64,000 bases of DNA, taken from contig JAAOMT010000436.1 in NCBI GenBank assembly GCA_016748015.1, positions 1,626,412 to 1,690,411 of the forward strand, read 5' to 3'. Shown one piece after another: positions 1 through 64,000 of this stretch. Made by a program: the position numbers and the translations under genes. The stretch comes from Geosiphon pyriformis (taxonomy: Eukaryota > Glomeromycota > Glomeromycetes > Archaeosporales > Geosiphonaceae). The stretch's first letter is position 1. Every line of letters begins with the position of its first letter. The notes under the pieces were generated by a model. That model did not search any database. It saw nothing but the letters and a program-made list of their open reading frames with translations, and was not told the origin of the DNA.

Positions 1-647
1 AAATATGTAATATTATATTTAGAAGAAATTTACTCAAGGCATTAAAGATAGATATTTTAATCAAATATAATTTTTTTATTTAAAGATAATAGCAAAAATT
101 ATTATTAATTGCAAATTCATGTGATTATTATTAAAATTACATTTTTAACAAACAAAAAATATTTAATATCTATTTTTTTCCTTCCTTCCCTCTAGCTTTT
201 GAATAATAATTTCACTTTTCAATTCAAAAAAATGAATTATGTTTATTATAGAATAACTGAATTACAAAAGATTGAAGATGAGGTTTTTTGTTTTAAATTC
301 AAAAAAATTTTCAGCAATTCCGGTAATTGTTTTAGCTAATTAAACAAGTCTTAATTATATGAAAATTATTTAAATATAAATTCAAGAAGAAAAAATTAAT
401 GTGGAAACAAATGTGAAAAATATTTTGTATAATTTGGAAAAGAAATGTAAATTCCATAAATGAAAACTTTATTACATAATAGTGTGTTTTTATTATATAA
501 TTCAGAAAAATAATAATTATGTAAAAAGGCTCCACAAATAAAAGATAAATTATTAAATTATATAATGATATCTTTGCAATTAGAATTCTGGTATCTGATT
601 ATTATTTAAAAAATGGGTATCCTTTAAATGTTGCTTCGATCTGGGTA
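1..647. other. AT-rich intergenic DNA downstream of gene A
   Basis: No coding frame with family resemblance or biased codon use is visible on either strand. A 67-codon open frame here is Ile/Phe/Asn-rich and looks like chance AT-rich reading. I see no RNA gene. Confidence 0.5.
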
Positions 648-2176
648 TTACTTAGAGTTACACTTCATAAGAGTTCCAAAATAGGGACCTTGATGACTCC
701 ACCAAAATCCTTTCCAATGTTTATTTATACAAATCTAAAAGATATAAAAATGTTTGGTTATTATTAAGAATATCATAAAAGGCAATACATTGTTTTTTCA
801 AAGATTCTAAAATTTTGAAATTATGTTAATATTATTTTCAAAATAATCTTACCCCACTCTCCAATTCCCCTTCAACAGGCAAACACCTAGAAATTTTGGA
901 GCCTTCAATCCAATACTCCTCCCCGAAATGAGAATAATAATTACTCCAATGGTTTTTCAACAGATCTCTATAAGTTGGGGATCTTGGGATATCATCAATC
1001 CCATTTGTAGCTCGTATAAGCTTAACTTTTTCGTTAGCGTATTTTGCAAAGGGGATATCCCCAATTCTCGGACTTCCATAGGTATAAACATTAGGTTTTG
1101 GTAGATTAGGTAGTCGAACGAGAAGTGCTGCTAGTGTCGCGAATACTTTGAAGAAAACATTGGAAATGAAGAAAATTTTAAATCCTTTAATTTTGACAAT
1201 AACAATAACAATAACAATAACAATAACAATAACAATAAAAATAACAATAACAATAACAATAACAATAACAATAACAATAACAATAACAATAAAAATAGCA
1301 ATAACAACAAATAAACGATAATAATAATAATGAGCATTAAAATTAAAAAAGACCTACCTCCTCCGAAACTATAGCCAACAAATACAAGTTCTTTCAAAGG
1401 GTTTATTTCACTTTTCCAGGTTATAAAAAGTTTGAGGAAGGCATCTCTCATTTTAACAAACTGCAAATACCAGCCTTTGTTGACTCGGAATTTTTGAGCA
1501 TCAAATGTAACATCTATAAATGCTTTATGTTTAAGAAATTCTTTAGCCTTTTCTTCGTTCGCAGCAAATGATATTACAAGTTTGTTTTTGAGGACTTTCC
1601 GAGTAACTTTTGACAAAAAAAAACAAAAAAAAAACAAACAATTTTAATTAATTTTAATATTCAAACTAAGCATTAAAGTTTGAAATTCAGAACTTAAAAA
1701 TAAAAAATATACCATAAACTTCATCAGAAAGTATAATCCTTTGATCACATATTGCTTGCTTTGCTAATACCGCATACGAACGAAGGTTCTCTATATCACG
1801 GTAGTATGTGTTACCAGTTTCGTCATAAATTTGAACGTCTGTTGGAATTTCAGGTTGATCGGCTACTCCTGCAAGTAACTGATCACTGCTTGAAGACGAT
1901 AATTCATTAGCCCCAACTATATTTGCCATATTGTATACTTGATTTGTATCTGATAACTCATTTTCTGATTTGTTCGAATCAAAATTTTCGAAAGGCAATT
2001 TATCAAGAGAGGATGACAATTCTCCATCACCTAGATTTGAATAGGTATTAATTGCCGTGGAAAACTCGTAATCAGTACCAGTATTATCAGAGGATAGGTC
2101 TAATTCTTCGGGAGTCACATTTATATTTCCAGATTCAGCTTTAATGTCAGGAATATTCTCAAGGACTGTTGTTGAT

Positions 2177-2225
<49 letters not shown>

Positions 2226-2373
2226 CAATATTGAAATCATATGAAGAAGCCGTATTAGAAACTTGGGGATCTGTTTCCAAATCTATTGGTTTGCTATTGA
2301 CTTGAAAATTGACGAGAAAACTCAAAGCGTAAGACGCTAAAAAAATGTAAAATATTCTAAATTCTAAATACAT
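648..2373 (-). CDS. Gene A: secreted class 3 lipase-like protein that keeps the serine nucleophile
   Basis: Exons on the minus strand are 2373-1713, 1606-1358, 1145-853 and about 735-658/648. The first three joins are phase 1, phase 1 and phase 0, as in the paralogues. The protein starts with a cleavable-looking signal (FLASYALSFLVNF). A variable linker with 15 Asn follows, then KQAIC (the AYC position), the elbow VGYSFGG, YTYGSPRIGD, the Asp loop NGIDDIPR and FGEEYWI. By alignment with Rhizomucor lipase (S144, D203, H257) it has Ser and Asp. The His motif SHQGPYFG lies in the last exon, but in a frame that the only good acceptor does not give: splicing at 735 yields a shifted tail ending at 658, and the family frame ends at 648. 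So the C-terminus is either frameshifted or uses an acceptor I cannot see. This is the only copy here that could be a classical hydrolase, acting outside the cell. Confidence 0.75.
1201..1312. repeat. AACAAT-type microsatellite in intron 2 of gene A
   Basis: About 110 bp of nearly perfect aacaat repeats (ttattg on the coding strand). They sit just after the exon that ends in the nucleophile elbow and account for the greater length of this intron. Confidence 0.9.
2178..2226. repeat. ATT/AAT triplet repeat encoding poly-Asn in gene A
   Basis: About sixteen att triplets read as Asn codons on the minus strand, inside the variable linker of gene A between the signal peptide and the lipase domain. 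Confidence 0.9.
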
Positions 2374-4027
2374 TTTGATAACAAAAATTTAATTTTATTC
2401 TATTGCAATTATATCCATTTTTTATACTGTTTAGGTCACCAAAAACAGAAAATCTTCACACTTATAATGATCATCAATCATTTGCATAACATTTTATCAT
2501 ACGATAGACTATTTGTACAGGGAAATAATATGTACAATGTTTTATCATTAGTATTGAGCAAAATGATAGATAAGGTAAACAGGAAAAAAGTTATTCTCAT
2601 TGAAACTTCTTCTTTGTTTTATATACATCCAAAAGTTTTTCTTGAAAATAGCTCTCATTGGTTTTAAATTTAATTTTTAGTATTTCCGGCTTGAGGTTAA
2701 TACTTCAAGATTTATTTTGCTATACAAATCATTTGGCTTTATTTTATTTTTAGAAGCACAAAATTTTTTGTCCTTTTGATTAATTTGAGAGTAATTATTT
2801 TTTGCTTCCTCGTCTTTTAACCACTTTTTCCGAGATTTATAATAACTAGAATCAAGTTTCTATAGATGAAAAAATTAAAATTATGAAAAAACCTAAGAAA
2901 TATTGTATTGATTGTCAAAATATTAAAAATCTAACAACGAAACTTTTTTCAAAACCTGATTTGAGAAATTATAATTTTTTTTCGGCAAAAGAATGAATAT
3001 GTAATTAAAAATAAAATAATTAAAGTTTTAATATTTTGTTTAAAGAAATATATAGCAAAAATTATATATTATTTTAAAAAATTCAAATTTTAAAAGATTA
3101 TCCTTGTATTGTATCATTCAATGATTCGAAATAATATTAAAATTTAATCATTCCAACGGTAACCTTATGAGGAATTTTATCTGTTAAATTTAACATAATT
3201 CTTCGTAGATTTATACATAGGTAGCGTATGACTGAAATTATAAATTATAATGAAAAAACCATTCAAAAAAAATATCATTTTTTACATTAAAATTTTCTAA
3301 TTTTATTTTTTAAAAGTTTTTTATTATTAAATGTAATTTGAGAAATTAGACTATAATAATTAAACTTCACAAAATATTTTTTATATTCTTTGAAACTTTA
3401 ATATTCACCAAATTTTGAAAAGTAATTTATTTATTTGTACTTGTATATCCTTTTTGATCATATGAAAGATTATCCGTTATCTAGTACCTGGGATAAATTT
3501 TCCGGAAAGGATACAAATAATTTTTTTTTCTTAAAAAAAATCGGAAAATAAAAACACTATTTAACACACAAACTTTCTAGCATCTTAGCAAATGAATTTA
3601 AGATGAAGTAGATTAATAGTATTTCCACTGATCATACCATTTGTATTTGTATTTGTATTTACTAAAGAAATTTATCCTAAATAACATTTTTATACACACT
3701 AATAAAAAAAAAATTACTTGAAATGACGAATTTTTTAATTAGATAAATCTTTGGAAAAAATAAAATTCTCAGTTTTTATATTAATTTAATGAAATATCAA
3801 AACTCTTGAGCCCTTACAGAAAATGCTAATGACAAAAAAATATTCTTGATCTATATCCTATTTAAAAAGAAATGCTCCCAAAAATATAGATGATTGCCAA
3901 AACTATGTTGATCAATTTAGTAAATTCAATGTCACACACACACATACACACACGCACACACACACAGTATTGCCAGTTGATTATCGAGAATAAATTTTAT
4001 CAATATATTAATCATATGATTCTCTAC
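2374..4027. other. AT-rich intergenic DNA with a short CA repeat
   Basis: This spacer between genes A and B holds a CA microsatellite near 3932-3966 and short direct gtatttgtattt repeats near 3640-3660. A 66-codon open frame at 2467-2667 shows no signal peptide or family motif, and I do not call it. Confidence 0.5.
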
Positions 4028-5868
4028 CTAATCATCACCATCACACTTCCCCATCATAACCCCTAAAAAAGGCCCTTTATGATTCTCTCCTTGTAGACTT
4101 TTCGCAGAATTGGCGCAATTCTAAAGAGGGATTTCAAAATTTTTTAAATTTTCAATCCACGTTTTAGAATTCTAGTTTCTCCCCCCACTCCCCACTCCCC
4201 ACTCCCCTTTTTCAAAAAATTTAATAACACTTACAATAGACTCATGATTAAAATTCGGTGGACATTTATACAAATTTCCATCGTACGCTATCCAATACTC
4301 AATCCCGTGATGTTGATAAAACCAAGGATAAAATGATGTAGGGAACATCGAAAATTGATCAAAAAGACGAGTTACCCGAGAAATTGTCAATTTTTTTTGG
4401 TTGATTAACCGCCTTACGTACTTTCCAAAGATCATATCGCCAATTCGTGGACTACTATAAGTATAGACCTCTACTGGAATTTTGTTGGTCATTGATGATG
4501 AATTTTCTATGAAATGTATAGCTGTGAATTCTGCAAATGCTGAAATTAATTTTTGATAATGCCCATCATACTATTTAATATCTAACATTTGTAATTTTAA
4601 TGGATAAAATATTCACAAGAATTCTATTAAAGATTGCAAACCTCCACCGTATCCATGTCCTGTGAGGCAAATTTTGTAATCAGGATACTCTTTAATTATT
4701 CCTGATAAATAAAACATCAATATATCAACAGAATTTGCCCAAGTCTCATATAAATACTTATCCACGCGCCGTCCAAAAGAAATGTCCTTCGAAGAATTGA
4801 TACTAGCCCGTGGGTATTTAGTATAAGACGGTAACAATATTAACTGTTGATACCAAAGAGCTTCATTTCCTCTGAAATAAAGAATTATCTCTTTTGCTTC
4901 TTTATCTTTCATAATTTTTGCTGGTGTTTCGAGATGAATCATTTAATATTTGAAGAGATGCAAGAAAAAGGCAGGCATGAAAATTTCGAAAATTGAAAAC
5001 CTTGAAAATCTTGTAAATCAACATCCATGTTTTGACAATAAGCTAAATTTGAAAATTTTGCAAATCGCTTCAATCTTCCTAAAAAATTTGTATCTACTAC
5101 TTTCTTGACGTTATCCGGTAACGGTGACGAGCTTGGGAAACTTAATGGACTGTCAACATCTCCTTTTAAAGAATTTAATGGATCATAAGCTATTTCTAAA
5201 TAGGATATTCCCATTTCATCGTTATGTCGATTGTCTTTGGATTGTTTAAGAATTTTGTTGTTTTCAAAGTCAACTGAATATGATTTAAAATGTTGGTTCG
5301 GTTGAAAATCTTTATCAAGAGGTTGATAATAATAGGGCAAAGTAAACAAGGGTTTCTGTTGAATCCGGTTGTTTATTAATTGATTGTTAACAATTTGTAA
5401 ATTTTTCTCGCTGAACAACTGCTCAATGTTATTGTTTAAAACTAAATTTGAGTTATATATCTCGTCCTCTTTAGGGATATAAGGGACAAGAGTATCTGCC
5501 TCTGATTCCAAATTCCAGGAACAGGCACAAAATTTAATAATATTGAAAGGCCATTGATCTCTAAACAATTTGTTGTCAACTTTTTTAGGGGATTCACGAG
5601 CTAAAAGTTTTTGGAATTCAGTTTCAGTTTTTTTTATGGTTTTGTTGAATTTTTTGTCCATATTAAATGCGGTTTGAAGAGGTAAGCTAGAAATATGGGA
5701 CTCTTCTGACATTCCAAGACACAAAAATTTCCCGAGAATGCAGAATATAATCATAGAAAATAAAAAAAAATATAAAGCTGGAGAGTTATAAAAGTGGAAT
5801 CGAGAAGGATATCTAAGATTCAACATTTTGCAACAGTGAAATCGAGAAGAATATCTAAGATTTAACAT
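4028..5868 (-). CDS. Gene B: membrane-anchored lipase-like protein, nucleophile Ser replaced by Gly
   Basis: Exons on the minus strand are 5868-5001, 4920-4642, 4539-4235 and 4120-4028, with phases 1, 1 and 0, encoding 514 aa. The first junction (weak donor caag/gttttc) is the least certain. After a short tandem-like duplication at the N-terminus (MLNLRYSSRFH and MLNLRYPSRFH) comes a hydrophobic segment at about residues 31-50, which fits a signal anchor. A long low-identity linker leads to NLAYC, the oxyanion strand LYFRGNEALW, the elbow TGHGYGG, YTYSSPRIGD, the Asp loop RLFDQFSMFP and HHGIEYWI. The last exon carries NHKGPFLGVMMGKC. In Rhizomucor lipase the elbow is GHSLGG with Ser as nucleophile; here the codon is GGA, Gly. 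Asp, C-terminal His and the AYC and GKC cysteines (the equivalent of a known disulfide) remain. Classical serine hydrolysis is therefore not expected. Confidence 0.82.
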
Positions 5869-6974
5869 TTTTCTCGACTCAAGAAAAGATAAGCTGTTCC
5901 TATTTAAGAAATTATTATTGTATTTGAATATTCGATCACGCGATCAATCGAAACACTAACTCATCTGATTAATGAGACATTAAATTTTTTGATTTCGGAG
6001 AAGGCATGTACTGACATTTTACCATGAGAAATTCAAAATTTTTTTAAAATAGCTAGACAGAATTAAAAATATTATAATTTTAATAAATATAGTATAATAT
6101 AATATAATATAATATAATATTTTTCAGATGACTTATTATGGCTTTAATATAAATGATTCAACGATGTTAAATATTAGATAAAAATTTTTCGGTTTCATTT
6201 GCATTGCAATAAAATCATTAAAAGGTGTAAAATGACTAAATTACTCTAAAAAGAATAGAAATTAAAGTTTATGTAATAACACTTATTTTAACAATTTTAT
6301 GTCCAATTTTATTTTTAAACTTCAAAAATATTTGGCATAAACATTTCAATAAAAAAAAATACAATATTATATTATTTAAAAATAGAATATGAGAAACTGC
6401 TTAAATATAATCATTAATAAGACTTTTGAAATTTTTTGATTCATATTTAAAATTAGACATATTTTTTTTTAAAAAAAATGATTTTGATAATTTAGATTTT
6501 ATATTTTTAGTAATTATTTTATTGAAATTATTATTTATATATTTAACATTTGTTTAATCTTTAAAATATATTTGAAAAAAATTATTTTAAATAAAATTTA
6601 ATTTATTTATTATTTTTTTTATGTAAAATATATTTTACAATAAAAATATTTATCTTGTTTTTAAAATAAGATAATTAATTGTATATATCTATATATTTTT
6701 TAATTATAGTTAAATTGGTTTTTAACTTATTTATTTAGCTTTATATATGATTCAAAGTAAACTTTTACATATATTATTTTAAAATTTTTTTATTACTATT
6801 TATATGTTGTATGGTTTTTGAATTTTTCAAATTATCATATATAAATCACAAAAATATTGTTTTTTTGTGATTTGTATTTTTTGGCATTTTGTCCATTCTC
6901 ATTTTACAAATGTATAAATTATTTTTTAATTTTTTTCTTGTTTAAAGTGTAATAATTTTTCAAAATATTAATAT
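5869..6974. other. Very AT-rich intergenic DNA
   Basis: Includes a TATAA pentamer run near 6085-6120 and otherwise homopolymer-rich A/T sequence. No gene is visible. Confidence 0.5.
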
Positions 6975-7232
6975 AATAATGTTATGAGGAGACGAGTTTA
7001 AAATGAAGCCGGAACCATGTAAGACAAATAAACAAATTAAACAAGACAGAACTAACTTAGACTTTTATTTCCGTTACTGGCGTTAATCTGCTTGAGGGAT
7101 TGGAAACAGACTCAACCAGATCTTCTTTTTATATCTGGTACTCACAAAAATTTCTTACTGTAAACTACACCTATGAAAGAACTAGAATATTTCGGAATGT
7201 TCCATGATGTTCTGTATGCCCGTGACAAATAA
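6975..7232. mobile_element. Solo LTR of a retrotransposon with 5-bp target duplication
   Basis: A 248-bp block (6980-7227) starts TGTTATGAGG and ends GCCCGTGACA, giving the TG...CA ends of an LTR. It is flanked on both sides by aataa (6975-6979 and 7228-7232), a perfect 5-bp duplication. The block is clearly richer in G and C than its surroundings and contains a TATA-like stretch (ttttatatctgg). No internal retrotransposon coding sequence follows, so it is best read as a solo LTR left by recombination. In such AT-rich DNA the duplication alone would be weak evidence; the composition step and the TG/CA ends together make the case. The superfamily cannot be told. Confidence 0.6.
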
Positions 7233-8125
7233 TAAATTTTAAAAATTATTAAAACTGAATATTAATCTGATGTTTATTTTCAATTTTTACATGTTACAAA
7301 TCAGGGTCTTTAATTGAATAGGTCAAATAGATGTACATATACTTTTGTTACATTTCAAGAATTAAGGCAATTTATGATGATGATGATGATGATGAAATGA
7401 ATTGATATTCCAAATTCTGTTCAAATTAGTTTTAGCTGAATCAATGAAAATCTATAATTTATTAATAAATCACTTGGTTTCAGTTTTCAAATAATATTTT
7501 TTTTGTCTGATTGAGGAGTAACATGAAATTTGTTTGACTGTAAATAAAGAAAAAGCGGTTTATTTATTTATAATGAGAAATAAAAAAAAACCAATCGAAT
7601 AATAAGGCTTTTGATAGAAGTAGAAGATAGTTCTAAACTTGAAAATATACTAATTAAAAAAAAAATTCTTCAAGCATTAATTACCTACAAGTGCTTTTTT
7701 TTTTTTTTGGAAAACCTTGTTCATCTTATTTGATTTTGAAATCATCAGCCAACAAGCGAGCGCATGTAAACATTTCAATCTTTTAAACATTTTCAAGTCA
7801 AGAACTTTCCATATTTAGGTAATTTCTAGCCTCATTAACTTTGAAAGAAACACCGTTTTTTTAAAGTAAATTAAAATATTTTTTTACTGAACAATTGTGA
7901 AGTCCAAACTAAGATTAAAATTCTCACTCTTTCCTTTAGTAAAAAATTTACAAATAGCTTTCATCATCGATATCAGAGATTAAAATTGTGAATTCGATTG
8001 ACAACCTATTAATCATGAAACAAATGATATCCGATTTAAAATAAACAAAATTAACGTCTAAATAAAACTTTTTAGCATGATTATTTTTAGTAATCAAAAA
8101 TTTTTTCTGTTTTTTAAATTTAAAG
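7233..8125. other. AT-rich upstream region of gene C
   Basis: Contains a short GAT repeat near 7376-7396 and runs of A and T. No coding region is supported. The last part should hold the promoter and 5' leader of gene C. Confidence 0.5.
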
Positions 8126-9674
8126 ATGGCAAATACTGGTAAAGGTAAACGATTTCGGCCATCAGCAAGCGTCAAATCAAAAGCATTATCCTTGTCTTTT
8201 TTAATCGTTTTCTTACTTTACTTTTTCGCTATTCTCTTATCAAAAATTCAAAATAAACGTCTCACTCGGAACATTGATACTAAAAATGATTCAACTCAAA
8301 TTTTTCAAAGAACCCCTCCTCTTCGCACTCTTGTTTCGAATTCTTCAATCAATTATCAGCTTAAGTCAATATCTCCATTTCTATATGTAAAGCTACGACG
8401 ACATAACTCAAGGAATTTACCATCTAATTCTTCTGGATCAAACTCAAATCTGCCAAGAACCCATCCGATGAAACAACCATTTCCTATAAGTTACAATCTT
8501 GAAGCTTTTTTTCGTCAAATGGCGACGTTTGCTAATATGGCCTATTGCTGCCCTAATAATGGGGTGGGAAAGTTTGTTACGCGAGGTGATGTAAAAGGTA
8601 TTAATTGAATGTTTAAAGATTTATTTCTAACTAGAGATCATACAATCCAAATCTTTCTAACAAAAAAATAATTTTCATCTAAAAATTAAACCCTATAGCT
8701 GACGTAATATTAGATCAAAAAGAGAATTTTATTGTGGCAATTTTCAAAGGACCACTACTATCTAAATCACAATGGGAAAAACGTGAAATTGTGATGGTTC
8801 CATATAACGTATTGGGGAAACCAAAAAATTCTCTTATACGTGTAGACAAGATATGGTATGAAGATGTGATGTCAATGCGTTCTGAAATGTTTACAAAAAT
8901 AGAAAGGGGAGTTCGTTTGACACCTGAGAGACGTAGGTTATTGTTTGTCGGACATGGTGTTGGTGGTGGTAGGTCTTTTTAAATGTAACAAAAATTTTTG
9001 TAATATTGCGAAATCTCAAATAATTTTTGATTTTAGAATAATAAAACTTTTTTTTTCAGCATATGCGGCAATAGCTGGCCTTACCTGGCTAATTGAAAGG
9101 GATATTGACCGTAACTATCGATCGACAAAAGGAGATAAATTGGACATTTTCACAAAAGTAATTACCTTTGGTGCACCTCGGTTTGGAAATGTTTGGCTGG
9201 CCCGTCTTATCAATAAATATAATGGAACTTTTGTAAGATTCACTTTTTTCAATGATCCGACACCCCTTTTTCCTCCGATTAAAAGTGGCAATGATATTTT
9301 ATCACATCATGAAACGGAATTGTGGATTCCAATGGATAATTGTGACTGCTCAAAAATATGGCTATGTGAAGGGTTTTTTAAGAAGTCAACTTTTGATGAA
9401 ACAGCTTCTAGTAAAAAAGAAGGTTTAGACGATAATCCCTTTCCAGAGGATATATTTTTTCCCTATGGTTACGAAGCGGGTGAAAATAAGGTGAATTATC
9501 TGTTTTATTTTAAGAACGTTCTAATTTGAAAAATTTAACTAAAAATTTTCAAACTACTTTTAGGAATGTAGCTCAGGTCAATCGATTGCCAATGTCCCTC
9601 CAAATTTTTTACATACAGGACCTTATTTTGATATTGTAATGAATGATTGTTCCATGTTTGATTTTGGTTTTTAA
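8126..9674 (+). CDS. Gene C: membrane-anchored lipase-like protein, nucleophile Ser replaced by Gly
   Basis: Exons are 8126-8597, 8699-8968, 9060-9490 and 9564-9674, with phases 1, 1 and 0, giving 427 aa ending in TAA. All introns have GT-AG ends; the second begins GTAGGT and ends in a T-rich tract plus CAG. A single hydrophobic helix lies at about residues 22-42 after a basic N-terminus, a type II anchor pattern. MAYCC, the strand VAIFKGPLL, the elbow VGHGVGG followed directly by AYAAIAGL, TFGAPRFGN, the Asp loop FFNDPTPLFPP and HHETELWI follow. The last exon has ECSSGQSI and FLHTGPYFDIVMNDC. The nucleophile codon is GGT. Asp and C-terminal His are kept. It is the first plus-strand member, so the array is not a simple head-to-tail tandem. 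Likely located at the cell surface; function unknown. Confidence 0.87.
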
Positions 9675-11224
9675 AGCAATTTTTAAATATAAATATATTT
9701 CAGGCCAGTCCTAAATGTTGGGCAAGAAAAATTACTGTAATTTCACTAAAAAATTAGTTTCTCAAGAAATTTCAAAATGAACTTAAGTAAAAGATAGATT
9801 TGAAATAAAATTTTTCAAAAAAACTTATTAGTTTTGAGAATATATTCAAAAGACGGTCCCACAATATTTTAGGGGAAAATTTAATATGAAAAGAGTATAG
9901 AAATCTCTTGGACTAATATGTATTTCTATCAATTAACAGAATTCGTAACTTTTTATGTGGACATAATTTTAAAAGTTTTAAAGAATATCGCTAATCCAAG
10001 AGATATTCTACTGATATTGTCGCTTCATAAAAGAATTACATGAATTGAATTTAGAAATTTTTTAATAAAATAGATTAGTCTACATGCTAATTTTTTGAAT
10101 ATAAAATTTTTGTTTAAAATTTATTTTAGAAAAAATTGAATTCAACTGAGAATTTTTTTTAAAATATTGGAAGCCTTAATAGTTCTTTGAAATTAAGCTT
10201 GGGAGACCTTTAGAGGTTTTATTGCTTTTAGTTATACAATCGACTCATTAAACCCATATTTATTAACATTTTTTATTCTATTCTAGCGAATACCTGTAAA
10301 GTATTTTATTTTATTAAACTCTCTCTAAATAATAGTTTTGACAAGAGAATAAATTCCGTAATGAAAACCTACCCGCTTTACTTTCTCAATGTCTATTAGA
10401 AAAAGAAAATTTCTGTGACTTAAAACTCTAAAAACGTTTATTTGCGTGATTTTTGGTATGTCATTTAGTCTAAACCTGTCTAACGGATTTGGTCCATGAG
10501 TTTTTTTGGGGGAACCTCATCTTCATGTGTTATTTTTCTTAAAAGCTACATAAAATTTCACAACCAAAGTTGATCCGTTTCTCATGTAAATGAGTTTTTG
10601 TGAAAACTTTGCTGCCCAATACATGTACATGTATCTCCAAAAAATTCATTATCTTCGAAACTCTTGACGAATTTACTATTATTATTATTATTATTTTTAG
10701 TATTACAAGATTTTCAAAACCAGCTATCACAATCTAAGCCAAGATTTTTGTTCTGTGACACGAAATATCTCATTTTTATTTTATTTAGATCAGAAATTAT
10801 CCAATTTATATTTATAGCTTTTAGATTAATACATATTCTTAATTTTAAATTAAAAATTTTGAATTTTATAAAACATATACTGTCAAAAAGCAATTGCTTT
10901 TAAACCCATTTAAATGACCATTACACTTCAACTAATACATAGAATTAAATGAAAATTATTTTCATTTGAAAGAAAAGAAAATCAAAAACTTTTTTTTGAA
11001 TATTTTAAATAAAATAATTATTGAACATTTCTCTTTTTAATCTTTGATTATGTAAATTTAAAAAATTTCTCAATAAACTCATTACAAAAAAATTAGGTTT
11101 ATGTAAAAATTATTATTTAATTTTTTTTAGTACAAAAAAAATTGGTTTATAATTTTATATCAATATTAAATTGTATATAAAAATAACTTAAAAGCTGTTT
11201 TATTCCAAAAAATTAATAAATATT

Positions 11225-11267
<43 letters not shown>

Positions 11268-12145
11268 TCTTTTTTTTTAACTAATTTTAATTAAAAAAAA
11301 ATTAAAACAGAATTATTTGGAATTTTATTATTATATTATATAAAATTATTTATTTAATTAATTAATTAATTAATTAATTAAACATATTTTTTATTGTAAT
11401 TTACAATTTTATTCATTATTTTTTAATCAAAATATTTTTATAAATAAATTTTACCTTTACTATAGAGAGAATGTAATACATCATATAATCTATCCTTTTT
11501 TAAAAAATATCTTTTCTTGTTAGATTTTTATCTTGGTAAAAACATAACATTAAATAGAATAAGCTTGGTCTTTATGAAAAAGAGATTATAGTTGATAAAT
11601 TATTTTAACCAAGTGTATCGTATGATTGTGTCTAAAAATGAATAAGATCGTTAATTTCATTTCCTTCTTATTTTTAAAAAATAGGGACTGGTTTTTTTAC
11701 TCATTAAACAATTAAAAAGTTGTAATCCAAGATCGGAGCTAGTTTTTTTAAAAAGAGGGGTAAAATAATATTTAATTTTTTTATTACTGATCGACTCTTG
11801 CATTCCAATGTCATCAGAGTCAACGCATATTGTTCAATAAAAAAAAAAAAATTTGTTTTGGGGTATTATTGCGTGTTCTATGATTCTATTGAGTTTCGAG
11901 GATTTTTCGAATTTTAGTTTTCGATACATTTACAAATTATAAGTTAAGAGATGGTAGATACAAAAGCACTTGGGGAAAACCGTCGATTTGCTGATAAGAT
12001 TTGTTATCAACGATAACCTCCATCGATCAGCGGAATTACCCCTTGCCCGCACATAATCTTTAAAAATTATCTTTTTAATCCGTATTAAATTTTACTTTTA
12101 GTAATCCCAATGTTCATAATGATCTCCCGAGAACAGAATTTTAGA
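9675..12145. other. AT-rich intergenic DNA between convergent genes C and D
   Basis: Holds an ATT repeat near 10676-10697, an AAT repeat near 11227-11266 and a TTAA tetranucleotide run near 11350-11382. Short open frames here lack any family motif. Confidence 0.5.
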
Positions 12146-13761
12146 TTATTCCGCACAGATTCCCATCATGTGTTGAAAATATGGGCCGTTATGTGGTGCT
12201 GCACTTACAGAAAGTTTTGGTGTGTCGTTATCTTGAGATGAACCTGTGGATGAATATTGATTATTGCAATTCTAATTGCAAAAGTGAAGACGCAAGATTA
12301 ATTTTGAGATATATTAAAAATAATTACAATTGAAATAAATAAATAAAAAAAAACGGTTAACATACTGGATTCTCATCAATAATATAATGAGTTTCTCCTT
12401 GAATCGATTCTTCATGATACTCTCCAATACACTCAAAAACAAGCGGTGCCTCACATTCACAATATGGCATTATCCAAAACTCAGTACCAACATGCTTAAA
12501 TAATCTTTGATGATTTGGAGGCATTTGGACGACGTAATCATTTGCGTAGGTAATTCTAAAGACATTCAAAAACAGATCCACATGTTCGGCAAAAAATTTG
12601 TTTCCTATCCGGGGCATGCCGTAAGTATATACTTTTACGTTCCAATTATCAATGCCGATCCCTCGTTGTTCTTGTATGAATAGGCCCAATAAAACAGCAT
12701 ATACTAAAGAAAAAAATCATACTTCAAAAAAAAGCTGAATGCTGATTTTCGATAAAAATTTTTAAAAAAATTCCTTACCACCACCGATATCATGACCAGT
12801 TATTCGAAATTCGTGTATTTTATGCGTATGTGCGAGTATTGAAAGTTGCCTGATTATATGCCATCTTGTTTTTTGTATGTTGCTGAAAAAAATTCCAATA
12901 ACTTTTGCGTTTTTGACCTCTTCATATTGTACCATGTCGAATTTACTTAGGTACCATTTATGCTCATCAAATGGATTTCCTTTTATGTACACTATTACTT
13001 CGGTTGAGGTTTCGCTTCTATCTACGAAAGTCTCAACTTGATATTGATAGATAAATAAAATCATTAATAAATATATTGTCATTTCAAGAGTAATTGACAG
13101 AACATTAAATTTATAAAGTTCTTTTTTGATAAATACAATAAATTCCTTCGGCAACTTTTCCTCTACTCTCTCCGAGACAATAAGCTTTTTCAGCAAAACG
13201 AGCATATTTTTCGAATGGCATTAATAAATGTGGATATGTCACTAAAGTTTTATGGCTTTGATCATAAGTCTCGTAACCCATTGATAGTAAGTTTTTTGAG
13301 CTGAGAGAGTTTCTTTCAGCTAAATTATTCTTTGGTATCGAAATTGATCTTTTAGTTTTTCGCCTGTCAAAACTTTTGTCCAAGGAAGCAATAGATGTCG
13401 AAATAATAATATCTCCATTAACATTTAAAGTGCTTAGGGTATTATGAAGATTTTTTTCATGATTAAGGTTAGAATTTGGTAACTGAAATGTCTTTGTATA
13501 TTGGTTTTCAAAAATAAGATGAGAATTTTTAAACCGCATTAAGAAGTTAACATTTTGAAATCTGAAACCTGAAAGAAAAGTTATTGTCAAGATAAAAGTC
13601 AATATTGATAACAGAACGGCTCTTTTTTGAATTGGGTTTAATGATGACCATTTAGAAATGAGGATTATTGCAAATTGATTATTTTTAAATGATGATGATG
13701 ATGATGATGATGATGAAGGGAGAAAAAGATGATTCATGTGAAAATTATTTGATCGTGGCAT
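12146..13761 (-). CDS. Gene D: membrane-anchored lipase-like protein, nucleophile Ser replaced by Asp
   Basis: Exons on the minus strand are 13761-13167, 13036-12779, 12703-12366 and 12271-12146, with phases 1, 1 and 0, giving 438 aa. The first junction rests on the donor GAGAGA/GTAGAG and is less certain than the rest. A run of nine Ser near residue 20, encoded by a tca repeat, precedes a hydrophobic segment at about residues 45-62. EKAYC, VIVYIKGNPF, the elbow ITGHDIGG, YTYGMPRIGN, the Asp loop YANDYVVQMPP and KHVGTEFWI follow. The last exon ends with PHNGPYFQHMMGIC. The residue at the nucleophile position is Asp (codon GAT), unlike the Gly or Ala of the other copies. Asp and His of the triad remain. 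An Asp nucleophile is known in some alpha/beta-hydrolases (haloalkane dehalogenases, epoxide hydrolases), but in a lipase-3 frame this is only a possibility. Confidence 0.83.
13689..13716. repeat. GAT triplet repeat encoding poly-Ser in gene D
   Basis: About nine gat triplets, read as tca Ser codons on the minus strand within exon 1 of gene D. Confidence 0.85.
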
Positions 13762-15867
13762 AATACTTTTAAAAAAATGATAAAAATAATAATTTTATTT
13801 TTCTATCTGTGTAATGACTACGAATTTCTAGTTTTACATAATCTTTTTGAGAAAAGTGTTGCAAGTGAGATTGCAAAGGGTTTCATTTATAAAAATTTGA
13901 ATTTGCAATAAAGTTTTGGATCATGAGAAAGATTCTTTTTGATTGCTCCTTGTCTACCACCCAAAATAGAATCGTGTCGGCTTTATCGGTGATTTTTGGA
14001 ATACTTGTTATCTTTGGACACACACAAGTTTCATCAGTATGATAACCTAATTTTCTCTACCCCCTTTAAATGTGAAAGCTTAGCGGGAATCATTATCATT
14101 ATCATAATAATTATCAATTATGATTTATGCTTATGCTCAAATCATTTCGCAATTCGGAATTTTCAAAACAATTTTGAAAAAGTTATTTAAACTCGTGTTA
14201 CATCAAAGGGTTCAAAATTCCCCGACGATCAGGAGAATCATTTTAACGTGGATTAATAGTAGTACCCAAAGATTAGTGATCCCCTATCAGGCTTTTTGAT
14301 GATATTGATGATCCATTATAAAACAAACTAAACAAATCGGGCCTCTGTTTTTAACTTTAAACAAATAAAAAAGTGAGGAGGTTTTTCACATTTTTTTGAC
14401 GCAATAACAAGCTAAAAATCTGTCAAAAACTTAAAATTTATCTTTCATAGCCTTATTTTTTCGCAAAGATAATTTCAAAGCTTTTTTATTTTAAAGTATA
14501 TAATTTTAAATTTAAAACCTTATATCCCATAGATAAAATATATCAAGTGAAACACTCACCTTAAAAATATTGACTAACTTAAATTAGAATGAAGCCTTCA
14601 ATTTAAAACCAATAATCTTTGTGAATGTTGATATCAAAGTTTGAAAATATTTTTTTTAGATATAAATGTTTTATTTTCTTTATATATATTGAATAATTGA
14701 ATTATTTAATAGAAAAAACCACTTTTTGTTAATTAAAACACATAGAATGATAATTTCTTTTGTTGAGAATACATTGTAGATTTAAAAGCAAAAATACATA
14801 CAAAAGTTACAAAAACAAAATATATTAAAAAAATTTCACAATGTACACATGTCAAATTGAAATATAGCTAAATAATTGAAAATAGAAAATTTATCCCTTT
14901 TAAGATAAGCAATAATGGGGAAAGAAAAACAAAAATATTATCTAATGGAAGAGGTTTCATAACATACAAAAAAATAGGAAAGTCATTAAGTTCCAAAAGT
15001 TCAAGTTTAGCGCTATAACTTCCTGTTAATCAAAAACCGGAAATTTTATAAGCATATTATAATGAGTATACATAGCTTAAAGAAAACAATTGACCCAATT
15101 TAAAACAATCAATTTTTTGATACAATTATTAACCCCCTGCAACTAGAAAAGATTGAATTTAATTCGCGGGATAACTTCTTATTGAAAAATAGTTCAAAAA
15201 TTGATACAGGTTAGGGCAATTAATAAATATAAATAATTGGAAAGAGTTGTTTACAGAATGATAAGTTCATATTTTGTGTCAAAGATTTACATAAAATTCT
15301 ATCATAAAGAAAATTTTTTCTAAACTTTTGTACAGTAGCATGTGTTTATTTTGAAAAATCTGTGCAACCAAAATTAATCTTTTTGATGTTTGAATAAAAA
15401 ATATTATGAGAAATTTTGAAAAGAAAATATATATATATATTTCAAATCAAAATTTTATTGATAGTCCGTATTTATTTCTAAAAAATATGGACTGTTCAAG
15501 ATTGAAGGAACTTTGAAAAAAAATAAAATTATTCTTTTTGATTAAAAATACTAATGTTTAAAATTTGAAACATGAAAAGACAAAATATTGTTATCCAACT
15601 TAAATAATATAATTTACTTGCAATATTTAAGTATCGTAATTCTAACCTGAAAAACTGACAAACTTTAAAAAAATATTTCTAAACCATTATCAAACAATTT
15701 TTTAAAGAGATTAAATTTAATTTCAAAAAACATTTCCACTATTTTTTTTTTGAGATATCTTTTTTTCTTAATTTTTAATATAAATCTAATCAAATATAAA
15801 TTAATCCAAAATTATTTATTATCAATTTATTTTAAAAGATTGAAAAAAAATTTTATCAGAGATCTTT
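13762..15867. other. AT-rich intergenic DNA
   Basis: The first 600 bases are slightly richer in G and C than the rest, but no frame with motifs or biased codons is seen. A short TA run lies near 15428-15442. Confidence 0.45.
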
Positions 15868-17457
15868 TTAACTAAATGTACTACAATCCCCCATAGTGAT
15901 CCCAAAATATGGGCCAATATGAAAATAATTTGGGGGAATATGATCAATAGATTGCCCAGCGTTACATTCCTAAAATATTGAATTCAAAAATTTTTAAAGA
16001 TTAATGAATAATAAATTAAATTAAATTAAATTATTAACATTTTATCAACCTGATTTTCACCAGCTTCTATTCCAAATGGAAAAAAAGGATCATCTGGGAA
16101 TGGATTTTCGTCATTAATCCCTTTATCATTTCTGGTTTCATTTTTTAAAAATCCATCACAATAAAAAACTTCATAATTTTGAATTTTGTCTTTCACGGAA
16201 TCATTATAATTATCGGATTTTAAACATGAACAATCTTCAAAATCGAACCAAATTTCCAATTCATGATGCGATAAAATATCTTTCCCAGATGTCACTTTTG
16301 GGAAATGTGGCATTGCATCGTTCGTATGCGTTATTCTAGCTGTAGAAGTGAATTTATTTAAAAGACGAGCAAACCCAACGTTTCCAATTCTCGGTTGACC
16401 AAATGTTATAATTTTTGTTGGAATTCGAGGTAAGATTGGACCGAAAGGAAATAAAGATGTATCTTTCTCATATAACATTGCCCATAAGAGGCCAGAAATT
16501 GCTGCATATGCTGTAATATAATTAGATTAAGAAAATTTTATTATTTAAAATAAAAGTGATGAAAAAGATAAATTATCTTTTAAATATAAGTACCCACCAC
16601 CTCCAATACCATGCCCAACAAAAAATATTCCTTGAATTTGATTGTTTTTTCTAATTCCAGAAACAATGCTCGAAAATAATGCATTCCTCATTTTTTGTAC
16701 ATGTTCATACCATTCCCGTTCAACCTTGATCAATAAATTTGCTTTTTTACTTTTGATTGGAGTGAAAGGCACTAAGTTCGTTTCCCTTTTTTCCAAATGT
16801 GCTTTTGTAAGCTCCGCTCCTTTAAACATTGCTACTATAACGTTCCCATCTTGTACGTAAATTACTTCGGCTAAAATTTTTATTGGTTAGTTTACTGTAT
16901 TGTGATATAACGATTTTGAAGAGGAAAGTTGTATCTTTCAATTTTTCATTAGCATTGGTAACAGCTAATTTGATATGTATAACTTTAATACCAAATTATA
17001 CCAATACATCTTAAAAATAAAAATAAAAAAAGTATAAATTGCGCAATTTCTGATTACCTCTCACATCGTCTCGCTTCACAAATTTCCCAATTCCATTATC
17101 CGGATAACAATAAGCTAAATTAGAGTATCCAGCCATGCGCATAAAAAATGTGTTTAATTTCAAACTTTTTATATCAAGTTTTCTTTTTGGTGGATATCTT
17201 GAAAAATTATTTTGATGAAAAGATCGTTTCAAATTCAAAGAATTTTTATTATATAAATTATTTTGAGAAAGTCTTGAAAAGTTTGGGTATGAGTGTGAGA
17301 TCGTTGAGATAATAGATATTAAAGAACATATTAATATCCATGATATTAAAAAATATAAAAAAATTAATTGAGTTGGAAAGATTTTATAAATAGGTGAAAT
17401 TTTTGAAATCTGAAAGAATGGTCTCTTTTTTACCACTCTAAGCTTCTTTTGATTCAT
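15868..17457 (-). CDS. Gene E: membrane-anchored lipase-like protein, nucleophile Ser replaced by Gly
   Basis: Exons on the minus strand are 17457-17058, 16870-16598, 16510-16050 and 15969-15868, with phases 1, 1 and 0, giving 411 aa. It is the closest partner of gene C in the window: both share YPDNGIGKFV/CPNNGVGKFV after AYC, the phrase SGKDILSHH or SGNDILSHH, and a long insert ending NPFPDDPFFPFG or NPFPEDIFFPYG. A basic start is followed by a hydrophobic helix at about residues 29-50. Core motifs are VAMFKGAEL, FVGHGIGG, TFGQPRIGN, the Asp loop HTNDAMPHFP and, in the last exon, FHIGPYFGITMGDC. The nucleophile codon is GGT. Asp, His and the terminal cysteine are intact. Confidence 0.87.
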
Positions 17458-20400
17458 TGTTGAAAATGTAAGATTTCGATTTGTTAATATTGGACTTATT
17501 ATCGAGTTTTGTTGATTTTAATTACTGGCAATGATATCATGTGATCCTGAAATCGAGGAGCTGATAATGTAATTACTTTTTTGTTTGGTTAAGTCTAATT
17601 TCCACATTTCTATCTTTTTTATATTATGAGCTTATCTTTTATTATTTTGTTAATTTTTTTCTTTTCTCCCTAATAATTAGATAAATTTTAACCATCTTGT
17701 TTTATGTTTTTACTCCTAAAAAATTGACATATTTTCAACTTTGCATTTAATTTAGAATTCATCAAAGGTTCATAGTGAAAAGATAACTACTTAGAGACGT
17801 CTTAATTAAATATGCTATTTTTATTACTTATTCATAATGGTATCATTATTTCTATGCCAATTTTCTCAAGTTATAAATTAAAAATTTATTTCCCGTTTTT
17901 CTTAACAATTTACATAGATTCAAGCCTCTAAAAACTTGAGAGCAATATAAATTTAAAATAGAAAACTATTTTAATAGCTTGTTTAGAGTGAGATATAAGA
18001 TAAAGTCGAAGCAAAATTTCTGATAACTTGTCAAAAAAATTTGTATTTTTTTGTTGATCTCATCAAACTTATTAGTATCAATAAGTACTAATTAGACCCT
18101 AAAGCAGTTTTAGATGATGAAACTTAGATAATTAATTGCCAAAAAACCTCTGTTAAAAAGAGACGCAAGCAAATTTTACGTTAGAGTGAAACAAAAGATA
18201 GGGATCTCTTATCTTTTTACTTTCTATATTTGCTTAATTATGCAAAAATTAAAACAAACTTGATCATAATAAAAAGTCAAATTTGATTCCTTGTTTTTTC
18301 CATGCGTATAGGATATGCATTTCATATAAAAATCAAAAAACATTTGGTTAGTAGTTATCATAAATGATCATCCCCAAAGTCGAAGTTTAAAATTATTAAT
18401 CTACTTTGTTTTCCTAGCAAAAAATTATTTGTTTTAAAAGTTGTTTGAGTGAAAATAAATTAAACAAAAAGATAAAAGATAATCATGGTTTATGAGAGAC
18501 CAGTTAGTAATTAACAAACAATAATCATGGGTTCAATTTTCTAATTTTTTAAAAATTCCATTTTTGGTGGTGGTTTCAACAAAAAAAATTTATTAGAAAA
18601 AATAAAAATAAAAAATCTAAACATCAGGCATTAAACCATAAAAGAATATTTAAAGAATTATTTTTACTTTAATAATCTTTGATTTCTTTGTTGATTTAAA
18701 AAAGGAAATTTGTGTTCAACTTTAAAATTTTTATTATAGGCTCATATTATAATGAATAGATCATATTTTTGTAAAAAAAAAGATCTATATTAATTGAAAT
18801 CTAATTTAGGTCTACAAGTAAAAGTTAAAATATATCTTTAAAATTATAAGTTTGAATTGCAAGATTGATTTGAGCTTGTTATTGAAAAATAACCATTTTT
18901 ATGATTGTTTGAATGAAGATTATTTGAAAAAGTGAATTTTTTACTAAAAATTTAGAATATTAAATGGAAGTTTTACATATTGTTAAAAACTAAGTAAACC
19001 AAACTTTATAAAAAAAATTTAATATACATAAAAAAACATTTATAATTTTTAATTGATTTTTAATTAATTTCAAAATTATAAACTTGTTATTTTTAGAAAT
19101 TTTTATATATCTATTTTACTACAATTAATCAAAATTACAAATTTGCTATTGATCGTTTATTGTAAAAAAAAAATTCAAATTTAAGCCAATAATTAAATTA
19201 ATGACAGGATTGAAACAAATTTTTAAAATAAAAAAATTAACATAATATATAACATATATTATTTAGTATAATTTTTATTAATAAATGGCAATTTTTAACC
19301 AAAAAATATATAGTTCCTTGTTATTATAAATTATATTAAATTAATTTTTATAATTATTTAATAAAATAAGATCAAAAAATATGTAATTTTTTTAAGAAAA
19401 AAATTAATTCAAAAATATAAATTTTAATTAACAAAAAATTTGAAAATATATTTTTAAAATTGTAATCGTTAAAAATTAAAATATACAATTAATATAATCA
19501 AAAAAAATACAATAAATAAGAAAATTTCTAATTTTATGTAAAAATAAAATAAATTGTGTTTTTATATAATAATTATTATATTTTATTATGTTATTCAATT
19601 TAAAACTGTTATTTGTTACCACAAATGAAAAATTTAATTTAAAATATAAATTATAATTTACATGTTATAAGTTTTTAATTCATTTTTTGTATAAATAATT
19701 AATTAAATATTATTTTTAAAAATAATATAATTTTCAGTTGAGTTTACTTTTAAAGTTTTTTCTTAAATAATTTTTAAAAACTTAAATTTAAAATTATATA
19801 TATATATAAGTTTGTGTCATTATTATAATAATCAAATAACTAAAAAAAAATTGTGAATTTTGACTTGAATTTAAGTATTAGCATACATTACTATTTTTTA
19901 TTAGATTAAAATTTTTTTTGAAAAAATAATATTTAAATATTTATTTCATATATATGTTAATATATTGTAAATTAAAATTATTTAAAGTAATTTTTAAAAA
20001 TAAAAAAAATTAAATACAAAGTTAATTATCAAATCAATAATTAGGTTAATAGCTAATTCTATAAAAAATTTGTTGTGAAATTTTGTTTTAATAAATTATA
20101 TTCATCTGATGCTTAATTATCACTCGAGTTCAAATTTGTATTATATATATATGTAATTCGTTAAAATTTATTTTTTTGACACTTATTTTTTATATTTCAA
20201 TTTCAATTTTATTTAAAATATAAATGTGCATTTTATATATGTTTTTAATAAAATTAAAATTTTATTTAATCACAATAATAATAATAATAATAATAATAAC
20301 AAAAAATTCAATCAATTTATTAGAAAAAAAAACATGATTTTGAATTTTTTGATAAAAATATGAATATTTAATATAAAATTGGAAAGTTATTCAAATAATT

Positions 20401-20579
20401 ATAGTAATATCTGATATAATCTTAAACATAAACCAATAAATTTAGTCTGAGTATAATTACTTGATTTGACTTTAAAAACTTTTTTTTTGATTATTTTTAG
20501 AATACAAATTATAAGGGCACTTTATTTTTTTGCCGAACATTACGGTATGTAAAAGAGGATCGATTTCCATATATTTTTC
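17458..20579. other. AT-rich intergenic DNA between genes E and F
   Basis: Extremely AT-rich from about 18.6 kb on, with an AAT repeat near 20273-20300. The last part resembles the 3' flanks of genes L and N (for example gggcactttattttttttgc-like and aataattaggttaatag-like stretches), so it belongs to an older duplicated unit. No gene is seen. Confidence 0.5.
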
Positions 20580-21978
20580 TCAACTATAATATTCTTTACA
20601 ATCACCCATTGTAACACCAAAATAAGGGCCATTATGAAAGAGGCCATTTGAAACCTTTGTGATTGATTGTCCTGCATTGCACTCCTAAGAGAAACCATTT
20701 TTAGTTTTTATCCGTGAAAACCATTTAAGAAATATATGTAGTTAGAAGCAAAAGCTAACCATATTCGTTTCATATGTTCCTTCCTTCTGATTCGAATAAT
20801 TATTACAATCCCAGTAAGAATAGAAATCTTCGGGACATTCACAATTTTCAGATGGCTGAAGCCAGATTTCAGCACCAGAATGTTTCCACTTGATAGAATC
20901 ATCAGGAAATTGTGGGACGTAATCATTTCCATGGGTAACACGCAGATATAAAAGTGTTCGATCTATTAATGCACTAAGCTGGCTGTTTCCAATTTTTGGA
21001 GCTCCAAAAGTCAAAATCATTGACCATATTTTATCAAGACCTATCTCAGGCCAAAGATTTTTTTGCATGACTTTAGATGCTTCATAATGCCATAGAAGGC
21101 CAGTGATTAAGGCATATGCTATTTTTGAAAAAAGAAATATTCGTAATTTAAAATTTTACTTTTAGACTCAAGAGCAGAAGTATAGTATTTATTAACCTCC
21201 ACCAATCCCATGTCCGATGAAATAAATAGATTTAATGTTGGAATATGCGTGCAGATTATTTCGAATATCTTGTATTAAATTGGAAAATATGGATTCTATA
21301 TCCTGCAACCACTGCTGATTAACATGAACATATTCGTCAGGAAACGCAATTCCATCCACTCTCAATGTTACTTGTGCTTGATTTATAGAAGACCATTGGG
21401 CTTTAATCAATTTCTAAAAAATTTAATCAAAAATCTGATTATCTTTACCATGATTTGTATTTTAAAACACGTTATTCACGAAAGTTAAAAATAATTACTG
21501 GTCCGCCTAACAACACACACAATATGTCGTGATTAGGTTGCGGTAAAACTTTGGCTGAAGACCGAAAATTTAGGTTAATATGAAGTAAAACTGATTTTGA
21601 ATTCAACTCAATCTATTAAGTTTAAACTCTTTTTTTCAAACCAATGAAAGGTCTCTCGTTTGGGAAACAATATAAAGCATTTGCGAAAGGTGTAAAGATT
21701 TCAATAAAAGTCAAGATTCCTATTCGAGGTATCATTTTTGTTTTGACATATGATTTTGAGCGTTTAATAATTTGAATCATGTGTAAAGAAATTCCCAGTG
21801 AATTCTCCCAAACCGCCGAGGTTATGAAATTATAATTTATATTCTGTTTTTGAGAAATATTAAATCTTAAAGTTTCTCTGAAGGCTATCGAACTTTTAAG
21901 TTTCTCTAGAGGAGAAAAGTAAAAAGCTGATAATATAAAAATTAAGATTAAGATTTGATTTCTTCTCAACATATCCAA
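20580..21978 (-). CDS. Gene F: membrane-anchored lipase-like protein with an extra intron, Ser replaced by Gly
   Basis: Exons on the minus strand are 21978-21642, 21554-21499, 21413-21197, 21118-20760 and 20684-20580, with phases 1, 0, 1 and 0, giving 357 aa. The second exon has only 56 nt and encodes the oxyanion strand ending LLGGP. The extra intron after GGP defines a five-exon subfamily (F, H, K, L, N). An N-terminal helix at residues 7-22 is a signal anchor. ANALYC, FIGHGIGG, LTFGAPKIGN, the Asp loop HGNDYVPQFP, KHSGAEIW and, in the last exon, ECNAGQSI and FHNGPYFGVTMGDC follow. The nucleophile codon is GGG. The natural stop is TGA, which shows that TGA is a stop codon in this genome. 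It is a close paralogue of L and N, including intron and flanking sequence. Confidence 0.87.
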
Positions 21979-23249
21979 TTTAATTATTTTTGGATTTGCA
22001 GAAAAACTTATTGAAAGAATGCTTAGGCAAATTTTTAGTATAAGATCTACCTTTATATAATAAAAGTCTAGTTATAGTTTCATTATATTATTTTAAATCA
22101 CCTGGATGATTTAGACAAATATTCTTTGCAAATATTGAAATTTATTATGATAGTGATATTATTCGTTCATCACTTCTATAAATTCTCTAGGAATTAAAAA
22201 TGGTTGAAATTTAATTAAGGAAGAGTAAATATTGACTTCCTACCCATATATTCTTCCGAAAATTAAATTTCTTGAGAGCGCGGTTAGTAAGAATAAAACA
22301 TTATGTCTAATACTAATAAAATCTATAGGGTTTAAATCACTTTTAACAATTAAAAATAGCTTTTAAGTAAGTTTGAACTATGATAATTAAATTTAAAGAT
22401 TATCAATATTTAAAGACTTTTAGAATCATTTCGGTATAAATAAAATAAATAGTAATCATTTTTTCGTGACTATATAAAAATAAAAAATTTTGTTTGATTT
22501 CAAATAACTAATTTTATTTAATAACAGTGCTTATATAAATTATGAGAAAAGTGAAAAAAAAACTCGGAATTTATTATTTTATGACAATATAATATATATC
22601 TTAATAATTTTTTCCAAATTTAAAATATTTATAAAACTTTAAGGATAGTTAACCCTCCACGCAAATACCCTTTACAAGAAAGACTTATTTGTATTCAACT
22701 CTTGCTTAATTATAAATCTAAGTTTAACCGAATAATCCGAGATTATAGCTATTACATTTGACACTAAATTCTAATTTTGTTATTTTAAATGACAAATAAA
22801 TTGATTTTTAAAAATAATTAAACAGAAAAACCAAAAATTTATTTAAATAATTAAAACTTAATTTTTTTTATGTTTTATAGTTTTTGTTTGTTTTAAAAAA
22901 GAATTATATTTTATCACGTTGAAAACTACAAGAAATGCATTTTGCTCATATTTATTTTATTTTCAATTTAAGCTTTAATTCTGTTAATAATGCAATATTT
23001 TTTTTTATTAAGAATCAATTAGTATTATAATTTTTTTCGATTTATACTCGCATTGCAACATAATTCAATTTAATTATATCGTGAAAAATCGGAATTTTTT
23101 TTTGATATTTAACAAAAATACCTTAATCAATTCTTGGCAATAAAGCATCATTAGATATAAATAAGCTAAGGAATTGAAATCTTAGTCAACTAACAATTTT
23201 TTTTAAAAAATCGAAAATTTTTAAATCAACTTCGATATTCAAACCTAAA
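21979..23249. other. AT-rich upstream flank of gene F, shared with gene L
   Basis: From the start of gene F to about 22.62 kb the sequence aligns by eye with 55.8-56.49 kb upstream of gene L, for example attcttccgaaaattaaatt in both. The similarity stops near 22.62 kb. No gene is seen. Confidence 0.5.
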
Positions 23250-23588
23250 ATGGACTTTAAACTTTCACTCTCTATTCTGGTCCTTCTTTAATTCGTTTTC
23301 TCATTTCTATTAAGCCCCTCAAAAGGTTCTCCAATTGGAAATGTTTCAAATATTTCAAATATTACAAACCCTATTGTCATTTCAAATGAGAACCGGGGAA
23401 ACGCGAGCGGTATTGGCCACGGGAACGTTAGAAACAACGTTGGAAACAATAATGAAAATAGGGTTGGTAATAACAATGGCGATACGGTTGCAAGTAACAA
23501 TGGCGATACATTTGGAAACTGCAATCGCAATAAGATTAATCAAATTTATGAAAAAAAGCCTGAAAAACCTATTGTTCACACCAAGTAA
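23250..23588 (+). pseudogene. Asn/Gly-rich secreted-peptide gene interrupted by one early stop
   Basis: One frame of 113 codons runs from ATG at 23250 to TAA at 23586 and is open except for TAA at codon 14 (23289-23291). It begins MDFKLSLSILVLL, continues after the stop as FVFSFLLSPSKGSPIG, and together these look like a signal peptide. The rest is rich in Asn and Gly with near-repeats of NNNGDTVAS and NNGDTFGN, and ends in a Lys/Pro-rich tail. The G and C content rises sharply here compared with the flanks, as in coding DNA of this window. The early stop could be a real break, a sequencing error or an unusually short intron (unlikely at under 40 nt). Antisense frames over the same place are shadows. 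Family not recognised. Confidence 0.5.
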
Positions 23589-25414
23589 AAATTTGTTATC
23601 GACACAATAAAGGTATAGAATCAGGCTTGTAAAAATTTTTAATTCCTTATATGACGAGATTCGCGCGCCAAATCACCTTTCTTTATCAGGTTCTTTACTT
23701 TTTGAGGAATAGAATTCTGGCTGAGCATGGAATTAGAAATTTTTTAAAATCAAAATGTTATTTCCTACAAATTAAACTTCTATAATAACTAATTATTAGA
23801 TCATGTTATTCAATAGATTAGATTTTTATAGAAATAAAAGGCTAATTTTATTTCATAAATAGAAGTAATTCTTGTTATTGATTTGAAAAAATGTTACAAT
23901 AAAAAATTTACGGGCATCTATATTTTTTATTCACTTACCCCTGAAAGAAATTTGAGAATTTTTTCTAATTATTTTGCTAAAACCTCAGTTTTTGTCAATA
24001 TATAACATTGTATAATCTATCTATTTTACTATTTAAAATACGAATAAATTTGGGGAAATTTTTATTAATTTTTTTCTTTTTTAATTACCCTCTTGAATAA
24101 ACTTAAGTTTTAAAAAAAAAACTACAAATTATTGTCATTCAAGTGCCGGCTTGAAAAATGTTAATGATATTCAAAAAAAAAATTTAAATCTGAATTTTTT
24201 CTAACTAATTATCAAGTTGACAAGGGAAGATCAGAATCACATAGCTTGAAAACTATTGTATTAATGGCCTGATAGTTTATTCAATTTCATTTCCGTGCAC
24301 AAGTAATTGATTTACTCTTTCAAATTGAACAGCATCTTCATAGTTTTTGCTCGGTCTTGTTTAATCATTTCTTCAAATTATTGGTATATTTTCAAACACT
24401 TGATAAAGAAAAGGAAGCTTTTTGATGTCCTTATTTTTGTCAAACTTTTAAATGATATCTTATTTGAAAAATAAATGAAGACCTTCAAAAGATAATATGA
24501 TTTAAAAAAGAAAATAAATATTTAAACTCTAAAATTCTTAATTTTTGAATCTTGAGATTCGATATGAAAAGATCAAAATTCAAGTGAAAGTAGATGAGAC
24601 TGAAGATTTTAAATAATTTTAAAGCCATATTAAAATTTAAAGATTGCTTAAAAAAATTATAAGTTAGGAAATAAATAAAACTGAAATTTTGAAACTAGTT
24701 TCTATATTGATTTTAGGTAAATAAAGGATATTTTATTTCTAGGAATTTGGGTTCAATCTTAAATTTTCCAGAATAATAAGTTTTTGATTACATGATTGTC
24801 AGAGAATTTCATGTTGCGAATCATGGGATTTTTGAGTTAAAATCTAAACTATTCCAAATAAAGTAAAGAAACGAGTCTTCAACTGAAATATCATTTAAAA
24901 TTGTTACAAAAAATAAAAATAATTTGTATTTCTGAAATTTAACACAATAATTTTAGTATAGAAAAGGAAAATTTTTTATAAAAAATTTTAAATTACATTT
25001 AAACACTTTAATCTATTAACTTATAGGTTTTGTGGTCACATATCAAACCTTAGAAATACGAAGATTGCACCTGTCAATTTTAATCTAGTAAATGTTTTAA
25101 CTCAATACTTTGAAAAAAATTATATTTGGGATCTTTTATTGTAAAGTATTGATTAAATACAAATAAAATGTTTGAAAAATTTATATCTACTTGTCAAAAT
25201 TTAGTAACCAAGTTAATAATAAAAGTAATAATAAAATAAAACAAATTGATTTAATATTTTATTAATTTATGTAAAAGCACATATCAAAAAATTTTTATAA
25301 GGCTGATCAAAAGAATAAAGAACAAATATTTTGAAGAAGATTATTTTTTTAATATTAACAACATGTCTACTCATGTTTAAGCTTATATAGATGCAAAAAA
25401 AAAGATTATAAATA
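23589..25414. other. AT-rich intergenic DNA
   Basis: No coding frame or repeat of note is seen between the broken secreted-peptide gene and the Tc1/mariner insertion. Confidence 0.45.
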
Positions 25415-26773
25415 TACAGGGGGGTATAAAAAGTATTGGACACTTAATATAATATATAAAAAAGGCTATATATAGTAATACCATTACCAATTTAAGTCAT
25501 AATTTTTTTTATAATTACTTATAGTTATAATCTACAAATCAACATAAATCGCGTCCTTGTAAAACACAACAGTGGATCATACGCGTATATATAAAATATC
25601 AAACATTCTTGTCATGAAAAAATTTACCACATCAAATATGTCTTGGAAAAGAACTTTCTGAATACCAAAAAAGAGGAATTATTTCAGCAATAAAGTTAGG
25701 ACATACAAACAGTAAGATTTCCACGACTATTGGATGTTCACGTTCTTCTGTAATATGTGTATGGAAGTCATACGAGCTAAAAAAACTTCCTAAAAAACGA
25801 ACGGGCCGACCACAAATTCTTGACAAACGCGCACGTGAACAACTCAAATATTCAATAATGGAGAATAAAAAAACCTGCCGCCAAACTCTTTCTCAAATAC
25901 GATTGAATTTTATTAAAGATACCAACAAATCTATTTCTATACAAACTATTTAAAATGGATTAGCTCAAGAAGGACTTCGCTCGTGCATTCCTTGTCTCAA
26001 GCCATTAATTTCCAAATCAAATAAAGAAAAACATTTACAATGGGCTCGTACTTATGAAAATTGGACAGTAGAAGATTTTAAACGAATTGTTTGGTCAGAT
26101 GAATCTACATATACACAATTTAGAACTACAGGATTTGGATGTGTATGACGTAAACCTTCCAAAGAGTTTCATAAGGATTGTATTGCAGCCACAGTTAGAA
26201 AAAGCTTTGGTCGCATGTTTTGGGGATGTTTTTCATGGGTTGGTTTGGGTCCTTTAGTTCCTTTGGTTGGTCATATTACTGGAGTTATACACCGCGAAAC
26301 CTTGGCTAATTATACAATTCCTATGGTAAAACTTCATGCAAATAAAACTAAAAAAAAGTTTTTTTTTCAGGAAGACAATGCACCAATTTACACATCAAAA
26401 GTTGTGCGTTCTTTTCTTACCTCTTCAAATGTTGAATTACTTCCTTGGCCAGCACAAAGTTCTGATATTACTCCAATAGAAAATCTTTGATCATATATTG
26501 AAGTTAAAATTCGTCAACGTAATTCACAACCCTCAAATATTGTACAATTGGAACGGTGGGTTAAGGAAGAATGGGATGCGATACCTGTAAATTACTATCA
26601 TAATTTGATCAAGTCTATGCCACATTGAGTTCAAGTTATTCTTGAAGCAAATGGGGGTCAAACAAAATACTAACATGTATTTTAATATAATAATAAAAAA
26701 TTAATGAATTATAAGTTAGTTCTTTTATATAACATATTATAAAAGTGTCCAATACTTTTTATACCCCCCTGTA
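25415..26773 (+). mobile_element. Tc1/mariner DNA transposon copy with intact ends
   Basis: The element spans 25417-26771 (1355 bp) and is flanked by TA on both sides, the target duplication of this superfamily. The terminal inverted repeats begin CAGGGGGGTATAAAAAGTAT, match perfectly for 29 bp and continue imperfectly into AT-rich sequence. A single degenerate transposase frame fills the inside. The perfect ends suggest fairly recent insertion, while the interior has several stops, so this copy could move only with a transposase supplied elsewhere. Confidence 0.93.
25639..26673 (+). pseudogene. DD34E transposase of the Tc1 group, broken by four in-frame stops
   Basis: The frame from 25639 to TAA at 26671 reads as a Tc1-type transposase with no frameshift: a helix-turn-helix region (KRGIISAIKLGHTNSKIS), GRPQIL, WSDEST with the first Asp, FWGCFSW, QEDNAP with the second Asp, and DITPIENL with the Glu 34 residues further on. 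Four stops interrupt it: TAA at 25951, TGA at 26146, TGA at 26488 and TGA at 26626. By conservation in the family these replace Gln, Trp, Trp and Arg, which are single C-to-T or G-to-A changes. No ATG is in this frame at the expected start, so the N-terminus is also lost. Confidence 0.9.
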
Positions 26774-29700
26774 TATATATAATAGTGTTGGTATTAAGAT
26801 ATATTGAATGAAAAATCTTTCAGGATTTGTTTTTAAAAACAATTTTGCAATTACTTTTCACCAAGGAGTTTTAATGCATAATTAAGAAAAATATAAAATA
26901 TAAAAAAATTAATTAATTTATTATGACTTCTAATGTAAATTTATTTAAGTTGTTAAAAAATTTTAACTTTTTCAGTTGATATAAATATAAATAAATTTGA
27001 ATAATTTAAAAATTTTGATTCACACATGAAATAATAATATTTTTCATGAATTTTCTGAAAAATCTAGTTAAAAAACTTAAATAAAACTTCTTATAAATAC
27101 ACTACTTTTTATTTGTTTTTGATTCTAATTAACTTTTCAATGGTTTTATAAATTTTCAAATGTTATCAAGTATTCTATAGCATTTTTAGGCCTTTTAACA
27201 AGGCCAAAATATGTTAAAATTTGTAAATCGAGTTTAAAAGTTTGAGTTTATAAAAGAAATTATCAAATAAAAAATGTTCATTTCACAACTAAATTGATCT
27301 AAAAAATATATATATAAATAAAAATATATTGCATTTTAAAAAAAATTAAACAATAAATTAAATATAATCTGAAAAATAATTTCTTTTTATTTCTGTTTCT
27401 TTTTTTTTCAGAAATAATGAAAATTTTCAAGTTGTTCTTGCTTCAAATAATATCATTGAATATTGAAAATTAAAAATCGAAAATTCAAATAATATTAAAA
27501 TCAAACTGCTTTTGTATTAAAATATTTTTCAATAGATTACTTAGCATGCAATGAAATAAAATAAAAAGTTTTTACTATACATATATTGCTTTTTTTGAAT
27601 CAATAATTTTTGAAAAGGTTTGCTCTTCATAAATTATCAGACGCCTAAAAATCAAAAAATAATAAATTCAATAAATTAAGAAAATTAAAATTGTTTGTTG
27701 GAATCTTGAATTAATTGTTGAAATATAATAATTATGGCAATTTCTTAAGCAATAGTAATTATAAAATAATTTAACCAAACAAAAATATTTGTATTCGTTT
27801 TAAACTTTTTGCTTTGGTTTGATCATAAAAGATGAAATTGTTTTTAATTCTTGGTGTCAATATCTAATTTAAAATACTTAAAAAAATTATTATTGCTTAA
27901 ATACAGGATTTTATTTTAAGCACTAATTTTAAAATTATTTAGGGTTAGATTCTAAATATATTACACAAAATTTAAAATCAGACAAATAAAAAATGCATAT
28001 AAACAAAGTTGCCATATTAATTTTTTAAGATTCGTATTTCTTGAGTAACTTTTTATACAAATTTTTATTTTAAAATACTCATTATCTAAAAAAATATTTT
28101 GTTAATATTAATAAAATACTATTTCTTAAAATTACAATAATTATTATTATAACAAATATTTTTTATTTTCAAATTCATTAATAAAGCTAAATAATATGTT
28201 ATATAATTGAATCTTGCTTATTTTTACAATTATTTTTGACACAATTGCATAATTATCACATTATTAGATATATTATATAAAATTTTAAACTTAACATATA
28301 TTAAAATTTTATCAATATTATCTGTATAATCACATTACAGTATGTATAACATTTATTATAGTATAAATCTAATTTGGAGATATATTAAAGCGGAATAATT
28401 GTATATTATATTTGCAGATTATAAAAACTAATTGTATGAATAAAGATTAAATGTTGTGCTTTAAATAAATTTTCAATTGCATTTATTGAATTTGCCATTA
28501 ACATTAAAAATATAACAATATTAGAAAGAATTAATTATCAATTTTATTTTTTAAAATTCAGATAATAAGTAACACTTTCAAATTAGTTTTATAATATTAT
28601 TTCATTTCTTTCTTTCTTCATTTTATATCACTAGTAAATTTAATGTTTCCTTTAAATTTTTTATTTTTATCTATTTAAAAACTAATACTCAATTAATATA
28701 TATTATATTCAGAAAAAATAAAAATTTGTTAACGTTTAAGCTATACAAAAAAAAGTTTTAAGATTAATCAAAATACGATATTCAGAATTTCTAAGCAAAA
28801 AATAATAATTATGTAGAAAAACCTTTTAACCAAGCAAAAGCAATTAGATTAAACAGGTATCACAAAAAATAATGTTAAATATATTTATATGCACCTTTTA
28901 CTTTTTTTCCATGACAGTTTTTTTATTGTGTGTTTCTTCAATTTGATTATAACTTTATACAATAAATATTATTGCAAATGTAATATACACTCATACTTAA
29001 TTGACTAACATTAATAAAAAAAATTAAATTACATGAAAACTATAAACACTGTATAAATAAGAAAAAATAAAATATGATTTTATAATAATATAATGATTAT
29101 TTTTAAATATAAAAAAACTACAATAATTAAAATTTAACACAAGTGTTTAATAAATAACAAAAAAAGACTTAACAAAATTACTAAAATATAATAAAATCTT
29201 TACATATAATGAAATATAACCTAAAAATATTTTTTTCTGTATTAGAAAATAATACAATTGCACAAATGTATTTACAATCGATAACAAGTAATTCTTTTGA
29301 TAAAACAAATCAAAAATTTAATGTTGAGTGTTTATCACTCACTTTTAAAATAATTTTTTTAAAGTATTTGTAAAAAAAGTCAGAAAAAAATTTAAAAAAA
29401 ATGATATGCTAAATTAGTCAACAAATAATTCTAAAATAAATTTTATAAATAATATTTGGAGGTGAAAAACATTAAATATTTCAAATGAATTTAAATAGCT
29501 TTAAAAATTTAGCAAATTCAATAACATAAGAAATCAATACAATATTAAAATTTAATAAAGTATTAGTAAAATAAAAAAATAACTTATTTTATCAAATTAT
29601 TTGAAAAAAGATTTTGTAATTCAAAATTACAACAGATTTTTGCAAATCTCAAATTCATGTAAAATTTTATTGAGTTTTTTACATTTTTAAAAAAAGTTAA

Positions 29701-30257
29701 AAAACAATGCAATAATTTATCAATTACAAAATATTTTGAATGTTAATAAAAATAGTTTTTATTATATAAAATTTCAACTTTGTACAAATAATATTAAGAA
29801 TATTTAAAAATTATGCTTTCATTTATTAAAAATTTTTATAGTTTATATGTATTTTATGATCTAAATATTATTTTTTATATTTAACTTTTTATTATAATTT
29901 TAATAAAAAACATAATTAATAAAAACTGCAAAAATTTTCTAATATCATATTTAACAATTTTTACATAAAATTTTTGTGATCAAATTCAGGATATTTTATT
30001 ATTAATAATTTTACAAAAAAAACGATAGATTTTCAAATTATTTGACTTTAATATAAAATTAAGAAAAAAGCAAATATATTAAACATTTTTGTTAAATCTT
30101 ATTTATTTGTGCTATTTATTTAATTTTAATTCCAAATTTATGTAAAGTATAAGCAATAATTTTTAATATAATAAAATATTTTTTATTTTTTTTATTTTAT
30201 AATAGCAATATTTCTAATTAAGTTAATTTTTTGTTTAGCTTAAAAATACATATAATA

Positions 30258-30296
<39 letters not shown>

Positions 30297-31137
30297 GAAT
30301 ATTAAAAATAATAATATTAATAAAAATAAATTACAACGATTAAATATTAATATTAAATTTATACATTTATTACAACTAAAAATGTTTTGAAATAGTTAAA
30401 ATATGGCTATTTAATTTTAACACAATTATTTTAGTCCTTTGCTAATAAAAGAATAATTAAATATTTTATCACAAAAGTTTACTCAATTAATTAATAAAAA
30501 TACAACTTCATATTTTTATGGTTTTTTTAACGCTAAATTTTAATTTTTATATTTATGTCAACACTTAAAAAAATTTGTTAATTTCAAAGTTGAATAATTA
30601 ATAATAAAATTTTGATAACTGTTTTTAATGATCAGGTCAGTCAATAACCAAGTCAATGACTAAGGTGGCTGACTAATGACATCAGTGGCTAATACATGTG
30701 ACTAACTATGGCTAAGTAAATAAGGAGTAAAAGTTTCAACCGTAACAATATCTTAATAATTCCAATGAAATATTAGTATTGAAACAATTATTTTTCCCTT
30801 CTGATTAAAAATTATTATTGAATTCCAAAAATTGATAAGCCCAAAACCCAAAACTCAAAATTAATAGAAAATTAAAATTAATCTCTGGTAGATTAATATT
30901 CAGGGAATTTAGAATTTTAAATATTAGAGCCCAGTTTCAAACTCCCATTTAGACTGAAATTTAATTATTCAAAAATGACAACTTGCAAAACTAATAGAAA
31001 ATTAAGGAAATTAAAAGCAAATTTCATACTTTGATAATTCAAAATTATAATTATTAGCAAAATTTTCTTTTTGTTTTTAATGTAAGGTGTTTAATAAGAA
31101 TTGCTTTATTGTTAACCCTCTATATTCATTTTATTGA
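26774..31137. other. Long, extremely AT-rich intergenic stretch
   Basis: Over 4 kb with almost no G or C, including an AAT microsatellite near 30255-30297. A slightly GC-richer patch at about 30.63-30.74 kb (repeated gtcaatgac/ggctaa words) resembles 3' flanking sequence of genes L and N. No gene is visible. Confidence 0.5.
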
Positions 31138-32420
31138 ATAATTGATGTCAACTGCTTTCAACAGTTTTATCGTTTCGATCTTTCTTGCAACTACCCATCT
31201 TTATTCCAAATAAGGGCCGTGATTGAAGAAAATTTTTGGTCTATTTGTCAATGGTTGCCCTGCATTGCATTCCTAAAAGATATTTTCAATTAAAGGTTAT
31301 ATAAAATCTTACTAACGAGATAAAAAATTAAAACTAACCAAATTTTCTTCATTAATTGCTCCTTCAATCCATCTTTGTTGTTGATCCTCCGGGATAGAAG
31401 AACTATTACAATTCCAATATAAATCTTCATAATTGGAAGAATCACAATTACTAGATAACCCAATCCAAGTTTCAATACCAAAATGCTTCCATCCCATTGA
31501 AGCCGGAGGAAAGTGTGGGACATGATCATTTCCGTGGGTGATACGGTGATGGTTAACCAATGAGTTTATCAAATCACTGAATTGGCTGGTTCCAACTCTA
31601 GAAGCTCCAAAGTAATAGTGGTATGTCCCATTTAATGAAGATTAATCTCTGGCCAAAGATTATGATGTATAATTCTACTTTTTTCGAACCCCCACAGAAT
31701 GCTAATAATTAATGCACATGCTAATATTTTCAAAAGCTAAAATTTGAGAATTATTTTTTTGAAAGGATAGGAGCAAAAAATGACATTGATCCAACCTTCA
31801 CCAACAACATGCCCAACGAAAAAAATGTCTTTGATATTGGGGTTGATACTCAAAACAGTGTGTATATCATGAGCAGATCTCTAAAAAATGTAACTGAAGC
31901 CTTCACTATCCTTTGTTAAAATCTATTTTTCTTAAAAATTGAAAACAATTACTTGCACTACAAAAGAAATAACCAAACCTTTATAACCAGAAGATGACTC
32001 AAGCCATGAAAATTGTGCTGAAAAAGCAAGATTCTCAAAAATGTATTTTTAGAAATAAATTCAAATATTTTAAAAGTTTTATCTTTAAAGCATTTACGTG
32101 GTTCAGGGCCAGGTGAAACAGTTTCATCGCGGCCCAAGCAATAACCAGTATTTACGAGAAATGCAAGCTTTTGATAAAGCAGTAAATATTCTATGCCAGG
32201 TTTTATTCGCCTTTTGGTATGCAATGGTGAACGCTTTGTAATTTGATTTTTTTGTAAAGGAACTTTAAATTGATTTCTCCAAATCGATAGGATAGGAAAA
32301 GTATGGTTTATATCCTTTTTTTGTAGAAACTAAGAACCTTTGAATATCTTGAAAGCATATGCTACTTTTCAAATTTTTGTGTGCTAAAAAGTAAAATCCT
32401 AATGAGATAAATATTGAGAT
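31138..32420 (-). pseudogene. Gene G: decayed lipase-like paralogue related to gene H
   Basis: Recognisable blocks in gene order on the minus strand: an exon 1 remnant (about 32330-32100) reading KDINHTFPIL...TGYC, matching KQDVNHSFPIV of gene H; a short exon 3 remnant with FFVGHVVGE (about 31880-31800); an exon 4 remnant with FGASRVGTSQFS, HGNDHVPHFPP and KHFGIETW (about 31620-31340); and a last exon from 31272 with ECNAGQP and NHGPY. Damage: about 45 residues missing between the oxyanion strand and the elbow, a stop and frame change before FGASRVG, a one-base loss in the GPYFG codons that leads to an early TAA, and an interrupted anchor region. The nucleophile position is Val (GTT), and the following GG has become GE. 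Clearly not functional as a full-length protein. Confidence 0.82.
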
Positions 32421-33565
32421 AACTGTTGCTTATTTTTTCGAAATATAAAATTTTTTTGTAAGTAGATTTGTAAAAAAACCCATAATATTATATTTTTTTC
32501 AATACAAATCTCTAACAAATAAATAGATATAGGTCTTGACTGATTTTGTAAAAAACAATTTTCAAAATTGACAGGACAAGAAAAATTACAATTCATTCTA
32601 CTGATATGGATCATCTCAGGCCATATCTTACAATATTGAGACCTTGGAGATAAGTCAATTTACAAACAATGAAGTAACAATGGCAGCGAAGAAAAAGATT
32701 TGGAGTAATTCTATAGATTTCACCAGGTGTTTTAAGAAGAAAAAGGTTACTATGGCTGGTAATATTCATGTAATGAATATTCTAAATGTTAAATGGATTC
32801 CTTCTTGCTCCTATGGTTGCAAATATATTTTAAATTTATAAGTCGTCAATCTTTCAAAAACATTCTAGAAAATATTGTTCCTTTTTTATTAGTTTTAAAT
32901 TTTGATCTTTGCATTAAAATATTTCTTTAGTATCTTGGATTATTTTGGATAAAAAATTATTGTCCCATTTCGCCATATATTAAAATATTTGAATAGTTTA
33001 AACGGTTGTTTTAATTGAAAAAGTCTTTTTTTCAATTCCTAGGTGAATCGAAATTTCTCATTTTTGAAAAGGAACTTGACATTTTATATGCAAAGTTTTA
33101 ATGTTTCTCTTCACAATAGATATATTTTTTCTATAATAAAAGAAACATCAAATAAATATTCTTGGTTTTTATTAATTGCAAGCAAAAAATTGTAATTGAT
33201 AAAAATTTTAACAAATATTGGATATCCAATTTGAAATATTGAGATACTAAAAGTTTGATGAATTCAAAGGTTAATTCATAGTGCTCGTGGAGATTTCTTG
33301 GCAAATTTTTCATTTTAATAATACATAAAACAACCTATTATATGTTATGTTTAAAAAAGCTTCATTGAATGCTAGCATAAAGTATTTATATAATAGTTTA
33401 AGAAAAATAATTAGATTCAGTTATTTTTTCTATTTTTCCAAAACTTGAATGTTTAAATTTTATGAAAAATTTATAAAGAATCCCTTGAAAATGATAATTT
33501 TTATTTCTTAAAGGATATTATGAATACTTTTTTTAAAAACTTTTTTTATTTTCAATTTTACAAAA
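32421..33565. other. AT-rich spacer between genes G and H
   Basis: Small open frames here (for example at 32644-32841) have no recognisable motif. I see nothing supportable. Confidence 0.45.
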
Positions 33566-35011
33566 TCAAAAATTCAAAAGATTTTTACTACTACAATCAC
33601 CCATTTTAACATTGAAATAAGGACCATCATGGAAGAAATTATTCGAAACATTGCCGATTGATTGTCCTGCATTGCACTCCTAAAGAGAAGTTTTTTTTTT
33701 AAAATCTATTCTGTTTGAAAGTCATTTCTTTTTTTTTAAAAAAAAAACTTACCATATTCTCACTGGCAAATCCCTTAAGCCATTTTGTTCTTTGTGTGGT
33801 TTCAAGCACCCAATTATTACAATCCCATAATGAATATGTATCATCAGGACAATCGCAATTTTTCGATGGCTCAATCCAAATTTCAAAACCAAAATGTTTT
33901 CGTCCTTTTGAAGCCAGAGGAAAGTGTGGGACATAATCATTCCCATGGGTGATGCGATGATGTGTAATTAACCTGTTTGCCATTTCACTGAATTGGATAT
34001 TTCCAATTCTCGGAGCTCCAAATGTGACAACTTGTTCTCCCATTTCGCTCAAATTTACATCAGGCCAAAGATTTAAAGTATTAATTTTATATTTTTCATA
34101 ACACCATCTAATGCCAGCGATTGCAGCGTATGCTGGCATATTAGAGAAAGATAATAATAATTCAGATTTTTTTTTTATTAACTAAAAAACAAAATGATAT
34201 TATTTTCCAAACCTCCACCAAGAGCATGACCAACGAAAAAAATGTAAGTCATATCAGAATTATTTTTTAAATATGTTCGTATATTTTCTAATATTCTCGG
34301 AAGGGCAGATTCGATAGTTTTCGAGAATTGTTTAATAACACGAGCTTGACGGTAGTATACTGGAAAGCCTTCCACTCGAAATGTCACTTGTCTATCATTC
34401 AATTGCGGCCACCACATTTTTGTTAATTTCTAAAAAGGAAATAAATATATTAATTTGATGGATTATTGAAATATATTTCAGGAAATTAGAAATAATTACT
34501 GGTCCTGCAAAGTACACGATCAAAGCCTTCAAACCTTCTTCTGCTCTTCCGTTACTTATGAATTTGACTAAAGGAGAAAAAAATAATTTTACATCAAATT
34601 AATCTAAATCACTTATTTTTATTTGAAAAATTATCAACCATTTATGGGTCCCTTAAATGAAGGACAATACGCATCACTTGCTAAAACTGCCAACTGTTCA
34701 TAAAGCGGTAATAAATTTGCGACTGGTTCCATTAATTTTTTAGCACGTGATTTAGCTCGTTTTGTGATTCGATTGAATTGTAAAGGAACTTTGATTTGAT
34801 TTTTCCAATCAACTACAACAATTGGGAAACTGTGATTTACATCCTGTTTGTGGAACTTTTGAAGTTTTTGAATTTTTTGAGAATTTTTCCAGCATTTAGA
34901 ATTTTCATGCACCCAAAAGTGAAATGCGAAGGATATAAAAATTGAAAAAATAATTTTATTTCCCCATAAAAATTTGAATTTTCTTATACCAAGATCTATA
35001 AAAGAATTCAT
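33566..35011 (-). CDS. Gene H: membrane-anchored lipase-like protein, nucleophile Ser replaced by Ala
   Basis: Exons on the minus strand are 35011-34639, 34567-34500, 34429-34213, 34132-33753 and 33679-33566, with phases 1, 0, 1 and 0, giving 383 aa ending in TGA. It belongs to the five-exon subfamily. The anchor helix lies at about residues 17-33. SDAYC, VYFAGP, FVGHALGG followed by AYAAIAGI, TFGAPRIGN, the Asp loop HGNDYVPHFP, KHFGFEIW and a CDCPDD...WDC pair follow; the last exon has ECNAGQSI and FHDGPYFNVKMGDC. The elbow differs from the textbook GHSLGG by the Ser-to-Ala change alone (codon GCT), the same change used in the laboratory to inactivate serine hydrolases. All other signature residues are kept, which argues for a maintained protein rather than decay. 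Confidence 0.88.
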
Positions 35012-36363
35012 TATCTTCTTTTAATGATATAAAGTTTATTTGAGCTTGTTTATATAAATGTGTTTCATTATCGGAACTAAAGCTTATCAAAGTTTTATTA
35101 TAAAACCTGTACATTGTTTACTTTAATGGGAAAAATACATTCAGCCTTTGTTATTTTATTATTCATCAAATGTCGATATAAAAATGGGAGAGTTTCATAA
35201 CAAAATTTAAATTTTGTTATCAAATTTTAGTGGTCAGTAGGTTTTACCATGATCGATAAAAAAATGTTTATTAGACTGAAAAAAAAGGAAAATAACTTGC
35301 ATCTAAAAACATTCTAAAATTTTCAGTTTTAATCTCAGTTTACCATTATGAAAATTTATTTTTTATGACTGTGTTTTCAAAAATTATAATAATGTAATAA
35401 TTATTAGTTGTAATATTGAAAAAAATATCCATCATATAGAAGCCAATTATATTTTATTGGTTTTAGCAATAATACACACAATTATTTAATGATTCAATAC
35501 AAGTTTTAAAATTATCTGTGGAAATGTTATATCTTCATAAGTCATCAAATGAGATATATGCTGGTGTTTCTTCTGTTTTTGAAACCAAAAAAGCAAAATA
35601 ATCATTCAAAAATTATTTAGAAGAAATTTAGCGAAAAAAGAAATCTACTATAAATGGCATTATTTATTTTATTACAAATTCTAAAAAGTCTAGTTAAAAC
35701 TTTTAAAATGAAATTTAATTTTTAGGAGCTTCGATATTCATAAACGAATTTTAAAATATCAAAAGGTTTTCCTCAATTTTATAATTAAGTTCTTGAAATA
35801 TTTAATCTTTAGAGAAATTTTAAAACTAGAATTATTATATTTATTTAAAAATTACAAAAAAAATTGATAAAATTTTTGATTTTTTTATGAATAAATAAAC
35901 AAATAAGTAAAAGAATTTAATTCTTTTAATAATAACATTTGGTTTCATTAAACAAATAAAACTATAAATTAAAAAATAAATGATTTTTCATACATTTTAA
36001 CTTACAAAATTAGACTGATATTTTGATAAAGATTTTCTAAGTTGAAAAATTAAATGATATTTTGAGATCAAAAAACAATTTTTTAATATAATATTTAACC
36101 TGTTTATGGTTTACTTAATATAAGACTTTTTCATAATTTGTATATATAATGAAACAAAAATGTAATTTTATAATTGATAACATGTGTTTTCATTATATAT
36201 ATAATATATTTATATAATTATTAACATATTTTTAAACACTTTATATTATTATTCAATACATGTCAAAAGCATTAATGCAAAAATATTTTTGCAATTTTAT
36301 AAATTTACCATTTTATTAAGTCAAACATTATATCTCATAAAATTTTTAGCATCTATTTTTTTG

Positions 36364-36397
<34 letters not shown>

Positions 36398-39101
36398 TGT
36401 ATGTATGTATGTATGTATGTATGTATGTATGTATGTTTGTTTGTTTGTTTGTTTGTTTGTACATTCCTATTTCAAAAAATTAATTATGAGCTTTTTTTTG
36501 GATTATCGGATTACCGAGAAAATTTTATTACAGCTGATCAACAATCTATCAACAGAAAATCATCCATCTTCAGTTTAAAAGAGTGTAGGAATGTCAAGGC
36601 TGAATATGATTCGAGAGTGCCAGGATCATACGTGTGTTTCAAATTAATGAATTAATAGGTCTTCTTTTTAGCATTAAAAATTTCAAAATTAATATTCTTG
36701 AATATATTTAAACAAAGAAAGAAAGAAATACATCAGATTTTGTTTCCTAAAAGTTTGTAGAGAATACACACATTTGGTTATTGTATATGCCATCTCAGTT
36801 ACATTCCATTTCTCCCATTATCTTCATTTTTTATAATTGAATTTTCTTTTAAATTGAAATGTACTTAAACTCCATCTTCAAAGCGGATCTAAATTTAAAA
36901 TGGCAACTTTCATTCGTTCAAAAATTAGATACAAATAAAGATTTTCCAAGTTGATGAATCTCACTAAATACGAATCAAGCTATAAGACGTTCAAATCTGA
37001 GTTTAAAGTGGTATTCGACTTTGACAATTTTCCTGGGGAAATGCTCATCGCTTCAAGTTTTGGAGTTGAAAATTTGCAATCGCGAACAAACTGAAGTGTA
37101 TCAGCTCTTTGAAAATACTTTAATATCAGAATAATATTTGAATATTTCGATTCATTTTATTATAACAATCTAACTTTAATATTTTTTTAACAAAAACTTT
37201 AAAAAATAGGGTATGCGATTCGAGTAATGGGATTAATTCTTAAGCCCAATTTAACTTATCAACATGTAATATTTTTGAGATTCTTAAAACAATTAAAGTT
37301 GTTTGTCAAGAGAAAAATTTCTTTTGAAAATTTAAAATATATCAATTTAGTGACTTTTATAATAGATTCAGTGTTAATATAATTTTACAATCCTTTTTTT
37401 GTGAGAACCAATTGACAATTTGTATCAACGGTATTTAAAATAGCATAAAAAAAATTTAACCAACTAAAAAGATTATCATAGTTAATTCCAATAAAACTCC
37501 TCCTTTATTATTTAATATTCACTTTTTATTACAATTAGAAGATGATTTATAATATATAAAAGTTTTTTTTAAAAAAAACTATGGAAATAAAAATCTAAAT
37601 AATTTTACACAATTAAAAAATTTTATATTGACTGTTTAATTAATTACAAAACATTTAGAAACACATAATTCAAAATATTTCTGTAATATATTATTTTTAA
37701 TTTTAATATCAAACAAACAAAGTTAAACAATTTTTTATATTACAAGATTTTGTGAGAATTTTGAAAATTTGATCAATCTATGCCATTTATTCAGATAGTT
37801 CAGAAGAAAATGAAAATTTTTAAAATGTTTAGATGGAAGTTACTTCAACAGTGTAAATTTTCAATTATTCTTTCATTAAATCAAAATTTCTCGACTTAAT
37901 TGATAATAAAAGCCTTTTCGGAATATAAATTTACTTCATTTTAGAAATAACTTTTTAATTTTGGCCTTGAAAAAAGCTGTATCATTCAATTTGCCGAGTG
38001 GACAAAAATAAAAATTGAACGAGACCTGCTAGTCATAAGTTTTCCCGACTTTTTTAGAGTTTGTTCATAAAATATTTCACTTCTAAAGTTTGAATTGTTG
38101 CCAAAAAACTATGTATAATGCCTATTTATATTCCTTGTTGTACCATTTTATTTCACATATTTATTCACATGACAGATATCAGTTTGTAATTTCACATGCT
38201 TTAAGTCAAATATCTGAATTTCAATATATAATTTCTTTATTTTGTTGGAGAGATGACAGATATATTCAAAAATTATTATTAAAAATGAGGGCCTTGGTCT
38301 GATTTAATGGAAGAATTCTCTCTCAATGGTCAAATAGAAACCCAGAAATTAGTTTAGCTACTATTGAAAGAAAGATGTGAATCATTAAAAATATCAAAGT
38401 AATGTTAAAAAAACTGCTTCAATATGGCAATTCCAGCTATTCAAAATTTTACTTGTGCTTATTTTGCTTGAAACGGTACCAAGTACCTTTAGTGGGGCAT
38501 GTTGGTTTTGGCCTCCAGACGATGCTGATACGATCTTTGTTCAAGTTGAGCTAATTTTGGAAAAACTTCTTCTGGTTAAATGAATGTTTAGACAACCACC
38601 ACCACCACATATATTAATGCAAGATTTGAAATTATTCTTAATTTCAATGCATTTATAGCACATTTCTAATCTGTCCATTGCCATTGCAGCAATCACCGTT
38701 ATCGGTTAAGGTGGTATTGAAACTAAAATTTTAGACTTATTTCGTCCAAAAAACGATGAGAATGAGAAAATTTTAGAGAAACTCATTTTGTAAGAATAGT
38801 TTCTTTTATTTATTTTCAACTCAGGAGAAGGTATTTAAAAATTTTTCTAGCTAAAAGTTTTGAAATGTATGAAAAGAAGATAAATTTCGAATTTTTCTCG
38901 AAAATGTATGTCAAAAAAAGGTTCTAAATTTTTTCGAATATGGGAAATGAAAAAGGTTACTGGTTGAAGTATTTGGATAAAATCATTCAAAGAAATTCAC
39001 TCATTAAATACTATGAATTCTAAAAAATCGGGGAAATAGCTCAACTATTTTTATTGCTTTCCCATTGCTATTCCTCAATATTTGTTGTTGTTTTTGTTGT
39101 T
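35012..39101. other. AT-rich intergenic DNA with a compound microsatellite
   Basis: Apart from the ATGT/TTGT repeat listed separately I find no supported gene. Patches at 36.55-36.63, 36.87-37.09 and 38.44-38.78 kb are less AT-rich and may be gene remnants, but their frames are broken and match nothing I recognise. Confidence 0.45.
36366..36461. repeat. Compound ATGT then TTGT tetranucleotide microsatellite
   Basis: About 17 copies of atgt pass directly into about 6 copies of ttgt. The Met-Tyr-Val-Cys-type open frames seen across it in several frames arise from the repeat and are not genes. Confidence 0.95.
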
Positions 39102-39308
39102 ATGGAAGAAGGAAAAACTGTAAATTCTTACCCTCTGAGTGCACAACAATTTTTAAGGATACCAATTGAAGCCATATTATTTGATGGAGAAATTTTCAAA
39201 GCTGTTGATGGTGTAGAAGATCCAGAAAAAGTTGAAGAAATTGAAAATGTTGTTCCAAGTATAACAAAATATTGTACAATTGTTCATTTAAATACTTTAC
39301 TTACATAA
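39102..39308 (+). CDS. Possible small acidic protein, unknown
   Basis: ATG at 39102 opens 68 codons with less AT-biased codon use than the surroundings, reading MEEGKTVNSYPLSAQQ, then an acidic stretch (DGVEDPEKVEEIENV). The same frame is open for about 26 codons upstream with a hydrophobic run (LFLLLSHCYSSIFVVVFVV) but no ATG, so a secreted precursor with a lost start or an unseen upstream exon is possible. No family recognised; it may be a fragment. Confidence 0.3.
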   Translation: MEEGKTVNSYPLSAQQFLRIPIEAILFDGEIFKAVDGVEDPEKVEEIENVVPSITKYCTIVHLNTLLT

Positions 39309-41826
39309 TTAAATAGAAAAATTGTATAATTTTAAGATTAAATGAGTTGCAAAAAGAAAGAAATAAATAAATAAATTTCAAATATTTAACTTTTCTCTTT
39401 TATAAGTTGGTTTTGGATGAAAATAATTCATATATAAATCAAAGCACAAGATGAAACTTCGGATTAACATGTCCTATTAATCACTTAATTTGCGCCATAA
39501 TATATTAATTTTAATTGTGTGTTTACCCACGCCACGGTGAATATTGCTTCTAGGGCTGAGAAAACATTTTGACTGTAACACTTTTTGAATTTTATTCTTT
39601 GGTTTAGTAAAACAAATCTTTATAATAAATTTATTAATTCATATGAATTTCACAAAGAACATCATTTTGCAACAAACTGGTTACAATGGTACACCCAATT
39701 GTTGTTATTCACACAATTAAAAAGAATTGGGTGATCCATCAATAAGAAGCGAAAAACTTTTTTTTTAGCATTATTAGGATATATAAGTCTCAGTATTTCA
39801 CTTTCAACAACGTATATGTACTGTAATAATACTTTCTTATTTAGAAATTTATTTTTAATAAAAGAAACGTTACATAACACTGAAAAATATCCAAAAGCTC
39901 CTGGTAAACCCGAGATATTCTCTTACATTCATCAATTATCCAACTTAAACTAATTAATTTCTAATTAAATACTAGGTACTTTGGTATCAGCCCAATCCCG
40001 TAATTATACTTTATCAATATTTTTAACATGTAATACAGAAAGCATCTTAAAAACTTCTCAAGACTAAGGGGGCTATCTATACATCAAGAATTTTTTGTGC
40101 TTAGAAATCAAAATCAAGTTATGTCGATCTATGTTATTTATGGAGTTGTGAATATTATATTAATCAATTTAGTGTTGTAGGAATAATAATAATTCTCCTC
40201 AATTTGGTATAGATATTTCAAAATCTTTGGTAGTTGATTATTTACTTTGCTTCCCAACCCCCCTCTTTCCCCTAAATTTAGGAAAAAACTTGGGGAAGTA
40301 AATGTTTGAGGTATATAAATATGGAAAAATATTTTGATGATTCCTGTTTCATCTGATTCTAGAAAGTCGATCACATATAGTAAGATTATTATTGCTGTCT
40401 AATACCCTTTTTGTAAAAATATTTCATTTATTAATTAAAAATACTTTTAATGAAAATTGTAGTCTTTTAAAATGATCAGTTTAAAAATTAATTCAGTCAA
40501 ATATTCAATTTAGCAATTTAATAAACTATTTTTCCAACCAAATCTGTTATTATTATTATTATTATTATTATTATCATTATTATTATTAAGCATATATTGG
40601 TTGTTCTTAATTTTAATAATTTATTTTGGCTGTGGTATTTTTCAAAATTTATAACATAATTTGGTCTTTTAAATATTGATTAAATTAAATTTTTAAATTA
40701 AACTAAATGATAATAGATGTATTCAAAATACAATTAAGTATTTATATTTTAACATATATATTTTAAAAATAATATTTTAATAAATTAAAATTAAAATTTA
40801 TAGAATGTTATACCTAAAAAATATTATTAAAAATATTTTGTCATTTTTCTAATTACTAATTATAACAAAAATTATTTTTTAATTAACTTTAAAAAATTTA
40901 TTATTATTAAAAAATTTAATTCTCAAGTTAAATTTATTGTTTCACATAATTTAGGAAGTTAATTCCTAGAACTATAAATTTTTTTTTGGTTCATCTGTAC
41001 GAGCAAATAATTGGGCTCAGCATTATCCAACAGCAGAATGTAACGTGCCCAAAGGCCACAAAGTTTTATTGTCTATTCCAAATGTGGCGTCAAAGAATAT
41101 CGAAGTTAAGAATCTCACGATGATCTTGATGCAAGGCGATAAATTGAGTAACTTTTAAGTAGAAAATCCACACTTCTAATCACACGTGGCGTGTCCATAT
41201 GTTATAACTTGATCTCGAAAAATCCTTTTGGCCACTAATGATTTAGTATCTGGAAAGCATTGTTAGCCGTGTAAAACACAAATTATTTGATCTTTTCAAA
41301 TTACATTTTTACAAAACCATACGTTTCCGGGAGTCAATGTCAACATTAAGCCTCAAGTCATTGATTATCATCCGTTCATCATCGATACATTGCTGCCCGC
41401 TGCTGTTAGTCTAGTGTAGCCTTTCGCTCTTTTGGCAGCAATGATAATACTTGGTGACGCACAAGGTGATGCAGATGGCAGCCCTGATTGACCAGTTTAT
41501 CCTGGTATATACAAAATATTTCGTAGGGAACTCTGATAATAATAATAATAATAATAATAATTATAATAATAAGGTTTGTCATTCTACTTCAACACTTTTC
41601 GACTTTTTCAAACTTTGTATTTTCCTTTCACAACAAGAAAGAAAAGAATAAAAATCTTTTAAACCGTCACACTTTTAATCTTGAACTTTAACGGTTCGTT
41701 CCACTTTCCGCTAATACTTGATTTTTGTGGCGATCCAAAAAATTCTCTCCCCGAACAACAATATTTAAAACCGTCAAACTGTCCAACCATCTCTCGCCTC
41801 ATCAGGGTTCCATAAAAGAAACCACC
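39309..41826. other. Intergenic region and likely promoter/leader of gene I
   Basis: AT-rich with TTA repeats near 40552-40588 and AAT repeats near 41538-41563. From about 40.98 to 41.8 kb the sequence is clearly richer in G and C, without a continuous frame; it probably contains the regulatory region and 5' leader of gene I, or remnants of another gene. Confidence 0.45.
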
Positions 41827-44800
41827 ATGGGGCAAGCTCAGGATCGAATGGTGGAAGGTGAACAAACAAGTTCATCTGACCTCAATCCAGGGCCGAATAC
41901 TGTCACACCGGCAAGCTCCAAAGAAAAGGTTTCGTCAAAGCACATGAATGGTGACATCAACACCAGACCAACAATGCAACAAGAGGATACAATATTTATT
42001 AAACAAGACGATGATAAATCTCCGTTTACCGAAGAAGAACTGGGAGAGGCCTTAGAAAAAGGAAAGTCTCTGACTTTAGAAGCCACCAGACTTCTATCGG
42101 ATATGAAGAATGCTGGTAGCGATTTTTCCGTTAGCAGTTCAAAAATAATTTTTTCGCAAAATCTAATTGCAGGCTTAACAATTCGAGAAAGTTCTTTTAA
42201 TGATATTAAAAGCACAGCCTCTATTGTGCAAGCAACAACCATCAAGAATAGCAATGCAAAAGATCAACAAAAAGGACTTTTGAAAAAATCTGATGATGTA
42301 AGCTCACAAAGTTGGAGCAGTGATATTACTGCTTCAAACCCAATTCAATATAGCAGTGAAATGCTGAATTCGACGAATAAGACCTTGTCTGATGAAAAGA
42401 TAAACCATCATCATCATCATCATCATCATCAAAGTATCAACAATTCGGCAAAAGCATCTCTGGATGATGCTACACCTTACACAATACCACCTGCAATCGC
42501 TGAGAATGTATTACGTGAGATGTTGGCCAATAAGCCAGATCCTGTCGTATTGGAACAACTGAAACCAACAACATCACCTCAATCTGAGAAAGGTGAAAAT
42601 TTATCAAGCAAAAGTAAATTAAAGGGTAATCTGGCAATTCATAAAAAGAATGGTGAGTCATCTGAAGAGAATAAAAATCATAATAGCAAAAAGAACAATC
42701 TTATAATCTCCTCTGGTACAACAGACACCCCTTTCCCTTCTAAATTTACTTTTCCAAATATTGCCGACAAGAATTTTTTTGACCCGAATTTTACTACCAT
42801 TATTCCAACTCCATCCATCTCTACATCTACTTCATCCTCACCATCATCATCCACTTCACCATCCTCATCCACCTCACCATCATTGATACCTTTTGCTTTT
42901 CGTGACACTACGGAGCCAACTTCTTTATCCAATATCAACAACTTTCAACAATCCACCTTTGCAAAATCGCCAGCATCTCCGCAAAAAGCTCCTTCCTCTC
43001 AAGAACAACAGCAACGTCGTATTCCTTCTGGTCCATTAAATCCACCTATTCTGGATAAATTTTCCCCGGAATTATCATCCAAGCAGACCGGAGTAACGCC
43101 TTTGCCAGTATCATCTTTTTGGGGAACATCATCAATTAAAACAAGGTCGCCAATTGATACCCAATTTTCCTCGGGAGTATTATTTCCCCAATTTAGCGGA
43201 TCTTTTAAGTTTGACCTTAATGCGAAGAAAGGCACCACCACTACCATCACCACCACCAACACCACCGCCAATAATAACTCTCAATCGCATTCTATCACCG
43301 TTGCGAAGCAATTAAATTCAACACCAAAAATCCCAGGAAATTCTGACACATCATCCTTAACTTCACCCATAGGATCTAATTCTAGCCCCAAAGCAATTTT
43401 GACGAATTCTAATATTGTCAGTCCTCTTTTAACATCCCCAAATGCTCCAGAAAAAAGTAGCACTATTAGCAGTCCTTCCAATAACAGTTTGCCACCTTTC
43501 GGCAGTTCATCACCATCAGGGGTCAAAAAGTTGCATATTAAGTTTGGTGAATTTAATTTATCGTCGGTACAGGTAACAAAAAATGATGAAGAACTAGCAA
43601 AAGGCTTACTAGACCTTGGTAATACCCTTCCTGAGACATCATCTGCTGATTTGGAAGGCTTACCCACTCCTAAAGGGTTTCCAAATGGAAGCTCTAATAA
43701 TTTCCCTTTTTATCGTCCTATACGCCCTTTGCCTGCTAGAGCAAAATCGCGCCAATCAGCTAATGCAGGTAATAAGGAAGGTAATAAAGAGAATATAAAA
43801 AAGAATATACTTTTCAATCAAAAAAATGACAATGACACAGCAGTGGCCAGTACATCTGCCCAAGCTTCTTTGCCGGTTATTCCTCCATCACCATTATTTT
43901 CTTTCACTACCCCAGTTCATTCTGATGGTGCTGACGATGATTTCGATGCTGATGAAGAGGATGGCAATAACGATAATGGTCATAGTGATTGGTTGGACAA
44001 TGCCAATAACAAGAAGAAGAGAAAAGCTTTACAAACAGTTGGGGGAAATTCTATTGTTAATGGAGGTGGAGGGGGAGTTATTAAAAGCTCTGCCTCAAAA
44101 GAACGAGCAAGCCCTCTTCGAAGAGTTGATCGTCGTTCTTCACAACGAAGTGTGTCAAACAAGAGCTCTTCATATATTGCTTCACCCGATGGCTCGACTG
44201 ATAAAAAGAATCCTAGTAATATTGAATCGAATAGTGTTAAAGTTCCACCTGATCAGAGCAAGTTTGACTTCTCCTTTGCAGCGGCAGCAGCAGCTACTGT
44301 GAATGCAGCTAGTGCAAAAAGATTAGCGGCTGTTTCCCCGTTACAGCCAATGAATACAAAGAATGATCCGTTCGCAGCTACCATGTTCCTTAACAATGCT
44401 CCTGCTTCTAATATAGCAACACAAACAGCAATTAAAAAGAAAGGATCTACAAAAAGAGCAGCCCCTTCTTCTGCACTATTCAAAACAGAGGGTCTAGGAA
44501 GTAATATTTATGCGCATCCACATAATGCCTCCAATGCCAAAGCACATGGGAGCGCAATTGCACCCACAGTAGCTCCCAAAAGACCTCCAAATGCTGCTCG
44601 TAAAAAGAATAAAAAGAAAATATCTATGACAAATAATCAAATGATTCAACAACAGCACCATGATGATACTTCATCCACTGGATCATTTGAAGTACCACCC
44701 TCAGTGAATGCAACTAATCCCACAGGGCGACGTAAAGTTCGCTTTAACGAGAAAAATGGTGACTGGATTTGTCTTTTTTGTGAATACAAATTATACTATG

Positions 44801-44934
44801 GTGATGGGCGTCGTACTAGGCGAAGGCCCAAAGCTATTGCGAATATTAATGGTGGAGATGCTCCCAATGATAATAATAATCATCATTCTGGTGGCCAAGG
44901 AAAAAGTGGAATCGATAAAGCTCTTACAAGCTAG
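41827..44934 (+). CDS. Gene I: large low-complexity protein with a C-terminal CxxC motif, unknown function
   Basis: An intronless frame of 1035 codons. I choose ATG 41827 because it sits in ACCACCATGG, a textbook strong eukaryotic start context; the frame opens about 100 nt earlier but without ATG. Most of the protein is Ser/Thr/Pro/Asn-rich and probably disordered, with a run of eight His near residue 200 encoded by a cat repeat, an acidic patch (DDDFDADEEDGNND) near residue 700, an Ala-rich run and basic clusters (KRPPNAARKKNKKK) that could be nuclear signals. The only compact, ordered-looking part is near the C-terminus: GRRKVRFNEKNGDWICLFCE followed by YKLYYGDGRRTRRRPKA, with one CxxC pair. 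This suggests a nuclear or RNA-associated regulator, but I do not recognise the family. Codon use is far less AT-biased than in the lipase genes. Confidence 0.9.
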   Translation: MGQAQDRMVEGEQTSSSDLNPGPNTVTPASSKEKVSSKHMNGDINTRPTMQQEDTIFIKQDDDKSPFTEEELGEALEKGKSLTLEATRLLSDMKNAGSDFSVSSSKIIFSQNLIAGLTIRESSFNDIKSTASIVQATTIKNSNAKDQQKGLLKKSDDVSSQSWSSDITASNPIQYSSEMLNSTNKTLSDEKINHHHHHHHHQSINNSAKASLDDATPYTIPPAIAENVLREMLANKPDPVVLEQLKPTTSPQSEKGENLSSKSKLKGNLAIHKKNGESSEENKNHNSKKNNLIISSGTTDTPFPSKFTFPNIADKNFFDPNFTTIIPTPSISTSTSSSPSSSTSPSSSTSPSLIPFAFRDTTEPTSLSNINNFQQSTFAKSPASPQKAPSSQEQQQRRIPSGPLNPPILDKFSPELSSKQTGVTPLPVSSFWGTSSIKTRSPIDTQFSSGVLFPQFSGSFKFDLNAKKGTTTTITTTNTTANNNSQSHSITVAKQLNSTPKIPGNSDTSSLTSPIGSNSSPKAILTNSNIVSPLLTSPNAPEKSSTISSPSNNSLPPFGSSSPSGVKKLHIKFGEFNLSSVQVTKNDEELAKGLLDLGNTLPETSSADLEGLPTPKGFPNGSSNNFPFYRPIRPLPARAKSRQSANAGNKEGNKENIKKNILFNQKNDNDTAVASTSAQASLPVIPPSPLFSFTTPVHSDGADDDFDADEEDGNNDNGHSDWLDNANNKKKRKALQTVGGNSIVNGGGGGVIKSSASKERASPLRRVDRRSSQRSVSNKSSSYIASPDGSTDKKNPSNIESNSVKVPPDQSKFDFSFAAAAAATVNAASAKRLAAVSPLQPMNTKNDPFAATMFLNNAPASNIATQTAIKKKGSTKRAAPSSALFKTEGLGSNIYAHPHNASNAKAHGSAIAPTVAPKRPPNAARKKNKKKISMTNNQMIQQQHHDDTSSTGSFEVPPSVNATNPTGRRKVRFNEKNGDWICLFCEYKLYYGDGRRTRRRPKAIANINGGDAPNDNNNHHSGGQGKSGIDKALTS
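42405..42431. repeat. CAT triplet repeat encoding poly-His in gene I
   Basis: Eight to nine cat triplets in the gene I frame. Confidence 0.85.
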
Positions 44935-46715
44935 GTAATTGTAAAATGTGTCGATAATTTTGAACTTGCACTCTAAAAAATTTAACAAGTGGCTTGCTAC
45001 CGCTTTTTTGCATTTTTTTTTTTAGGGAAAAGAAGACTTGAAAGGCACTTGTAATTATATAGTAGGTATTTGAGTCTTAAATTTTGATATTTTATCTTAA
45101 CTTTTTGAAACAAAATTTTTAAAATTTCTTTTCATTTTGGTTAGATCTTTTTCTAAAACTACATTTTAACGATCCCTTTACATCTCTCTATTTGTAGATT
45201 AGATTTACGGTGCGCGCGTACAAGTATTCGCTTACTCGTACGTACCACTATCAGAGATCTGCTACTTCTGTATTATAATGTGGAAAGTGGAGATAATACA
45301 GCAGGGTCTCCATGTACCATCTATATTTGTACTATGAGTTTTTCTTTCAATCAATCAATCACACCAATGACTATCAAAATTTCTCTCTCCGAGGTAACCA
45401 TTTTCATTTCAGTATTTACTTTAGCTTGAAACGCCCCAACTGACATGCACACACAAAACAAGACTTGTTCTACTATCGTCAAACATAGTAGGTAATGTTT
45501 CTTTTATGTTTTCTATCTTTCTTTGGTTTGTCTCTCGATCTTCTTTGTATCCTTTTAAGGAAAACAGCTATGGCGTTCACAAAAAAAACTAAAGATCAAT
45601 AAAGTTCGATATTCGTTTTAAAAATTGGTTCCTTGAAGATTGTTATTTGGATGGCCAGATTTTTGAATGGAAAGTAATAAGAAATCACGAGTTTTTCTTA
45701 TTTACAAATATATTTACTTGTTGCAATAAAAATGGTGATCTTTCACATTTTATGTCTTGTTACTTCCAAGCCTCCCTTGCCATTGCTTAGCCTATTTGCA
45801 CTCACTAGTCATACAAAAAATCTAATCAACTTGATTGTCAATCTAAATTAAGCATTTTAAAGTGTTCTATATGTACGAAATATATGATGAGCACAGCTAA
45901 TGATTTCGTCAGAATATCGGCTCTGGTGTCTACTGGAACGACCAAGCCACAGCGCTGTCTCAGTACCGAGTGCGATTTACTCTGCATTTGACCTCGAATA
46001 TGTTCCTGCAAAACTCGTGGTTCTCTTCGACGATGTAACCTCTGACGGGCACAAGTCTTCATCTACGACAAACGCCAAAAGACGGAAGGCATCCTTAACC
46101 GCACGTTACTAGTCAAGATGTACCACAACTATTGAAGCGATGGATGGGCTTACCAAGATTTGCATTTAATACTATGGTGTCACAGAAAAAGGATGGTTAA
46201 AACCTATGAAGTTTCAACAAACGTCTTCTTTTTGATGTTTCGGCTGTCTGTGGTGAAAGAACATTTTGCAGAGCCGTCGTCCATTTTGGCGTGCTCTTAA
46301 GAGGTTGTTTAGGCTCAGCTCCTGCAAACATTACAGCTGAAGCGATTGATCAAGAATTGTTTGCGCTAAAGGAAGTTATTAAACGTGATGCACAGTGACA
46401 ACAAGGTACATCAACACATCATCTTCCTTTTCAATTTCGTAAGGCACTGCATCACACCATACATTTCGTACTCTGAATTTTGCCCAATTACCTTGGAATC
46501 GCTTCTATGTTTCTTAACTTCTCACTCCAGCAACACAAGGTAAAGCTAATAAATTTTAATTCTTTATTTTTAAGAATAAACATGTATTATGGCCTCTCCC
46601 CTTTGAAAAAAAATACAAAAAACAAATGACCCAATCCACATCTCACTTACTCTCGCAAAGCTAGTATGTTCGCCTCTGCAAATTTATGGAAAACCTTTAC
46701 TCAAAAAAAGATTAA
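44935..46715. other. 3' region of gene I and GC-richer island without an intact gene
   Basis: Contains the gene I 3' leader, then from about 45.2 kb a block with near-balanced composition, including gcgcgcgtac and alternating cgtacg words near 45211-45243. Fragmentary frames (45.9-46.1 and 46.2-46.4 kb) look like broken coding sequence, but I cannot name them. They may be the N-terminal remains of the element described next. Confidence 0.45.
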
Positions 46716-47094
46716 GCCAGAAGATTAGAAAAGGCAATTGGGTGCATACATCAAAAGATCCTATGCTTGCAAACAGAAATACACAGAAAGGCTGTCGTAT
46801 TTTTCACTCCCGAATTTGATGCTATTGTGATTCCTCCCTTTGAGGTATCGGGAATGGTGAATCGAAAAATGGGACGAAAAACAGTTAGAGAGATGGGCGC
46901 ACTACCGATTTCGTCAAAGTCTGATCATCAAGGCACAAGAATCGGGATCCGAGTATCATGAGGCCCTTACCTCTAAAACTTGTAGCCGGTTTGGAAATAT
47001 CTCAAGAAACGGAGGATTTGGGGATAGAGATGAAAATGGAGTTCGGGAGATCTTCCTCCAGGCATTGCTTGATGGAGCCTTGGTTTTCCAGTGA
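46716..47094 (+). pseudogene. Decayed Fanzor/TnpB-like RNA-guided nuclease, C-terminal RuvC and zinc-ribbon part
   Basis: Two frames together give the C-terminal half of a TnpB/Fanzor protein. Frame one (46716 to about 46890) reads EIHRKAVVFF, then FDAIVIPPFEVSGMV, the segment that carries the second RuvC acid in the family, then NRKMGRKTVREM. After a small frame change at about 46885 comes WAHYRFRQSLIIKAQE, the very typical W-[SA]-H-Y-R-F-[RK] motif, then ALTSKTCSRFGNI (zinc-ribbon start, second Cys now Phe), then DRDENGVREIFLQALLDG with the third RuvC acid, ending at TGA 47092. The second CxxC knuckle of the ribbon is missing, and no first-RuvC DPG motif is seen upstream. Fanzors are eukaryotic relatives of transposon TnpB and are RNA-guided DNA endonucleases. 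This copy cannot be functional. Confidence 0.72.
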
Positions 47095-50000
47095 CCATGC
47101 AAGAATAATAGACGTTACTTGCTTAGTATACCTATTGTTGAATATGTGGCCTAAAGATAAAAACCCGTATTATGATTGACTGAAAGAATTCATAATTTAC
47201 TTTGATTTTTGCTAGTGGGCTAATAAAGAGATAGAAATGACCCAATATTTGTGGAAAAATCGAAAATCAATTACAGAATTCATATTGTAAATTGTTTCAA
47301 TACCTATTAGTTAATGTTGATAGCTATTTGTCGGAAATTTCTGATAGATAAAAAACTTTGTGCCATTAACGATATTTGAAATGAAGCTATTGGGTTAGAA
47401 ACATTATATTGGTAGCGAGCCTGTTTTTTGACCTTCATCCTAGGTTTTGCAGGAATGGGTAGACACTTCATTCAGGGCGAATAATAAGTCATACAACCAT
47501 CCCTGTCTTGATCAGAACATGCAGTAAGCGTGCCTCGGCTAGGAGTTTTTCTGAAAGTGGCTCATTTATTTAGTTTTTTACCAACAAAGGCAGTTATATT
47601 AGAGGTGCTCTCATCTCATTTGCATTTTCCTCCGATTCATTGCTCGAAGATGAGAAAGTTCTTCAAAGGTTTTGCAATGTGGAGATATTTGAATGTGCGT
47701 TCACCTAAACCAGACAAAGTGAACATCAAGCAATTGTGGCTTTGGTTATTGAAAAGGCATTATCTTCATCTTTTCGCTGGCTTCCTCCTCAGCACTCAGA
47801 ATACCATTGCTGTCATCCCGGCTGTCACCAAGATAGCTGGAATTAATCATAAAGGAGATATTCACCCTTAATTACTTTTACCTCAGAGCTGGGCATAACA
47901 TTGGGGCCGTCGATCCGTTCATCCCCGGTGCCCAGCAAGGAGGATCAACCACACCCCAAGAGGAAGAGTTGCAAACGCGGCGGTGAACATTGATCTTTCT
48001 CTCCACCAACCACTTCCTCCTTTCGCCGCCAATCACACAAGGTACAACCTTGCAAACAAATTCCTTTTAGTTGTGACACCAGAATTGGTCCCCCACGACT
48101 CCATTCGAGATGAGTGAATGTGGTAAGGAAGGAGATTTTGAATTTTTGAATTTTCCGGACTGTTTTATTCCACATGTTCATTTTGTCTGGTTTTGTTGCA
48201 GCACGCGCCATATAAAGTGACTCTCAATTAGAACCATCGCAAATACACATTTAATTTGACGAAAAAACAGTTTAAAATTTTAAAATTGGTATTTTATTAA
48301 ATAAAATACTTATAGAATATTAAAAAAACATAATTTTTTACAATTAATTTTTAAATTTACTATCACATTTTAAAATTGAATAATTCGAATTCTCAATATT
48401 ATTTTTTTTTTGATAAAAATATTTCAGAATTAAATGTTTAAAATCCCATTAACAATGAAAATATAATATCAAATTACAAAATATTAAATTATTTCTTTAT
48501 TCTTAACTTTATATTTCAGAAATAAAATTCTCTATTGAAAATTTTGCAACAATTTAATTACAATTTTATTTAAAAACGAAAAAAAATAATTGTAATATTA
48601 ACAGTGCTTGAGAAAATCTTGAATTGTTATTATACACATTTATAAATTTTGTTTTAATTTATTCCTTTGTATATCATGTTTGAAGCAAAAGATTCAAAAA
48701 CATTTTTTTTGTTGCTGAAAGTATTTGTTTTTTTTTTCAATTTCAATTTATTCATTTTAATTCACTGATTTTTAGGTAACTGCTTAAAAAAATGTAAAAC
48801 TAAGTAAAGAAAAACTTTTGAGAATTTGAAGCAATCCATCTGGACAATAATAAACAAAGTACATGCAATTAGTTAAAGAAGCATTTAATTATTCTAGAAT
48901 TTTAACACATGACTTTATTTGAAATATTGTATTTTTTACCTTTAAACTGAATAAGAAATCGAAAAAACTTTTGGCTTTTAATTTATTATAAGTAGTGTTG
49001 AATCTTAAATAACCACGCTGCAACAAAGTGAATATAACATTAAAAAGAAATTTTGGTTTCAATTCGTCAAACGCCAGGTTTGCTTATTTACCATCCATAT
49101 TTTATTCCTGCTTTTATATACAAAATATCATGATAAACAAATAATCAAAATTAGTAGTTAATTGCTGGATTGGATTTAATTAGACTGTTTTAAATCGCTC
49201 AAAAAGTGTAAAAAAAAAAAACGCTGTAACTTTAATTGCTTCTTTTTATCGAATTATTCATGTTCAAAATCTGCTATGATAATTTTGTACACAACGAATT
49301 TAATAGTAATTACTATTTTAGAGTAAATACATATTTATTAAATTAGTGTGAAAACAAAAAAAAAAGCTAATACAATATATATATAAACAAAAATTAAAAA
49401 GAAAACTTTGACTTTTAATAAAAGTTTAATTATAATTTTGTAATTTAAATTATTTTTTACATATTAATATGAAGAGCAAAAATTCAAAAATTCAAAAATC
49501 ATTTGTCATTCATTACACCTTTTGTAAGGAAATATATAAATGGATGCAACTGAATTTTAAGAATTATATTTTTTTTTGAAAATTAAAACTTTAACTTTAA
49601 TTGCCAATTAATTAAAAAATTTGAAACTCTAAAAATGCAATCTTTAATTTTAATTTGAGAAATTTTTGTTTGAATGAATTTATCAATTATATTGTTTATG
49701 AAATGATTATGAACTTGTTAATAAATTTTTGTTAAAAAAATAAATCATATGAAATGGTAAAAAAAGAAATTTTGAAAAATATTATACATTTAATTTTATT
49801 ATTGATATTAATCGATTTTATATAAAATCTTCTTTAAATGAGATTAATAGGCAAAGATAAATACTATTTACTATATTTTCAATCAATGTGCGCAAATAAT
49901 TGATAATGAGCTTCTGATTCGGAAATTAGTTTTTCATCACCTTATTCTTCTGAAAGCTTATAACCATCAAGGAGCAGAAGTAGAGGAATTTTTTTGCTCA

Positions 50001-50147
50001 ATTTATACTCATTTCAAATTTATAGAAATTCAGAAAACTATGGTTAAAGCGTTGAAATATTCATAATAGAATAAATGGATATTTATTTTCAAGGAAATAA
50101 GAAAGATTAGATTTAATTACGATCTATTTTTGTATTCTCTCAAAGTA
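47095..50147. other. End of the GC-richer island, then AT-rich intergenic DNA
   Basis: From 47.1 to about 48.2 kb the composition stays much less AT-biased than the flanks, with broken frames only (for example around 47.53-47.87 kb). At about 48.2 kb it falls abruptly back to very AT-rich DNA up to gene K. No intact gene is supported. Confidence 0.45.
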
Positions 50148-51620
50148 TCAATTGTTCGTCATTGATGGACCGCAATTGCCCATTTCAATGTTAAAATAAG
50201 GACCATTATGAAAAAAGCTCTCTGAAACTTCGTTTATTGATTGACCAGCATTACACATCTAAAATCAAAGAAAGCCAACTTTTTAATGCATTTTTCAGAG
50301 GAATTTCTGAAAGCTCTTGATAAAACATAATTGATTACTGACCATATTTTCTTCGGAATAAATCCCATTAACCCATAAGTTTCTTTGAGTCTGTGAAAGT
50401 AAAGAATTATTGCAATCCCAATACACGTTTCGTTCATCAGAACAATCACAATCACCCAATGGCTCAATCCAAATTTCAACACCAGAATGTTTCCATCCCG
50501 TTGAAGCTGAAGGAAAATGTGGTACATGATCATTTCCATGGGTGAAGCGGAAAATTTTGATTGCGTTGTTTAAAAGAGAACTGAGTTGACGATTTCCAAC
50601 TCTCGGAGCTCCAAAAGTAAAAATTTCTTGTGCGATTCCTGTTAAATTAATATCAGGCCAAAATTTACCTATTTCGATTATTTTTCTTTCAAGTGCCCAC
50701 CTAAATCCAGCTATATAAGCATATGCTTTTACATTTAAATAGGTGTTTGATATTAGAAATATGATAGATCTTATTTAGAACCTTAAGAACAGAAAATATT
50801 TGGACAACCAACCTCCACCAAGAGCATGCCCGACAAAAGCAATTTCGTATGTTTTAGTTGCTTTTGGGAAGCGACTTAAAAAATCATAAATAGTTTCTTT
50901 TAAAATAGGAAATAACATTTCCACATCTTCTAATAATTGTGTTTCAACACGAGCTTCTGGGTCAAAACCGGGGTAACCTTCAAAACGAAATTGTACTTGA
51001 TTTGAATTTCTAGAAGCCCATTGTTTTTTCGTTAATTTCTAATAGGAAAAAAATAAAAATGATGATCATGAAAAGATTTAAAAGTTTAAAAGTAGTCAGA
51101 TAATTACTGGGCCTGCAAACATTATGACTAGAGCGCTATAATCAAGTGAATATGAGTAAAATTCAGCATGTACTAAGAAGAGAATTTTAAGGTTATGTTA
51201 AGTCAATTTTTTTAAGAAAAAATTTTCAACTTTCCTCTAAAATTATGAACCTTTTATTTGTAAACCTGGCACTTTTGAACCAACGTTATTAGAATTGTTG
51301 CAGTCAAGAAAATTTATTAAATATGCAATATTCGACATAATCACTAAAAGAGGGGCCCGAGATGGAATTTCAATCTTGGTATGTGTTGACGAGCGTTCTT
51401 GAATTTGATTGATTTTTGAATGAATGTTAGCTTCATTTATCCAATTAATAATAATAGGAGAGGTGTAGTTTATTTCCGGGTTTTTATATTTTTGAATTAC
51501 TTCTGAGCCTATCCACCTACTGCTGGGCCTTTCAAGCATAAAAAAATAAAAAATTGATGCCGTAAAAATTGCACCATTAATAATCTTGACTTTCCTAGGA
51601 ATATTGGATAAAGAACCCAT
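50148..51620 (-). CDS. Gene K: membrane-anchored lipase-like protein, nucleophile Ser replaced by Ala
   Basis: Exons on the minus strand are 51620-51251, 51172-51108, 51038-50813, 50725-50343 and 50258-50148, with phases 1, 0, 1 and 0, giving 384 aa ending in TGA. This is the five-exon layout. An anchor helix lies near residues 14-28. The AYC position reads NIAYL, so the N-terminal cysteine is lost or taken over by LDCNN a few residues on. VIMFAGP, FVGHALGG followed by AYAYIAGF, TFGAPRVGN, the Asp loop HGNDHVPHFP, KHSGVEIW and a CDCSDE...WDC pair follow. The last exon has MCNAGQSI and FFHNGPYFNIEMGNC. The nucleophile codon is GCT as in gene H, its closest relative among the intact copies. Confidence 0.87.
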
Positions 51621-54402
51621 TTTTTTGATTTCTTAAGAATAAGCTGTAAATGAATTTATTAAGTCATTTTGATAAGAAATCTTATTTTCTTGTTTAATTG
51701 TTTTTTTTAACATCTTCATTGGACTAAACAAATAAATGTCATCTTTTACCTATTGATGAAATAGATTTTGTGGAAATGTGATGGGATCCTTTTTTTTTTC
51801 AAAACATGTTTATCCGATCGCCTTCTTGTTATTTTATATTGATATTATATATCTAAAAAATTTTCACACAGAATATTAAATACAATTTCTTTTTCAAGTT
51901 AAATGAAGTTTTAAGTTATATACCTGTTTAATGCAACTTTTTAAAATGAAATAGCTTTCCATTTTCAAATATTGATATGACGAGTTTATTATAAGCTCTT
52001 ACTTAATCATTCTTAATTTTGTTTATGCCAAATTTTTAACCTCAGTCAAGAGGAAATGTAAAATCTTAATTGTTGTAATAATATTGAAATTTTAGTTATG
52101 AAATTATGAAATGACTATGAAATTGTGAAATAACTATGAAATTGTGAAATAACTATTTTTCATAATGATATTTTACTCAAATATTTTTAATTCACAATTT
52201 GAATTCATAGTTTTTTTTGTATTTTTTTTAAAGATTAAAATTACTAGAATTGGTTCGTTATTGATCCTTAATTCAGCTTAAAATTTTTTATCAATTTTTT
52301 AGGTTTAAAATCCAAAGAGTTATTGACAAATAATAAGGGTTTAAATAAAATTTTCCTCCCTCCAAGTCTTAATTCAAGATTTAATTAGATATAATCAATA
52401 TTAGTAAGTATCTTTTTTAAAGGAGAAAATTTTCGATGAATTAATCGAATTGAATTACCTATTTCATTTGAGATAAGAATAATAAAAATCAGATGCTTTC
52501 AAATTAAAGTTTACAGTTTTTCTTGTCAGTTAAGTATATATATATATATTTTAAACAATATAAATAAAATTAAAAATTTGGAAATACAAAGTAAAAAAAC
52601 TAAATTGACTATATTTTTTTTAACATATTAAAAATGATATATATTAATTAAAACTTGTTATATAAAAACCAAGTAAAATATATTGATCTAATTATTTATT
52701 TTTGAAAATTATGCACAAAATATCATGTCTAATTCGATAATTAGTGCCTTAAAATTCTTTAATTAAAGTCTGTGAAATCTTAGTAAAAATTTAAGAAACA
52801 AATAATATATTTATTTTACGTTAAAATAAAAAGATATAATAGCTCTGTGCCACTTTAATTATAATCAGCAATCATAGTTATGCGTGAAAAACATTGGCAC
52901 AAACTCATTTGGGTGATAACTGCGACCATAAGATTTTTATAAATTTGACGTTTTGTAATAAAATTATAGAATTTAACAAACTGTGAAAATATTAATTATA
53001 AGATTGCGAAAATCACATCAAAAAAACGGCAATTTGGGATGAAATGTAAAATTTCCTTGCTTTTCTTTACAAAAACATTGATTAATTTATATTTTGCGAA
53101 TCAAAGTATTTAATTCACTTTGTGTAATTGATTAAATATTATTTTTCAAGTTTTTTATTAAATGTGTTTTCAACTCAAATTTAAATTTTTACATTTATTG
53201 TCATAGGTCAGAATAGTCCATTAATAAATAACAGAAAAAAAGTAAATACAGATAATAAAAATCTGATTAGCAAAAAAAGCAAATTGAACATCAAAACAAT
53301 TAATTTGATCAATCTTAAAATCACAGTCACTAGTTTTTCAAAGAAAATTTAAAGTTTGAAAAAAAAACAAATCAAGGAAAAATAAAAAATTTAAATTTAC
53401 CTTTGGTGTAAAGATAAAATATTTTAAAATAATTTAATATCAAATAAGCAAGTGAATCCAAATAGATATTTAGATGTTTTTTATAGCTTTAGAAGATTTT
53501 GTTAATACAAGTAATAACCAAATAAATGATTAAATCAATAATCAGATAATATAGTTAACAATGAAATTATTGATCAGATTAATAATTAAATTAACAACTA
53601 ATTCTAAAAAAAAGGGTAACTATGAAACATTGGCAGCTAATGCATAGGCAAGAGAGTTAAACCAAGTATTATGTATAGAAATGTCATAATTTTAACTATA
53701 AAAATATAATAATTTAATAGCTAAGAGTTGATTTACAATTTAAATTCAAAAATTAACATATATAATTATTGTTTTATAGATTAAAAAACTTGACTTACAT
53801 AAATGTAATTAGCTAAAAGCTATTTAATACTTATTTATTATATCTGTAATTTTATTTTTATTCAATTAATATAAAATATAAATATGCATCGTGTATTTTC
53901 TGATGAAAATTATTAAAATTTATGCTAATTTTTGGCTTTAAAAATTATTAAGTAGTAAAATAATTATAATAATATATGATATAAACTGAAACATAAACAA
54001 ATAAACTTGGTTTGACAATATTTACTTGATTTGATTATTTAAAATGTGTTGTTATTTATTAGGTTTGCCATATAACTTGCAGTGTATTTTTTAATATCTT
54101 GTTGTCAATTTTATCACATAGTTTGTTATCACGTATTTGATTATTTTCATTGTAAACTTTTCGTATTTCTCTTAACTCATAACTGAATAAACAAATGAAA
54201 AGAAGATTTATTACGATTTAAAAGCTAAAGTTCAAAAATACTACTCTGACAACACCATTAAAAACAATCTAAGAAGATGATAATGATGAATATCAGAATT
54301 TTTCCCTTGTTATTGATTAGTTTTAGGGCAAATTGTACGGGCACTTTATTATTTGCTGAACATAACGGTATTTCGAGTAATATCGATTTCAATATATTTT
54401 TC
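51621..54402. other. AT-rich intergenic DNA between genes K and L
   Basis: Includes a short tandem of ctatgaaattgtgaaataa-like units near 52099-52155. The 53.55-53.78 kb part resembles 62.76-63.02 kb beside gene N, and 54277-54402 is nearly identical to 63122-63247. A 65-codon frame at 54277-54474 is repeated near gene N but lies in the 3' flank and runs into the last exon on the opposite strand; I do not call it a gene. Confidence 0.5.
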
Positions 54403-55155
54403 TCAACCGTAATATTCTTTACAATCACCCATTATAACACCGAAATAAGGGCCATTATGGAAGAGGTCATCTGAAACCTCTGTGATTGATTGTCCTGCAT
54501 TGCACTCCTAAGAGAAAACATTTTTAGCATTTATTCGTTAAACTGTCCAAGAAATATATGTAGTTAGAAGTAAAAGCTAACCATATTCGTTTCATATGTT
54601 CGTTCCTCTGGATTCGATAAATTATTACAATCCCAGTAAAAATAGGAATCTTCGGAACAATCACAATTTTCAGATGGCTGAAGCCAGATTTCAACACCAG
54701 AATGTTTCCAATTCATAGAATCATCAGGAAAGTGTGGGACGTGATCATTTCCGTAAGTAACACGCAGATGTGTAGTTAATCGATCTATTAATGCACTAAG
54801 CTTGTTGTTTCCAATTTTTGGAGCTCCAAAAGTTAAAATCATTGAACGTATTTTATCAAGACCTATCCCAGGCCAAAGATTTTTTTGCCAAACTCTAGAT
54901 TGTTCAAATTTCCATAGAAGGCCAGTGATTAAGGCGTATGCTGTTTTTGAAAAAAATCAAATATTTGTAATTTAAAATTTACTTTTAGACTGAAGAGCAG
55001 AAACACAGTATTTATCAACCTCCACCAATTCCATGTCCGATGAAATAAATTGATTTAATGTTGGAGTGTAGACGCAGATTATTTCGAATATCTTGCATTA
55101 AATGGAAAAATATGGATTCTATATCCTGCAACAACTGCTGATTAACATGAACAGA
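54277..55155. repeat. Segmental duplication, copy 1 (second copy 63122 to window end)
   Basis: The stretch matches 63122-64000 at a constant offset of 8845 bp with only scattered substitutions, including introns and the 3' flank. The left edge is sharp at atgataatgatgaatatcag; sequence just outside differs. The right edge of the second copy is beyond the window. Confidence 0.92.
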
Positions 55156-55795
55156 TTTGTCAGGTAAATCAATTCCATTCGCTCTCAATGTTACTTGTGC
55201 TTGATTTATAGAAAACCATTGTGCTTTAGTCAATTTCTAAAAAAAATTATCAAATATCTGATTATCTTTACAAAAATTTGAGTTTTAAAACATATTATTT
55301 AAAGAAGTTAAAAATAATTACTGTTCCGCCTAACAATACACACAATATGTCGTAATTGGGTATCGGTAAAACTTTAGCTGAAGACCGAAAATTTAGGTTA
55401 ATATAAAGTAAAACTGATTTTGCATTCAACTCAATCTATCAAATTTAAATTTTTTTCAAACCAATGGATCCCCCTTTTCGCAAACAATATATAACATTTG
55501 CGAAAGGTGTATAGAGTTCAATATGAGTTAAGATTCCTGTTCGAGGTGTTATTTTTGTTTTGTTATAGAATAATGAGCGCTTAATAACTTGATTGATGTA
55601 TGAAGTAACTTCTGGTGAATTCTCCCAAACCGTTGAGGTTATAAAATTATAATTTACATTATGTTTTTGAGAAATATTAAATCTTAAAAGTTCTTTGAAG
55701 GCTACTGAACTTTTAAGTTTCTCTAGAGGAGAAAAGTACAAAGCTGATAATATGAGAATCAAGATTAAGATTTTATTTCTTCTCGACATATTCAA
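54403..55795 (-). CDS. Gene L: membrane-anchored lipase-like protein, Ser replaced by Gly; recent duplicate of N
   Basis: Exons on the minus strand are 55795-55462, 55377-55322, 55236-55020, 54940-54582 and 54507-54403, with phases 1, 0, 1 and 0, giving 356 aa ending in TGA. Exon lengths 2 to 5 (56, 217, 359 and 105 nt) are identical to gene F. Signal anchor at residues 7-22, ANVIYC, LLGGT, FIGHGIGG, LTFGAPKIGN, the Asp loop YGNDHVPHFP, KHSGVEIW, a CDCSED...WDC pair and, at the end, ECNAGQSI and FHNGPYFGVIMGDC. The nucleophile codon is GGA. Within the region shared with gene N the two copies keep a constant offset of 8845 bp, so there are no indels between them. Confidence 0.88.
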
Positions 55796-56545
55796 TTTAT
55801 TTATATTTGGATTTGAAGAAAAATTTATTGAGGGCTTGCTTACGCAAATTTATAGAATGAGGCCTATCTTGTATATAATAAAAATTCGATTATACTTTTA
55901 TCATATTATTTTCAAGCATCAAATGATTTTAGGCAAATATTTTTCGCAAAAAATACACAAATTTATTATAGTATCAATTTTATTCGTCTATCATCTCTAT
56001 AAATTCAATTATGGAATAGTAAATATTTTGTTTTCTCCCTGTATATTCTTCCGAAAATTAAATTTCTCGCGAGAATATTAAAAAATTATGTCCAATAATA
56101 ATAAAATCTATAGCGTCGAAATCACTTTTAATAATTAAAAATATCTTTTAAGAAGATTTAAACTATAATAATTAATTATAAAGATTATTAATATTAAGAC
56201 CCTTGGAATAATTTTCGGTATAAGAAAAAATTTAATAACCCATTTCTACTTAGCTACATCAAAAAAAAATTAGTTTATTTTTAACATGTCTTTATAATTT
56301 ACAATTTTTATTTAATTCCGGTACTTATATAAATTATGAAAAATGCGAAATTTCTTTATTCGAAGGCCAATTAATTTTTTTGCGCCTTTAGAACTTAAAG
56401 TCTTCTCTTTAAAATCTACTAATTAAGTTTTTTATTTTATGAAAATATAGTATATAGCTTAATAATTTTTTCCAAGTCTTTTCTAAACTCTAAAAATCTT
56501 TTACTATCACAAGAACCCGATCCTTTGAAATTTAACTCAAATTTA
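55796..56545. other. Shared upstream flank of genes L and F, divergent region to gene M
   Basis: Similar to the upstream flank of gene F up to about 56.49 kb (ttaataattttttccaa in both), then the similarity ends just before the open frame of gene M. Confidence 0.55.
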
Positions 56546-57997
56546 ATGATTTTAGCCTCAAATTATCAAAATAACAACTTACCTTCCACTCTTCTAAATC
56601 AAGTTATCCTGCGGAAACGAAATTACATACAACCAATATTAACAAGTCAACCGGAAAACTCGAAGACAAAGTTTTTAGTTACAAATCAAAACTTATTACA
56701 AGAATTTCAACGATTTGCTTATTATGCCCAGATCGCTTATTGCCTTGGAGAAGAGCATTCATTTGGTGATGGTAGTCAAATATACGGTTGTAATTTTCGT
56801 TTTGCTTTTAGAATTTCTAAAGTTCAAATTTAGCTGAATGCATATTTATTTTTAATTAAGTTCAAATAATAATCTGAAATTTTACTTTATAATTTGCTTT
56901 ACATGCTAGTTTAGCTCGAGCTATTCCAGATTCTACCACAAAACAAATTGTGGTTATATTTCGTGGAAATAAAGATCTATCTATGTTACAATGGCATAAA
57001 AGAAATAATGGGATGGTTAGATACGCGAACGTTTTTTTGGAAGGTAAGTGGAATGTATTTATAAGAATATTAAAAATTTTTAGTTTATACTTTATATTGA
57101 ATTGCTTTAATTTTTACTGGAATGAATATATTTCGAACTTATGTTACAAACAAATCTGCCAAATTGTTAATATTTAAGATAAAATTCTTCTTTTTTAAAG
57201 AGTTGATTTCTCGTTTTACTCAAATTTTCAACGTGCAGAAGAAAAACTGTTAAATATGATTTGGGAAGTAGTTGATCAATATCCTTATTATCCTGTTATT
57301 CTAACTGGGCACGGAATAGGTGGTGGTGAGTAAGTTTATTATCTGTATAATTGAAAAAAATTACGAGATTTAAAATCATTGTCAGAATTTATTCCATTTC
57401 AAATTGTAAACTGAATCAAGTTTTAAATTTGGTATACGCGACCTTTACGGCGCTCTCATTAAAAAAAGATACTTGGTATCATGACTCAATTGAGCCTTTG
57501 ATTTTATTTACCTATGGTCAACCCCGGATCGGAGATCGTCAATTTTCTATTCATGTAGAAAAAGAACTTCGATTCATCTATCGAATCACATATTTAGATG
57601 ATATTGTATCTCAAATGCCTCCGGTTCAACTTGGATTTCGGCATAATCATTGCGAGTATTGGGTCTCGCCAAGTTGTGGATGTACTGAAGAAGATAATCC
57701 AGATGTTTATTGTGTTTAGGGACGAGGAGTCCGGATAAACGTAAAGGTGTAGGGATCTTATCTGAACCCCAGGTATTCTTTATGATAGTTTATATTAAAA
57801 TCTGAATTAGTCTGATAATTTTATTTAAGGGATTCGTCGATAAATTGCATTTGGCTATTTTTATATCTCAAGGAATGTAATGCTGCGTTTCATACGTCAA
57901 TTCCAAATTTGCGAATCATTGGGGCATTTTTTAATCGATTGATGGGCAATGTCCATCGTTATCATCTAATCTCCCAATTGTGAATGCCGGGTTAGTT
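56546..57997 (+). pseudogene. Gene M: truncated and frameshifted lipase-like paralogue
   Basis: Exon-like blocks are 56546-56786, 56915-57043, 57203-57325 and 57421-57719, with phases 1, 1 and 1, giving 263 aa before TAG. It contains QIAYCLGEE, VVIFRGNKD, TGHGIGG, FTYGQPRIGD and the Asp loop YLDDIVSQMPP. It differs from the others: there is no anchor helix in front of ATG 56546; the intron after FLEG is in a unique place; the normal acceptor before VYATFTAL seems changed from AG to GG, so an upstream AG adds four residues; TAG comes early, although a frame two bases over continues CLGTRSPDKR; and the last exon remnant (from about 57875) reads ECNAAF and IIGAFFNRLMGN, with the catalytic His and terminal Cys lost. 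The ATG start is only the first available. A short expressed product cannot be excluded. Confidence 0.65.
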
Positions 57998-60900
57998 AGA
58001 TTACACTTCAAAGATTAGAAATTATTGTATTTTCTAGAGTTTATAAAATATAAGGATTTTTCTATTAATAAAAATTTATATTAAAAAATTAAAAAGGCTT
58101 ATTTAATTTTTCATGGAAAAAAAGATATTTGAGCTTTTAAAGTTTTAAGCAGAATTTTCTGCTTTTTTTAAAAGATATCTATATATATAAAAACCCCATC
58201 AAAGATATTTTCATTAAGTAGCTTTTATTTTATTTTAAATTTTAACTTAAAAGTTCCTAAAAAACAATTGACCATAATAAAAACACATTTAAAACAAATC
58301 GGATATTCGTTTGCGGTTTAAATATTTAGAATGAAGAATTAAAAAACGGTTACTTTGGCTTTCAATATTAACAGCAAAATGTTGTGCCAGCTGTATTTAA
58401 AATATATTTTTAATAATGTGAATAAAAAAATTTTCTAATTTTTTATTATAGTTTAAATTTCAATTTTATCAAAAATGTTTAGACTGTTTTAGAAAAAAAG
58501 CTATTTTAAAATGTTTTGATTTATAATATAATGTTAAAAATATAATTATGATAATTCAATTGAAAAATATATTAATAAGAATAATAATTTAATTAAAATA
58601 AATTTCAAGTTTGTTTTCTTAATATAATATTTATTAATAACTTTATTTGATAAATACTGATGCTTAATTTAAATCAAAAAGCAGTATATAATCAATTTTA
58701 CTTTTTTTTTTTGCAATACTAATAAAAAAGTATATTTTTGATTAATATTATACTTATAATTATAGGACTACAAAAAAATCTTTGATTAAAAGTTGCAAAA
58801 TATTTATTGAATTTGTATTAAATTGGGTAAAAAATTATTATAATAAATTATCCAACTGTTGAAATTTTATGCATTTAAAAGTAATATAACAATGCAACAG
58901 AATTTAAAACAAATAATTTTAATTTTCTCAACTTATAAAATTTATTATTTTTTGATTTTTAAGCGATCTCAAAAGGTTTTATAATTTATGAAATAGAAAA
59001 CCTTTTCAAAGATTATTGATTCAAAAAAGAGGCTTATCTAAGGCCCAACTATCAAAGCAAGTAATCATCAATAAAGAAAAAAAATATACCTAAAAGAAAC
59101 CCTTGCATTAATATTGTTTTTATATCATTTTTATATCATATTATTTGACTAGGATCTTAGATTCACAACTTTAAAACAAATAAAAACATTGAGTGAAAAA
59201 GTTGAAATTATTCAGCGGGTCCGACATTAATCAAAGAATCGATGACAAAGTGTTAAAAGGGAATAAATAAACATTCGAAAATTGAGTCAAGATAGGACAC
59301 AAAAATATTTTATTTTATTTTTTTAAACTGTTGAAACTGATAAAAAAAATGAGATAATGAACTATTTCATTTTAGAATTAGAAATTGGGGATTGATATAA
59401 TTTTGTGGGGTAAAACATATCTCGACACCAGGTATGGAATTTATATTCTCATGATGAACCAATTATTTGTTTGATTTTAATTCCATTTTAATCGATCACT
59501 CTTTGTCACAATACCGGTTCTCCAAAAATATACAGTCATTAAATTTGACACATCGATTATGGATTTCTATTAAAAATTTTACATAAAAAATTCAAGCAGT
59601 TAATTTTTTATTATTTAAAATTACAGAAAAAGTGTCATCCAATATTTTATAATTAAACTTCTCTTGAATCGAAATTTTGATAAAAATTTCAAATCGGCTT
59701 TTTTCTAGTTTCTTTAAATTTTATTTTATTTCTTGACTTGTTTTTTTACACAAATGATAAGAAATGAAATTTTAAAAAAAAATATCAATGAAAATGACAA
59801 TTTTTATAAAAAAATATATAAATAATACTATAAAAAAACAAATCTCAAAGTAATTTTCTCCAAAATTTTTTGATCAACACTGTTAAAATTTGATTTAATA
59901 ACTTGTTATTATATAATATACATTTGTTTTTAAATAAATTTGAATTCTTTATACAATTTTTAAAATTAATAACTTTATTTTATATTTCAAAAATTTGGTT
60001 CTATAAATATTATTTAAATATTTGATTTTCATTTTTACAAAGAGTTTTTTTAAAATACCATGTCTAATGCTATATATATATTCGTCCCAACCAGTAAGAA
60101 GTACATTATGATATTAGCAAAAAAAAAAAAAGAAACTACATTTTAACAGAATTGGGTTATGATTCTCTTTATAAATTTAAATTTTACCGTTTCTTGTTAC
60201 CTTTATCCGATTTCTCTAAACTTTTTTCTCAGCGTTCAAACTTCACCAAATAAAGTTTTGTGAAAATATTTATTTTTAATATTGCTTTTTGCTAACTTTT
60301 CTTAACCAAAAAAGTTATTCATTTACAGTAATTAATCATTGGTTTTGTTCACACAAATCAACGATTTATTCTTGAAAAGGGATGCAAATAAAAATAGGAT
60401 TTGTGAAAAGTCGCCTTTCTGCATTACACAAAGAAAATTGAAACTAGTCACGGATATACAAATATGGAATAGTTTTACAATGTAGATCTATTTTTACGGA
60501 AATGGTATCCCCACAAAAATCATAGAGATTATAAGCATTGTGACTATTCAAGTTAAAACCCTGTAATAGTACATCTTTGGGGGGGGGGGGGTAAGTAGGG
60601 TAACTTATGATACGAGTAAAATAATTTTCCCACGCGCACAAAAAGTTATGAAAACATAATAGAGTAGCACTATAGCGCCATTTCATTGAATTGAATTCCG
60701 TTGTCAATTCAATATAACTGATTGTCTTTTACACTTATTACTAAATTTGAAAATGATTTCCAGTTTGCACCGAGTTTCCATAGACGCCATATTTAGCATT
60801 ACTATTCTAATAAAGCATTTTTTTTGCATAATTTAATCAAATCATATAGCGGTAAATTTCCCTAAACTGGACATCAATTAACAATTACGTCGAGAGATGC

Positions 60901-61236
60901 AGCGCGTTGTTGAACTTACTGAATTTCTCACGATCTCCCATTTATTTAGTAGTAGAAGTTCAGTATTTGTCCTTATTTTGTATAAATAACTCCTCAGGAC
61001 GTTGAATAAAAAAATGGTCTTTATGTTCGTTTGAAATTTTATTTCTTGGAACATATTATTTTCATAAAGGAGTTCCGCTTAAACTTTTCTGAATCCGCTA
61101 CAGAAAGAAAGAAAGAAAGAAATAAGCGAAATATTTTGTATCTAAAACTCGATTCCAATCATCTAAAAAATCGACACTTTTTGGGAAGGAACAAAATTCT
61201 AAACCACGAAATTGAAGTAAAAATTTTATTGCGAAT
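57998..61236. other. AT-rich intergenic DNA
   Basis: Holds a run of 13 G at 60579-60591 and a GAAA repeat at about 61102-61124 near the next gene. From 60.4 kb the composition is less extreme, which fits the promoter side of the gene at 61237. No further gene is supported. Confidence 0.5.
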
Positions 61237-61585
61237 ATGAATACTTTAGCAACTACAGCTAATTTTTCTTCAAGATTTACTCTTCGAAAAATTGCGTTAT
61301 GGTAAGTCATGATCTACATAAATATTTGAATAAATTTTCAAATTTCAAACTTCTCACTTTTTTTGGTTTCACAGGCTCTCAGTCCCAATCCTAGGTGTAA
61401 CCGCTTACGCAACTTCAAAATCTCATTTAGGATTCCGTCTTGATGCACAATACGATAAAGCGGCACCATTAGATTTTACCAGACTAAAAACTCCACAGGA
61501 TATTGAGCAATTACGTGTCGAATGGATAAAACGAAATAATGGCTTGGGATTACGTGATGTATCGAGATCTTGTGGTGGAGTCTGA
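61237..61585 (+). CDS. Small single-pass membrane protein, possibly mitochondrial, two exons
   Basis: Exon 1 is 61237-61301 and exon 2 is 61375-61585, joined across an intron with GTAAGT donor and TTTCACAG acceptor, giving 91 aa ending in TGA. Both exons are clearly less AT-biased than the flanks. The N-terminus (about 20 residues, with Arg, Lys, Ser and Thr and no acids, MNTLATTANFSSRFTLRKI) resembles a mitochondrial presequence, followed by one hydrophobic helix (ALWLSVPILGVTAYA) and a soluble tail with KTPQDIEQLRVEWIKRNN, ending SCGGV. It is the best candidate for an ordinary housekeeping gene in the right part of the window. I do not recognise the family. Confidence 0.7.
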
Positions 61586-63247
61586 ATGATGAATTGAAAA
61601 AAATACATTAAAAAAATACCACTTTTGTCAATAAGATTCTAATATTATGGTGAAATGTTTATTTCTCAAATAATATTTTTTAGTTTCATTGAGTCAATGT
61701 TTTAAATATTCATCACGATATGCCTTTCTTCTTTGAAACTTACAAAGTTTTTATGTAACAATTATTAGGATTAAAACTTTGAAATTAACTATCCCGCATA
61801 TGCTAAAAAATTAAAAATTTTCATTTATACCTTTGTGTTACATCTCAGCTATTAAATTGTATATAACTACTTTGAAAAAGTTTATATTTTAGTTTACAAA
61901 AAAAGTTATATAAAATAAAAATCATTAAAGAAATATAGATTTTCATTGTGAGATTGATTACTAAAGAGTGCTAATTTACGATTTATGTTAGTATCAATTA
62001 TAAATATATGGTAAATCACAATTCTCTTGAATATATTATCTCTGTTTAAAAACATTTATCTTATATAAGCTACAAGATACAATTTTAAATTTGTCCACTT
62101 TTTTTTATCATTTTCAACACTGTGTTTTTCTGAACTTTTTTGAATGGTGGTAAAAGTTTTAAAAGAAAAGTAAACAATTATAAATAATATTTTTTAATTG
62201 AATTTATTATTAGTATATTTTTTATTTCAATACTTTAAAATTTTTTAATTAAATTAAAATTTAAACTACATAATATAATCATTATAACATAATAAAAAAT
62301 TAAAAAAAAAAATTATTATACACATTATTAAAAATACATTTTAAATTAAGAATTTTCTAAAATATTTATTAATATCAATATTTTCTAATTATATAATAAT
62401 AAAAATAGTTATTTTAAATTGTTTTATCAAATATAAAACAATTATAAATTTTTGAAACTTGTTTTCAATATTATAATTAATTAAAATTTCTAATTATTTT
62501 TGAAATATATATAAATTAGTTCTCATTTTTTTATTAATGTTTAATTCATTTTGTATAATTAAATAAATATTATTTTCCAAACTATTTTTTGTTAAATGTT
62601 GTTTTAAACTTAAATTTTAAAATTCTGTATTTAGCATTGTTCCTAATTAAAATAACACACTAACAAATACCCGAAAAATAAATTCAGACAATATAAATTT
62701 AATTAAAAAAATCTTTGCAAAAAAAAAAAAATTAAATCTGTAAAAAAATTCAGGATAATAATCAGGTTAATGATTGAGTTAAAAATCAAATTATTAATTA
62801 GATTAATGATTAAGTCAACAACTAATTCTAAAGATAGAATAGCTAAGTATGTAACGTTAACAGCTAATACATAATTCCGATAATTAAAATTAATTATTAT
62901 GTATAGAAAATGTAATAATTTTCAACTGTAACAATATAGTAATTCAATAGCTAACAGAGTTAAAAATTGTTAATTTACAAGTTGAATTTAAAAGTTAGCA
63001 TATATAATTATTACTTTATAAATCAAAAAAATCTGAAATAACATGGTTTTGGATTTTGTGATAAAAATTATGAATATCATAATATAAAATAAAAAACTAT
63101 GCCAATTTTTAATGTAAAAACATGATAATGATGAATATCAGAATTTTTCCCTTGTTATTGATTAGTTTTAGGGCAAATTGTACGGGCACTTTATTATTTG
63201 CTGAACATAACGGTATTTCGAGTAATATCGATTTCAATATATTTCCC
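61586..63247. other. AT-rich intergenic DNA with a diverged copy of the L/N 3' flank
   Basis: Mostly featureless A/T sequence. The part from about 62.76 to 63.02 kb resembles 53.55-53.78 kb next to gene L, and 63122-63247 is nearly identical to the flank of L. Confidence 0.5.
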
Positions 63248-64000
63248 TCAACCATAATATTCTTTACAATCACCCATTGTAACACCGAAATAAGGGCCAT
63301 TATGGAAGAGGTCATCTGAAACCTCTGTGATTGATTGTCCTGCATTGCACTCCTAAGAGAAAATATATTTAGCTTTCATTCGTTAAACTATTCAAAAAAT
63401 ATATGTAGTTAGAAGTAAAGGCAAACCATATTCGTTTCATATGTTCGTTCCTCTGGATTCGATATATTATTACAATCCCAGTAAAAATAGGGATCTTCGG
63501 GACATTCACAATTTTCAGATGGCTGAAGCCAGATTTCAACACCAGAATGTTTCCAATTCATAGAATCATCAGGAAAGTGCGGGACGTGATCATTTCCGTG
63601 AGTAACACGCAGATGTGTAGTTATTTGATCTATTAATGTACTAAGCTTGTTGTTTCCAATTTTTGGAGCTCCAAAAGTTAAAATCATTGAACGTATTTTA
63701 TCAAGACCTATCCCAGGCCAAAGATTTTTTTGCCAAACTCTAGATTGTTCAAATTTCCATAGAAGGCCAGTGATTAAGGCGTATGCTGTTTTTGAAAAAA
63801 ATCAAATATTTGTAATTTAAAATTTACTTTTAGACTGAAGAGCAGAAACACAGTATTTATCAACCTCCACCAATTCCATGTCCGATGAAATAAATTGATT
63901 TAATGTTGGAGTGTAGACGCAGATTATTTCGAATATCTTGCATTAAATGGAAAAATATGGATTCTATATCCTGCAACAACTGCTGATTAACATGAACAGA
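63122..64000. repeat. Segmental duplication, copy 2 (first copy from 54277)
   Basis: Partner of the gene L segment at a constant offset of 8845 bp; it continues past the window end. Confidence 0.92.
63248..64000 (-). CDS. Gene N: lipase-like protein, Ser replaced by Gly, cut by the window edge
   Basis: Visible exons on the minus strand are the 3' part of exon 3 (64000-63865), exon 4 (63785-63427) and exon 5 (63352-63248). The last two have the same lengths as in genes F and L. FIGHGIGG, LTFGAPKIGN, the Asp loop HGNDHVPHFP, KHSGVEIW, a CECPED...WDC pair and FHNGPYFGVTMGDC are seen. It is nearly identical to gene L in coding, intron and flanking sequence. All visible frames are intact. The donor after exon 4 reads ATG/GTTTGC instead of GTTAGC. 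The anchor exon lies outside the window. Confidence 0.87.

Follow-up and report, generated by a model that had tools for sequence, protein, structure and literature searches.

Geosiphon pyriformis is a fungus noted for its intracellular cyanobacteria. A 64,000-nucleotide stretch of its genome contains a series of class 3 lipase-like genes (the whole stretch is called the window here). It raises the question of whether those genes that lack the Ser of the nucleophile elbow encode proteins with a non-hydrolytic role or are decaying.

Twelve lipase-like genes in the window

We read all 12 window genes (A–H and K–N) by spliced alignment (Table 1), and every elbow residue given in the original prediction was borne out, with 11 of the 12 genes lacking the Ser and gene A alone having it. 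The triad Asp, likewise said to be kept, is present in all 12, and 10 carry the C-terminal H-x-GPYF motif, exactly or nearly, that contains the His. The exceptions are G, which is broken there, and M, in which the motif was not found in three frames over 800 bases read. Activity of gene A is putative on the strength of its Ser elbow, the counterpart of the FRGT oxyanion motif being FAAN. Gene C is laid out as an N-terminal hydrophobic segment, an RR site and the lipase domain, and its last 290 amino acids match the G. pyriformis protein P0001 (G9A89_015072) at 100%. Gene E corresponds to P0002 (G9A89_015074), a database model that runs into the last intron, and the part of gene N beyond the window was read as locus L073.

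Table 1. Lipase-like genes of the window, with positions counted from its first nucleotide
Gene	Position	Strand	Elbow (position)	Triad Asp	C-terminal His	Remarks
A	648-2373	-	Ser, GYSFGG (1356-1376)	present	HQGPYFG	oxyanion region FAAN; Ser grade of tree
B	4040-5868	-	Gly, GHGYGG (4640-4660)	present	HKGPFL	outside large Gly/Ala clade
C	8126-9674	+	Gly, GHGVGG (8950-8970)	present	present	4 exons, complete, 427 aa
D	12155-13761	-	Asp, GHDIGG	present	HNGPYF	
E	15874-17457	-	Gly, GHGIGG (16596-16616)	present	present	KR site
F	20598-21972	-	Gly, GHGIGG (21195-21215)	present	present	
G	31210-32450 (approximate ends)	-	GHVVGEG	present		broken; interrupted by stops and frame changes
H	33590-35011	-	Ala, GHALGG (34211-34231)	present	present	KR site 33 aa ahead of AYC Cys
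K	50172-51620	-	Ala, GHALGG (50811-50831)	present	present	
L	54421-55789	-	Gly, GHGIGG (55018-55038)	present	present	near-twin of N, close to F
M	56423-57719 (both ends unsettled)	+	Gly, GHGIGG (57307-57327)	present		
N	63265-64000	-	Gly, GHGIGG (63863-63883)	present	present	cut by window end

The Pfam domain Lipase_3 (PF01764) scored above its curated cut-off of 22 in all seven proteins scanned (49.6–122.3 bits), and an NCBIfam scan gave no match above any cut-off. An earlier structure prediction from 14 sequences was poor (pLDDT 64.9); the AlphaFold prediction of one protein, P0001, has a complete Rhizomucor-type class 3 lipase fold. Rhizomucor-type pre-pro-lipases have an N-terminal hydrophobic segment and then a KR or RR site before the domain. 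Among 28 genes with an N-terminal exon, several of them incomplete, a hydrophobic segment above threshold was found in 17 and a dibasic site ahead of the lipase domain in 21.

Extent of the family and direction of change

Counted across the family, loss of the elbow Ser far exceeds the window. The Geosiphon genome has 388 elbow-motif places, with Gly at 268, Ser at 47, Ala at 42 and another residue at 31; 341 are thus non-Ser, and Gly or Ala elbows outnumber Ser elbows 310 to 47, or more than 6:1. As a check on chance, a reversed-sequence control was matched 13 times by the loose elbow pattern and at most once by any pattern specific to a single residue. The elbow places of the cluster that holds the window span at least 123 kb (C330:1599915-1723280). 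Contamination is disfavoured by the intron-bearing genes on a 2.34-Mb contig and by a largest contig of 2,733,912 bases, the same as in the Geosiphon row of PMC9453076; the assembly totals are 129 Mb and 795 scaffolds in that row and 124.7 Mb and 406 here.

Searching with a profile built from the Gly/Ala type brought up 56 proteins at E ≤ 6.5e-36, every one of them from Geosiphon. Recall was incomplete, since four of the 11 database proteins in the query itself (P0006, P0010, P0014 and P0015) were not recovered, so absence elsewhere is weak evidence. None of the searches run returned the Gly/Ala type from other Glomeromycota, within the same limit on recall, and among the matches listed all 115 Ser-type relatives not labelled Geosiphon have a Ser elbow. 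In the data examined, the putative pseudolipase family has been seen in Geosiphon only. No mention of Geosiphon lipases was found in the titles and abstract openings of the papers listed; a prior mention in the genome paper (10.1016/j.cub.2021.01.058) is possible.

On a rooted tree, Ser is the ancestral elbow state. A clade of 95 rows that includes C, E, F, H, K, L and N comprises 73 Gly, 14 Ala, 7 Ser and 1 unread elbow. The inferred tree, a quick one with many weak forks, has at least 15 changes between Ser and non-Ser, and on it a model in which Ser is only lost and never regained fits worse (2ΔlnL 81.8). Some Ser tips look regained: L032 has AGT amid GGT sisters, and L068 and L070 have TCA, with GCA in L097. 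These codons disfavour retention from the ancestor and leave gene conversion as a possible alternative.

Ser-elbow genes share the cluster with Gly/Ala-elbow genes, and Ser-elbow genes with the FRGT motif are still present in the genome, as would be expected if the dead copies worked for the lipases that are still active, whether as decoys or as regulators, by titrating lipase inhibitors, chaperoning the enzymes or pairing with them. One passage of PMC6549527 cites a decoy paralogue that shields an active enzyme. However, some 310 Gly/Ala places for 47 Ser places are more than titration needs, and the positions under selection (below) differ among paralogues, although a decoy should keep the surface of the enzyme; we consider this explanation unlikely.

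Active-site residues and selection

The original prediction held that just one residue had been lost, and this proved incorrect. The oxyanion position is Ser or Thr in 110 of the 115 relatives not labelled Geosiphon among the matches listed. In the large clade it was read in 76 non-Ser rows, of which only 1 has Ser or Thr and the other 75 have Pro (49 rows), Lys or another residue. The triad His has also given way to Asn in 15 of 84 non-Ser rows, with His kept in 67. By comparison, six Cys are nearly invariant across the 87 non-Ser rows and the triad Asp is present in every one of them.

With Asp invariant and His retained in most rows, some chemistry may persist, the His–Asp pair or another nucleophile running a different reaction; in a 17-gene group the segments that carry these two residues rank with the slowest-changing. 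Against this stand the Asn substitutions and the frequent Pro at the oxyanion position, a residue without a backbone NH. Nor did any added Ser stand out among the 87 non-Ser rows at their 40 best-conserved columns, which argues against a substitute nucleophile; a partly conserved Ser, that of GQSI, is missing from P0014 and P0015. We therefore regard continued enzymatic function as quite improbable, and the Gly/Ala-elbow proteins are very probably non-hydrolytic, as judged from their active-site residues.

Pairs of Gly/Ala genes mostly gave dN/dS values of 0.23–0.88. The earlier argument for a new role over decay held up in part here: diverged pairs are constrained, including H–K at 0.23 (2ΔlnL 42.9), L023–L076 at 0.24 and L024–L089 at 0.30, whereas more residues have been lost than the elbow Ser and the F–L–N pairs (F–L 0.88, F–N 0.81) show no departure from ω = 1. 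The lower ω of canonical Ser pairs partly reflects age, because dS is saturated. Site models indicated diversifying selection in the 17-gene group, with gene conversion as a possible confounder; the test was also significant in a 6-gene subset of that group (9.9) and not significant in a 4-gene group (4.5). Three of the positions so identified follow a single helix; the others fall in loops.

High ratios such as those of F–L and F–N, together with L011–L096 (0.74), L011–L013 (0.71) and L040–L048 (0.96), are what neutral expansion would produce, with unequal crossing-over spawning copies that drift and are mostly functionless. The broken gene G, the lack of a His motif in M and the 6 of 30 unselected loci without a gene model reaching the last Cys fit the same picture. 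Yet the other 24 loci do reach that Cys, the diverged pairs have low ratios, each of the 94 elbows read in the large clade is Gly, Ala or Ser, and drift would not be expected to yield a site class above 1, so that this explanation too has only a small chance of being right. Lipid carriage or storage, for which insect yolk proteins are a lipase-fold precedent, would suit the complete fold and the room that Gly in place of Ser may leave in the pocket, but is very unlikely given selected positions on one helix and in loops.

A candidate binding family and its relation to known systems

The reading that best fits these data, and one we think somewhat probable, is that the Gly/Ala family consists of secreted or tethered, non-hydrolytic binding proteins. 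An ancestral class 3 lipase with a Ser elbow and the FRGT motif, still common to other Glomeromycota, would have been duplicated hundreds of times in Geosiphon, with Gly or Ala taking the place of the nucleophile in most copies, and Pro or another residue that of the oxyanion Ser/Thr. The proteins would be made and, as the N-terminal hydrophobic segment and the KR or RR site that follows it suggest, may be routed through the secretory pathway; they would act by binding and not by hydrolysing esters. Their most likely job would be recognition or binding of partners that vary, on the cell surface or on the membrane that encloses the Nostoc symbiont, the frozen core serving as a scaffold; the chances of a binding or recognition role as such are about even. 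A bolder version, tentative and somewhat unlikely, is that a secreted lipase gave rise to a hypervariable surface repertoire of about 300 genes for recognising and holding Nostoc or for telling self from non-self, which would make it the fungal equivalent of the cholinesterase-like adhesion molecules; the elbow residue could then switch among Gly, Ala and Ser, the nucleophile being no longer in use. Should the proteins prove to be located at the interface with the symbiont, they would become first candidates for explaining how a fungus chooses and retains a phototroph within its cells.

The Geosiphon genes differ from secreted fungal lipases of the Rhizomucor/Thermomyces type in their mostly non-Ser elbow (341 of 388 places), in the replacement of most oxyanion Ser/Thr residues and in their hundreds of copies. 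Compared with plant EDS1, PAD4 and SAG101, only Lipase_3 was found by Pfam in six of six Gly/Ala-type proteins, in which the EP domain was not seen, and many of the genes have a secretory-type N terminus, again in hundreds of copies. Cholinesterase-like adhesion molecules are encoded by few genes, in animals, and in one of them, neuroligin, the catalytic Ser is replaced by Gly. These molecules (neuroligin, neurotactin, gliotactin and glutactin) have α/β-hydrolase ectodomains without a functional triad and act in cell adhesion, neurotactin being tethered on its N-terminal face (PMC5943944). They belong to the carboxylesterase family, whereas the Geosiphon proteins are class 3 lipases, with Lipase_3 and no carboxylesterase domain found by Pfam in the seven scanned; by analogy, the latter may conceivably work in a like manner. 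The GH28 digestive-enzyme family of leaf beetles includes inactive members under purifying selection with a silencing phenotype, in another fold and with far fewer genes (six silenced in that study; PMC6549527). Entomophthora muscae has a Lipase_3 count of 348 against a median of 66, treated as digestive (PMC11105155). The four Entomophthora proteins among the matches listed keep the Ser elbow. By domain count the Geosiphon genome looks lipase-rich, a warning for annotation, as most of the class 3 genes so counted probably cannot use the known mechanism. Pseudoenzyme families are usually small, a few genes beside active parents; in this fungus that houses cyanobacteria, the proportions are reversed.

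Residues lost and retained

All 12 window genes (G000:C330:1626412-1690411 of a 124.7-Mb assembly in 406 contigs) were read with a purpose-written spliced protein-to-DNA aligner. Gene C has four exons and encodes 427 amino acids after splicing, the last 290 of which are identical to the Geosiphon pyriformis protein G9A89_015072 (P0001). The spliced alignments reproduced the elbow residues originally called in 12 of 12 genes and recovered the Asp in every one, whereas the C-terminal His motif, expected in nearly all intact copies, was present in ten; its region is broken in gene G, and the motif was not found in the 800 bases read for gene M. The proposed correspondence of elbow and Asp to members of a lipase triad agreed with alignments of gene C to nine PDB sequences of class 3-kind lipases, in which GHGVGG lies over GHSLGG and FFNDPTP over HTNDIVP. 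The C-terminal His likewise aligned with the lipase His in a wider profile, A3, which takes in canonical lipases.

The original prediction that just one residue had been lost did not survive comparison across a 95-row clade of the family tree containing genes C, E, F, H, K, L and N. The residue after F-x-G, at the oxyanion position, is Ser or Thr in 110 of 115 listed relatives (four gaps, one Ile) but in only 1 of the 76 non-Ser rows where it could be read (Pro in 49, Lys in 13; unreadable in 11 of 87). Proline has no backbone NH to serve an oxyanion. Asp is kept in 87 of 87 non-Ser rows, and the six Cys columns in 64 of 65 (the AYC cysteine, whose retention had been predicted), 86 of 87, 86 of 86, 87 of 87, 85 of 86 and, for the last, 84 of 85. 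Together, these counts indicate that nucleophile and oxyanion residue were lost jointly while Asp and the fold frame were retained; a rival reading makes the dead copies enzymes with changed chemistry. Glycine eases backbone strain at a nucleophile elbow, a possible reason for the restriction of this site to Gly, Ala and Ser in the clade; residues in the rest of the family include Phe, Tyr, Asp and Cys.

The catalytic His remains in 67 of 84 non-Ser rows and is otherwise Asn (15), Lys (1) or Ile (1). Its change to Asn would be a second step of loss. Members with Asn (NxGPYF) occur in more than one branch of the tree and include locus models L024, L084, L088, L089 and L091 and database proteins P0009, P0034, P0041, P0050, P0051, P0053, P0056, P0057 and P0060.

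Extent of the family in and beyond Geosiphon

The scarcity of Ser in the window extended across the genome. A pattern of the elbow and its splice site, with the nucleophile codon left free, occurred at 388 places genome-wide (13 for the reversed control): 268 Gly (110 GGT, 119 GGA, 39 GGC or GGG), 42 Ala, only 47 Ser (12%; 42 AGY, 5 TCN) and, by subtraction, 31 others, part of them necessarily background. A second motif, GPYFG followed by ATGGG, gave 170 places (control, 0), with 142 His, 16 Asn and 12 other residues. Among the first 100 of these listed, 64 were preceded by an elbow that fits the first pattern (46 Gly, 9 Ser, 4 Ala, 5 other) and 36 were not, any rarer-residue elbows beyond contig C207 being included in the latter. 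Because divergent copies fit neither pattern, the family is probably larger than both counts. A Lipase_3 search returned at least 163 matches from the 150 of 748 candidates scored. Thirty unselected loci carried 23 Gly, 3 Ala, 1 Ser and 3 other elbows, with gene models extending to the last Cys in 24. Three NCBI models of 652–747 amino acids (P0016, P0020 and P0026) have two elbows each, which may reflect either two lipase domains in tandem or the fusion of gene models.

Coordinates of further features in the window and on contig C96
Feature	Location	Strand	Observation	Possible reading
ORF pieces	window 25618-26490	+	two pieces; weak HTH and DDE_3 matches below curated cut-offs	perhaps a Tc1/mariner-like transposon remnant between lipase genes
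Tandem repeat	window 36205-36655	+	four-base unit; MYVC repeats in three frames	
Unbroken ORF	window 41722-44934	+	1070 aa, Ser/Asn/Pro-rich, without Pfam match; in raised G+C stretch (0.37-0.40, 42-48 kb)	
Locus model L034	C96 296163-299183	opposite to L035	coding stretch identical to L035 over 243 codons; about 22 kb apart	either very recent inverted duplication or assembly artefact
Locus model L035	C96 318116-321136	opposite to L034		

Searching proteins with a Gly/Ala-type profile gave 67 at E ≤ 1e-3; the best 56 (E ≤ 6.5e-36) were all from Geosiphon (Glomeromycota, Archaeosporales) and the next match fell to 3.8e-7. The Gly/Ala type was thus seen only in Geosiphon, within a search that relies on shared five-residue words, has incomplete recall and missed four proteins of its own query (P0006, P0010, P0014 and P0015). 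A Ser-type query gave 992 matches. Glomus cerebriforme (46% identity), Funneliformis geosporum and Rhizophagus diaphanus are among the best 120, and Ser occupies the elbow in all 115 listed relatives without a Geosiphon label, many of them unnamed metagenome proteins. The 61 Geosiphon models from Gly/Ala-type searches have 56 Gly, 4 Ala and 1 unread elbow, in a set gathered with queries of that type. P0066, a Lipase_3 protein of the sedge Rhynchospora breviuscula, aligns GHGVGG at the elbow with weak similarity (E 1.6e-5) and may represent a separate loss in a plant.

History of the elbow and selection

The tree, built with the elbow column taken out, has 156 rows. Of 111 spliced models it includes 96, the omitted 15 being short or long-branched, and it adds 49 of the 61 Geosiphon models along with P0077 and ten other fungi; weak forks are numerous (59 of 151 drawn open). 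Ser genes with FRGT form a grade nearest the other fungi, four of which fall within it. Next inward come Ser genes with other motifs, gene A among them, with B and L086 as exceptions that have Gly. A mixed clade follows, whose 31 rows have 14 Gly, 12 Ser and 5 other elbows, and the 95-row clade lies innermost, with 73 Gly, 14 Ala and 7 Ser elbows and one unread. On this rooted tree Ser is the older state. At least 15 Ser/non-Ser changes are required, and a two-rate model exceeded a loss-only model by 2ΔlnL 81.8; most Ser loci were picked deliberately, so tip frequencies are not natural, although their nesting is still informative. At the base of the 95-row clade the non-Ser state had a probability of 0.89; the figure was 0.9995 at the nodes uniting L032 with L036/L037 and L068/L070 with L097. 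Consistent with regain of Ser, L032 has AGT against GGT in its sisters, and L068 and L070 have TCA against GCA in L097. The oxyanion position was readable in three of the clade's seven Ser rows and is Pro in all three, so a Ser elbow is by itself no sign of an active enzyme. A second rival casts the dead copies as decoys for active lipases.

Pairwise maximum-likelihood estimates covered 28 pairs. One near-identical and one identical pair aside, dN/dS between Gly/Ala genes was 0.23–0.88; the near-identical pair of window genes L and N gave 2.5, not significant. The original prediction's case against decay held for H–K, where 0.23 indicates constraint, but not for F–L (0.88) and F–N (0.81), which do not differ from 1 and count in favour of drift, a third rival. 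Ratios were 0.43–0.96 in seven pairs where one or both genes have Ser but do not belong to the canonical group. Three canonical Ser pairs gave 0.09–0.11 with saturated dS, so their lower ratio is partly age.

In purpose-written site models with fixed relative branch lengths, M2a exceeded M1a by 42.6 over 237 codons in a 17-gene group (including F, H, K, L and N), by 34.9 over the 142 codons away from gaps (6.6% of sites at ω 3.1) and by 9.9 in its six recent genes, values that gene conversion between neighbouring copies may have inflated. The difference was 4.5 in a 4-gene group (not significant), 1.8 in the canonical Ser group and 2.0 in the mixed-clade group. On P0001 the eight strongest sites from the codons away from gaps (128, 155, 159, 163, 167, 216, 217 and 219) fall in steps of four along helix 155–162 and past its end, and in loops, with middling model confidence for 216–219. 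The segments that carry Asp and His evolve at some of the lowest rates in the 17-gene group.

Proposed role

The fold is kept, under constraint with local diversification, and nucleophile and oxyanion residue are lost. Lipid carriage is a further rival for the dead copies. Geosiphon houses Nostoc (PMC13315312, PMC8786786); a possible link between the Gly/Ala-elbow proteins and Nostoc is suggested only by this biology of the host. These proteins would be secreted or tethered, would act without ester hydrolysis and would work through binding, and recognition of variable partners is proposed as their most likely role.
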